Below, one piece after another: positions 1 through 39,533 of a DNA stretch of 39,533 bases. The translations under genes and the position numbers were made by a program. The notes under the pieces are model-generated. The model saw only the letters and a list, made by a program, of their open reading frames with translations, did not search any database and was not told the DNA's origin. Within the stretch, counting starts at the first letter, position 1, and each line of letters begins with the position of its first letter. This DNA comes from an uncultured Gemmiger sp. GTDB taxonomy: Bacteria; Bacillota; Clostridia; Oscillospirales; Ruminococcaceae. The stretch lies in assembly GCA_944388245.1 (NCBI GenBank), contig CALXIA010000018.1, forward strand, positions 1 to 39,533, read 5' to 3'.

Positions 1-594
1 CCGGGTGGGCAGGGTGTGGTAGTCGTACTCGGTGGTCTCGGTGACCATCTCCGGGTCGGGCTTGACGGTGACGGTGGTGCCGGTGGAGGCGGCGGGCCCG
101 ATCTTTTCCAGCGGGCCGTCCGCGATGCCCCGCTTGAAGCTCTGGCGATACTCCACGCCGCCCCGGCGCACCCGCACCTCCAGCCACTCGGACAGAGCGT
201 TCACCACCGACGCGCCCACGCCGTGCAGGCCGCCGGCCACCTTGTAGCCGCTGTTCTCGCCGCCGAACTTGCCGCCGGCGTGCAGCACGGTGAAGACCAC
301 CGTCACCGCCGGGATGCCCAGCTTGGGCTGGATGTCCACCGGGATGCCGCGGCCGTTGTCGGTGACCTGGATGATGTTGCCCGGCTTGATGTTGACCTCG
401 ATGTGGTCGCAGCAGCCGGCCAGCGCCTCGTCGATGGAGTTGTCCACGATCTCGTACACCAGGTGATGCAGGCCCCGGGGCCCGGTGCTGCCGATGTACA
501 TGCCCGGCCGTTTGCGCACCGCCTCCAGCCCTTCCAGTACCTGGATCTGGCTGCCGTCGTATTCCTGCTGCGGCCGGTTGGTTTGCTCTGCCAT
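1..594 (-). CDS. gyrB: DNA gyrase subunit B, N-terminal part (cut by window edge)
   Basis: ATPase subunit of the type II topoisomerase that introduces negative supercoils. The first 198 residues are visible and the rest lies beyond base 1. The translation shows the GHKL ATPase signatures: [13 protein letters not shown] near residue 47, DNGRGIPVD, and the ATP-lid region [16 protein letters not shown] followed by [13 protein letters not shown]. The start is the ATG at 594-592, preceded by an AGGAGG ribosome site about 8 bases upstream. It is last in the leftward dnaA-dnaN-yaaA-recF-remB-gyrB series, 148 bases after remB, and that gap carries a possible own promoter. The family and position make the call certain; only the C-terminus is missing. 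Confidence 0.97.
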
Positions 595-629
595 AGATTC
601 GTTCCTCCTGTGTCTGGGATGCGGAATAT

Positions 630-672
630 TCTACGCATTGTATAAAATACAAAATATTCTCAATTTGTACAA
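630..672 (-). promoter_or_regulatory. possible gyrB promoter
   Basis: The remB-gyrB gap contains the only AT-rich stretch in the area. Reading leftward, TTGTAC at 672-667 is followed 17 bases later by TATTTT, and TACAAT lies slightly further on, so the exact -10 is uncertain. This would give gyrB transcription independent of the recF-remB readthrough. Confidence 0.35.
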
Positions 673-742
673 AAGCAACGGACGGCCCCCTTGCCGCCCG
701 ATGGGGCATAATACCAGTCTGGCCGGGCAGCCCGGCCGAAAA

Positions 743-1012
743 TCACTCGTCCCCCTCGCCGGCGGGCAGCGCCCCGCACCGTTTTTTCAGGGTGGCGGCG
801 GAGATGGGGCTCACGAACACCGCCTCGTCCGGCCAGTCGGCCAGCACGAAACTCTTGGGCAGGTCGTTGCTCAAAGAGACCACCGCGCCCTCCTTCTCGG
901 CCCGGCGCAGAAAGTCCCGTGTGTGGCGGGAGAGGGTGGCGGTCTCCATGTCGAAGATGCCGATGATGTCCCGGGTGTGCAGGATGAAGTCCTGCCCCAG
1001 ATGCAGATACAT
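743..1012 (-). CDS. remB: RemB-type extracellular matrix regulator (DUF370)
   Basis: Small 89-residue protein of the DUF370/RemA-RemB family, known in Bacillus as DNA-binding regulators of biofilm matrix genes; the gene between recF and gyrB is RemB (YaaB). The N-terminal MYLHLGQDFILHTRDIIGIFD pattern, with the hydrophobic core and the conserved GIFD, matches the family. The C-terminal third is charged and ends in GEGDE. It starts 16 bases after the recF stop, so it is probably cotranscribed with recF. What it regulates in this organism cannot be read from the sequence. Confidence 0.9.
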   Translation of the reverse strand: MYLHLGQDFILHTRDIIGIFDMETATLSRHTRDFLRRAEKEGAVVSLSNDLPKSFVLADWPDEAVFVSPISAATLKKRCGALPAGEGDE

Positions 1013-1028
1013 GGACGCGCTCCTTTCT

Positions 1029-2117
1029 TCAGCCGCGGGACAGCCGCCCCGCCTCCATGGTGTAGATGACCCCGTCGGTGCGCAGGAAAGCCGCGCTCTC
1101 GCAGGCGGTCACGAAGGTCTGTTTGCCCTCCATCCGGGTGAGCAGATAGTTCTGGCGGCCGGCGTCCAGTTCGCTGAGCACGTCGTCCAGCAGCATCACC
1201 GGATGGCGGCCGGTCACCTGGCGGGCCTGTTCGGCCTCGGCCAGCTTCAAGCTCAGCACCACGCTGCGCTGCTGGCCCTGGCTGCCGAAGACCCGGGCGG
1301 GCTGCCCGTCCAGCAAAACGGAAAAATCGTCCCGGTGGGGCCCAACCAGGCAGCAGCCGGCCCGCAGTTCCGCCGCCCGCAGCCGCTCCAGCGCCGCCGC
1401 CAGGCTCTCCCCCGGCTGGGTGGCGGGCTGGTAGGCCAGTGTCAGGGTCTCGCTGCCGCCGCTGATCTCGGCGTAGCACCGGCAGGCCGGCCCGGCCAGT
1501 GCGGTCAGATAAGCCTGCCGCCGCGCGCCGATCTCCTCCCCCAGCCGGATCAGCTGTTCGTCGAAGATCTGGCGCATCTCGCCGGCGCCGGCGGTGCGGT
1601 TCCAGGCTTTTAACAAGGCGTTTTTCTGGGTCACCACCCGCAGATACCGGCGCATCAGCCCCAGATACCCGGGGTACAACTGGCACAGCGCCGCGTCCAG
1701 GAAGTTGCGCCGCCCGCCGGGGCTGCCCTTGACCAGGCTCAGGTGCCCGGGCTCAAACACCACCGCGGTGAAGGTGCCGGCGATCGACCCGGCCCGGCCC
1801 CTCTCCACCCCGTTCACCCGGGCGGTGCGGCCGGGGCGCTTGGTGCCGGGCAGGCCCACCGTCAGCTGGATGCGCTGTTCCCGCTCGCCGTCGTCGGCAT
1901 CGCCCTCCAGCACCGCGAACTCTTTGCCCCGGCCCACCAGTTCCGCGTCCTTGGCGCCCCGGAAACTCTTGCCCCCGGTCAGCAGCCAGATGGCCTCCAG
2001 CAGGTTGGTTTTTCCCTGGCCGTTGCGCCCGCAGATCACGGTCAGCGCCTCGCCGGGGATAAATTCCAGCGGTTCCAGGTTGCGGAAGCCCACGGCGGAA
2101 AAGCCGGTCAGCTTCAT
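1029..2117 (-). CDS. recF: DNA replication and repair protein RecF
   Basis: SMC-like ATPase that with RecO and RecR loads RecA at single-strand gaps. 362 residues, normal for the family. Walker [10 protein letters not shown] lies at about residues 30-38, the ABC signature GSQGQQRS at about 278-285, and Walker [14 protein letters not shown] at about 306-318. The start chosen is the ATG at 2117-2115, which overlaps the stop of yaaA as ATGA; a longer reading frame upstream lies inside yaaA and is not used. It sits in the canonical yaaA-recF-remB order. Confidence 0.97.
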
Positions 2118-2329
2118 TGGCCGTCCCGCACCTGCACGGCGCGGCCGTCGGTCTCCACCGTGTCGCCGGGGCGGATCTTCTTGCCCCGCATGGTGCACAC
2201 CTCGCCGTTCACCTTGACCAGCCCTTCCTGCACCATGGCCTTGGCCTCGCCGCCGGTCTCGGCCAGCCCGGCGAATTTCAGCAGGCTGTCCAGCTTGATA
2301 AATTCCGTGTGGATCAAAATGGTCTCCAT
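2114..2329 (-). CDS. yaaA: S4-domain RNA-binding protein YaaA
   Basis: 71-residue S4-like RNA-binding protein of the YaaA/YlmH-type small S4 family, found between dnaN and recF in most Firmicutes. It shows the S4 core: [20 protein letters not shown], then [21 protein letters not shown]. Translation is coupled to recF through a 4-base ATGA overlap, and 16 bases separate it from dnaN upstream. The precise RNA partner is not established from sequence. Confidence 0.93.
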
Positions 2330-2345
2330 CTCACTGCCCCGCCTT

Positions 2346-3449
2346 TCAGTCGTTCTTGAACCGCACCGGCAGCACCAGGTAGGTGAAGTCGCTGCCCTCG
2401 GCGGGCAGGATCTTGACCGGGCTCAGCGGACCGCTGATCTCCAGCACCACCCGCTCGCAGCGGGCGTTGCGCATGGCGTCCAGCAGATAGCGGTTGTTGA
2501 AGCCGATCTCCACCGGCTCGCCCTCCACCTTGGCCTCCATCTCGTCCACCACCTTGCCCAGGGCGGTCTGGCAGCGAACGGTCAGATGGTCGTCGATCTG
2601 GATGCGCAGCGGGTTTTTCAGCCGCTCGGTGATGATCAGGCTGGCCCGCTCGATGGTTTCGCAGAAGGCGCGGGTGTCCACCTCCACCCGGGTGCGGCAG
2701 CCGTGGGGCATCACCGTCTCGTAGTTGAGGAATTCGCCCTCCAAAAGCCGGCTCATGATGGTGTAGCCCCGGGCCGCGAAGACCACGAACCGCCGGTTGG
2801 CGCTGATCTGCACCTGTTCCTCCGGGTCGTCGGGCAGCAGCTTGTTGACCTCCAGCAGGGTCTTGCCGGGGATCACGATCCGGATCTCCTTCTGGGCCTG
2901 CACATCCCGCTGCACGATGGCCAGCCGGAAGCCGTCCAGCGCCACCACCGTCAGCTGCTGGGGCTGGATCATGAACAGTTCGCCGGTGTGGGCGGGGCGC
3001 TTGTCGTCCTGGCTCACCGCGTAGATGGTCCGGTCCACGATCTCCTTCAGCTGGCTGCAGGGCATCGTCAGGGTGTGGTCGGCGCCGGGGTTGGGCAGCG
3101 GCGGATAGTCGCCGGCGCTCATGGCGTTGATGTCGAACTCGGCCACCCCGCCTTTTACGGTGGCGCTGCCGGCGGTGTCGGTGCGGATGGTGATCTCCCC
3201 GCCGGGCAGACGGCGCACCATGTCGCCCAACAGTTTCGCGTTCAGCACGATCTCGCCGGCCTCCCGCACGTTGGCCTCGATGGTGGTGATAATGGCCATC
3301 TCCATGTCGTAGCCGGTGAGGGTCAGCTGAAATCCGTCGGCCTGCAGCAGGATGCCCTCCAGCTGCGGGATGGAGGAGCGCAGGGTGACCGCGCGGGACA
3401 CCCCGTCGATGGCCGCGCTGAGCAGCGCCTTGTCGCAGATAATGTTCAT
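2346..3449 (-). CDS. dnaN: DNA polymerase III beta subunit (sliding clamp)
   Basis: Ring-shaped processivity clamp of the replisome. 367 residues, the usual length. The N-terminus [21 protein letters not shown] and the C-terminus [18 protein letters not shown] match beta clamps; the conserved C-terminal VLPVR segment is part of the protein-binding cleft. The ATG at 3449-3447 is preceded by AAAGGACAGGTG; a longer open frame upstream runs through the DnaA-box region and is rejected. It is followed after 16 bases by yaaA. Confidence 0.97.
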
Positions 3450-3599
3450 GTCGTTTTCACCTGTCCTTTTGTTGGTAGCCGCGAAGTTCGGTTTATCGCT
3501 CCTGTTGGCTTTGTCGGGCGTTTCGCAGCCGGAGCGGAAAAAAGTGGTACCAGGGCTTTGCCCCACGGTAAAACCTAACTGGTATGTAGCCGGAGTAAT

Positions 3600-3790
3600 A
3601 GGGGCCGTGAAAACCGTGGAAAACCGGTGCAGAGCCTGTCGGCACGCGGATTTGCGGGCTGTGGAATATTCCACGGTTTTTGTGCAGAGGTTGTGCAAAG
3701 TGTGGAAAGGCGGATTTTGTCCACAGGGGGTGTGGAAAGCCGAATGTTGAATCTTGAAAACTCTGTTGAAAATGTGGAAAACTATCCTCC
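3600..3790. other. DnaA-box cluster in dnaA-dnaN gap (oriC, incC-like part)
   Basis: Seven TTWTNCACA-like 9-mers lie within 170 bases: 3615-3623, 3660-3668, 3667-3675, 3701-3709, 3717-3725 (TTGTCCACA), 3731-3739 and 3773-3781 (TGTGGAAAA). GTGGAATATTCCAC at 3661-3674 is a perfect palindrome. In Bacillus-type origins the dnaA-dnaN gap contains the unwinding region, so this is a likely replication-initiation site. The boxes vary from consensus and binding is inferred. Confidence 0.65.
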
Positions 3791-3940
3791 CGGTTTACGC
3801 CCGGTTCCACCCGGGCCCCTCCGGGCGGGTTTTTGCGGCCGGATTTTGCACATTTGATGCACACGGCCTACCATTTATATAGAGAGTTTTCCCCGAAACG
3901 GGAGATAAGCCGGGGAAAATTTGCCCCCCGTAACAGGACG

Positions 3941-3998
3941 GCTGCGGATTCGTCGGCCCGAAAAAGGGGGCTGATAAATCCGCAGGGTTTTTCCTATT
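3941..3998 (+). terminator. terminator-like hairpin related to family B
   Basis: CTGCGGATT pairs with AATCCGCAG, enclosing a second stem TCGGCCC/GGGCTGA, followed by GGTTTTT. The outer stem and inner TCGGCCC resemble the closing hairpin of the GC-rich family B units located next to it. The T-run is on the plus strand, opposite to dnaA and dnaN transcription. Confidence 0.4.
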
Positions 3999-4024
3999 GC
4001 GCGATTTTGGAGAAAGGGAGGGGG

Positions 4025-4566
4025 GCAGCCGTAACCTCCCTCTAATGGGAAGGCTGTGCGCCCCGTTGGGGCTGCGGCCTGTTGGGGTTCTGCGCCCCGG
4101 GCCGCTCCCGGGCGCTTCGGGCGCGGGATAAATGCCCTTCGGGCACCCCCGGCCCTGCCGGGGCCCCCGCGCGCCTGCGCCGCCCGTTCGCTACATGAGG
4201 GGACGTCTGCGGGCTCGTCGGCACCCTGCGGGCACCGATTCGCCTCGCAGCCGTAACCTCCCTCTAATGGGAAGGCAGTGCGCCCCGTTGGGGGCTGCGG
4301 CCTGTTGGGGTTCTGCGCCCCGGGCCGCTCCCGGGCGCTTCGGGCGCGGGATAAATGCCCTTCGGAAACTACGGGCGCAACAAGCATGCGCCCGTTTCGC
4401 TTCGCGAACCGTTTCGCCGGTCTAAGGCCCCACCGGGGCCTTAGCTGCTTCGCAGACCCGGACCCCCGGCCCTGCCGGGGCCCCCGCGCGCCTGCGCCGC
4501 CCGTTCGCTGCGTAAGGAGACATCTGCGGATTCATCGGCCCTCTTCGAGGACCGATTCATCTCGCA
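4025..4566. repeat. GC-rich tandem repeat array, family B (dnaA-dnaN gap)
   Basis: A block of about 118 bases at 4025-4142 recurs almost perfectly at 4247-4365, a period of 222 bases, with one substitution and one insertion. The second half of the unit, 4145-4250, recurs at 4462-4566. Between the copies, 4366-4461 holds two perfect hairpins, ACGGGCGCA/TGCGCCCGT and TAAGGCCCC/GGGGCCTTA. Each unit ends in a hairpin closed by CTGCG/CGCAG. Related units occur at 39239-39533. Long GC-rich open frames cross it on both strands, but they span the repeat boundaries and lack ribosome sites, so no gene is called here. Confidence 0.85.
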
Positions 4567-4576
4567 GATATACCTC

Positions 4577-5917
4577 TCACGCCCTCACATTCTTGATGAT
4601 GTCCTCCACCGTTTCCCGCAGGCGCTGGTCGGCGGCGATATCCTTCTCCATCACCTTGATGGCGTAGACCACCGTGGAGTGGTCCCGGCCGCCGAACTCC
4701 TTGCCGATATCCTCCATGCTCATGCCGGTGATCTCCCGCAGCACATAGATGGCGGTGCGCCGGGCGGCCGAGATGTTGCTGTTCCGCTTGGGGCCCCGGA
4801 TATCGGTGGGGCTCACGTTGTAGGTGCGGCCCACCTCGCTGATGATCTTCTCGATGGTGATGGGCACCGGCTGGGTCTCGTTCAGGATATCCTTGATGGC
4901 GTTCTGGGCCACCCCGATCACCGGCTCGATGCCTTCCAGCATGTGGTAGGCGTTCAGCTTCTTGACCGCCCCCTCCAGCTGCCGGATGTTGTTCTTCAGA
5001 TGGTTGGCGATGAACTCGGTCACATCGTCGGGAATGTCCAGCTTGAGCAGCTCCGCCTTGCGCCGGATGATGGCCACTCGGGTCTCAAAGTCGGGCGGCT
5101 GGATGTCGGCGGTCAGGCCCCACTCAAACCGGGTGCGCAGCCGTTCCTCCAGGCTCTTGATCTCCTTGGCGGGCCGGTCGCTGGCCAGCACGATCTGCTT
5201 GTGGGCCTCGTGCAGGGTGTTGAAGGTGTGAAAGAACTCCTCCTGGGTGCTCTCCTTGCCGGCGATGAACTGGATATCGTCCACCAGCAATACGTCCGCC
5301 TCCCGGTACTTGTACCGGAACTGTTCGGTGGTGCCGGCCCGGATGGCGGTGATGATCTCGTTGGTGAACTTTTCACAGGGAACGTAGACAATGTTGAAAT
5401 CCGGATGGTTTTTGCGGATCTCGATCTGGATCGCGTTGAGCAGATGGGTCTTGCCCAGACCGCTCTGCCCGTAGATGAACAGCGGGTTGTAGGCGCCGGA
5501 GGGATTCGCGGCCACCGCCTGGGCGGCGGCGTAGGCGAACTGGTTGGACGAGCCCTTGATGAAGTTCTCGAAGGTGAACTCGTATTTGCCGCTGGGCAGC
5601 TCTTCCGGCTGGACCGGGGCCTGGGCGGCCGGGCCGTCCGCCGTGACCGGCAGGGGGGCCGGGCTCTCGGAGGGCACCACCAGATCGATCATCACATCGA
5701 AGCCCAGCACCGACTTGAACGCCTCTTCCAGCATGGGGAGGTACCGCTCCCGCACGATCTTGGCGATGAAGTCGTTGCGAACCCGCAGGGTCACCTGGCC
5801 GGAACCCTCAAAGCTGATCGGTTCCAGCCCGGCGATGTACAGGTTGTAGGTGGCGTCCACCATGCGCTCCTTGCAGTAGGCCTGCGCGGCCTGGAATACG
5901 TCGTTGAAAGAATCCAT
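4577..5917 (-). CDS. dnaA: chromosomal replication initiator protein DnaA
   Basis: AAA+ ATPase that binds DnaA boxes and melts the origin. 446 residues with all four domains: domain I at 1-80, a proline/alanine-rich linker at about 82-110, the AAA+ domain with Walker A GQSGLGKTH at about 150-158 and Walker B LLVDDIQF at about 210-217, and the DNA-binding domain with the signature GGRDHSTV at about 409-416. The ATG at 5917 follows GGAGAGAG. Its promoter lies within the divergent gap to rpmH. Unusually for the operon, 1.1 kb of repeats and boxes separates it from dnaN. Confidence 0.98.
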   Translation of the reverse strand: MDSFNDVFQAAQAYCKERMVDATYNLYIAGLEPISFEGSGQVTLRVRNDFIAKIVRERYLPMLEEAFKSVLGFDVMIDLVVPSESPAPLPVTADGPAAQAPVQPEELPSGKYEFTFENFIKGSSNQFAYAAAQAVAANPSGAYNPLFIYGQSGLGKTHLLNAIQIEIRKNHPDFNIVYVPCEKFTNEIITAIRAGTTEQFRYKYREADVLLVDDIQFIAGKESTQEEFFHTFNTLHEAHKQIVLASDRPAKEIKSLEERLRTRFEWGLTADIQPPDFETRVAIIRRKAELLKLDIPDDVTEFIANHLKNNIRQLEGAVKKLNAYHMLEGIEPVIGVAQNAIKDILNETQPVPITIEKIISEVGRTYNVSPTDIRGPKRNSNISAARRTAIYVLREITGMSMEDIGKEFGGRDHSTVVYAIKVMEKDIAADQRLRETVEDIIKNVRA

Positions 5918-5997
5918 AAACCTTTACACTCTCTCCAATTTTCTCCATGGCGCCCCCCGCGGGGACCGGCATTTCGTATGCGGTGTCATACAAACCT

Positions 5998-6026
5998 ATG
6001 ATAGCACAAAATGGTCGTCAGGGCAA
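5998..6026 (-). promoter_or_regulatory. dnaA promoter
   Basis: Reading leftward, TTGCCC (6026-6021) and TATCAT (6003-5998) are 17 bases apart and lie about 80 bases before the dnaA start. A DnaA-type box pair lies further upstream at 6246-6277. Confidence 0.5.
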
Positions 6027-6035
6027 CAAAAAACC

Positions 6036-6282
6036 GGCCGCAAAAATAATTTATTAAAAGGTATTTATAGCGCGGCGGGATGGCGCCGGGTTTCGGCGGG
6101 CCGCCCAGTGGGCGGCCCGCCCCGGTCAGGAAAGCTTTCCACCTCTATTCTACCCCGGTTTTCCACCGGTTCCCATGGGCGAAGCCGGGCGAGATGGCGG
6201 GCTTTTCCGGGCGAATCGGAAAAATGAGGGCCGGATCCGCCCGGGTTTTCCACATTTTTCGTCCAGATTGTGGAAAACCTGC
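6036..6282. other. second oriC-like segment upstream of dnaA (AT-rich stretch plus boxes)
   Basis: The stretch 6041-6070 (CAAAAATAATTTATTAAAAGG and on) is the most AT-rich sequence near dnaA and is a candidate unwinding element. Next to it, 6095-6121 is a GC hairpin with perfect 12-base arms (GGCGGGCCGCCC, loop AGT). DnaA-like boxes follow at 6159-6167 (TTTTCCACC), 6246-6254 (TTTTCCACA) and 6269-6277 (TGTGGAAAA). Together with the cluster at 3.6-3.8 kb this gives a bipartite origin around dnaA, as in Bacillus subtilis. Function is inferred. Confidence 0.55.
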
Positions 6283-6323
6283 CCGCTCCGGGGAAATTTC
6301 ACCGGTCTGCAAGGAAAAAAGGC

Positions 6324-6353
6324 TTGACAGCCGCCGCGCCTGTCGTTTATACT
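6324..6353 (+). promoter_or_regulatory. rpmH promoter
   Basis: TTGACA at 6324-6329 and TATACT at 6348-6353 with an 18-base spacer, about 85 bases before rpmH. Near-consensus for the vegetative sigma factor. Confidence 0.8.
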
Positions 6354-6436
6354 TTTAATTTGCAAGGCTGTCTTTCCCGCGCGGAAGGCGGCAAACCCGC
6401 CGGGCAGGTCCCGGCACAGTGACTGGAGGGTGTAAG

Positions 6437-6571
6437 ATGAAGCGTACCTATCAGCCCAAGAAGCGTCAGCGCAGCGGTGTGCACGGTTTTCTGAACCGCA
6501 TGTCCAGCCGCAGCGGCCGTAAGGTCATCAAGGCTCGCCGCGCCAAGGGCCGCGCCAAACTGGCTGCCTGA
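6437..6571 (+). CDS. rpmH: 50S ribosomal protein L34
   Basis: 44-residue, very basic ribosomal protein of the large subunit. The family pattern is complete: [32 protein letters not shown] and a short alanine end. A GGAGGG site precedes the ATG at 6437. It heads the rightward rpmH-rnpA-yidD-yidC-jag block that flanks dnaA in most Firmicutes. Confidence 0.97.
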
Positions 6572-6704
6572 TCCCTTTTATGAGCAAGGTGAAAAAGCAA
6601 GGTCGCTGAGGAGAGGGCGGGCCCGTCACGGGCCGGCTCCGCTGCTTGGTGGCCTTATTTTTCCATATACGGGCAAATGCATGGCCCGGGAAGGCTTGTT
6701 GTCT

Positions 6705-7040
6705 ATGCGCTATCGCCCCATCTGCCGCAATACGGAATTTGCCCGCGCCTATCGCCGGGGCAAAAGTTTCGTGCATCCCTGCCTTGTGCTGTATGTGAAC
6801 AAAAACCGCCTGGGTCGCACCCGCCTGGGGATCACCGCCACCAAAAAGATCGGCAAGGCGGTGGTCCGCAACCGGGCCCGGCGGGTGATCCGGGCGGCGT
6901 TGTATAAGACCCTGCCGCCGGAGGTGGGCGGCTTTGACCTGGTGTTTGTGGCCCGGGGCCGCACCCCCTGGTGCAAGAGCACCCAGCTGGAGCCGGTGGT
7001 GCGCCAGCTGCTGGCCCAGGCCGGGCTGCCCTCATGCTGA
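6705..7040 (+). CDS. rnpA: ribonuclease P protein component
   Basis: Basic protein cofactor of the RNase P ribozyme, which matures tRNA 5' ends. The family signature [17 protein letters not shown] is present at about residues 48-64, together with [11 protein letters not shown] near the N-terminus. I chose the ATG at 6705 (MRYRPICRN) because GGGAAGG lies 10 bases upstream and it fits the usual length of about 110 residues; an in-frame ATG at 6681 would add 8 residues. Its stop overlaps the yidD start by 7 bases. Confidence 0.93.
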
Positions 7041-7300
7041 CCCGGGCGCTCACCGGCCTGATCCGGTTCTACCAGCGGCGCATCAGCCCGCATCTGGGGT
7101 CCAACTGCCGGTTCGAGCCCACCTGCAGCGAGTATACCCTGCAGGCCATCCAGGTCCACGGCCCCCTCAAGGGCTGCGTGCTGGGGGCCTGGCGGATCCT
7201 GCGCTGCAATCCCCTGGGCCGCTGGGGCTATGACCCGGTGCCGGAAAAGGGCCGCTGGACAAACCCCGCCCGCCGGCTGCACCGGGACAAGCGGGGGTAA
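7034..7300 (+). CDS. yidD: membrane protein insertion efficiency factor YidD
   Basis: Small (88 residues) YidD protein that assists YidC-dependent membrane insertion, and is always found between rnpA and yidC. It shows the family core: [47 protein letters not shown], and the end WGYDPVPEK. The start at 7034 overlaps rnpA by 7 bases; a longer in-frame start lies inside rnpA and is rejected. It ends one base before an inverted TTTTCCACA pair. Confidence 0.93.
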
Positions 7301-7334
7301 GTTTTCCACAGCCGGGCCCGGTTTTGTGGAAAAC
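7301..7334. promoter_or_regulatory. inverted box pair TTTTCCACA-N14-TGTGGAAAA upstream of yidC
   Basis: GTTTTCCACA at 7301-7310 and its exact complement TGTGGAAAAC at 7325-7334, with the 9-mers separated by 14 bases. It has the same arrangement as 6246-6277 and 14948-14979. The half-sites match the DnaA box TTWTNCACA. It could act as a binding site or fold into a hairpin in RNA. Confidence 0.55.
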
Positions 7335-7438
7335 GGATCGGTTTTTCTGCTTCTCATGACGCGGGCGGTTGCGCGGCCTGTGTCCTTCGATAAAAATACT
7401 AAGCTCCGGCGCGCAAGCGGGGCGGAACGGAACAAAGG

Positions 7439-8494
7439 ATGAACATTTTCTATCTGCTCTCACCCCTTCTGGCCATCATCATGCGCTTTATCTACAGCTT
7501 TGTGGGCAACTACGGCTGGGCGATCGTGATCTTCACGGTGCTGATCGGTATTCTGCGGTTCCCGCTGGCCGTCAAGCAGCAGAAGAGCATGGCCAAGATG
7601 TCGGTGTATCAGCCGCTGATCGCCGAGATCCAGAAAAAGTACGCCAACAACCGGCAAAAACAGAACGAGGAGCTGATGAAGCTCCAGGAGGAATACGGCT
7701 ACAGCCCCACCGCCGGCTGCCTGCCCATGTTCCTGAACATGTTCGTCATGCTGGGCGTGGTGGGCGTGGTGGCCAAACCCCTGGAGTACATCGTGGGGGT
7801 GGGCAGCGACGTGATCGCCTCCGCCATCGAGCAGGTCAACGCGCTGGGCCTGGCCACCATCAACGCCGCCAACTACACCAGCCAGAGCACCCTGATGCAG
7901 GTGGTGCGCGGGCTGGACGCCGCCACCGCCCAGAGCCTGGGCTTCACCGCCGATCAGGTCACCGCGATCCAGAGCTTTGATATGAACTTTTTCGGGGTGG
8001 ACCTGGCGGGCACCCCGTCCCTGGCGCTGAACCCGCTGCTGATCTGGCCGCTGCTGAGCATCGTGACCATGTTCCTGCTGAACGTGATCACCATGAAGGC
8101 CAGCGGCCAGGAGATGCAGGGCAGCATGAAGTGGATGCCCTGGATCATGAGCCTGATGTTCGTGTGGATCAGCTTCACCATTCCGGTGGGCTTCTCCATG
8201 TACTACACCGTCAGCAACCTGATGATGTTCGCCCAGACCCTGATCACCAAGAAGATCTACGACCCGGAGAAGATGAAGGCCCAGATGCAGGCCGAACTGG
8301 AGGCCAAGCGGGCCGAGCGCAAGAAGAAGAAACCGGTGCAGGTGGTGGACAAGGACACCGGCGAGACCGTGACCCGCGAGGTGGGCGAGGCCGAGATGAT
8401 CCGGCTGCGGCTGGAGAAGGCCCGCGCCGAGGACGCCGAAAAGTATAAGGACGAGCGCACCACCCCGCTGCCGAAAGATGCGAAGGAGGGTTGA
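7439..8494 (+). CDS. yidC: membrane protein insertase YidC/Oxa1
   Basis: Inserts and folds membrane proteins, alone or with Sec. 351 residues. Membrane segments are visible at about 22-44 (YGWAIVIFTVLIGILRFPL), 98-115, 197-220 and 230-272. The conserved cytoplasmic helix KKYANNRQKQNEELMKLQEEYG follows TM1, and SPTAGCLPMFLNM begins TM2. The tail, beginning KRAERKKKKPVQ, is strongly basic and is expected to bind ribosomes. There is no lipoprotein signal, as in other short Clostridia-type YidC proteins. The ATG at 7439 follows AAAGG; jag starts 6 bases after the stop. Confidence 0.96.
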   Translation: MNIFYLLSPLLAIIMRFIYSFVGNYGWAIVIFTVLIGILRFPLAVKQQKSMAKMSVYQPLIAEIQKKYANNRQKQNEELMKLQEEYGYSPTAGCLPMFLNMFVMLGVVGVVAKPLEYIVGVGSDVIASAIEQVNALGLATINAANYTSQSTLMQVVRGLDAATAQSLGFTADQVTAIQSFDMNFFGVDLAGTPSLALNPLLIWPLLSIVTMFLLNVITMKASGQEMQGSMKWMPWIMSLMFVWISFTIPVGFSMYYTVSNLMMFAQTLITKKIYDPEKMKAQMQAELEAKRAERKKKKPVQVVDKDTGETVTREVGEAEMIRLRLEKARAEDAEKYKDERTTPLPKDAKEG

Positions 8495-8500
8495 CCTGCT

Positions 8501-9535
8501 ATGGAACTGTTTTTCACCGGAAAGACCATTGAGGAAGCCATGGCCGCGGCCCACGCCCAGCTGGGCGAGGACGTGACCCCCGAGATCGTGGACCTGCCGA
8601 CCCGCCGGCTGTTCAAGAGCATCCCGGCCCGGGTGCGGGTGGTGATCGAGGACGAGGAGCCGGCGCCCCTGGACGAGGAACCGGCCCCGGTGGTGCTGGA
8701 GGAGATCCAGGCCGCTGAGCCGGAACCGGCCGTCGAGGCCGCCGCGCCGGTATCGCAGGAGGAGCCCGCCGCCGAGCCGGTGGCGGCCGCCGAGGGCGAG
8801 GAGCTGGATCTGGAGGCGAACCCGAATCTGAAAGCCGCCGCCGAGTATCTGACCGGGATCTTCCGGCTGATGGGGGCGGAAAACTGCCGGATCACCGCGC
8901 TGCGGCAGGGAGAAGCCACCGTGCTGCGGGTGGACGGCGAGAACATGGGCGCGCTGATCGGGCGCCGGGGCGAAACGATGGAGGCTCTGAGCTACCTGGC
9001 CAGCCTGGTGGCCAACCGCCAGGAGGGCAGCTATGTGAAGCTGGGCCTGGACGTGGGCGGATACCGGTCCAAGCGGGAGAAGGACCTGCAGGCCCTGGCC
9101 CGCCGCACCGCCGCCAAGGTGGCCAAGACCGGCCGGTGTTTCGCGCTGGAGCCGATGAATCCCTACGAGCGCCGGATCGTGCACAGCGCGGTCAGCGAGA
9201 TGGAAGGGGTGCGCAGCGAGAGTACCGGCGAGGGCATCGAGCGCCGGGTGGTGATCTATTCCACCGCGCCGGACGCCAACAACCGGCTGCCCCGCAGCCA
9301 TGGGCCCCGCCGGGACGGCGAGCGCCGGTCCGGTAAGGGCGGACCCCGCCGGGACGGGCGCCGGGATGACCGGCGCGGCGGCAAGGGCGGCCCGAAGGGG
9401 CCCCGCAGCAGCGTGCCCGGCCGTGAGTTCGCGGACCGGCCCCGGGACGAGAACGCCCAGCCTACCGCGCCCCGCCGCACCGAGCGCATCGACGACGCCG
9501 CTGATTTTGAACTGTTCGGCAAGATCGAATTATGA
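8501..9535 (+). CDS. jag: Jag/KhpB RNA-binding protein
   Basis: RNA-binding partner encoded next to yidC, linked in Firmicutes to cell elongation and division (EloR/KhpB). 344 residues: Jag_N domain at 1-50 (LFFTGKTIEEAM), an acidic proline/alanine-rich linker at about 52-108, a KH domain with GALIGRRGETMEALSYL at about 150, and an R3H domain with MNPYERRIVHSAV at about 210-250. A basic Arg/Gly-rich tail of some 70 residues follows, made of repeats of GPRRDG type. This tail is longer than in Bacillus Jag and is probably disordered and RNA-binding. The stop is immediately followed by family A copy 1. Confidence 0.94.
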   Translation: MELFFTGKTIEEAMAAAHAQLGEDVTPEIVDLPTRRLFKSIPARVRVVIEDEEPAPLDEEPAPVVLEEIQAAEPEPAVEAAAPVSQEEPAAEPVAAAEGEELDLEANPNLKAAAEYLTGIFRLMGAENCRITALRQGEATVLRVDGENMGALIGRRGETMEALSYLASLVANRQEGSYVKLGLDVGGYRSKREKDLQALARRTAAKVAKTGRCFALEPMNPYERRIVHSAVSEMEGVRSESTGEGIERRVVIYSTAPDANNRLPRSHGPRRDGERRSGKGGPRRDGRRDDRRGGKGGPKGPRSSVPGREFADRPRDENAQPTAPRRTERIDDAADFELFGKIEL

Positions 9536-9734
9536 GCCAATCTGGGGGACCAGTCCCCCAGACCCCCATTTATCGGGCCGGAATACTCCGGCCCTCGGGA
9601 GAAAATAAAACAGGCCCGCGTGGATGGTTTTCGGTCCGCGCGGGCCTGTGTGTATATTTTTCCCCATGGCCGAAGAGATTCGGCCATAGGTTCCGGGGGG
9701 TATGGGGGGATAGGTTCTATCCCCCCATATTGGC
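9536..9734. repeat. family A palindromic element, copy 1 (full)
   Basis: Reference copy, 199 bases. Modules in order: hairpin TCTGGGGGAC/GTCCCCCAGA at 9541-9562; hairpin GGGCCGGA/TCCGGCCC at 9575-9594; terminator hairpin AGGCCCGCG.../...CGCGGGCCT at 9612-9647 with A-rich left and T-rich right flanks; hairpin ATGGCCGA/TCGGCCAT at 9666-9687; hairpin TATGGGGGGATA/TATCCCCCCATA at 9701-9729, ending ATTGGC. The right half mirrors the left half. It begins at the base after the jag stop and probably terminates the rpmH-jag transcript. Confidence 0.88.
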
Positions 9735-9828
9735 GTTCCCGGCGCGCGGGAGCGGATTCCCGGGCGGCGGGGTGGCGGCGGGACAGGATTTCCGGTAGAA
9801 TGGAGGCAGAAGAAAGGAGGGGCCGAGG

Positions 9829-10959
9829 ATGGAACAAGGATTCAGCGACCGGCTCAAGCGATACCGGAAAGAGAAGAACCTGACCCAGCAGGAACTGGCG
9901 GACGCGCTGGGGGTCAGCAACAAGAGCGTGTCCCGGTGGGAATCGGAGGGCGGATACCCGGACGTGCCGCTGCTGGTGCCGCTGGCCCGGGCGCTGGGGG
10001 TCACGGTGGACGACCTGCTGAACGAGGAAAAACCGGTGCGCACCCTCACCCGGGCCGACTGGCAGAGCCTGCTCTCCTTCGCCTTCGCGCTGGGCGGCGG
10101 CCTGCTGTTCTATCTGCTCAACCAGTTCGCGCCGCTGCCGGTATCCTACGCGGTCTACCTGGGCTGCCTGGCCTACGGGGCCTGGCTCCAGCGATACTAC
10201 GCCCGGCACAGCCGCTGGTTCTGGCTGGGCGCCGCCGCCATGAACCTGGCGGTGAACCTGTCGGCCGCCGCGCAGCTGTCCGCCGCCGCGTCCACCCTGT
10301 ATACCCTGGCGCTGTACACCTCGCCGCTGAACGGCACCGCCGATCTCGCCGGCCTGCTCAGCGCCCGCACCCTGATGGTGTCGGTGACGCTGACGCTGGC
10401 GGCGCTGGCGGTCACCGCCGTCACCCTGTGGCAGGTCCGGGCCCGGTTCTCGGACCGGGCCGCCCCGCCGCGGCCCGCCCTTGTCTGGCGGATGCCCCGG
10501 GGCCGGGCGCTGCTGCCGCTGGCCGCTTTCGGGGCGGTGGCCGGGTTCTGGGCCGTCTATACCCGCACCGACCTGCCCGCCTGGTGCTGGCAGTACCAGG
10601 GCCCGATGCTGGCGGGATTGCTGGCGGTGCTGGCGCTGGGCCTGGGCGTGACCCTGCGCCGCCGCCGGGCCGTGGCCTGGCTGGCCCTGGCCCTGACGCT
10701 GGCCGCCTGGCCGCTGCGGCAGCTATATTGGGTGCGCAGCGTGAATTCCGGCAAACTCTACGGCTGGAGCGAGAATATCCTCATGGACTATTACCTGCCT
10801 TTGTGGCAGCCCTCCCCCGCCCTGTTCGCCCTGCTGGCCGCACTCGCCGTCCTCTGGCTGCTGGCCGCCGGGCTGGAAACGGATGGGCCAATCTGGGGGA
10901 CCAATCCCCCAGCCCCCCATTTGTCGGGCCGGAATACTCCGGCCCTCGGGAGAAAATAA
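9829..10959 (+). CDS. XRE-family regulator with polytopic membrane domain
   Basis: 376 residues. Residues 5-60 form a helix-turn-helix of the XRE/Cro type (LTQQELADALGVSNKSVSRWE). About seven to eight hydrophobic segments follow, from residue 78 to 350, so this is a membrane-tethered DNA-binding protein; its ligand is unknown. AAAGGAGG precedes the ATG. The last 22 codons before the stop, from GPIWGTNPP onward, are encoded by family A copy 2 (from 10887), so the natural end was probably near LLAAGLE. It is flanked on both sides by family A elements, which makes it an isolated unit. Confidence 0.85.
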   Translation: MEQGFSDRLKRYRKEKNLTQQELADALGVSNKSVSRWESEGGYPDVPLLVPLARALGVTVDDLLNEEKPVRTLTRADWQSLLSFAFALGGGLLFYLLNQFAPLPVSYAVYLGCLAYGAWLQRYYARHSRWFWLGAAAMNLAVNLSAAAQLSAAASTLYTLALYTSPLNGTADLAGLLSARTLMVSVTLTLAALAVTAVTLWQVRARFSDRAAPPRPALVWRMPRGRALLPLAAFGAVAGFWAVYTRTDLPAWCWQYQGPMLAGLLAVLALGLGVTLRRRRAVAWLALALTLAAWPLRQLYWVRSVNSGKLYGWSENILMDYYLPLWQPSPALFALLAALAVLWLLAAGLETDGPIWGTNPPAPHLSGRNTPALGRK

Positions 10960-11080
10960 AACAGGCCCGCGTGGATGGTTTTCGGTCCGCGCGGGCCTTT
11001 GTGTATATTTTTCCCCATGGCCGAAGAGATTCGGCCATGATTTCAGGGGTCTGGGGGAACGTTGTTCCCCCAGATCGGCC
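10887..11080. repeat. family A palindromic element, copy 2 (full)
   Basis: Same module order as copy 1. The left half and terminator are nearly identical to copy 1, but the right hairpin is different: TCTGGGGGAAC/GTTCCCCCAGA instead of TATGGGGGGATA/TATCCCCCCATA, with pairing kept. The left hairpin is imperfect (GGGGGA/TCCCCC). It starts inside the upstream reading frame and supplies its stop codon at 10957-10959. It lies between the XRE gene and the mgtE promoter. Confidence 0.88.
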
Positions 11081-11116
11081 ATTATGTAAAAATCCGGCAA
11101 AATATGGCGGCGCGGA

Positions 11117-11146
11117 TTGACTTTTCCGGGGCCGGGGCGCTATACT
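11117..11146 (+). promoter_or_regulatory. mgtE promoter
   Basis: TTGACT at 11117-11122 and TATACT at 11141-11146, 18 bases apart. It predicts a leader of about 185 bases before mgtE. Confidence 0.75.
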
Positions 11147-11152
11147 GAAACA

Positions 11153-11336
11153 GGACGCGCCCGGCAGGGCGCGGTCCCGAATTTTATCGAAAGAAGGCAG
11201 GTGGAACACCGCATGGACCCCAGTGGAAAACCACGAAGTAGGCGCGCCGGCGTCCGGCGGCGACCGCCTGTAACGGCGGTCGGGTAAGGGCGCCCGGGGC
11301 GGCCTGCGCAAGATTTTGTGTCAGGAGGAACGCCCA
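11153..11336 (+). promoter_or_regulatory. structured mgtE leader, no known riboswitch recognised
   Basis: The predicted leader can form several hairpins: GCGCCC/GGGCGC at its 5' end, GGTG-gaa-CACC at 11200-11210, GTGG-aaaa-CCAC at 11223-11234, GCCGG-cgt-CCGGC at 11247-11259 and GACCGCC/GGCGGTC at 11262-11281, with GGCGC/GCGCC enclosing the last two. It also contains a small reading frame. I do not see the conserved GGTGAGGCTCC core of the M-box magnesium riboswitch. Confidence 0.45.
11213..11287 (+). CDS. possible leader peptide upstream of mgtE
   Basis: A 24-codon frame starts at ATG 11213, after a GAAGGCAGGTGG purine stretch, and ends at TAA 11285-11287, 49 bases before mgtE. It begins M-D-P, has further prolines at residues 7, 18 and 19 and contains RRRPP. 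This composition recalls the proline- and charge-rich MgtL peptide that senses magnesium ahead of Salmonella mgtA, but the peptides are not homologous by eye. It may be a chance frame in a structured leader. Confidence 0.25.
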   Translation: MDPSGKPRSRRAGVRRRPPVTAVG

Positions 11337-12689
11337 ATGGAAATCGAAGAGATCGTCCGGCAGCTTTTGAACCTGCTGGAGACCAAGCAATACCAGCAGC
11401 TGCGTCAGGTCACCGAGGACATGCAGCCCGCCGACCTGGCGGAAGCGCTGGAAAAGATGGACCAGCAGAACCGGCTGCTGGTGTTCCGTCTTATGAAAAA
11501 GGACGTGGCCGCGGAGGCCTTCGCCTGGATGGGCCAGGAGGCCCGGGGCGAGATGATCGAGAACTTCAGCGACGCGGAACTCACCGCCGCGCTGGAGGAG
11601 ATGGCCCTGGACGACGCGGCCGACATCCTGGAAGAGATGCCCGCCAGCGTGGTCAAGCGGGTGCTGGCCCGGTCCAGCAAAAAGACCCGGGAGAGTCTGA
11701 ACCGGCTGCTCAACTACCCGGCGGACTCCGCCGGCAGCATCATGACCCCGGAATACATCCGGCTGCGCAAGGAGATGACGGTGGCCCAGGCGCTGGACGT
11801 GATCCGGCGGGAGGGGGAAAACTCCGAGACCGTCTACACCCTCTATGTCACCGAGCGCAACAAGCTGCTGGGGGTGGTCAGCGCCCGGGACCTGCTGCTG
11901 GCCGGCCCGGACCAGACCATGGAAGAGCTGATGGACGACAACGTCATCAGCGTGCAGGTCACCGACGACAAGGAAGAGGTGGCCAAGGAACTGAACCGGT
12001 ACGGCTTCATCGCCATGCCGGTGGTGGACAGCGAAGGGATGCTGGTGGGCATCGTCACGGTGGACGACGCCACCGACGTTTTGATCGAAGAGGCCACCGA
12101 GGACTTTGAACAGATGGCCGCCATGCAGCCCAACGAGGACGGCTACTTTGCCACCAGCGTCTGGAAACAGGCCTGCAACCGTCTGCCCTGGCTGCTGGTG
12201 CTGATGCTGTCGGCCACCTTCACCGGCATGATCCTCACCCACTACGAGGAAGCCTTCGCCGTCATGCCGCTGCTGGTCAGCTTCATCCCCATGCTCATGG
12301 ACACCGGCGGCAACTGCGGCAACCAGTCCAGCACCCTGATGATCCGCGGCATGGCCCTGGGCGAGATCGAACCACGGGACGTGCTGCGTGTGGTCTGGAA
12401 AGAATTCCGGGTGGCGCTGATCGTGGGCGTGGTGCTGGCCATCGTGAACGGCGCCCGCATCTGGATCATGTACGGGGACCCGAAGATCGCCATCCTCATC
12501 GCCCTCACCCTGCTGGCGGCGGTGGTCATCGCCAAACTCATCGGCTGTATGCTGCCGCTGGGTGTGCAGAAGGTGGGCCTGGACCCGGCCATCATCGCCT
12601 CCCCCTTCATCACCACCCTGGTGGACGCCTGCGTCATCACCGTCTATTTCAGCATCGCGGTCCAGATGTTCGCCACCCTGCGCGGCTGA
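11337..12689 (+). CDS. mgtE: magnesium transporter MgtE
   Basis: Magnesium channel/transporter of the MgtE (SLC41-like) family. 450 residues: the cytoplasmic helical N domain at 1-125, two CBS domains at about 130-250 (IMTPEYIRLRKEMTVAQAL, then MPVVDSEGMLVGIVTVDDA), and a C-terminal membrane domain of five helices with the conserved pore segment PMLMDTGGNCGNQSS at about 318-332. The start MEIEEI at 11337 has an ideal CAGGAGGAA site. It is monocistronic: own promoter, structured leader, and a strong terminator at 12708. Confidence 0.96.
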   Translation: MEIEEIVRQLLNLLETKQYQQLRQVTEDMQPADLAEALEKMDQQNRLLVFRLMKKDVAAEAFAWMGQEARGEMIENFSDAELTAALEEMALDDAADILEEMPASVVKRVLARSSKKTRESLNRLLNYPADSAGSIMTPEYIRLRKEMTVAQALDVIRREGENSETVYTLYVTERNKLLGVVSARDLLLAGPDQTMEELMDDNVISVQVTDDKEEVAKELNRYGFIAMPVVDSEGMLVGIVTVDDATDVLIEEATEDFEQMAAMQPNEDGYFATSVWKQACNRLPWLLVLMLSATFTGMILTHYEEAFAVMPLLVSFIPMLMDTGGNCGNQSSTLMIRGMALGEIEPRDVLRVVWKEFRVALIVGVVLAIVNGARIWIMYGDPKIAILIALTLLAAVVIAKLIGCMLPLGVQKVGLDPAIIASPFITTLVDACVITVYFSIAVQMFATLRG

Positions 12690-12707
12690 ACCCCTGCCAT
12701 ATACCCC

Positions 12708-12738
12708 GGAGACCGGCAAGGTGCCGGTCTCCTTTTTT
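12708..12738 (+). terminator. mgtE terminator
   Basis: GGAGACCGGC/GCCGGTCTCC, a 10-base stem with a short loop, followed by TTTTTT. It lies 19 bases after the mgtE stop. Confidence 0.9.
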
Positions 12739-12790
12739 GTATCCAGTTGCTTTTCCCCGGATTCTGCCGTATTATAAAGGGTACGGATCA

Positions 12791-12840
12791 GATCCATCCC
12801 CCATAAACGGGGGCATGGGGGACTGGTCCCCCATATTGGC
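12791..12840. repeat. family A element, copy 3 (right-arm fragment)
   Basis: Contains a CCCCCAT...GGGGG stem followed by the end hairpin ATGGGGGACtgGTCCCCCAT and the terminal ATATTGGC of family A. The GGCCGG hairpin and terminator modules are missing. It lies between the mgtE terminator and rsmI, inside the expected rsmI 5' leader. Confidence 0.75.
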
Positions 12841-12865
12841 ATCTGGAAAAAGGAGGAACCAGCCC

Positions 12866-13717
12866 ATGGCCGGAACCCTGTACATCGTGGCGACCCCGCT
12901 GGGCAACCTGCAGGACCTGACCCCGCGGGCGGCGGCCACCTTCGGCAGCGTGGACTTCATCGCCGCCGAGGACACCCGGGTCACCCTGAAACTGCTGAAC
13001 CATCTGGGGCTGAAAAAGCCGCTGGTCAGCTACTACGAGCACAACCTGAAGGAGCGGGGCCAGCAGATCCTGGCCCGGATCGCCGCCGGGGAGAACTGCG
13101 CCTTGTGCAGCGACGCGGGCATGCCCGCCATCTCCGACCCCGGTGAGATCATCGTGCGGGACGCTCTGGCCGCCGGCATCCGGGTGGTGCCGGTGCCCGC
13201 CGCGGCCGCCTGCGTCACCGCGCTGGCGGTGAGCGGCCTGCCCACCGGCCGGTTCGTGTTCGAGGGCTTTCTGCCCACCAACCGCCGCCAGAAAGCCGAG
13301 CGGATCGCGGAATTGCAGGGGGAAAAACGCACCATACTCTTCTATGAAGCCCCCCACAAACTCCCCGGCACCCTGCGGGATCTGTGCGCCGCCTTCGGGC
13401 CGGACCGGCCGCTGACCATCGCCCGGGAACTGACCAAGCTGCACGAGGAGATCCGCCCCACCACCCTGGGCGAGGCCGCCGCCTACTACGCCGAGAACAC
13501 CCCCCGGGGCGAGTTCGTGCTGGTGATGGCCGGCGCCCCCGACGAGCCCCAGGCCGCCCCGCCCACCGCCCAGGACGGCGCGGCGCTGGCCCGCCGCCTC
13601 ATGGAGGAGGAGGGCCTCTCCCCCGCCGCCGCCGCCAAGGAGGCCGCGGGCCGCACCGGCGCCAACCGCCGGGCCATCTACAAAGCCCTGCTCAGCGAGG
13701 AGGAAACCGAAGCATGA
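12866..13717 (+). CDS. rsmI: 16S rRNA 2'-O-methyltransferase RsmI
   Basis: SAM-dependent methyltransferase that modifies C1402 of 16S rRNA. 283 residues of the tetrapyrrole-methylase fold: the N-terminus GTLYIVATPLGNLQDLTPRA, the motif FIAAEDTRVTLKLLNHL, CALCSDAGMPAISDPG and ILFYEAPHKL are all typical. I use the ATG at 12866, preceded by AAGGAGG; an in-frame extension upstream would run through a family A fragment. It overlaps the next gene by ATGA. In Bacillus this gene (yabC) sits with yabB and yazA, whose relatives are elsewhere in this window. Confidence 0.95.
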   Translation: MAGTLYIVATPLGNLQDLTPRAAATFGSVDFIAAEDTRVTLKLLNHLGLKKPLVSYYEHNLKERGQQILARIAAGENCALCSDAGMPAISDPGEIIVRDALAAGIRVVPVPAAAACVTALAVSGLPTGRFVFEGFLPTNRRQKAERIAELQGEKRTILFYEAPHKLPGTLRDLCAAFGPDRPLTIARELTKLHEEIRPTTLGEAAAYYAENTPRGEFVLVMAGAPDEPQAAPPTAQDGAALARRLMEEEGLSPAAAAKEAAGRTGANRRAIYKALLSEEETEA

Positions 13718-14208
13718 CCAAACTTATCGTCGCGTCGGACAGCCACGGCAGCGCCGTCACCCTGCAGGGGGTGCTGGACAAGGAGCGCGACGCCGACGCC
13801 CTGCTGTTCCTGGGGGACGGCGTGCGGGACCTGGACACCGCCTGCGGGCCCTTTCCCGGCCTGCGGGTCTACGCGGTGCGCGGCAACTGCGACCTGGCCG
13901 CGCTGGAACCCCCCGAGGGCGTCGCCCCCTTTGACGGGGTCAACGTGCTGTATACCCACGGCCACCTGTACGGGGTCAAATCCGGGCTGGAACGGCTCTG
14001 GTACGCCGCCCGGGAACGGGGCGCCCAGCTGGCCCTGTTCGGCCATACCCACATCCCTCTGTGCGAGGAATCGGACGGGGTCACCCTCTTCAACCCGGGC
14101 AGCGTGGGCCGGCCCTGGCGGGGGCACGCCACCTACGGCGTGATCCTGCTGGACAAGGGCAGGATCGTGGAGTGCCGGCACGAAAAAGCCCCGGCCCTCT
14201 GGGAATGA
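13714..14208 (+). CDS. YfcE/MJ0936-type metallophosphodiesterase
   Basis: 164-residue calcineurin-like phosphoesterase of the small YfcE/YsnB type. Metal ligands are visible: SDSHG at residues 9-13, GDGVRD, GNCD, and the C-terminal HGH and GHTHIP motifs, followed by NPGSVGRP. The natural substrate is unknown; relatives cleave artificial phosphodiesters. It is translationally coupled on both sides, with ATGA overlaps with rsmI and birA. Confidence 0.9.
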   Translation: MTKLIVASDSHGSAVTLQGVLDKERDADALLFLGDGVRDLDTACGPFPGLRVYAVRGNCDLAALEPPEGVAPFDGVNVLYTHGHLYGVKSGLERLWYAARERGAQLALFGHTHIPLCEESDGVTLFNPGSVGRPWRGHATYGVILLDKGRIVECRHEKAPALWE

Positions 14209-14936
14209 GCGCCCCGCTGGTATACCTGCCCCGGGTGGACAGCACCAACACCTGGGCGCGGGACCACATCGCGGAACTGGCCCCCTTCGGCGCGGTGTAC
14301 ACCACCTGCCAGACCGCCGGCCGCGGCCGGCTGGGCCGGGCCTGGCTGGGGGTGGAGGACGGCGGCCAGCTGTGCGTCACGGTGGCCTTTGCCCCGCCCC
14401 TGGCCGACCCCTCCGGCCTGCCGCTGCTCACCGGGCTGGTGCTGGCAAAGCGGCTGGAAGCGCTGTACGGGGTGTCGTGCCAGGTCAAATGGCCCAACGA
14501 CATCCTGCTGAACGGCAAAAAACTCAGCGGCACCCTCTGCGAGGGGGTGCCCGGCGGCTGGCTGTCCGGCACCGGCATCAACCTGTGCCAGCCCCAGAGC
14601 TACTTTGACCGGCTGGAACTGCCCCACGGGATCAGCCTGCGCACCGCCGGGGTCCCGGTGGACGAGCAAAACGACCCGGCCCGCCTGGCCCGGGACATCC
14701 TGGACAACGGCTTCGGCCCGGTGCGGGAACGCTTTGCCGCCCAGGGCATCGCCCCCTTTCTGGCGGAGTACCGGGCCCGCTGCGTGAACCTGGGCCGCAA
14801 GATCTGGTTCGAGGGCGGCGAGGGGGTGGCCCGGGACATCGACCAGGCCGGCCGCCTGGTGGTGGACACCCCCGACGGCCGCCGCCTGGTCTTTACCGGG
14901 GAGGTCAGCGTCAAGGGCATCTACGGCCGGGTGTGA
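14205..14936 (+). CDS. birA: biotin-[acetyl-CoA-carboxylase] ligase, monofunctional
   Basis: Attaches biotin to carboxylase carrier proteins through biotinyl-AMP. 243 residues with the BirA catalytic motifs GRGRLGRAW at about 40-48, KWPNDILLNGKKLSG at about 95-109 and GTGINL. The N-terminal DNA-binding HTH of regulatory BirA is absent, so it is a ligase only. The start ATG overlaps the previous stop (ATGA). It ends 9 bases before an inverted TTTTCCACA pair. Confidence 0.93.
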   Translation: MSAPLVYLPRVDSTNTWARDHIAELAPFGAVYTTCQTAGRGRLGRAWLGVEDGGQLCVTVAFAPPLADPSGLPLLTGLVLAKRLEALYGVSCQVKWPNDILLNGKKLSGTLCEGVPGGWLSGTGINLCQPQSYFDRLELPHGISLRTAGVPVDEQNDPARLARDILDNGFGPVRERFAAQGIAPFLAEYRARCVNLGRKIWFEGGEGVARDIDQAGRLVVDTPDGRRLVFTGEVSVKGIYGRV

Positions 14937-14945
14937 GCGGCGGAA

Positions 14946-14981
14946 GGTTTTCCACAAAATCGCCCCCGGCGGTGGAAAACC
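14946..14981. promoter_or_regulatory. inverted box pair TTTTCCACA-N14-GGTGGAAAA after birA
   Basis: GGTTTTCCAC and GTGGAAAACC form a perfect 10-base inverted repeat; the 9-mers (14948-14956, 14971-14979) are 14 bases apart. This is the same geometry as the pairs at 6246-6277 and 7302-7333. It lies about 45 bases upstream of the tRNA promoter. Confidence 0.55.
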
Positions 14982-15023
14982 CGCCCGCCCTGGGAAAAAA
15001 TTGCCCCGAAAACAAAAAAATCG

Positions 15024-15052
15024 TTGACACAGCCCGAAAACTGTGCTATCAT
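15024..15052 (+). promoter_or_regulatory. tRNA-Arg promoter
   Basis: TTGACA at 15024-15029 and TATCAT at 15047-15052 with a 17-base spacer, about 20 bases before the mature tRNA. Confidence 0.82.
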
Positions 15053-15071
15053 ATCTCTTGCACTCAAAGAT

Positions 15072-15148
15072 GCGCTGGTAGCTCAGTTGGATAGAGTGTC
15101 TGGCTACGAACCAGAAGGTCAGGGGTTCGAATCCCTTCCAGCGCACCA
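15072..15148 (+). tRNA. tRNA-Arg (anticodon ACG)
   Basis: A complete 77-base cloverleaf. The acceptor stem is GCGCTGG/CCAGCGC, followed by discriminator A and an encoded CCA. The D arm contains AGTTGGATAGAG, the anticodon stem is TCTGG/CCAGA with loop CTACGAA, and the T arm contains GGTTCGAATCC. Anticodon ACG, presumably deaminated to ICG, reads CGN arginine codons. It has its own promoter and terminator, so it is a single-gene unit. Confidence 0.97.
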
Positions 15149-15172
15149 GTTTGCATGGGCTTCGGCCCGCGG

Positions 15173-15206
15173 AAAAGCCCCGGTCATCCGACCGGGGCTT
15201 TTCGCG
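15173..15206 (+). terminator. tRNA-Arg terminator
   Basis: AAAAGCCCCGGT/ACCGGGGCTTTT, a 12-base stem beginning 24 bases after the tRNA. Confidence 0.85.
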
Positions 15207-15225
15207 TCTTCTGACCCCGGCTCTG

Positions 15226-15251
15226 CGCGCCGCGCCCCGGCGCGTTTTTTT
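15226..15251 (+). terminator. second terminator upstream of ilvE
   Basis: CGCGCC/GGCGCG stem followed by seven T residues. With the previous hairpin it forms a tandem terminator insulating the aminotransferase gene. Confidence 0.6.
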
Positions 15252-15286
15252 GTCGCACTTTTACCAAAAAAATCTCGGATCCCCTC

Positions 15287-15315
15287 TTGTTCTTGCGGTC
15301 GCGGTTTACTATAAT
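15287..15315 (+). promoter_or_regulatory. ilvE promoter
   Basis: TTGTTC at 15287-15292, 17-base spacer, perfect TATAAT at 15310-15315, about 70 bases before the start codon. Confidence 0.78.
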
Positions 15316-15386
15316 AAAGAAAACGCCGGCCGCGGCCGCCTGCAGGCCCCCGCCTCCGGGAGATTTAGAAAGAGGGAAAGTTTATC

Positions 15387-16457
15387 ATGCTGGATATCAA
15401 GATCACCCGTACCGCTCACCCCAAGGCCCGGCCGCAGGATGAGACCAAACTGGGCTTCGGATCCATCTTTACCGATCACATGTTCCTGATGGACTACGAC
15501 GCCGGCCAGGGCTGGCATGACGCCCGGATCGTGCCCTACGCCCCGCTGACGCTGGAGCCCTCGGCGCTGGTGTTCCACTACGCCCAGGAGTGCTTTGAGG
15601 GCCTGAAGGCCTACCGCTGCGACGACGGCCATGTGCAGCTGTTCCGCCCGGAGAAGAACGCCGAGCGGATGCAGTCCACCCACGACCGGCTGTGCATCCC
15701 CCGCATCCCGGTGGAGGATTTCGTGCAGGCGGTCAAGACGCTGGTCCATGTGGACGAGGCCTGGGTGCCCAGCGCGCCGGACACCAGCCTGTACATCCGG
15801 CCCTTCACCATCGCCACCGAGGCGGTGCTGGGGGTCAAGGCCAGCAGCAAGTATCTGTTCGCCATCATCTGCTCGCCCTCCGGCGCCTACTACGAGGAGG
15901 GCATGTCCCCGGTCAAGATCTATGTGGAGGACGAGTACGTCCGCGCCACCCCGGGCGGCACCGGCTACATCAAGTGCGGCGGCAACTACGCGGCCAGCAT
16001 CATCGCCGGCGAGAAGGCCCACAAGATGGGCTACAGCCAGGTGCTGTGGCTGGACGGCGTGGAGCGCAAGTATGTGGAAGAAGTGGGCAGCATGAACATC
16101 TTCTTCAAGATCGACGGCGAGATCTACACCGCCGCCACCGTGGGCACCGTGCTGCCCGGCATCACCCGCATGAGCTGCATCGAGCTGCTCAAGGAGTGGG
16201 GCTACACCGTGCACGAGGGCCGGCTGGCCATTGCCGACGTGATGGCCGCCGCCAGGAACGGCAAGCTGGAAGAGGTGTTCGGCACCGGCACCGCCGCCGT
16301 CATCAGCCCGGTGGGCAGCCTGATGCTGGACGGCGATGTGGAGCAGGTGGCCGACGGCAAGACCGGCCCCGTCACCCAGAAGCTGTACGATACCCTGACC
16401 GGCATCCAGTGGGGCCGTCTGCCCGACGAGCTCGGCTGGACCGTGCGGGTGGAGTAA
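15387..16457 (+). CDS. ilvE: branched-chain amino acid aminotransferase
   Basis: PLP enzyme of fold type IV that transfers the amino group between glutamate and the keto acids of leucine, isoleucine and valine. 356 residues, the length of the longer BCAT group (eukaryote and Firmicute type). The PLP lysine is K196 in GTGYIKCGGNYAAS. Other family motifs are HYAQECFEGLKAYR near residue 65, LYIRPF, and the C-terminal FGTGTAAVISPVG that binds the cofactor phosphate. It has its own promoter and a GAGGG site. No other branched-chain biosynthesis genes are adjacent. Confidence 0.94.
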   Translation: MLDIKITRTAHPKARPQDETKLGFGSIFTDHMFLMDYDAGQGWHDARIVPYAPLTLEPSALVFHYAQECFEGLKAYRCDDGHVQLFRPEKNAERMQSTHDRLCIPRIPVEDFVQAVKTLVHVDEAWVPSAPDTSLYIRPFTIATEAVLGVKASSKYLFAIICSPSGAYYEEGMSPVKIYVEDEYVRATPGGTGYIKCGGNYAASIIAGEKAHKMGYSQVLWLDGVERKYVEEVGSMNIFFKIDGEIYTAATVGTVLPGITRMSCIELLKEWGYTVHEGRLAIADVMAAARNGKLEEVFGTGTAAVISPVGSLMLDGDVEQVADGKTGPVTQKLYDTLTGIQWGRLPDELGWTVRVE

Positions 16458-16512
16458 CCCGACCGTTTTTTCCGCCGCCCGCGGGCGGCCCGACCGACAG
16501 GAGGTGCGTCCC

Positions 16513-17004
16513 ATGGCAAAGACCCGGCTCAAAAGCGGCGAGTTCGCGATGGAACTGGAGCAGGACCCGCCGCTGTGGACCGACCGGAAACGAATCTTCG
16601 GTCTGCCCATCAGCTTTACCCGCTATACCCTCACCGCCCGCAAGCTGCTGCTGAACACCGGCCTGCTGAACCTGCGGGAGGAGGAGGTGCTGCTCTACCG
16701 GGTGCGGGACGTGAGCATGACCCAGACCCTGCCCGACCGGCTGTTCGGGGTGGGCACCCTCTGTGTGGATTCCAGCGATCTGAGCGTGCCCCATCTGCAT
16801 CTGCGCCATGTGAAGAACCCGGATAAGGTCAAGGCGGCGCTGAGCCAGTGCGTGGAGGAGGCCCGGAGGAAAAACCGCATCCGGTCCACCGAACTGATGG
16901 GCGCGCCCGGCGAGGACGAGCTGCCCGACGATCTGGACGGCGAGGACGTGCTGGACAATCCCGCCGACGAGGGCGGCCCCGGCCCGGAGCCGGCCGGCGA
17001 CTGA
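16513..17004 (+). CDS. PH-domain (bPH_2-like) protein
   Basis: 163 residues. After a short N-terminal region the segment IFGLPISFTRYTLTARKLLL...EEVLLYRVRDVSMTQTLPDRLFGVGTLCV has the pattern of bacterial PH (DUF304/YdbT-type) domains, which usually lack a known ligand. Here there are no membrane helices, so it is probably cytoplasmic. The C-terminal 40 residues are acidic (GEDELPDDLDGEDVLDNPAD). The ATG at 16513 follows CAGGAGG. It starts 55 bases after ilvE and ends at a strong terminator. Confidence 0.75.
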   Translation: MAKTRLKSGEFAMELEQDPPLWTDRKRIFGLPISFTRYTLTARKLLLNTGLLNLREEEVLLYRVRDVSMTQTLPDRLFGVGTLCVDSSDLSVPHLHLRHVKNPDKVKAALSQCVEEARRKNRIRSTELMGAPGEDELPDDLDGEDVLDNPADEGGPGPEPAGD

Positions 17005-17025
17005 ACCGATACGAAAAAATCCTGT

Positions 17026-17065
17026 GCGCCCCGCGGAAACCCCGGTTTCCGCGGGGCGCCCTTGT
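17026..17065 (+). terminator. terminator after PH-domain gene
   Basis: GCGCCCCGCGGAAAC/GTTTCCGCGGGGCGC, a 15-base perfect stem with a 4-base loop, followed by CCTTGTTT. It ends the ilvE unit. Confidence 0.85.
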
Positions 17066-17151
17066 TTGCGGGGCAAAACCATGCTATACTACTAAATAAC
17101 TGACAAATATCGGGCGCGGCCGCGTCCGGAGAGACCGGAGGTTTACCCAGT

Positions 17152-17796
17152 ATGAACGAGCAGATGATCTACGCGGTGGGCATGATCGTGGTGTTGGCGA
17201 TCGCCGCCGCGCTGGTGGTATACTTCACCAACCGCGACAATTCCGGCGGCGAAAAGGTGGCCAAAGGCAGCGTGGGCGGCGACGAGAAGGCCGGCGCCGG
17301 CGACGTGCTGGGCCGGGTGCGCCGGTATGCCCGGCTGAACAGCTACCAGGTGGTGGCCCCCGCCCGCTGGGCCCGGGAGGGAAAACTGGCCGAGTTCGAC
17401 TGCGTGCTGGTGGGCTATTTCGGGGTGCTGGGGGTCCGGTGCATGGGCTACAGCGGCCGGGTGTTCGGCGGCGAAAAGGAAAAGACCTGGGTGCAGACCA
17501 AGGGCGAAAAGCGGTATGAGTTTGAAAACCCGCTGGACCGCAACGCCCGCGACGCCCGCATCCTGCGGGAGGTGCTGATCAGCGCCGGGCTGCGCAATAT
17601 CCCGGTGGAGACGGTGCTGGTCTGCACCGGCGGCCAAAAACAGGAGCTGGCCCTGCCCCGCAGCACCCCCCTCTATACCCCCAAGACCCTGAGCCGGTAT
17701 CTGAACACCAGCCACTTCGACCAGGATAAAAAGGTGGACGTGGAAAAAACCGCCGAGCTGCTGCGGCAGGCCGTCACCCAGGTGGAACAGCGCTGA
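17152..17796 (+). CDS. membrane-anchored NERD-like domain protein
   Basis: 214 residues. Residues 5-25 form one membrane helix near the N-terminus. The rest resembles a NERD (nuclease-related) domain: LNSYQVVAPARWAR, EFDCVLVGYFGVLGVRCMGYSG, then WVQTKGEKRYEFENPLDRNARDARILREVL and TVLVCTGGQ. The order of an acidic residue, a glycine-rich strand and a WVQ-type strand fits restriction-endonuclease-like folds, but catalytic activity is unproven. A GGAGG site precedes the ATG; TATACT at 17085-17090 may be its -10. What it does is unknown. Confidence 0.6.
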   Translation: MNEQMIYAVGMIVVLAIAAALVVYFTNRDNSGGEKVAKGSVGGDEKAGAGDVLGRVRRYARLNSYQVVAPARWAREGKLAEFDCVLVGYFGVLGVRCMGYSGRVFGGEKEKTWVQTKGEKRYEFENPLDRNARDARILREVLISAGLRNIPVETVLVCTGGQKQELALPRSTPLYTPKTLSRYLNTSHFDQDKKVDVEKTAELLRQAVTQVEQR

Positions 17797-17939
17797 TCCG
17801 CCTGACGCCGCCGTTCCAGGGGGAAAACTGGAACAGTTTTTATCATGTGCATAACTTTTGCGGCAAAAAAAGGGCCGGGTACAATTTACAATTTGTTCAC
17901 AGCCCTGCTATATTTTACACGCATCTTATGGGTATACTA

Positions 17940-18055
17940 GAATCACAGGAACGGCGGAGCCGCAACCGCCGCCCTGTACATGATTCCTCCTCACACCAAA
18001 GCGATACCCCAAGAAAGCACCCTGTGAACCGCAAGCACAGGGTGCTTTTCTTTGG
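17940..18055 (+). ncRNA. candidate small RNA ending in a strong terminator
   Basis: After TATACT at 17933-17938 lies a hairpin at 17941-17985: AATC/GATT, ACAGG/CCTGT and CGGCGG/CCGCCG stacked in one stem. An unpaired linker follows (CTCCTCACACCAAAGCGATACC), then a terminator at 18011-18055 (AAAGCACCCTGTG/CACAGGGTGCTTT, then TCTTT). No convincing reading frame covers it. It could instead be the long 3' untranslated region of the NERD-like gene, whose stop is 143 bases upstream. It does not match 6S, SRP or tmRNA. Confidence 0.35.
18011..18055 (+). terminator. terminator before family A copy 4
   Basis: A 13-base stem AAAGCACCCTGTG/CACAGGGTGCTTT with T-rich downstream sequence. It ends either the candidate small RNA or the 17152-17796 transcript. 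Confidence 0.85.
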
Positions 18056-18060
18056 ATTGG

Positions 18061-18274
18061 GCCAATATGGGGGAGCCAATATGGGGGACCAGTCCCCCAT
18101 ACCCCCATTTAGGGGCCGGAATACTCCGGCCCCGGGATTGATACAAAAATAAGGCCCGCGCGGACCAAAACCGTTCGCGCGGGCCTTGCCTTTTTACTCT
18201 TCCCTATGGGCGGAGGATTCCGCCCATGTTTTTTGGGGGGGCTGGGGGGATATAGTATATCCCCCCAGATCGGC
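18061..18274. repeat. family A palindromic element, copy 4 (full, duplicated head)
   Basis: The left end GCCAATATGGGGGA is repeated twice, at 18061 and 18075. Modules: TATGGGGGAC/GTCCCCCATA; GGGGCCGGA/TCCGGCCCC; terminator AGGCCCGCGCG/CGCGCGGGCCT; ATGGGCGGA/TCCGCCCAT; CTGGGGGGATATA/TATATCCCCCCAG. Several stems differ from copies 1 and 2 with pairing intact. It lies between convergent transcripts and runs into the 3' end of the trmN6-like gene. Confidence 0.88.
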
Positions 18275-18937
18275 CCTGCCTTCCCCATACCGCGCCCCCG
18301 CCTGCAAACACAGGTCGGGTTCCACCCGCAGGCCGGGGCGGCGGTTTTTCTGGGCTTCGCACAAAAACAGCCAGGGGGCGCGCTGCGGTTCCTTCTTGAC
18401 GAACCGCAGCCGTTTCGGCTCCAGCCGGGCCGCCGCCAGCGCCGCGAAGGCCTGCGCCAGCCGGTCCGGCGGCAGGCAGAAGGCGAACCGGCCCCCGTCC
18501 CGCAGCAGCCGGGCCGCGCAGGCGGCCACCTCCGCGAAGGTGGCGGTCTCTTCATGGCGGGCGGCGGCCCGGGCCGGGTCGGGGCTGGGCCGCCCCGCCG
18601 TGAAATAGGGCGGGTTGCAGGCCACCAGGTCAAAGGCCGGGCCCTCCCCCGCGCCGAACCGGCGCAGATCGCCCCACACCGCCCGGATATGCGCCGCGGC
18701 CTCCGGCTGTTCCGCCAGCGCCCGCGCCAGCAGCCGGTGTGCGTCCTCGTTGCGCTCCACCGCCGCGCAGGGGCCCCGATGCCCGCCGTCGTGCCAGGTC
18801 AGCGCCACAACGCCGCATCCGCTGCCCAGATCCGCCGCCTGCTGGGCGCGCCGGGGCGGGCAGAACCGGGCCAGCAGCAGCCCGTCGGTGCCGATTTGGT
18901 GGGGCGGCGCGGTGTAGACCACCGTGCCGTGGTCCAT
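18194..18937 (-). CDS. tRNA1(Val) adenine-N6 methyltransferase-like protein
   Basis: SAM-dependent methyltransferase of the TrmN6/YfiC (Bacillus YabB) group. 247 residues: the N-terminus HQIGTDGLLLARF, the SAM motif ADLGSGCGVVAL at about 36-47, and the adenine methylase motif ACNPPYF at about 110-116 identify it. The last 27 residues, from GRADLGGYTIS, are encoded by family A copy 4, so the stop codon is provided by the element. I use the ATG at 18937; a GTG about 30 bases upstream overlaps the previous stop as GTGA and is also possible. Confidence 0.85.
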   Translation of the reverse strand: MDHGTVVYTAPPHQIGTDGLLLARFCPPRRAQQAADLGSGCGVVALTWHDGGHRGPCAAVERNEDAHRLLARALAEQPEAAAHIRAVWGDLRRFGAGEGPAFDLVACNPPYFTAGRPSPDPARAAARHEETATFAEVAACAARLLRDGGRFAFCLPPDRLAQAFAALAAARLEPKRLRFVKKEPQRAPWLFLCEAQKNRRPGLRVEPDLCLQAGARYGEGRADLGGYTISPQPPQKTWAESSAHREE

Positions 18938-18963
18938 CCGTTCCGGCCGGGGCGGCTGCGGGC

Positions 18964-19788
18964 TCACCGGTCCCCCGCCCGCATCGCCTGGCGGCAGGCC
19001 TCGATCGCGTCGGCCTTTTCCGCGCCGGTCACCATAAAGCGGCTGGCGTGGCAGAACCGCAGCCCCGGGATCCCGCTGCGCCGGGCCAGTTCCTCCCCGT
19101 TCTGGCCGGCCCAGGCCGCCGGGAACGGGATCTTGCTCTTTTTGGTGCGCCGGTCGGTCACCGCCTGGGCCGCCCAGCCGCCCCGCTGGCTGGGATATAC
19201 CACAAACAGCGCGTCGGTGCGGTAGAGGGCGTTCTTCCAGGGCGCGTAACAGGGCAGGATCACAATGCCGTCCTGCATCCGGGCGTAGGCCTGCCGCACC
19301 AGATCGTCCGCCCGGTTCACCGCCTGGGCCTCCCCAATCCGCTTTTCCAGAATGGTCTGGGCCACCGCCACCGCCTCCCAGAAGGGCTCGTCGCCCCGGT
19401 CGGGCTCGTCCCAGCGGGGGTTGAAGGCCCCGATCGCGTCGGCCAGGCTGTCCTTTTCGCCGGTGTTGTCGTTCAGATCCAGGGGCTGGATAAAGTTCTC
19501 GTCCATCAGCCTGGCCTGGTTCGCCCCCACCAGCTGCGCCCCCAGCAGCTGCCACAACAGACCAAAGGCCGCGTAGGGCACCCCGTTGGGCCGGATGGGC
19601 CGGGGCTCGAAATGGTGGTCGAACATGCCGCCGCCAATGTCGTACACGATCCCGTCAAAACCCACGGGCACCTCAAACCCCCGGGTGATCCGGATATCCG
19701 GGCGCAGGATCCGCAGCAGCGCGGTGGAAAACACATCGTCGGCGTGGAACTTGCCGGCATGGGTAAAACCTTGGGCGGGAATCTTCAT
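18964..19788 (-). CDS. MYG1-family (UPF0160) metal-dependent hydrolase
   Basis: 274 residues of the MYG1 family, DHH-related phosphoesterases with exonuclease activity shown for the eukaryotic members. The N-terminal metal-binding region is clear: THAGKFHADDVFSTALL, then FDHHFEP (the DHH motif). YAAFGLLWQLLG and the C-terminal GLRFCHASRFM also fit. The start at 19788 has a GGAGGCAG site. It is divergent from the amidase gene, the two -10 boxes lying in an inverted repeat. The bacterial role is not known. Confidence 0.85.
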   Translation of the reverse strand: MKIPAQGFTHAGKFHADDVFSTALLRILRPDIRITRGFEVPVGFDGIVYDIGGGMFDHHFEPRPIRPNGVPYAAFGLLWQLLGAQLVGANQARLMDENFIQPLDLNDNTGEKDSLADAIGAFNPRWDEPDRGDEPFWEAVAVAQTILEKRIGEAQAVNRADDLVRQAYARMQDGIVILPCYAPWKNALYRTDALFVVYPSQRGGWAAQAVTDRRTKKSKIPFPAAWAGQNGEELARRSGIPGLRFCHASRFMVTGAEKADAIEACRQAMRAGDR

Positions 19789-19829
19789 GGGTCTGCCTCC
19801 TGTGGATGGTAAAATCAAAGGGTCATTCT

Positions 19830-19896
19830 ATTATACCATAGAAATCCCCGGTGGAGAAATGTTCCGGTGCCGGTCGGCGTAGATTTATGGTATACT
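19830..19896. promoter_or_regulatory. divergent promoters in an inverted repeat
   Basis: TATACCATAGAAATC at 19832-19846 and GATTTATGGTATA at 19882-19894 are near-complements. Each arm contains a -10: TATAAT reading leftward at 19835-19830 and TATACT reading rightward at 19891-19896. No strong -35 is seen on either side, so an activator or shared regulator is possible. Confidence 0.5.
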
Positions 19897-19929
19897 GAAA
19901 GCATGATTTCCCCAAGGAGGACCTGTCTG

Positions 19930-22092
19930 ATGAAAACCCGATCCCGCCGCGCGGCGATTCCCGCCGTGCTGGCCTGCTTTCTCTGCCTGGCGGCGCTGGT
20001 CGCCCTGACGGTGCTGGGCGCGAGCCTGCTGCGGCCCGCCGCCCGCCACGCGCTGACGTTGACCCGGCCCACCGCCCTGGTGCTGGACGCCGCCTGGGCC
20101 GACAGCCTGAACGCCCTGCCCGACGCGGCCGCCGTGCGAGAGGCGGTCACCGCCGCGCTGGACGACGCATCCGCCGCCGGGGCGGACACGGTGCTGTTCA
20201 CCGGCCTGTCGGGCCAGGGGGCGATCTTCCGGAGCAAAGAGGTGGCCGCGGCCCCCGCCGCCGCCCTGCCGGACGGGTTTCTCCGCAAGCTGGACCCGGT
20301 GGCCGAGCTGGTGAAACAGGCCGCCGACCGGGGCATGGGCGCGGGATTGCTGGCCACGGATGAGACCGGCGCGGCGCTGGCCCCCGGCAGCGAGCTGCCC
20401 GGCTGGGCCGCCGGCCTGGCCGAGACCTACGACATGCTGGTGTATTTCCTTACCCCCGCCGACCCGGCCGATCCGGGCGCGGTGGATACCTATACCGCCG
20501 CGGGCGGCGCGCCGCTGCTTCGCCGGGACGACAGTTCCGCGGTGCTGGCGGCGGCCCGGCGCCAGCAGCCCGGCGCGGGGCTGGTGCTGGGCAGCTGGGG
20601 CCAGCTGCCGGAGGAGGCGGGCCGCATGGCGGTGACCCTGGCCTTCTGCAACGGGGACGAGGCCGCCGGCGCGGTGACCCTGCTGGACAAGAGCGTGCCC
20701 ACCCAGCTGGCCTTCTCCTACCCGGACCCGGACGCGGTGGTCTATACCGACACGGTGTTCCTGATGGGCACCAGCGACCCGGCCCAGACCCTGACCGTCA
20801 ACGGCCGGGAGGTGACCCGGTACGGCGCCGAGGGGGTCTGGGGCCTGCTGGTGGAGCCGGAGATGGGCGAGAATACATACACCGCCAGCCAGGGCGGGCA
20901 GGAGGTGTCTCTGACCATCACCCGGCGCAGCACCACCTGGAGCAGCGCCAAGACCACCTCGGACGGCAGCCGCGCCGCCAAAAAGGGCGAGTATCTGCGG
21001 ATCACCGAGGCCTTGGCCAGCGTGCTGGAGGACAAGGCGGTGAGCGGCAGCATCCAGACCACCGCCTACGCGGGCGGGATGGCCCGGGTGGCGGACAGCG
21101 TGCGGTTCGTGCGCAGCAACAAGTATACCTACGCCTACCAGCTGGACACCGGGGATTATGTGCTGGCCAAGGACTGCGAACTGGTGGCGGACGCGGAGCC
21201 GGCCGCCTTTACCGGCATCACCGCCGCCCAGGAACAGGACGGCGACGTGGTGCTGACCCTGCCGGGCGCCGGCGCGCCGATCTGGTACGCGGAGCAGACC
21301 GACACCTCCCTGACCCTGCGGTTTTTGTCGGCCACGCTGGAGGGGCAGATGCCCGGCGAGTGCGGGTTTGCCCGCGGTCTGGCGGTGGCGGACTGGGAGG
21401 AAGGCCAGGGCTTTTCCTTGACGGTGAACTTTGACGCGGCCGAACCTCTGTGGGGGTATACGGTGGACTATACCGCCGACGGGATCCGGGTGTATCTGCA
21501 GCACGCGCCAAAGCGCGGCGAGGCCGACGCCCCGCTGGCCGGGGTGACGGTGCTGCTGGATCCGGGCCACGGCGGCGAGGACAACGGCGCCATGGGCGCG
21601 GCCGGGATGGACGCGCCGGTGGAGAAGGATCTGAACCTGGCGCTGGCCCGGGCCGCCGCCGTGCGGCTGGAGCAGCTGGGGGCGACGGTGCTGTTCACCC
21701 GGCAGGACGACGCGACCCTGAGCCTGGGCGAACGGGTGGAGATCCTGCGCCAGCAGAAGCCGGATTTCTTTGTGGCGGTGCATCACAACAGCGCCGCGCT
21801 GACCAGCGACCTGAACCAGGGCGGCGGCACCGAGGCGTATTATTTCTTTGATTCGGGCAAAACCCTGGCCGAAAACCTCACCGCGTACCTGACCGGGGTC
21901 ACCGGCCGGGCGCTGCGGGGCAGTTTCCAGGATTATTATTATGTGACCCGCAGCGCGGTCTGCCCCGCCGTGCTGCTGGAAGCCGGTTTCATGACCGTGC
22001 CCGCCGAGTACGAGAGCTGCGCCGACGAGACCACCCTCTGGGCCGAGGCCGGCGCCATCGCCCAGGCCGTGCTGGCCACCATGCCGGGGTGA
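19930..22092 (+). CDS. N-acetylmuramoyl-L-alanine amidase with large N-terminal region
   Basis: 720-residue exported cell-wall hydrolase. Residues 10-35 form an uncleaved or signal-type membrane segment (ACFLCLAALVALTVLGASLL). Residues 45-260 look like a glycoside-hydrolase-like barrel region (VLDAAWADSLN, ADTVLFTGLSGQG), followed by a beta-rich, SH3-like central part to about 520. The C-terminal 190 residues are an Amidase_3 domain, with zinc ligands and catalytic residues in LLDPGHGGEDNGAMG, VEKDLNLALA, FVAVHHNSA and LLEAGFM. It cleaves the amide between muramic acid and the stem peptide. AAGGAGG precedes the ATG at 19930. Confidence 0.9.
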   Translation: MKTRSRRAAIPAVLACFLCLAALVALTVLGASLLRPAARHALTLTRPTALVLDAAWADSLNALPDAAAVREAVTAALDDASAAGADTVLFTGLSGQGAIFRSKEVAAAPAAALPDGFLRKLDPVAELVKQAADRGMGAGLLATDETGAALAPGSELPGWAAGLAETYDMLVYFLTPADPADPGAVDTYTAAGGAPLLRRDDSSAVLAAARRQQPGAGLVLGSWGQLPEEAGRMAVTLAFCNGDEAAGAVTLLDKSVPTQLAFSYPDPDAVVYTDTVFLMGTSDPAQTLTVNGREVTRYGAEGVWGLLVEPEMGENTYTASQGGQEVSLTITRRSTTWSSAKTTSDGSRAAKKGEYLRITEALASVLEDKAVSGSIQTTAYAGGMARVADSVRFVRSNKYTYAYQLDTGDYVLAKDCELVADAEPAAFTGITAAQEQDGDVVLTLPGAGAPIWYAEQTDTSLTLRFLSATLEGQMPGECGFARGLAVADWEEGQGFSLTVNFDAAEPLWGYTVDYTADGIRVYLQHAPKRGEADAPLAGVTVLLDPGHGGEDNGAMGAAGMDAPVEKDLNLALARAAAVRLEQLGATVLFTRQDDATLSLGERVEILRQQKPDFFVAVHHNSAALTSDLNQGGGTEAYYFFDSGKTLAENLTAYLTGVTGRALRGSFQDYYYVTRSAVCPAVLLEAGFMTVPAEYESCADETTLWAEAGAIAQAVLATMPG

Positions 22093-22101
22093 GAGGAAAG
22101 G

Positions 22102-22140
22102 GCCAATATGGGGGGAATCAACGATTCCCCCCAGATCGGC
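22102..22140. repeat. family A element, copy 5 (single end hairpin)
   Basis: GCCAATATGGGGGGAATC aac GATTCCCCCCAGATCGGC. One perfect end hairpin carrying both terminal motifs, 9 bases after the amidase stop. The same GAATC-aac-GATTC stem is the left hairpin of copy 9. Confidence 0.82.
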
Positions 22141-22179
22141 AAATTCCCCCGTCACACCTTCTTCACAAAAAGGATGCAA

Positions 22180-22370
22180 ATTTCCATGTTTGAGTTTTCC
22201 ACAGCGTTTTCCACGGAGTGTTGAAAATTCTGCCGATTTTTCCACGATTACAGGTTGTATACTCTCCAAAACCCGGATTTCGGTGGAAAACTCGGTGGAA
22301 AGTGTTGAGAACCCTATATTTTGGGGTGGGTTTTTCCACACGGGATTCCACGAAAACTGCCGGTCGATAA
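22180..22370. promoter_or_regulatory. cluster of TTTTCCAC boxes (DnaA-box-like), non-coding
   Basis: Seven boxes in 160 bases: TTTTCCACA at 22195-22203 and 22332-22340; TTTTCCACG at 22207-22215 and 22238-22246; GGTGGAAAA at 22282-22290; GGTGGAAAG at 22294-22302; ATTCCACG at 22345-22352. The region 22141-22377 holds no gene. The density exceeds either origin segment, and it lies 16 kb from dnaA, so it may titrate DnaA or make the downstream gene DnaA-responsive. Confidence 0.55.
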
Positions 22371-22377
22371 CTTTTTG

Positions 22378-22406
22378 TTGAATGACACCGGGGAAAATGG
22401 TACAAT
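22378..22406 (+). promoter_or_regulatory. promoter of rhomboid-like gene
   Basis: TTGAAT at 22378-22383, 17-base spacer, TACAAT at 22401-22406; about 90 bases before the start codon and directly after the box cluster. Confidence 0.68.
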
Positions 22407-22498
22407 ATCCCCATGCCGGCGCGGCGTTTGCGGCCTTGGGGCGCAGGCAACAATTTTACAAACCAACCCAGAACAACAGAAAGAGAGGCCACTGGCGT

Positions 22499-23161
22499 AT
22501 GCAATCCTGGCTGCAAAAACTCGAATACAAATACGGCCGTCGCGGCGGCATTCCCAACCTGATGATCGTGCTGATCGCGGGGCAGCTTCTGCTGTATGTG
22601 GCCGCGAATCTGGGCATGTACAACCTGCTGAGCATGCTCACCCTCACCCGCAGCGGCCTGGCGCACCTGCAGATATGGCGGCTGATCACCTTTGTGTTCC
22701 TGCCCTCCAGTTCCTCCAACCCGCTGTTCTTCCTTTTGTATCTCTACTGCGAATACTGGATCGGCATGGCGCTGGAACGGGCCTGGGGCAACTTCCGGTT
22801 TACCGTGTATGTGGCGGCGTGCATCGTGGGCGCCTGGCTGGCCTGCCTGCTCACCGGCTCGGCCACCAACATGGGGATCTACTACTCCCTGTTCTTCGGC
22901 TTTGCCTGCCTGTACCCGGACCAGCAGCTGCTGCTCTTCTTCGTCATCCCCATCAAGGTCAAGTGGATCGGGCTGTTCTCCGGCGCGCTGTACCTGCTGC
23001 AGATCCTGGCCATGCCGGGGCTGCTGAACAAACTCAGCCTGATTTTGGCGCTCAGCGGTTTTCTTCTGTTCTTCGGCCCGGACCTGTGGCAGGACGGTTT
23101 CAACCGCTACCGCAACTACAAACGCCGCCGGGATTGGGAAAACCAGTGGAAGAATCGCTGA
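22499..23161 (+). CDS. rhomboid-like integral membrane protein, probably inactive
   Basis: 220 residues with about six membrane helices and a basic C-terminal tail (NYKRRRDWENQW). The rhomboid/derlin fold is suggested by QIWRLITFVFLP (the WR motif of loop 1) and by LERAWGNFRF. The active-site GxSG serine motif and the histidine of the last helices are not visible; at the expected position is GSATNMGIYYSL. It is therefore a rhomboid-related pseudoprotease candidate rather than a protease. AAGAGAGG precedes the ATG at 22499. It is followed after 63 bases by darA. Confidence 0.65.
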   Translation: MQSWLQKLEYKYGRRGGIPNLMIVLIAGQLLLYVAANLGMYNLLSMLTLTRSGLAHLQIWRLITFVFLPSSSSNPLFFLLYLYCEYWIGMALERAWGNFRFTVYVAACIVGAWLACLLTGSATNMGIYYSLFFGFACLYPDQQLLLFFVIPIKVKWIGLFSGALYLLQILAMPGLLNKLSLILALSGFLLFFGPDLWQDGFNRYRNYKRRRDWENQWKNR

Positions 23162-23224
23162 CGGTGTGATACAATAGAAAAAAGCGCGGGAAATGCCCCG
23201 CGCAGCACAGGGAGGTTTGCCGTT

Positions 23225-23548
23225 ATGAAAATGATCACCGCTATCGTCAACAAAGAGGATTCCCGCGCTGTGTGCAGCGAGCTTATCAAGGCCGGCTTCA
23301 GCGTCACCCGCCTGTCCACCACCGGCGGTTTCCTCATGGCGGGCAACATGACCCTTCTGATCGGCACCGACGACGAAAAGGTGGACGCCTGCATCGCCGT
23401 GATCGCCCGGTGCTGCAAGCAGCGCACCGAGGTGGTGCCCAGCACCGCCAGCTACGGCCTGGGCGTGGCCACCGCCTACCCGCTGGAGGTCACCGTGGGC
23501 GGCGCCACCGTGTTTGTCACCAACGTGGAGCGGTTTGAAAAACTGTGA
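23225..23548 (+). CDS. darA: cyclic-di-AMP receptor DarA/PstA
   Basis: PII-like protein (DUF970) that binds c-di-AMP. 107 residues, normal length. The family motifs are MKMITAIVNKEDSRAV at the N-terminus, FSVTRLSTTGGFLMAGNMTLLIG at about 25-47, and the C-terminal GGATVFVTNVERFEKL. In Bacillus (yaaQ) it also lies immediately before holB, as here, where its stop shares one base with the holB start (TGATG). A GCGCGGG/CCCGCGC hairpin lies in the short leader. Its downstream partner is not known. Confidence 0.95.
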   Translation: MKMITAIVNKEDSRAVCSELIKAGFSVTRLSTTGGFLMAGNMTLLIGTDDEKVDACIAVIARCCKQRTEVVPSTASYGLGVATAYPLEVTVGGATVFVTNVERFEKL

Positions 23549-24459
23549 TGCTGGCCCGTCTGGCGGGCAATGAACTGACCCGCCGCGCCCTGGCCGAGGC
23601 GCTGGCCGCCGGCCGGCTGGGGCACAGCGTGCTTCTGTGCGGGGAGGCCGGCTGCGGCGCCGGCTTCGCGGCCCGGTGCCTGGCCGCCGACTATCTGTAC
23701 CCGGAGGGCGGCCCCGCCGCCGAAGCGGTGCTGCGGGGTGAAAGCCCGGAATGCGCCGCGCTGCGGGGCGCGGGCAGCGGCGGCATCATCAAGGTGGAAC
23801 AGATCCGCGCCGCCCGCGCCGCCCTGTACGAGACCAGCCTCTCGGCGGCCGGGCGGGTGCAGATCGTGTACGGCGCCCACAAGATGAACCCGGCCAGCGC
23901 CAACGCCCTGCTCAAGATCCTGGAGGAACCCCCGCCCGGGGTGCTGTTTATCCTGACGGCGCCCGGGGCGGGTTCCGTGCTGCCCACCATCCGCAGCCGG
24001 TGCCGGCTGTACACCATCGCGCCGCTGCCCGAAGCGGACTGCGCCGCTTTGCTGTGCCGGCAGATCCCCGCCTGCAGCGAACCCCACGCCCGGGACCTGG
24101 CCCGCGCTTTTGGCGGCCGGGCGGGCGCGGCGCTGGCGCTGCTGCAAAACCCCGACGGGGACGCGCTGCTGCGCGAAGCCCGGGAGCTGGCCGCGGCGGC
24201 CGCCGCCCGGGACCGGTACGGCGCCATGCGGGTGCTGGCGGCGGTGGAAAAGGACAAGACCCGCGCCGCCCGGCTGATCGAACTGCTGCGCAGTTTGTGC
24301 GGGGCCTGGATGCGCGCCCCCGCCCCGGAGGACCCCCTGCCCCCCGCCCGGGCGGCCCACGCGGCCCGGCAGGCGGGCCGTGCCCTGGCGGCGCTGGAGG
24401 CCAACGCCAACGCCAGACTGGCCCTCACCGCCCTGGCCCTGCGCCTGTGTCGTGTATAA
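23548..24459 (+). CDS. holB: DNA polymerase III delta' subunit
   Basis: Clamp-loader subunit. 303 residues: LGHSVLLCGEAGCGAGFAA at about 25-43 aligns with the P-loop, but the Lys-Ser/Thr is missing, so it should not hydrolyse ATP, as is usual for delta'. The motif KMNPASANALLKILEEPPPGVLFIL at about 112-136 and the arginine-finger SRC motif IRSRCRLY at about 150 are conserved. The zinc-binding cysteines of longer homologues are only partly present. It is translationally coupled to darA and followed after 223 bases by ricT. Confidence 0.92.
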   Translation: MLARLAGNELTRRALAEALAAGRLGHSVLLCGEAGCGAGFAARCLAADYLYPEGGPAAEAVLRGESPECAALRGAGSGGIIKVEQIRAARAALYETSLSAAGRVQIVYGAHKMNPASANALLKILEEPPPGVLFILTAPGAGSVLPTIRSRCRLYTIAPLPEADCAALLCRQIPACSEPHARDLARAFGGRAGAALALLQNPDGDALLREARELAAAAAARDRYGAMRVLAAVEKDKTRAARLIELLRSLCGAWMRAPAPEDPLPPARAAHAARQAGRALAALEANANARLALTALALRLCRV

Positions 24460-24520
24460 AATACCCGTAATATACAGAATGTATGAAACGTGCGGCCTGT
24501 CCCACATGCGCAAAGGCCAA

Positions 24521-24592
24521 AATACTTTCTCCCGAGGGCCGAGCATTCGGCCCGACAAAGGGGGCATGGGGGTCTATGACCCCCATATTGGC
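24521..24592. repeat. family A element, copy 6 (right half)
   Basis: CTTTCTCCCGAGGGCCGAGCATTCGGCCC followed by ATGGGGGTC tat GACCCCCAT and ATTGGC: the right half, or the left half inverted, of family A without the terminator hairpin. The stem GGGGGTC/GACCCCC differs from all other copies with pairing kept. It lies between holB and ricT, in the same transcriptional direction, and lacks the terminator. Confidence 0.8.
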
Positions 24593-24682
24593 TGTTCTAA
24601 CCTTATCAAACTCCGGCCCAACCCACTGCCGCGCGGGCCGGGATGTGACGCCCAATGCTTGCGGCAGAGAAAAAGGAATGGT

Positions 24683-25528
24683 ATGAAGAAGATCGTATCG
24701 GTGCGGTTCAAGCCGGCCGGAAAAGCCTACTATTTTGACCCGGCGGAGATGGAGTTTCAGCCGGGGGACTATGTGATCGTGGAGACGGCCCGGGGCGCGG
24801 AGTGCGGTGAAGTGGTGCCGGGCCCGGCGGAACTGCCGGACAGCCAGATCCCGCGGGAGCTGAAGAAGGTGCTGCGGGCGGCGGACAGCCTGGACATCCG
24901 GGCCATGAAACAGAACCGGGCGGATGAGAAGAAGGCCTTCACCATCTGCCAGGAGCGGATCGCCCGCCACGGCCTGGAGATGAAGCTGGTGGACGCGGAA
25001 TACAACCTGGACCGGAGCAAGATCCTGTTCTACTTCACGGCCGACGGCCGGGTGGATTTCCGGGACCTGGTCAAGGACCTGGCGGGTGTGTTCCACACCC
25101 GGATCGAGCTGCGGCAGATCGGCGTGCGGGACGAGAGCAAGATGCTGGGCGGGATCGGCATCTGCGGGCAGCCCTTCTGCTGCAGCCGGTTTTTGCGGGA
25201 TTTCCAGCCGGTGAGCATCAAGATGGCCAAGGAGCAGGGTTTGAGTTTGAACCCCACCAAGATCAGCGGCTGCTGCGGGCGGCTGATGTGCTGCCTGGCC
25301 TACGAGCAGAAAAGCTACGAATACCTGAACAGCATCACCCCCATGAACGGCAGCATTGTGCGCACCCCGGACGGGGAGGGCATGGTGGTGGAGGCCAATC
25401 CGGTGTCCGGCATGCTCAAGGTCCGGGCCGAGGGCAGCAGCCTGGCCCCCCGCTGGTACAAGCGCAGCGAGTGCGTCTACCTGCGCGGCGGCAAGCGCCC
25501 GCCCAAGGTGGCCGATCCCAAGGAATAA
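24683..25528 (+). CDS. ricT: RicT (YaaT), PSP1-domain iron-sulfur protein
   Basis: Subunit of the RicA-RicF-RicT (Y) complex, which in Bacillus stimulates RNase Y cleavage, sporulation and competence. 281 residues; the PSP1 domain covers about 55-140. The cysteine-rich segments CGQPFCCSRF at about 168-177 and CCGRLMCCLAYE at about 197-208 match those that hold a 4Fe-4S cluster in RicT. The ATG at 24683 follows AAAAGGAA. In Bacillus it is also close to holB and darA. The gene ends just before a shared bidirectional terminator. Confidence 0.93.
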   Translation: MKKIVSVRFKPAGKAYYFDPAEMEFQPGDYVIVETARGAECGEVVPGPAELPDSQIPRELKKVLRAADSLDIRAMKQNRADEKKAFTICQERIARHGLEMKLVDAEYNLDRSKILFYFTADGRVDFRDLVKDLAGVFHTRIELRQIGVRDESKMLGGIGICGQPFCCSRFLRDFQPVSIKMAKEQGLSLNPTKISGCCGRLMCCLAYEQKSYEYLNSITPMNGSIVRTPDGEGMVVEANPVSGMLKVRAEGSSLAPRWYKRSECVYLRGGKRPPKVADPKE

Positions 25529-25532
25529 CGGC

Positions 25533-25575
25533 AAGGCCCGCGCGGACGAGGTTCGTCCGCGCGGGCCTTGTTCAT
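25533..25575. terminator. bidirectional terminator identical to the family A centre
   Basis: AAGGCCCGCGCGGAC/GTCCGCGCGGGCCTT, a 15-base perfect stem between the convergent ricT and aroE-aroK genes. It is the central module of family A without any side hairpins. Confidence 0.88.
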
Positions 25576-25583
25576 TTCTCTGT

Positions 25584-26846
25584 TTACAATACCCCGGCGT
25601 CCAGGGCGTTTTCAAAGGCGGCCAGCACGTCCCGGCGGGCCAGGCTGGGCGGGCCGCCGGTGTTGAAGACGGTGCGGTGGGCCGCCGCCTCGTAGAGGGG
25701 CGCGCGGACGGCGAGCATCCGTTCCAGCGCTTCCCGGCTGGAACTCAGGGGCCGGTTGCCGCCCACCGCCAGCTGGTCCAGCGCCCGCTGCAGGCAGACG
25801 ATCACCCCGTTCTGACGCAGCGCCCGGGGGTTTTCCGGCCGCAGCACCACCCCGCCGCCGGTGGCGATCACCAGACCGGTGCGGGCGCCCAGGGATTCGG
25901 CCACCCGGCTCTCCCGGGCCCGGAAACCGTCCTCCCCTTCCCGGGAAAAGATCTCCGGGATGGGCATGCCGGCCTCCTTCTCGATCTCGGCGTCCATGTC
26001 CACGAACTCCCGGCCCAGGGCCTGGGCCGCCAGACGGCCGATGCGGGTCTTGCCGGTGCCGGGCATCCCGATCAGCACCAGGTTGGCCAGCCGGCCCAGC
26101 AGGGTCCGGTGCACCCGGTCGATCTCCTCGTCCGGGATGGTGCGGCCGGTGAACCGCTCGGAGGCGTATTTCGCCTGCCCCACCAGCATGGCCAGCCCGT
26201 TCACCGCCGGCAGACCCCGCTGTTTGGCCTGCCAGAGAAGCCGGGTCTCCAGGGGATTGTACACCGCGTCGAACACCGATTCCAGCGCCGGCCATGCCGA
26301 CAGGTCCACCAGGCACTCCCCGTTGTGGGGCCACATGCCGGCGGGGCTGGCGTTCAGGATCACCTGCACGTCGGCGCGGCGGGCGGCCTCGGCGTAGGTC
26401 AGAACACCGTCGCCGCCGCTGCGCCCGGCCACCAGGATCTCTTTGGCGCCCTCGTCCCGGGCGATGGCGGTGAAGGTGCGGCGGGTGCCGCCGGTGCCCA
26501 GGATCAGCACCACCCGGCCCGCCAGGGTCACCCCGCCCCGGCGCATGGCACGGGCGGCGCCGGCGTAGTCGGTGTTGTAGCCGGCCAGCACGCCGTTCCG
26601 GTTCACGATGGTGTTCACCGCGCCGATGGCCTTCGCCGCCGGGTCCAGGTAGGTGCAGGCCGGCATCACCGCCTGTTTGTAGGGAATGGTCACGTTGATG
26701 GCCTTGAACTCCCGCTTGCGCAAAAACTCTGCCAGCGCGGCCTCGTCGGGGATCTCCCGCAGCTGGTAGCGGTACCCGCCCAGTTCCTCGTGGATGGGGG
26801 CGGAAAAGCTGTGCCCCAGTTTTTTGCCGATCAGTCCGTAATCCAT
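25584..26846 (-). CDS. bifunctional shikimate dehydrogenase / shikimate kinase
   Basis: 420-residue fusion of two consecutive shikimate-pathway steps. Residues 1-265 are AroE: YGLIGKKLGHSFSAPIH, the catalytic lysine in INVTIPYKQAV at about 57, GAVNTIV, NTDYAGA and the NADP-binding GTGGTRRTF. Residues 270-420 are AroK: Walker A LIGMPGTGKTRIG, then DMDAEIEKEAGMPIPEIF, REGEDGFRARE and ATGGGVVLR. So it makes shikimate 3-phosphate from 3-dehydroshikimate. AAAGGAGG precedes the ATG at 26846. It is probably cotranscribed with the acetyltransferase gene 25 bases upstream. No other aro gene is nearby. Confidence 0.93.
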   Translation of the reverse strand: MDYGLIGKKLGHSFSAPIHEELGGYRYQLREIPDEAALAEFLRKREFKAINVTIPYKQAVMPACTYLDPAAKAIGAVNTIVNRNGVLAGYNTDYAGAARAMRRGGVTLAGRVVLILGTGGTRRTFTAIARDEGAKEILVAGRSGGDGVLTYAEAARRADVQVILNASPAGMWPHNGECLVDLSAWPALESVFDAVYNPLETRLLWQAKQRGLPAVNGLAMLVGQAKYASERFTGRTIPDEEIDRVHRTLLGRLANLVLIGMPGTGKTRIGRLAAQALGREFVDMDAEIEKEAGMPIPEIFSREGEDGFRARESRVAESLGARTGLVIATGGGVVLRPENPRALRQNGVIVCLQRALDQLAVGGNRPLSSSREALERMLAVRAPLYEAAAHRTVFNTGGPPSLARRDVLAAFENALDAGVL

Positions 26847-26871
26847 GGCGTCCTCCTTTGGGGTGTGGGGA

Positions 26872-27354
26872 TCAGAATTCCAGCAGCATGTCGTACCAGA
26901 CCGCGCCCCCGTGCTGCGAGGCGGACAGGCCCAGCAGCCGGTACCCGAACTTCTCATAGTAGGGGATCAGCGCCTGTTTGCAGGTCAGGGCCGCGCCCCG
27001 GCGGCCCTCGGCGCGGGCGGCGTCCAGCAGCGCGTTCATCAGCGCGGCGGCCACACCCCGGCGCCGGTAGTCGGGCAGGGTGTTCAGCCCGTACACCGCC
27101 TGCCAGGCCCCCAGGGGCCGGTGCAGCGACGGGTCCGCGAACATATCGTCGGTCAGGGTGGGCCGGTCGATCACCGCCCCGTCAATGAAGCCGATCACCC
27201 GGCCGTCCTCCTCGGCCAGAAAAAACTTGTCCGGGAATACCGCCAGCCGGGCCGCGATCTGGGGTTCGGTGGCCGCCTCCGCGGCCGGAAAACAGGCCGC
27301 TTCCACAGCGGCCAGCGCCGCCGCGTCGGCGGCGGTCGCGTTGCGAATGGTCAT
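26872..27354 (-). CDS. GNAT-family N-acetyltransferase
   Basis: 160 residues of the GNAT fold. The acetyl-CoA-binding motif A is NTLPDYRRRGVAAALMNALL at about residues 92-111, and the C-terminal YYEKFGYRLLG fits motif B. The substrate is unknown. The start at 27354 has an AAAGGAGAG site. It is first in an operon with aroE-aroK; the shared promoter does not prove shared function. Confidence 0.88.
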   Translation of the reverse strand: MTIRNATAADAAALAAVEAACFPAAEAATEPQIAARLAVFPDKFFLAEEDGRVIGFIDGAVIDRPTLTDDMFADPSLHRPLGAWQAVYGLNTLPDYRRRGVAAALMNALLDAARAEGRRGAALTCKQALIPYYEKFGYRLLGLSASQHGGAVWYDMLLEF

Positions 27355-27450
27355 ACTTGTCCTCTCTCTCCTTTGGCGGCGGACCTGTTCCCTTCGCCGG
27401 GCCCTGCAGCCCGGCCGCCCGCCTGTTTTTGGTATGCAAAATACCCGATT

Positions 27451-27479
27451 AGTATAACACGTTTTCCCCCCGCGCGCAA
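27451..27479 (-). promoter_or_regulatory. promoter of GNAT-aroEK operon
   Basis: Reading leftward, TTGCGC (27479-27474), 17-base spacer and TATACT (27456-27451), just inside the end of family A copy 8. Confidence 0.65.
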
Positions 27480-27488
27480 ATGGACTGA

Positions 27489-27704
27489 GCCAATCTGGGG
27501 GAGTTAAGCCGATCTGGGGGACCAGTCCCCCAGCCCCCCATTTATCGGGCCGAATCCTCGGCCCTCGGGATATTGCATCAATAAAGGCCCGCGCAGACCG
27601 AAAACCGTCCGCGCGGGCCTTACCTTCTATAATACCCCATGGCCGAAGAGATTCGGCCATGTGTTCCGGGGGGTATGGGGGGATAGGTTCTATCCCCCCA
27701 TATT
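27489..27704. repeat. family A palindromic element, copy 8 (full, duplicated head)
   Basis: Starts GCCAATCTGGGGGA, followed by a second head GCCGATCTGGGGGA at 27508. Modules: TCTGGGGGAC/GTCCCCCAG; GGGCCGA/TCGGCCC; terminator AGGCCCGCGC/GCGCGGGCCT; ATGGCCGA/TCGGCCAT; TATGGGGGGATA/TATCCCCCCATA. The GGGCCGA stem is one pair shorter than in copy 1, and the loss affects both sides. It ends 8 bases before the stop codon of the FAD dehydrogenase and can terminate its leftward transcript. Confidence 0.88.
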
Positions 27705-27712
27705 TTCCCCGC

Positions 27713-29107
27713 TTACCGCACGCCCATGAGTTTGCGGGCCATGAGCACCCCCATGACGCTGGCCATCATGAGGCCGCGGGTCCAGCCGGAGGAATCGCCC
27801 AGGCAATAGAGATTGGCGATGCTGGTATGGAGATCGGCGTCCATGTTGACCCGGTTGGAATAGAACTTCAGTTCCGGGCTGTAGAGCAGGGTCTCGGTGC
27901 TGGCGAAACCCGGCACCACCTGGTCCACCATCTGGATAAACCCGATGATGTTGGTCATGGCCCGGTAGGGCATGGCGGCGGTGATATCGCCGGCCACCGC
28001 GTCCTTGAGGGTGGGCCGCACGTTGCTGAAAGCCAGCTCCTTCTGCCAGGTGCGCTTGCCGTCCAGAATATCCCCGAACCGCTGCACCAGGATATGCCCG
28101 GCGCCCAGCATGTTGGTCACCTCACCGATCTTCTGGGCATAGGCGATGGGCTGGTTGAAGGGCTCGGTGAAATTGTGGCTGCACAGGATGGCCACGTTGG
28201 TGTTGGGGCTCTTCTTCTCCTTGTAGCTGTGTCCGTTCACCACCGCCAGGTCGTTGTCGTAGTTCTCCTGGCTCACAAACCCGCCCGGGTTCTGGCAGAA
28301 GGTGCGCACCTTGTTCTTGAACGGCCGCGGATACCCGATCAGCTTGCTCTCATAGAGCACCTTGTTCACCTGCTCCATCACCTCGTTGCGGCACTCCACC
28401 CGCACGCCGATATCCACCGTGCCGGGCTTGTGGTCGATGTGATGTTCCGCGCACAGGGCCTCCAGCCAGTCCGCGCCGCGCCGCCCGGTGGCCACCACGA
28501 TGGTGCGGCCCGCGATCTCGGTCTCCCTGCCGCCCTCGGCCACGATCACGCCGGTGCAGGCCCCGTCCTTGAGCACCAGGTTGCGGCACTCCACCCCGAA
28601 CCGGATCTCCACCCCGTGCTCCAGCAGATACTGCTGCAGCGCGTAGTACAGCTGCTGGGCCTTCTCGGTGCCCAGATGCCGCACCGGGCAATCCACCAGC
28701 TTCAGCCCCGCCTGGATCGCCCGCTTGCGGATATCCTTCACCTTGTCGCTGTGATCCACGCCCTCCACGTGCTCGTCCGCGCCGAACTCCAGGTAAATGC
28801 TGTCGGTATAATCGATCAGCTCCTGGGCGTAAAACTCCCCGATCAGGCTGGGCAGATCCCCGCCCACCTCGTGGTTCAGGCTCAGTTTCCCGTCCGAAAA
28901 CGCCCCCGCCCCCGAAAACCCGGTGGTGATGTGGCAGTAGGGCTTGCAGTTCATGCAGCGGCCGGTCTCCGCCTTGGGACAATGGCGCTTTTCCACCGGC
29001 CGCCCTTTCTCCAGCAGCAGGATCTTGTGACGGCTGCCCTTGCGCAGCAGTTCCAGCGCGGTAAAGATGCCGGCCGGGCCGGCGCCAACGATCACAACGT
29101 CATACAT
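27713..29107 (-). CDS. FAD-dependent dehydrogenase (COG2509-type)
   Basis: 464 residues. The N-terminal Rossmann FAD-binding motif is VVIVGAGPAGIFTALEL at residues 4-20. The segment CMNCKPYCHITTGFSGAGAFSDGKL at about 51-75, the second dinucleotide site VVATGRRGADWL and the C-terminal YCLGDSSGWTRGLMMASVMG place it in the group of uncharacterised FAD-dependent dehydrogenases related to geranylgeranyl reductase-like and GidA-like proteins. The cysteine pair near residue 51 may be redox active or metal binding. Its substrate is unknown. It has its own promoter and a leader with a terminator-like hairpin. Confidence 0.88.
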   Translation of the reverse strand: MYDVVIVGAGPAGIFTALELLRKGSRHKILLLEKGRPVEKRHCPKAETGRCMNCKPYCHITTGFSGAGAFSDGKLSLNHEVGGDLPSLIGEFYAQELIDYTDSIYLEFGADEHVEGVDHSDKVKDIRKRAIQAGLKLVDCPVRHLGTEKAQQLYYALQQYLLEHGVEIRFGVECRNLVLKDGACTGVIVAEGGRETEIAGRTIVVATGRRGADWLEALCAEHHIDHKPGTVDIGVRVECRNEVMEQVNKVLYESKLIGYPRPFKNKVRTFCQNPGGFVSQENYDNDLAVVNGHSYKEKKSPNTNVAILCSHNFTEPFNQPIAYAQKIGEVTNMLGAGHILVQRFGDILDGKRTWQKELAFSNVRPTLKDAVAGDITAAMPYRAMTNIIGFIQMVDQVVPGFASTETLLYSPELKFYSNRVNMDADLHTSIANLYCLGDSSGWTRGLMMASVMGVLMARKLMGVR

Positions 29108-29220
29108 AGGTGCATATCCTCCTGCAAAATCTGGTTTTACGCAGCAAAAAACCAGCTGCCGCGTAAGGCTCGCCCGAACCCGGACGGCGGCCCGGCGGCG
29201 GGCAGCTGGTTACAAAGCCA
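29108..29220 (-). promoter_or_regulatory. attenuator-like leader of the FAD dehydrogenase gene
   Basis: Reading leftward from the promoter, AACCAGCTGCC (29213-29203) pairs with GGCAGCTGGTT (29159-29149), immediately followed by TTTTT: an intrinsic terminator upstream of the start codon. An alternative pairing, TTACGC...GCAGC with GCTGCGTAA just after the T-run, would break the terminator stem. This is the arrangement of a terminator/antiterminator switch. No known riboswitch or T-box core was recognised. Confidence 0.5.
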
Positions 29221-29226
29221 TAGGAG

Positions 29227-29255
29227 TTTATAGCACACACAGGCGCAAAAGTCAA
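29227..29255 (-). promoter_or_regulatory. promoter of the FAD dehydrogenase gene
   Basis: TTGACT (29255-29250), 17-base spacer, TATAAA (29232-29227), reading leftward; about 120 bases before the start codon. Confidence 0.8.
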
Positions 29256-29319
29256 GTGTTTTTGTGCACAAAGGCAAAAATTCACAGAATAAGTACGACT
29301 TTTGCGGTTTTCCACAGCA

Positions 29320-30258
29320 TCACAGCTGCGGGCCGGCCCCCTGCAAGGGACGGATCACGCCGGCCTCCCGGCTGGCGCGCAGCCCGGCCATGACGGTGGG
29401 CACCATGCCCAGCAGCAAAAACAGGTACAGCATCACCAAATTGCCCCAGTAGACCGAGCCCTCGATGGCCTCCATCTCCAGCAGCGCCCCCACCGAGCGG
29501 AACCCAGTGAACACGTCGGTGCCCAGTTCCCGGGCGATGACGATGGCCCAGTCCAGCCGGTCGGCCACGTAGGTCATGAGCAGCATGATGACCACGCTGA
29601 TGGCGGCCCCCTTGCCGGAGAGCCGGCCGCCCAGCATCTCGTAGCCCTTGATGGCGCAGACCCCCATCACCAGGCCGGAGATCGCCGCCACATACCCCAG
29701 TTGGCTGAGCAGAATGATGCAGACCGCCCCCGCCAGGCTGCCGATCAGCGCGCCCACCGCGCCGGCCACCGGGTTTTCGGGCTTGGCGGGCTGGGTAGCC
29801 TGCTGCTGCTGCATCCCGGCCAGGCAGCTGGGGCACAGATGCAGATACCGCCCGCCCGCAAAGCATCCCTGGGTCGCGCCCGGCGCGCCGCAGGCCTGGC
29901 AGATGGTTTCAAATCCCGCCTGCTGCAAAAACTGGGTGAAATCCTCCAGCAGGGTGTTCAGCGCGTCCGGCTTGATGCCGTTGCGCAGGCTCAGGGTCAC
30001 CAGCCGGCCCTGCTGGGTCAGACCGTTGCAGTCCTTGCGCCCTTTGCGGAACTGCTTGCTCTCGGCCCCGGAAAGCGGCCCGGCCGCCCGCTGCACCGAC
30101 ACGGTGCACACCATCGCACCCGGCGCCGAGGCCTTGGGCGGGTACACCAGCAGATCGAACCCGTTCCGGCTGCCGAACAGCGCCGGGTATTCCGCGTCCA
30201 GCGTCAGCCCGGCGGTCTCCACAAAGCCGCTGTAATACTTTTGCCAACGATTTGCCAT
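29320..30258 (-). CDS. zinc-ribbon-containing membrane protein of unknown function
   Basis: 312 residues. The N-terminal 140 residues are soluble (NGFDLLVYPPKASAPG, GRLVTLSLRNGIKPDALNTLL). A zinc-ribbon-like pair follows, CQACG at about 144 and CPSCL at about 167, then four hydrophobic segments at about 190-295, including AVGALIGSLAGAVCIILLSQLG and LVMLYLFLLLGMVPTVMAG. The region between the last two carries ELGTDVFTGF. The similar motif ELGTDLFTGYHF occurs in the neighbouring ABC membrane protein, which may be chance or a shared fold. I do not recognise the family. The ATG at 30258 follows AGAGAGGG. Confidence 0.7.
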   Translation of the reverse strand: MANRWQKYYSGFVETAGLTLDAEYPALFGSRNGFDLLVYPPKASAPGAMVCTVSVQRAAGPLSGAESKQFRKGRKDCNGLTQQGRLVTLSLRNGIKPDALNTLLEDFTQFLQQAGFETICQACGAPGATQGCFAGGRYLHLCPSCLAGMQQQQATQPAKPENPVAGAVGALIGSLAGAVCIILLSQLGYVAAISGLVMGVCAIKGYEMLGGRLSGKGAAISVVIMLLMTYVADRLDWAIVIARELGTDVFTGFRSVGALLEMEAIEGSVYWGNLVMLYLFLLLGMVPTVMAGLRASREAGVIRPLQGAGPQL

Positions 30259-30361
30259 ACACAATCCCTCTCTTGTCATAGTTCTTCGGGCCGGCAGCCC
30301 GATGTTACCAGTATAGCATATTTTGACAGGAACTGTGTAAAATTTGCAAAATATTTGGGTT

Positions 30362-31072
30362 TCAGCCTCCGCCGCCGGCGGCGGGCAGCCGCAGCAGCCA
30401 CCAGGCGCACAGCCCCAGGTAGACCAGCGCCGCCGCCGTGCCCACAAGCCCCAGCCCCAGGGGATTGGCCGCCATAAAGGGGCCAAAGATCCCGCCGAAC
30501 AGCCGGGCCAGCTGCTCATCAAACAGCACCACCGCCATCCAGACGCACCACAGCGTCCAGCCGGCCTTGCCGCCAAACCGCAGCAGCAGCGCGCCCATGC
30601 CGTAGCAGAGCACCAGCGGCCCGGCCAGCAGCCCGGCCAGCAGCGCCGGGCTCATCAGGCTCCAGATGGAGAACACCAGCTCCATCCCCCGGGGCTGCCA
30701 CAGCAGACGGTAGATCCCCTCGCTCACCCCGGCCAGCGCCAGGGCCAGCCCGGTGGGGGCAAGGGTGTGCAGCAGGCAGACGGCCAGCTCCCCCGCCAGC
30801 ATCCCCCGGCGGGTGGCCCCCATCCGCAGCCCCCGGCGGAAGTCGATCAAGAACCGGGCTATATTGATAAAGGTCATCAGCACCGCCGTGAAGATCACCG
30901 CCAGCAGCCCGGCGAAGCCCACCGTGCCGCCGGGATCGCCCCGGTAAAAATGGTATCCGGTGAACAGATCGGTGCCCAGTTCGGCCAGCAGCCAGACCCC
31001 GGCCACCGCGGCCAGCTCCAGCCACAGATCCCGCAGGCTGATGGCCACGCAGGCTTTGATGGTTCGCAGCAT
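30362..31072 (-). CDS. ABC-transporter-associated membrane protein 2
   Basis: 236 residues with about six hydrophobic segments (WLELAAVAGVWLLAELG, GFAGLLAVIFTAVLMTFI, LALALAGV, ALLAGLLAGPLVLCYGMG and others) and no soluble domain. It is the last gene of the gntR-ATPase-membrane-membrane operon, 16 bases after the previous gene with an AAGGAGG site, so it is probably a permease half. The start MLRTIKAC was chosen for this ribosome site. Substrate unknown. Confidence 0.78.
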   Translation of the reverse strand: MLRTIKACVAISLRDLWLELAAVAGVWLLAELGTDLFTGYHFYRGDPGGTVGFAGLLAVIFTAVLMTFINIARFLIDFRRGLRMGATRRGMLAGELAVCLLHTLAPTGLALALAGVSEGIYRLLWQPRGMELVFSIWSLMSPALLAGLLAGPLVLCYGMGALLLRFGGKAGWTLWCVWMAVVLFDEQLARLFGGIFGPFMAANPLGLGLVGTAAALVYLGLCAWWLLRLPAAGGGG

Positions 31073-31088
31073 CAAAACTCCCTCCTTG

Positions 31089-31718
31089 TCACGCATTTTT
31101 CGGGGCCAGCCGCATCGCCAGCCGGTGGCTGGCCACAAACAGCGCCACCACCGCCACGGCGCAGACCACCTGTACCGCCATAAAGCCGGGGTCGGGCAGT
31201 ATCCCGGTCTCGTGCATCGCGCCCAGGATCAGTCCGCCCAGTACCACTACAGAACCGCCCCCGGCCACCAGACCCCGGCCCAGCCGGCCTTCCAGCAGCC
31301 CAGCCGGCAGCGCCAGCTGCCCGGCCAGGGCCAGGAACAGCCCGTTGAACACCGCTCCGCTGGAAAAAATCGTCTTCATCCCGAAGGCCTGCCCCGCCCG
31401 GAACATCCCCAGGCTTATCGCCAGCAGCACCGCCCAGCACAGCCAGGTCACGATCTGCATCCCGGCCCAGGCGGCCCGGCGGGTGCAGCCCATGGCCACC
31501 ATCAGCGGCAGCATGGGCATGGCCATCGACGCCCCGCTGATCAGAAAGATAAACTCCGCCAGCAGCGGAAAGGCAATCAGATAGTTGGCCATAAAGTTTT
31601 CCCGGCTGTTGGTGCCCCACAGGGCGGCGGAGCCCAGCGTGACCAGGGCAAACAGCACCACCACGCCCAGCAGCATGGCCGCCCACCGCAGCGAAAACTG
31701 AACTGCCCGCGCCGTCAT
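31089..31718 (-). CDS. ABC-transporter-associated membrane protein 1
   Basis: 209 residues, about six membrane helices. An early helix (AAMLLGVVVLFALVTLG) is followed by GTNSRENFMANYLIAFPLLAEFIFLISGASMAMPMLPLMVAMGCTRR-type sequence in which GCTRRAAW is typical of the cytoplasmic turn in ABC-2-like permeases. Its ATG overlaps the ATPase stop as ATGA. With the other membrane protein it would form a heterodimeric permease for the ATPase encoded upstream. Confidence 0.78.
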   Translation of the reverse strand: MTARAVQFSLRWAAMLLGVVVLFALVTLGSAALWGTNSRENFMANYLIAFPLLAEFIFLISGASMAMPMLPLMVAMGCTRRAAWAGMQIVTWLCWAVLLAISLGMFRAGQAFGMKTIFSSGAVFNGLFLALAGQLALPAGLLEGRLGRGLVAGGGSVVVLGGLILGAMHETGILPDPGFMAVQVVCAVAVVALFVASHRLAMRLAPKNA

Positions 31719-32623
31719 ACCGCGCCGCCCCCTTTCCCCTCGTGGCCGCACAGGGTCACGAACACCTTTTGCAGGGTCAGGGGTTCCACGTCCACCTCAC
31801 CGCCGGCACGCAGCGCCCCGGGCCCGCCGGGCAGCCGCACCACGCACTGTTTCTGGCGGCCCAGCCGCTCGCAGGTCAGCACGGTGTGCCCGGCGCAGAC
31901 CGCGTCCACCGCTTCCTCAGCGCCGGTCACCGCCGCAAACTGGCCCACCAGCTCGTCGGTCTCGCCCATTTCCAGGATGTTGCCCTCGTCCAGCAGGATG
32001 ACCTCCTCAAACACCGAGGCGGCCTCCTCAATGATGTGGGTGCTGATGACGAAGGTGCGGCCGGTCTCGGCGTAGTCCTCCAGCAGCAACTTGTAGAAGT
32101 CCTCCCGGGCCACCACGTCCAGCCCCGCCACCGGCTCGTCCAGCAGGGTGATGGGGGCCCGGCTGGCCAGGGCGATCACGATGGTCACCATGCTCAGCAT
32201 CCCCTTGCTCAGCTTGCAGATCTTTTTGCGCTCGTCCAGCCCGAACCGCTCCACCAGCCGGGCGGCGTAGGCCTTGTCCCAGTGGGGCAGAAACAGCGCC
32301 GCCGCCTCCAGGTAGTCCCGCACCTTCAGGTTGTTGGGCCCGTTGCCCAGGGTGGTGCCGATCTCCCGGGAAAAGCACAGGTTCGCCAGGGCGGCCGCGT
32401 TCTCCCACACCGGCGCACCGCCGCAGGTCACGATGCCCTCGCTCACCGCCAGCTGACCGGTCAGGCAGCTGAGCAGGGTGGTCTTGCCCGCCCCGTTGCG
32501 CCCCACCAGCCCGTAGATGCAGCCCGGCCGCAGGGTCAGATCAATGCCGTGCAGCACCTCCTGTTTGCCGTACCGCAGCCGCAGGCCCTGGGCCCGCAGT
32601 TCAGGATAGTTGTTCGGATTCAT
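31715..32623 (-). CDS. ABC transporter ATP-binding protein
   Basis: 302 residues. Walker A GLVGRNGAGKTTLL at about 38-51, the Q-loop, a signature reduced to KLSKGMLSMV at about 138, Walker B PITLLDEPVAGLD at about 155-167 and the H-loop FVISTHIIEE are all present. The C-terminal 80 residues (from AVTGAEEAVDAV) form an accessory domain as in YtrB-type ATPases. It lies two bases after a YtrA-type GntR regulator gene, the arrangement of Bacillus ytrABCDEF, which responds to cell-wall antibiotics. The transported compound is unknown. Confidence 0.92.
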   Translation of the reverse strand: MNPNNYPELRAQGLRLRYGKQEVLHGIDLTLRPGCIYGLVGRNGAGKTTLLSCLTGQLAVSEGIVTCGGAPVWENAAALANLCFSREIGTTLGNGPNNLKVRDYLEAAALFLPHWDKAYAARLVERFGLDERKKICKLSKGMLSMVTIVIALASRAPITLLDEPVAGLDVVAREDFYKLLLEDYAETGRTFVISTHIIEEAASVFEEVILLDEGNILEMGETDELVGQFAAVTGAEEAVDAVCAGHTVLTCERLGRQKQCVVRLPGGPGALRAGGEVDVEPLTLQKVFVTLCGHEGKGGGAV

Positions 32624-32625
32624 GG

Positions 32626-33003
32626 TCAGTCCTCCTTGTGTTCGGCGGCCCGGCGCACCATCTGCGCCAACTCTTCCGCCCCGATGCCCAGGCTGGCGGC
32701 TTCTTTCGCCAGCGCGATCACATAGTCCTGGTAAAAGGCTGCCTTGCGCCGGGCGGCGATGGCCGCCGCCGCCCCCGGGGCCACGAACATCCCGATGCCC
32801 CGCCGCTTGTACAGAACCCCCTGGTCCACCAGCAGGTTGATGCCCTTGGCCGCTGTGGCCGGGTTGATCTTGTACGCCCGGGCCAGCTCGTTGGTGCTGG
32901 GCACCTGCTCCTCGGCGGGATAGATCCCCCTCAGGATGCCGTCCTCCAGCATCTGGGCCACCTGCAGGTAGAGGGCGCTCTGCTCGTTGAAGGGTTGCAG
33001 CAA
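32626..33003 (-). CDS. GntR-family (YtrA subfamily) transcriptional regulator
   Basis: 125 residues: winged HTH at about 10-75 (ALYLQVAQMLEDGILRGIYPAEEQVPSTNELARAYKINPATAAKGI), then the short helical YtrA dimerisation part. I choose the TTG at 33003 because a perfect AAGGAGGTGAG lies 6 bases upstream and because the promoter -10 lies at 33073-33068; a longer frame with an ATG at 33072 would start inside the promoter. It probably represses its own operon with the ABC genes, which follow within two bases. Confidence 0.88.
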   Translation of the reverse strand: MLQPFNEQSALYLQVAQMLEDGILRGIYPAEEQVPSTNELARAYKINPATAAKGINLLVDQGVLYKRRGIGMFVAPGAAAAIAARRKAAFYQDYVIALAKEAASLGIGAEELAQMVRRAAEHKED

Positions 33004-33067
33004 CCCTCTCACCTCCTTGTCTGTCCGTTCCACCCATGGGTTAAGTGGTTCATTACTTGTGTAACTA

Positions 33068-33096
33068 ACCATAGCACCTGCGGGGCGGATTGTCAA
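33068..33096 (-). promoter_or_regulatory. promoter of the gntR-ABC operon
   Basis: Perfect TTGACA (33096-33091), 17-base spacer, TATGGT (33073-33068), reading leftward. GTTACACAAGTAAT just after the -10 contains a short inverted repeat (TTAC/GTAA) that could be the operator. Confidence 0.8.
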
Positions 33097-33123
33097 GGGG
33101 GATGGGGGCAAAAAAATCCCGTC

Positions 33124-33152
33124 TTGTCAAAAAGGCGGGATGCGGGTATCAT
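33124..33152 (+). promoter_or_regulatory. lacI-family gene promoter
   Basis: TTGTCA at 33124-33129 and TATCAT at 33147-33152 with a 17-base spacer; about 45 bases before the start codon. It is divergent from the gntR promoter, with 28 bases between their -35 boxes. Confidence 0.6.
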
Positions 33153-33196
33153 GGAGACAGGAAGAGAGAACGTTTGCCCAAAAGGAGGAAGGACCC

Positions 33197-34222
33197 ATGG
33201 CGACCCTGAAGGACGTGGCGAAGATGGCGGGGGTATCGGTGAGCACGGTGTCCCGGATCATCAACGGGAAGGGGGAGAAATGCGCCGGGGCGGCGGTGCA
33301 CAAGCGGGTGTGGGAGGCGGTGCGCGCGAGCGGGTATGTGCCGAATCAGGAGGCCAAGCGGCTGAAGGAGGGCGGCGGCGCGCAGCGGGAGCCGATCACG
33401 GTGAGCTGCCTGTTCGCGCGGGCGGAGGATTACCGGGAGGACAGTTTTTTCAACGCGCTGGCGGCCTGTGTGGAGGAGGAGGTGCTGCGGCAGGGGTGCC
33501 GGCTGGGGCCCCGGTACAGCCACAAGGACGCGCAGCGGCTGGGCGGCAGCGAGGAGTTTGCGGCAGGCCGGCGGGACGGGCTGGTGGTGCTGGGAAAGAG
33601 CGGGCCGAATAGCGAGGGGCTGATCGGCCGGTTCAAAAAGCGGGTGGTGCACATCACCCTGAATCAGATGGAGATACGGCGGGATCACATCGTGTGCGAC
33701 GGGTGGCACGCGGCGGAGATGGCGCTGCAATACCTGTATGAGGCGGGGCATCGGGTGATCGGGTATGTGGGCGAGACCGAAAAGGAGATCCGGTACCGGG
33801 GGTATCGGGCGTTCATGCTGGATGTGGGGCTGCATCCGGGGCCGATCTTTCCGGCGGCGATGACCCCGGCGGGGGGCCAGCGGGCGGTGGAGCGGATCCT
33901 GGCGGCCCGTACCCTGCCCACGGCGCTGTTCTGCGCCAACGACGCCACCGCCCAGGGGGTGCTGCGGGGGTTGGCCGAGGCGGGGGTGCCGGTGCCGGGG
34001 CGGATCAGCGTCATCAGCATCGACAATATCCCCGAGGCGGAACAGACAAAACCCCTGCTCACCACCGTCAAGGTGCCCTTCCGGGATCTGGGCAGCTTCG
34101 CCGTCAAGACCCTGCTGGACCGCATCGATCACGGGCATACCGTGCCGCTGAATATCTTCATGCCCTGCGAACTGGTCGTCCGCCAGAGCGTCGCCGCGCC
34201 CCGGGAGGGCGCGCAGGGCTGA
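33197..34222 (+). CDS. LacI-family transcriptional regulator
   Basis: 341 residues. The N-terminal HTH is ATLKDVAKMAGVSVSTVSRIINGKG, with hinge VWEAVRASGYVPNQEAKRLK; the rest is a periplasmic-binding-like sensor (CDGWHAAEMALQYLYEAGHRVIGYVG, ALFCANDATAQGVLRGLAEAGVPVP, VISIDNIPEAEQTKP). It most likely senses a sugar, but no sugar transport or catabolic gene is beside it, so its targets are elsewhere. AAAGGAGGAAGG precedes the ATG at 33197. Four bases after the stop family A copy 9 begins. Confidence 0.93.
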   Translation: MATLKDVAKMAGVSVSTVSRIINGKGEKCAGAAVHKRVWEAVRASGYVPNQEAKRLKEGGGAQREPITVSCLFARAEDYREDSFFNALAACVEEEVLRQGCRLGPRYSHKDAQRLGGSEEFAAGRRDGLVVLGKSGPNSEGLIGRFKKRVVHITLNQMEIRRDHIVCDGWHAAEMALQYLYEAGHRVIGYVGETEKEIRYRGYRAFMLDVGLHPGPIFPAAMTPAGGQRAVERILAARTLPTALFCANDATAQGVLRGLAEAGVPVPGRISVISIDNIPEAEQTKPLLTTVKVPFRDLGSFAVKTLLDRIDHGHTVPLNIFMPCELVVRQSVAAPREGAQG

Positions 34223-34226
34223 TAAA

Positions 34227-34425
34227 GCCAATATGGGGGGAATCAACGATTCCCCCCATACCCCCCGGAACACATGGCCGGAATACTCCGGCCATAGGGA
34301 ATTGGATACACAGATAAGGCCGGTGCGCGATTCGCTTGCGCACCGGCCTTGTTTTTGTTTTTCCCAGAGGGCCGAGGATTCGGCCCGACAGATGGGGGTC
34401 TGGGGGACTGGTCCCCCAGATCGGC
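34227..34425. repeat. family A palindromic element, copy 9 (full)
   Basis: Most diverged full copy. Left hairpin TATGGGGGGAATC/GATTCCCCCCATA; ATGGCCGGA/TCCGGCCAT; terminator AGGCCGGTGCGC/GCGCACCGGCCT, whose stem differs from all others at several paired positions; GGGCCGA/TCGGCCC; right hairpin TCTGGGGGAC/GTCCCCCAGA. It lies between the convergent lacI-family and MATE genes, touching both stop codons within a few bases. Confidence 0.88.
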
Positions 34426-34427
34426 TA

Positions 34428-35807
34428 TTACGCCGCGGCCTTGGCTTTTTCGGCCAAAGGGTGGAGGATGGTTTTCTCCACCCGGGCCATGAAGAAGAGG
34501 GTCATCAGCAGGCTGACGACTTCAGCGGCGGGGAAACTCCACCAGACGACCTCCAGTTTTCCGGTAAAGCTGAACAGGTAGGCCAGCGGCACCAGCACCA
34601 GCAGCTGGCGGGCGACGCTTACGATCAGGCTGAACATGCCCTGGCCCACGGCCTGGAACACCGAGCCGCAGACCACGCAGATCCCCGCCACGAGAAAGCT
34701 GGTGGAGATGATGCGCAGCGCGGGTTCACCGATGGCCAGCATGGCCTCGGAGGCGTTGAAGAATCCCAGCAACACCCCCGGCAGCAGCTGGAACACCGCG
34801 AAGCCGATCAGCATGAACCCCTCCCCCAGGGCCATGCTCAGCCGCATGGTGGTCTTCATCCGGTCGGGATGCAGCGCGCCGTAGTTGTAGCTGATGATGG
34901 GCACCATGGCGTTGTTCAGCCCGAAGATGGGCATGAACACAAAACTCTGCAGCTTGAAATACACCCCGAACACCGCGGTGGCGGTCTCGGAGAAGATCAG
35001 CAGCACCTGGTTCATGCAGAAGGTCATGACGCTGCCCACGCTGGTCATGGCGATGCTGGGGAACCCGATCGCGTAGATCCGCCGGATGGTGGCGGCGTGC
35101 GGCCGCAGGATGCCCCGCACGGTCAGCTTGACCTCCTTGTTGTGGAACTGTTGCAGATACAACCCTAGCGCGAAGGCCAGGCACTGGCCGATCACGGTGG
35201 CCCAGGCCGCGCCGGCCACCCCCATGGCGGGGCAGCCCAGCAGCCCGAAGATCATGATCGGGTCCAGGATGATGTTGGTCACCGCCCCCACCATCTGGCA
35301 GATCATCGACAGCAGGGTGCGGCCGGTGGCGCTGAGCAGCTTTTCCAGCATGGTCTGGCCGAACACCCCGATGCTGAACACCGTCACGATGAAGAGATAG
35401 GCCTCGCCGGCCTCGCCCACCGCGGCCGAGACATTCTGCACCCGGAAATAGGCCCCGCTGAACAGCCCGCCCAGCACCATGAACACCACCGTGCTCACCA
35501 GCGCCAGAAAGATGCCGTTGTCGGCGGCCCGGTCGGCCTGTTCAAAGTTCTTTTCCCCCAGGCTCTTGCTCAGCAGGGCGTTCACACCCACGCCGGTGCC
35601 CACCCCCACCGCGATCATCAGGTTCTGGATGGGAAACGCCAGCCCCACGGCGGTCAGCGCCGCCTCGGACACCTGGCTCACAAAGATGCTGTCCACCACA
35701 TTGTACAGCGCCTGCATCAGCATGGACGCGATCATGGGCAGCGCCATGCCGATCAGCAGCGGGCCGATCGGCCGGGTGCCCATTTTGTTCTCCGCAACTT
35801 GCTCCAT
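34428..35807 (-). CDS. MATE-family multidrug/solute exporter
   Basis: 459 residues, twelve predicted membrane helices in two similar halves, as in MATE Na+/H+ antiport exporters (DinF/NorM superfamily, bacterial DinF-like). MGTRPIGPLLIGMALPMIASML at the N-terminus, ALYNVVDSIFVSQV at about 33-46 and VGTGVGVNALLSKSLGEKN at about 68-86 match the family. The second half has GFPSIAMTSVGSVMTFCMNQ. The substrate cannot be inferred. It is the last gene of a leftward group with 21 bases to the kinase-like gene; its stop is next to family A copy 9, which can terminate it. Confidence 0.93.
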   Translation of the reverse strand: MEQVAENKMGTRPIGPLLIGMALPMIASMLMQALYNVVDSIFVSQVSEAALTAVGLAFPIQNLMIAVGVGTGVGVNALLSKSLGEKNFEQADRAADNGIFLALVSTVVFMVLGGLFSGAYFRVQNVSAAVGEAGEAYLFIVTVFSIGVFGQTMLEKLLSATGRTLLSMICQMVGAVTNIILDPIMIFGLLGCPAMGVAGAAWATVIGQCLAFALGLYLQQFHNKEVKLTVRGILRPHAATIRRIYAIGFPSIAMTSVGSVMTFCMNQVLLIFSETATAVFGVYFKLQSFVFMPIFGLNNAMVPIISYNYGALHPDRMKTTMRLSMALGEGFMLIGFAVFQLLPGVLLGFFNASEAMLAIGEPALRIISTSFLVAGICVVCGSVFQAVGQGMFSLIVSVARQLLVLVPLAYLFSFTGKLEVVWWSFPAAEVVSLLMTLFFMARVEKTILHPLAEKAKAAA

Positions 35808-35828
35808 TCCTCTTGTTCTACCCCTTTT

Positions 35829-36428
35829 TTACTTCTTGATCTCCGCCGTCCGGTAGGCCGCCAGCAGGGCCTCCACGCAGGCGTCCTCCCCCAGGGCGGC
35901 GTTCAGCGCCAGGTCACAGTGGCGCACATCCCCCCACCGGTTCTGGGTGTAATACTCGTAATAGGACGCCCGGGCCTTGTCCTGCTTGTAGAGGCGGGTG
36001 TCCAGCTCCTTGTCCTCGCCGGTCCAGCCCAGCACCGTGCGGGCGTACTGGCGCCGGAACTCCATCGGGGCGTGCACCATCACCCGCAGCACCCCCGCGA
36101 AATCCCGCAGCACGTAATCGCCGCACCGGCCCACGATCACGCAGGGCCCCTGCTGCGCCAGCTTGCGGATCACCTGGCTCTGGGCCAGAAACACCTGATC
36201 CCCCAGCGGCAACTCGGCGGTCATGGCGTACAGGCTGTACAACAAACTGCCGGTGCGCCGCTGCTCGTTGGCGGCCACCGCCTCCTCGCTCAGCCCGCTC
36301 TCCCGGGCGGCCATGCTGATGAGTTCCTTGTCGTAGTAGGGAATGCCCAGTGCCTGCGCGGCTTTCTTGCCCACATCGCAGCCGCCGGTGCAGACCTCAC
36401 GGCTCAGTACAATAATGGATGCGCTCAT
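35829..36428 (-). CDS. cytidylate-kinase-like family protein
   Basis: 199 residues of the CMK2/cytidylate-kinase-like family (AAK-type P-loop NMP kinase fold). The N-terminus IIVLSREVCTGGCDVGKKAAQALG holds a modified P-loop, and YYDKELI and CVIVGRCGDYVLRD fit the family. LYKQDKARASYYEYYTQNRWG is the lid/helix region. The physiological substrate of this group is not established. It lies between the C39-like protein and the MATE exporter with short gaps and is probably in one operon. Confidence 0.87.
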   Translation of the reverse strand: MSASIIVLSREVCTGGCDVGKKAAQALGIPYYDKELISMAARESGLSEEAVAANEQRRTGSLLYSLYAMTAELPLGDQVFLAQSQVIRKLAQQGPCVIVGRCGDYVLRDFAGVLRVMVHAPMEFRRQYARTVLGWTGEDKELDTRLYKQDKARASYYEYYTQNRWGDVRHCDLALNAALGEDACVEALLAAYRTAEIKK

Positions 36429-36470
36429 ACCAATACCTCCTTCTGCCTGTATCCTCTCCCCGGCGCCGGC

Positions 36471-37823
36471 TCAGGGCTTGAGCTCGGCCACCAGGGTGCT
36501 TCCGGTGTTGTCGATCGCGTAGACCGTGATCTTTTTGCCCTCCCCCATCGCCTGGGCGGGCAGCTGGATGTTGCCCTCCGGCGTGACCTGGGCGTAGAAA
36601 AACCGCTTGTGGGCGGTGGTGGCGTGGGCCACCGGTTCGGCCAGGGTGTAGGCCAGGGTGCCGGCCGGGCGCTGGGGCGTGCCCAGAAAATCCGCCGGCA
36701 GCGGGTAGGGCTGGCCGAAGGCCTCGAACCGGTACACCCCCACCGGGCCCACCGGCCGCAGCGAGGCGCTGAACCGCTCCGGATGGCCGATGCCGGCCCC
36801 CTTGCGCTTGCGGTGCACCAGGCAGCAGGCCCCGGTCCAGCAGGCCAGGAACTGGTCCAGATCGTAGCACCGCTCCGCCGCCGCGTCGTTGGGGCTGAAG
36901 GGATCGTTCACCAGCACCGAGGGCCGGCTTCCGGCGGACTTGTCGGTCACGAATCCCCGCACCACCAGCGCGTGCCAGGGCGCCACCCCGTCCGCCCCCT
37001 CCAGATAGGGCAGGCCGTCCGGGCTGGCGGGGTCGTTGGTATACCGCACGCAGCAGATCGCCCCGTACCCGGCCTTGATCTGGGCCTTGAGCCCCGCCAG
37101 GTCCAGCCAGGCCAGATAGGCCTCGTAGCCGTAGGCCCCCGCCGCTGCCGCGCCGAACGCCCGGTTGCCGCAGCCGGCCTCCTCGTCGTACATGGCCAGG
37201 GCCAGCTCCTCCGGCAGGATGTCCTCCCCCCACCGGTTCATGAGCATGGCCAGACACACCGGCCAGCACCCCGACGCCCCGAAGGCCGGGTCCCGGTTCA
37301 GCTGGCTGTAGGCCGGGATGCGCAGCGCCCGGTCCAGCGGCGGGCCGGGCTGGCGGTTCCACTCCTTGGGCCGCACGCTCACCGCCAGCAGCCGCAGCGC
37401 GCAGGTGATCTGCTCGTCCTCGCTGTACAAAAACACCCGCACCTGGGCCTTGGTGGCCCCGCCGGGCACGCAGAGCATATCCAGATCCACCCAGGCGGGC
37501 TCGGCCTCCGGCTGGCGCACCCCCGCCCGGTTCACAAAGGGGCTCCACCGGCCGAATCCGTACCAGCCGGTCCATTTGTCGCCGCAGAACACCCGCACCT
37601 CGGCCTCCAGGCTGGTGCCGCGGGGGGTGTCCGCCCCCCAGCTGACCATCAGCCGGTCAAAGGCCGAAAAGGCCAGCACCGGGGTCAGGTAACAGCCCCG
37701 GGGGCTGTAGCTGCCGGTGGTGCGCTCCAGCACCAGCGCGCCGGTGCTCAGCGCCAGATTGACCATCTCCCCCCGGGCAAAGGCCTCGGTGCCGAAGATG
37801 ACCACCGTGTTTTTCGCTTCCAT
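36471..37823 (-). CDS. C39-like peptidase domain protein
   Basis: 450 residues. The N-terminal 170 residues are beta-rich (YLTPVLAFSAFDRLMVSWGADTP, VRVFCGDKWTGWYGFG, and a repeat-like WSPFVNRAG). Residues 180-330 are a peptidase C39-like (papain-fold) domain: IPAYSQLN, the catalytic cysteine in ASGCWPVCLAMLMNRWGE, the histidine in WHALVVRGF and the aspartate in VLVNDPFS. The C-terminus is variable. No signal peptide or ABC domain is seen, so it is probably intracellular or released in an unknown way. The ATG at 37823 follows GAGGTGG. Its target is unknown. Confidence 0.8.
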   Translation of the reverse strand: MEAKNTVVIFGTEAFARGEMVNLALSTGALVLERTTGSYSPRGCYLTPVLAFSAFDRLMVSWGADTPRGTSLEAEVRVFCGDKWTGWYGFGRWSPFVNRAGVRQPEAEPAWVDLDMLCVPGGATKAQVRVFLYSEDEQITCALRLLAVSVRPKEWNRQPGPPLDRALRIPAYSQLNRDPAFGASGCWPVCLAMLMNRWGEDILPEELALAMYDEEAGCGNRAFGAAAAGAYGYEAYLAWLDLAGLKAQIKAGYGAICCVRYTNDPASPDGLPYLEGADGVAPWHALVVRGFVTDKSAGSRPSVLVNDPFSPNDAAAERCYDLDQFLACWTGACCLVHRKRKGAGIGHPERFSASLRPVGPVGVYRFEAFGQPYPLPADFLGTPQRPAGTLAYTLAEPVAHATTAHKRFFYAQVTPEGNIQLPAQAMGEGKKITVYAIDNTGSTLVAELKP

Positions 37824-37882
37824 CCAACCACCTCGCAAAGCCGGCGGCCCCGCGCAAGGGCGCAGACCCCCATTCTCTGAGT

Positions 37883-38779
37883 TTATCCTATCCCATCGAA
37901 CGTGTTCTTGTCAAGCAGGGCGGCCAGGGCGTCCCCGGTCAGGGGCGGGGCCACCGGCTGGGGGGCGGCGCGGCCGGGGCGCAGCGCCCGGCACCAGGTG
38001 GACAGCCCCACCCACCGGCCCAGCTTGTAGCCGGTGCGGGGGCAGCGCCCCTGGCAGACAAACCCCATCCGGGCGTGGAACCTCTCGCTGGCGGGGTTCG
38101 GGTCGGCCAGGCGGGCGTAGGCGTTCCACACCCCCTGGGCGGTCAAAGCCTCCAGCAGCGCGGCGTACAGCGGCCGGGCCAGCCCCTGTCCCACCGCGCC
38201 GGGATGGCAGTAGATGGTGGTCTCCACGTCCCAGCGGAAGGCCTCCCGGCTGCCCCAGGGATGGGCGCAGGCGTAGCCCAGCAGCGCGCCGGAGCCGCCC
38301 CGGGCCACCAAAAACGGATACCGCGCCCCCGCCTGGGCGATCTCATCGGCCCAGGCGGCGGCGGAGGGCTCGGTGCAGGCGAAGGTGGCGGTGCTGTTGC
38401 GCACATACCAGCCGTAGACCGCCGCGATCTCCGCCGCGTCGGCGGGGCCGGCGGCGAAAAGCCGCGGGCGCATCCCGTCGGCCCAGGCGGCGCACAGGGC
38501 CTCCTTGCGGGGCTTGTCCAGCCGTTTCAGGGCGGCCTCCACCCGCATGGCGGCGCTCTTGTCCGGCAGCAGCGCGCACCAGGCCAGCCCCGCGCCCTTG
38601 TGGGCGCGGGTGTACCGGGCGCCCTTGCCGGCGGTGTGGGCCGCCACCCGGCGGGGCAGATCGCTGGTCCAGCCGGCGTAGAGGCTGCCGTCGCCGCAGC
38701 GCAGCAGATAGGCCCAGGCCAGCTTGTCCGGGATGGGGCCGGCGGGCAGCGCCGGCAGGGAAAACAGATCCAGATCCAT
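37883..38779 (-). CDS. GIY-YIG endonuclease domain / GNAT acetyltransferase fusion
   Basis: 298 residues with two domains. Residues 25-110 are a GIY-YIG domain of the UPF0213/YazA type: WAYLLRCGDGSLYAGWTSDLPRRVAAHTAGKGARYTRAH, with the catalytic-type Tyr, Arg and the Glu in MRVEAALKRL. Residues 115-270 are a GNAT acetyltransferase of the phosphinothricin-acetyltransferase type: ADAAEIAAVYGWYVRNSTATFACTEPS, GYACAHPW, YCHPGAVGQGLARPLYAALLEAL (acetyl-CoA site) and FHARMGFVCQG. The two functions in one chain suggest a common substrate or a regulatory role, but both are unassigned. AGGAGG lies about 15 bases before the ATG at 38779. Confidence 0.88.
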   Translation of the reverse strand: MDLDLFSLPALPAGPIPDKLAWAYLLRCGDGSLYAGWTSDLPRRVAAHTAGKGARYTRAHKGAGLAWCALLPDKSAAMRVEAALKRLDKPRKEALCAAWADGMRPRLFAAGPADAAEIAAVYGWYVRNSTATFACTEPSAAAWADEIAQAGARYPFLVARGGSGALLGYACAHPWGSREAFRWDVETTIYCHPGAVGQGLARPLYAALLEALTAQGVWNAYARLADPNPASERFHARMGFVCQGRCPRTGYKLGRWVGLSTWCRALRPGRAAPQPVAPPLTGDALAALLDKNTFDGIG

Positions 38780-38811
38780 GAAACAACGCGCCTCCTCGCG
38801 CAAAAAGGCAA

Positions 38812-38845
38812 AAAGTAAGGCGGGCGAACCGCCCGCCTTACTTTC
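38812..38845 (-). terminator. ferredoxin terminator
   Basis: GAAAGTAAGGCGGGCGGTTCGCCCGCCTTACTTTTT reading leftward: a 13-base stem followed by T residues, 12 bases after the ferredoxin stop and before the GIY-YIG/GNAT gene. Confidence 0.87.
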
Positions 38846-38857
38846 TGTTGCTGGAAA

Positions 38858-39025
38858 TCAGCCCTCGATGGCGCCCACAGGGCAAGCGCCGGCGCAGGTG
38901 CCGCAATCCAGGCAGGCAGCCTCGTCGATGACGTACTTGCCGTCGCCCTCAGAGATGGCGCTGACCGGGCACTCGCCGGCGCAGGTGCCGCAGGCGATGC
39001 AGGCATCGGTGATCTTGTAAGCCAT
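38858..39025 (-). CDS. 2[4Fe-4S] ferredoxin
   Basis: 55-residue clostridial-type ferredoxin; two CxxCxxCxxxCP clusters are complete: CIACGTCAGECP and CLDCGTCAGACP. It carries low-potential electrons to hydrogenases, pyruvate:ferredoxin oxidoreductase and other enzymes of anaerobes, so it fits a strict anaerobe. The ATG at 39025 has an AAGGAGAAT site. It is monocistronic, with its own promoter and terminator. Confidence 0.97.
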   Translation of the reverse strand: MAYKITDACIACGTCAGECPVSAISEGDGKYVIDEAACLDCGTCAGACPVGAIEG

Positions 39026-39129
39026 AGTCATTCTCCTTATTCTCCGCGCCCATCGTATTTTTTGTCGGGGATGCTCCGCCGCCGGCGCGGAGGCTGCGGC
39101 CCTGCCAAGAGGTTCCCCTCTTGGTGGTT

Positions 39130-39158
39130 ATTGTAGCAACTTTTGCCCGGCTTTTCAA
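39130..39158 (-). promoter_or_regulatory. ferredoxin promoter
   Basis: TTGAAA (39158-39153), 17-base spacer and TACAAT (39135-39130), reading leftward; about 100 bases before the start codon. Confidence 0.8.
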
Positions 39159-39195
39159 GTGCATTTTGTGCGGCCGGGAGGGCGGAAACTGCGGT

Positions 39196-39229
39196 TGGGG
39201 GTCTGGAGGTCTTTGCTCCCCGGATCGGC
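39196..39229. repeat. family A element, copy 10 (degenerate right end)
   Basis: GGGGGTCTGGAGGTCTTTGCTCCCCGGATCGGC resembles the right end of family A (GGGGGTCTGGGGGAC...GTCCCCCAGATCGGC), but the stem is broken. It stands immediately before the family B array. Confidence 0.55.
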
Positions 39230-39238
39230 CGCTCCGGC

Positions 39239-39533
39239 TGTGCGCCCCTTTGCCGGCCGCGGGCGCGGACAGGCCGCGCGCCCCGGGCCGCTGCCGGGTG
39301 CTCCGGTGCGCGGGATAAATGCCCTCCGGGCACCCCAAACCCACTGGGTTTGGGCCCCCGCGCGCCTGCGCGCCCGTTCGCTGGGTGAGGGATACATCTG
39401 TGGATTCATCGGCCCTCTGGCGAGGGCCGATTCATCTCACAGCTGTAGATCACCCGTTGTCACAGGGCTGTGCGCCCCTTTGCCGGCCGCGGGCGCGGAC
39501 AGGCCGCGCGCCCCGGGCCGCTGCCGGGTGCTG
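39239..39533. repeat. GC-rich tandem repeat array, family B (right edge, continues beyond window)
   Basis: The block 39239-39302 (TGTGCGCCCCTTTGCCGG...) recurs exactly at 39468-39533, where the window ends; period 229 bases. The unit shares with 4025-4566 the segments GCGCCCCGGGCCGCT, GGGATAAATGCCCT, GCCCCCGCGCGCCTGCG and CGCCCGTTCGCT, and ends with the hairpin CTGTG...ATCGGCCCTC/GAGGGCCGAT...CACAG at 39398-39443. Against CTGCG/CGCAG near dnaA this is a compensated base pair. No gene is called here. Confidence 0.82.

Follow-up and report, generated by a model that had tools for sequence, protein, structure and literature searches.

Comparison of four Gemmiger genomes demonstrated a family of gene-end cassettes, including their structure and orientation, their position at stop codons, the conservation of their sites, the swapping of their arms, and the inversion of whole cassettes. 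Cassette sites are conserved between Gemmiger species, whereas the arms are not. Judging from their sequences, these cassettes are probably REP/BIME-like elements, apparently independent of RAYT transposases, that are reshaped by template switching and by conversion between copies.

A genus-wide repeat family at gene ends

In its Gemmiger genome, the window (the whole 39,533-nucleotide stretch of DNA that was analyzed) forms the replication-origin region. The repeat family it carries is genus-wide in Gemmiger, with 240 double-hairpin arms in the 1.53 Mb examined of the four genomes, all of them draft assemblies. Copies were concentrated on contigs with origin-type genes. The repeat is not a chance resemblance: blastn with a single copy as query matched 49 pieces of the genome to which the window belongs. 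The initial annotation had suggested a covariance-model search of the genome and its relatives; such a model of the arm gave 66 hits in this genome and, for a sister species, 97 (both at E ≤ 0.01). These numbers are lower bounds, since scoring was limited to 150 first-look candidates out of 1,372 and 2,080, respectively, and they include the hairpin at 22102 twice, once per strand.

All full copies, five in number, and likewise the partial copies lie where the initial annotation had placed them (Table 1), except that its starts at 18061 and 27489 took in an additional copy of the arm end. The partial copies exist as well, but are of different kinds: a lone outer hairpin, two single arms, a terminator-like hairpin without arms, and an end that is degenerate and adjoins a different family of repeats.

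Table 1. Cassettes and related features in the window.
Feature	Position	Strand	Remarks
Left arm, copy 1	9536–9598	+	Outer core ACCAGT; first base directly after jag stop codon (jag 8501–9535)
Central terminator-like hairpin, copy 1	9610–9649	.	
Right arm, copy 1	9663–9734	-	Outer core ATAG-AAC-CTAT
Left arm, copy 2	10887–10949	+	In-frame C-terminus of ORF 9829–10959
Central terminator-like hairpin, copy 2	10963–10998	.	
Right arm, copy 2	11014–11079	-	Outer core AAC-AAC-GTT
Partial arm	12797–12840	-	Outer hairpin and altered spacer
Additional 14-nt left end preceding copy 3	18061–18074	+	
Left arm, copy 3	18075–18136	+	ACCAGT
Central terminator-like hairpin, copy 3	18150–18188	.	
Right arm, copy 3	18203–18274	-	ATATACTATAT
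Single outer hairpin, both ends present	22102–22140	.	Full cassette at same site in two sister genomes
Solo arm	24532–24592	-	Outer core TCATAGA
Terminator-like hairpin without arms	25530–25572		
Additional partial left end preceding copy 4	27489–27507	+	
Left arm, copy 4	27508–27568	+	ACCAGT
Central terminator-like hairpin, copy 4	27585–27622	.	
Right arm, copy 4	27636–27707	-	ATAG-AAC-CTAT; adjoins stop codon of gene 27713–29107
Left arm, copy 5	34227–34298	+	AATC-AAC-GATT; 4 nt past stop codon of 33140–34222
Central terminator-like hairpin, copy 5	34313–34352	.	
Right arm, copy 5	34364–34425	-	ACCAGT; 2 nt short of stop codon of 34428–35783
Degenerate end	39196		Adjoins a different repeat family

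Neighboring arm hits less than 150 nt apart faced inward in 82 of 82 pairs, forming an inverted doublet around a spacer as in REPINs. A laxer cut yielded 73 inward pairs, one ++ and one --, each of these exceptions consisting of the two pieces of a single split arm. The gap between the arms measured 58–72 nt in 67 of the 73 pairs and 50–80 nt in 73 of the 82. Most close pairs enclose a bidirectional terminator-like hairpin, A-rich on its 5′ side and T-rich on its 3′ side (at least 4 of 9 on both in 58 of 73), and these 58 combine a GC stem with a T-tract on both strands, as bidirectional intrinsic terminators do. The dispersed family around such a hairpin, as initially described, is thus borne out; its description as a near-palindrome holds for the architecture but needs qualifying for the sequence, as left and right arms share only about 75% identity in 36 full pairs. 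In an alignment of 123 arms, the arm end reads GC(C/T)(A/G)AT(A/C)T, with no GTAG or CGTC tag.

Genes were called with a home-made caller whose gene starts are approximate. Leaving out 4 pairs because of their odd length and 3 because they lay at region edges, 66 of the 73 remained, of which 39 lay between convergent genes, 27 between tandem genes, and none between divergent genes; with the 66 and 97 arm hits, this makes the arms high-copy, short extragenic palindromes like REPs. The distance from cassette edge to stop codon had a median of 4 nt over 105 ends, 83 of which fell between -8 and +15 nt, in agreement with the initially noted start near stop codons and with the range of stop-codon-proximal REPs (within 15 nt). 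The space separating the stop codons is taken up by the cassettes. In the 30 nt adjoining the arm on its outer side, another end motif was found in the same orientation in 22 of 179 cases and in the opposite one in 6 of 179, compared with 4.1% of random 30-mers. Some of these additional motifs coincide with stop-codon context, and tandem duplicated ends are ambiguous because GCTGAT can belong to that context.

Perfect stems, recurring variants, and unequal ends

With the same algorithm applied to all stems, the share of Watson-Crick pairs was 99.4% in outer stems, 99.5% in inner stems, and 83.2% in terminators. G-T pairs made up 0–0.12% of arm stems and 6.5% of the terminators of the same cassettes. 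Across the 123 arms, 98.4% of cells were paired and 12 of 18 pairs were altered on both sides, giving a covariation score of 0.396, compared with 0.116 in shuffles (0 of 500 reached it) and at most 0.090 when the pairing was slid. Further pair types showed no excess over shuffles (27 versus 25.7; 153 of 500 as high). RNA folding gave z-scores of -5.2 to -10.1 for 7 stretches, with the arm hairpins formed in all; the full-length fold added pairs linking the arms.

Outer stems mostly belong to a small set of recurring variants, and the unit of change at orthologous sites is the block. The commonest outer cores were ACCAGT (35), ACAACGT (32), ATAG-AAC-CTAT (24), AGAT-AAC-ATCT (22), AATC-AAC-GATT (21), and ATAT-AAC-ATAT (11), besides rarer ones. 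The two-sided stem changes reported in the initial annotation were thus recovered, but its view that pairing is kept while sequence drifts was not supported: the stems are mostly a few variants changing as blocks, and pairing intermediates are nearly absent. Template switching within each hairpin, which it also offered, fits the perfect stems, whereas the proposal that it homogenizes the arms is not supported, since two arms paired at random resemble each other more than do those of the same cassette.

The same outer core never occurred at both ends of a cassette (0 of 56, 6.0 expected; 0 versus 2.9 expected over 28 independent sites, P = 0.043), although no single genome reached significance (P 0.058, 0.17, 0.13, and 0.71). 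Shared runs of at least 19 nt between the ends were likewise missing from all 55 cassettes compared (P 0.055, 0.037, 0.046, and 0.33 for the four genomes), so the ends are not the two near-identical sequences of a REPIN. The outermost 12–14 nt are alike at both ends. Whole inner hairpins were the same at both ends in 0 of 81 cases (1.5 expected) and inner 7-nt stems in 11 (13.1 expected), neither of which is significant. Loss of identical-ended cassettes through assembly dropout is unlikely, because identical ends would have about 40 nt in common and usual assembly k-mers are longer than that.

Conserved sites with exchanged arms and inverted cassettes

Orthology was assigned from genes and from DNA flanks; flank clustering was dropped, as 88 copies were chained through sequence of another repeat family (Family B). 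Pairwise comparison of junctions gave 49 pair/pair, 15 pair/solo, 24 solo/solo, 4 pair/none, and 15 solo/none combinations. Between orthologous arms, the outer variant differed in 26 of 36, and in 78% of these 36 cases a paralogous arm was closer than the orthologous one.

At 3 or more sites, the entire cassette has been inverted in place. Identities in inverted versus direct orientation were 97.5% versus 79.6%, 91.6% versus 77.5%, and 86.8% versus 75.0%, where the 99th percentile of random comparisons was 85.5%. Inversion was favored by more than 5 points in 8 of 48 comparisons, 4 of which (3 sites) exceeded that percentile. When the analysis was repeated with DNA flanks, 24 sites shared by G001 and G002 comprised 9 direct, 3 inverted, 11 neither, and 1 empty, and all 90 pairwise site comparisons comprised 15 direct, 4 inverted, 67 neither, and 4 empty or reduced, "neither" denoting divergence too great for assignment. 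Placing the flip at G001:C49:58482 in G001 was not supported by the G000 copy.

Cassettes were reduced to one hairpin at two sites where relatives hold the cassette, window 22102 and a degenerate one on G003:C52; a scan for other one-hairpin remnants returned only the former, the latter having been spotted by eye. The search for empty sites in relatives, as initially proposed, yielded one truly empty site, in G002 opposite G001:C49:38986, with no obvious target duplication. The copy at window 10887, where arms are absent from all three sister genomes, is the one clear gain, copied to a new site, and the family is therefore not purely vertical.

Relatives and possible origins of the cassettes

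Strong hits of the arm model were confined to the four genus genomes, which contradicts a family-wide element; other genomes of the family gave weak hits in 12 of 293 (best E 8e-8) and other genomes of the class none in 290 at E ≤ 1e-4, with the proviso that weak relatives can be missed, because these large searches used stricter filters and scored 17 candidates per genome. Among 194 genomes of the family outside the genus, 3 contained the exact hairpin plus C-tail pattern; serial hairpins are present in some of them too, so a wider, looser class may exist. A known Rfam RNA was rejected: at gathering score only tRNA was found in the window, and one cassette copy gave a single sub-threshold hit (E 0.38). 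A partly surface-level literature search found no report of this repeat family in Gemmiger or Faecalibacterium.

The initial annotation saw no RAYT-type transposase in the window, and no Y1 (RAYT-type) transposase was found in its genome either (assembly 75% complete). PF01797 was not detected in G000, G002, or G003, one of which is 99% complete, so that three of the four arm-bearing genomes show no sign of the cognate RAYT expected of REPs and REPINs. It was found in G001, where the 3 transposase loci fetched contained no arm.

The initial annotation could name no similar element, but close analogues exist in REPs, BIMEs, and REPINs. Bidirectional intrinsic terminators between convergent genes carry T-rich tails on both strands, as does the cassette center, which differs in having a family-wide double-hairpin arm on either side. 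REP/BIME elements, as outlined in PMC3733652 and PMC12306157, are likewise extragenic palindromes, short and dispersed, whose stems show compensatory changes and which often occur in composite structures; in E. coli, 446 of 4,072 predicted REPs are no more than 15 nt away from a stop codon (PMC12306157). The Gemmiger cassettes differ in their untagged ends, in their four hairpins around a terminator, in the share of ends at stop codons (83 of 105), in the Y1 transposase missing from three of the four genomes, and in the exchange of arms and inversion of cassettes at conserved sites. REPINs share the two inverted palindromic units around a spacer and the compensatory changes, but their ends are described as highly conserved 16-mers tied to a RAYT (PMC3116915), whereas in Gemmiger a terminator takes the place of the spacer and no cassette has two equal ends. 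Template switching at inverted repeats is described as producing perfect stems, instantaneous compensatory change, and spacer inversion (PMC8794818; PMC8604942), the last of which fits the in-place flips (PMC8604942). It is a mutation process rather than an element, and predicts equal arms, the reverse of what is seen between the two arms of a cassette.

Dispersal, modularity, the inverted end sequence GCCRATMT, the excess of same-orientation end motifs near arms, and the gain at 10887 could also point to a miniature mobile element (REPIN/MITE-like) with a transposase encoded elsewhere, its sites being old insertions beside terminators. We consider this unlikely, as sites tend to stay occupied (49 pair/pair comparisons, only 4 pair/none), the one transposase family searched was found in a single genome, with no arm in the 3 loci fetched there, the end sequences do not explain landing exactly at stop codons, and the sole truly empty site shows no obvious target duplication. 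Ordinary selection on RNA, in which compensatory point mutation preserves strong 3′-end hairpins and terminators that converge independently at each gene end, would account for the strong covariation and the stop-codon position. It is nevertheless highly improbable: the variants are discrete and recurring, paralogues are closer than orthologues, whole cassettes invert, and the arms are almost free of G-U while terminators of the same cassettes hold 6.5% G-T, which together exclude independent origins.

The perfect DNA-type stems without G-T tolerance, the small set of interchangeable ends, the in-place inversion, and the constant difference between the two ends would suit arms that are substrates of a dedicated, putative system for recombining folded DNA, by which gene-end cassettes would be flipped and swapped. 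No enzyme was identified in the search for Y1 transposases, and template switching with conversion accounts for the same facts without one, making such a system a rather improbable explanation. We give as little credence to its fuller form, in which a putative system recognizing perfect hairpins would use the arms as recombination sites, with a small alphabet of ends, a requirement for unequal ends, and continual flipping and re-pairing in the origin region.

On the reading that we consider probable, with REP/BIME-like cassettes shaped by template switching and conversion, a full copy would be a bidirectional gene-end cassette whose single intrinsic terminator serves the genes on both flanks, with transcription from either side probably stopping at the central hairpin. 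The arm of two perfect hairpins directly past the stop codon would become the 3′-UTR of the mRNA, where, by analogy with reports on stop-proximal E. coli REPs, its RNA hairpins may protect the 3′ end and/or contact the terminating ribosome. In the genomes seen, the family would not depend on a RAYT. Cassettes would mostly be inherited at their sites and reshaped at the DNA level: stems would stay perfect through template switching in each hairpin, the whole cassette would be flipped when its two short inverted ends recombine or undergo template switching with each other, conversion between copies would replace single arms, and deletion would reduce a cassette to one hairpin. Cassettes whose ends had become identical would be lost, so that ends stay different. 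As terminator stems are imperfect although template switching is expected there too, the arms must owe part of their perfection to selection or to recent copying.

The usual explanation for REP-like repeats is a RAYT transposase. Here, four species have a REP-like family at the same gene ends, although a Y1 transposase was detected in just one of the four, and the turnover of its arms outpaces that of genes. The in-place inversions would be a natural record, in a bacterium, of template switching or of recombination between short inverted repeats, and the difference between 99.5% and 83% Watson-Crick pairing within one cassette would set DNA-level stem repair apart from RNA-level selection. If the function read from these sequences is correct, many genes of a gut genus would get their 3′ ends from such cassettes.

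Architecture and placement of the cassettes

The full and partial copies of Family A reported in the initial annotation were all present in the window where it had placed them (Table). Each arm consists of the motif GC(C/T)(A/G)AT(A/C)T followed by an outer hairpin, then a C-run and a short spacer, and finally an inner hairpin; the outer hairpin usually has five or six G-C pairs with a variable core, and the inner loop is mostly four bases long. Adjacent arm hits less than 150 nt apart faced inward in 82/82 cases, and a laxer cut gave only two exceptions, each comprising two pieces of one split arm. The gap between the arms was 50-80 nt in 73 of the 82 pairs and contained a GC-rich hairpin, A-rich on its left side and T-rich on its right (4 or more of 9 on each side in 58/73). 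As read from its sequence, this terminator would stop transcription from both directions. In RNA folding of seven stretches drawn from the five copies in the window, the arm hairpins formed every time (z -5.2 to -10.1), and the one full-length fold showed extra pairing between the two arms. Reduced forms were a lone outer hairpin in the window and an outer-inner-outer form of three hairpins in the same genome (G000), kept in the sister genomes G001 and G002.

Table. Coordinates of Family A and related elements, with identities (%) for inverted cassettes.
Feature	Position	Compared with	Inverted	Direct
Full copy	window 9536-9734
Full copy	window 10887-11079
Full copy	window 18061-18274
Full copy	window 27489-27707
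Full copy	window 34227-34425
Lone outer hairpin	window 22102-22140
Three-hairpin form	G000:C5:47997
Form with Family B-like centre	L090:9657-9716 (G001:C26:19657-19716)
Family B	window 3875-4580, 39230-39533
Inverted cassette	G001:C28:16119	G002	97.5	79.6
Inverted cassette	G001:C6:33956	G002	91.6	77.5
Inverted cassette	G001:C6:33956	G000	86.4	76.4
Inverted cassette	G001:C49:58482	G002	86.8	75.0
Likely inverted (DNA flanks)	G001:C14:35615	G002	77	57

Family B, a second GC-rich palindromic family of ~100-120 bp, is nested in Family A arms in four sequence stretches (L010, L035, L037, and L046), either between the outer hairpin and the C-run or within a hairpin loop. In G001, two unlike outer hairpins surround a Family B-like GC hairpin without inner hairpins or terminator, and from its arrangement this hairpin appears to be an alternative cassette centre.

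Placement beside stop codons, as proposed in the initial annotation, was confirmed: across 105 outer edges, the median distance to the stop codon was 4 nt and 83 edges fell between -8 and +15 nt, so that a cassette often forms the entire space between two stop codons. A second mode of 13/105 edges at 114-133 nt arises because these arms are split by Family B. Neighbours were assigned by a home-made gene caller, with 66/73 pairs kept after excluding 4 whose length was unusual and 3 that lay at the edge of a region; 39 were convergent, 27 tandem, and 0 divergent, while divergent pairs made up 150/1,179 of all gene neighbours, 2 of these 150 holding a solo arm. The left arm of the second copy (window 10887-10959) continues the reading frame of the upstream ORF, to which it contributes the final codons and the stop; at this site in the other three genomes, the gene ends at its own stop codon (judged by eye).

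Distribution among genomes and along the chromosome

Family A was found in 4/4 Gemmiger genomes examined, and a profile search of 1.535 Mb of Gemmiger sequence yielded 240 arms. An exact scan with one outer hairpin of the GTDB species collection, which may lack close relatives of the genome that the window comes from, matched three Gemmiger assemblies only (17 stretches), and blastn with one copy matched 0/27 other genomes of the family and order.

The window (contig C18 of G000) encodes recF, dnaN, dnaA, yidC, and jag, and therefore represents the chromosomal origin region. Within 1032-9535, recF, dnaN, and dnaA share one strand, with yidC and jag on the other, and TTTTCCACA-type motifs lie near 7290-7334. 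Three contigs hold 42 of the 66 arm hits in G000. Arm density was 35 per 100 kb on C18 (the dnaA contig; one hairpin counted twice), 19 on C3, and 13 on C4, so that these contigs with origin-type genes exceed the genome mean of 3.35 by a factor of 4 to 11. C3 encodes ychF together with a histidine kinase that matches WalK best, with a score under the cut-off for that model, and C4 carries mnmG; genes such as ychF, WalK, and mnmG are often origin-proximal in Firmicutes. The G002 orthologue of the window 34227 copy lies partly at an end of C12, which resembles C3, and partly at an end of C21, which resembles the window, so that C3 is probably the window's neighbour. Together, the densities suggest arm enrichment near the replication origin.

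Stem pairing, arm exchange, and inversion

The stems had been proposed to change in step on both sides. Across 123 aligned arms, 98.4% of cells pair and 12/18 pairs show two-sided change. The covariation score upheld the proposal (0.396 versus 0.116 in shuffles, 0/500 as high, and at most 0.090 when slid), but further pair types did not exceed shuffles (27 versus 25.7). When the eight pairs closest to the loop were scored with one algorithm for all hairpins, the Watson-Crick share was 99.4% in outer stems (n=203; G-T 0.12%, A-C 0.49%), 99.5% in inner stems (n=232; 0% and 0.27%), and 83.2% in terminators (n=73; 6.5% and 7.0%). Transcription of an arm should come mostly from the gene next to it, in one polarity, and G-U should therefore be tolerated under RNA selection alone. 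Its near absence from arm stems leads us to infer that a DNA-level process keeps them perfect. A candidate would be template switching in hairpins, described as a mutation process (PMC8794818); the terminators of the same cassettes stay imperfect.

Homogenisation of the two arms, also raised in the initial annotation, is contradicted by their unlike ends. The same outer core occurred on both sides in 0/56 cassettes (6.0 expected, SD 2.1, P about 0.001), and a shared run of at least 19 nt in 0/55, versus 17% of between-cassette pairs. With one cassette per orthologous site the count of identical cores was 0/28 (2.9 expected, P 0.043), and by this measure no single genome was significant on its own; a difference between the two ends is thus likely, though not proven. 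When both sides carry one palindromic outer hairpin, the two copies also form a direct repeat. Loss of equal-ended cassettes by deletion to one hairpin, the form seen at window 22102, would be a simple cause.

Pairwise junctions between species with 88-96% protein identity, in which the same site may count several times, were pair/pair in 49, pair/solo in 15, solo/solo in 24, pair/none in 4, and solo/none in 15. The outer variant was unlike in 26/36 orthologous arms, and a paralogous arm was more similar than the orthologue in 78% of the 36. G002 has no cassette opposite G001:C49:38986 (loss or absence), and reduction was seen at window 22102 and, in degenerate form, at G003:C52. At window 10887 a cassette was gained: the other three genomes instead have a different terminator-like hairpin and an apparent convergent gene (by eye), and the copy is 95% identical over 167 nt to its neighbour at 9536.

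At a level of 85.5% identity (the random 99th percentile), whole cassettes at three G001 sites are inverted in place (Table); of the remaining comparisons among 48, 4 favour inversion but fall short of this level, 19 favour the direct orientation, and 21 favour neither clearly. At the C6 site, the G000 and G002 copies agree (88.0% direct), which places the flip in G001. At the C49 site, G002 and G003 agree (84.8% direct) and G000 weakly favours the G001 orientation (80.6 versus 77.1), so the flip is not assignable to one lineage, and the cassette may have flipped more than once. When 24 G001-G002 sites were compared independently by their DNA flanks, the cassette was direct at 9, inverted at 3, and neither at 11, with 1 site empty. 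A likely fourth flip lies at a C14 site with an inserted repeat (Table).

Relation to REP elements

The Y1 transposase (PF01797), the only transposase family searched, was not found in G000, G002, or G003; it is present in G001, with 0 arms at the three loci examined. Family A has neither one of the REP super-family tags as they are defined in PMC3733652. A functional parallel to its arms at stop codons is offered by those E. coli REPs that lie no more than 15 nt from a stop codon, which are reported to stall ribosomes (cited in PMC12306157). By this analogy, the stop-proximal arm hairpins may affect mRNA stability or translation. In other genera of the family, rare serial hairpins (L154, L155, L186, L188, and L192) combine a similar G-run/C-run outer hairpin with a CCCCC tail and a second hairpin, and there may be a wider class of palindromes. 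The Family A cassettes are of the REP/BIME kind, in a new form.
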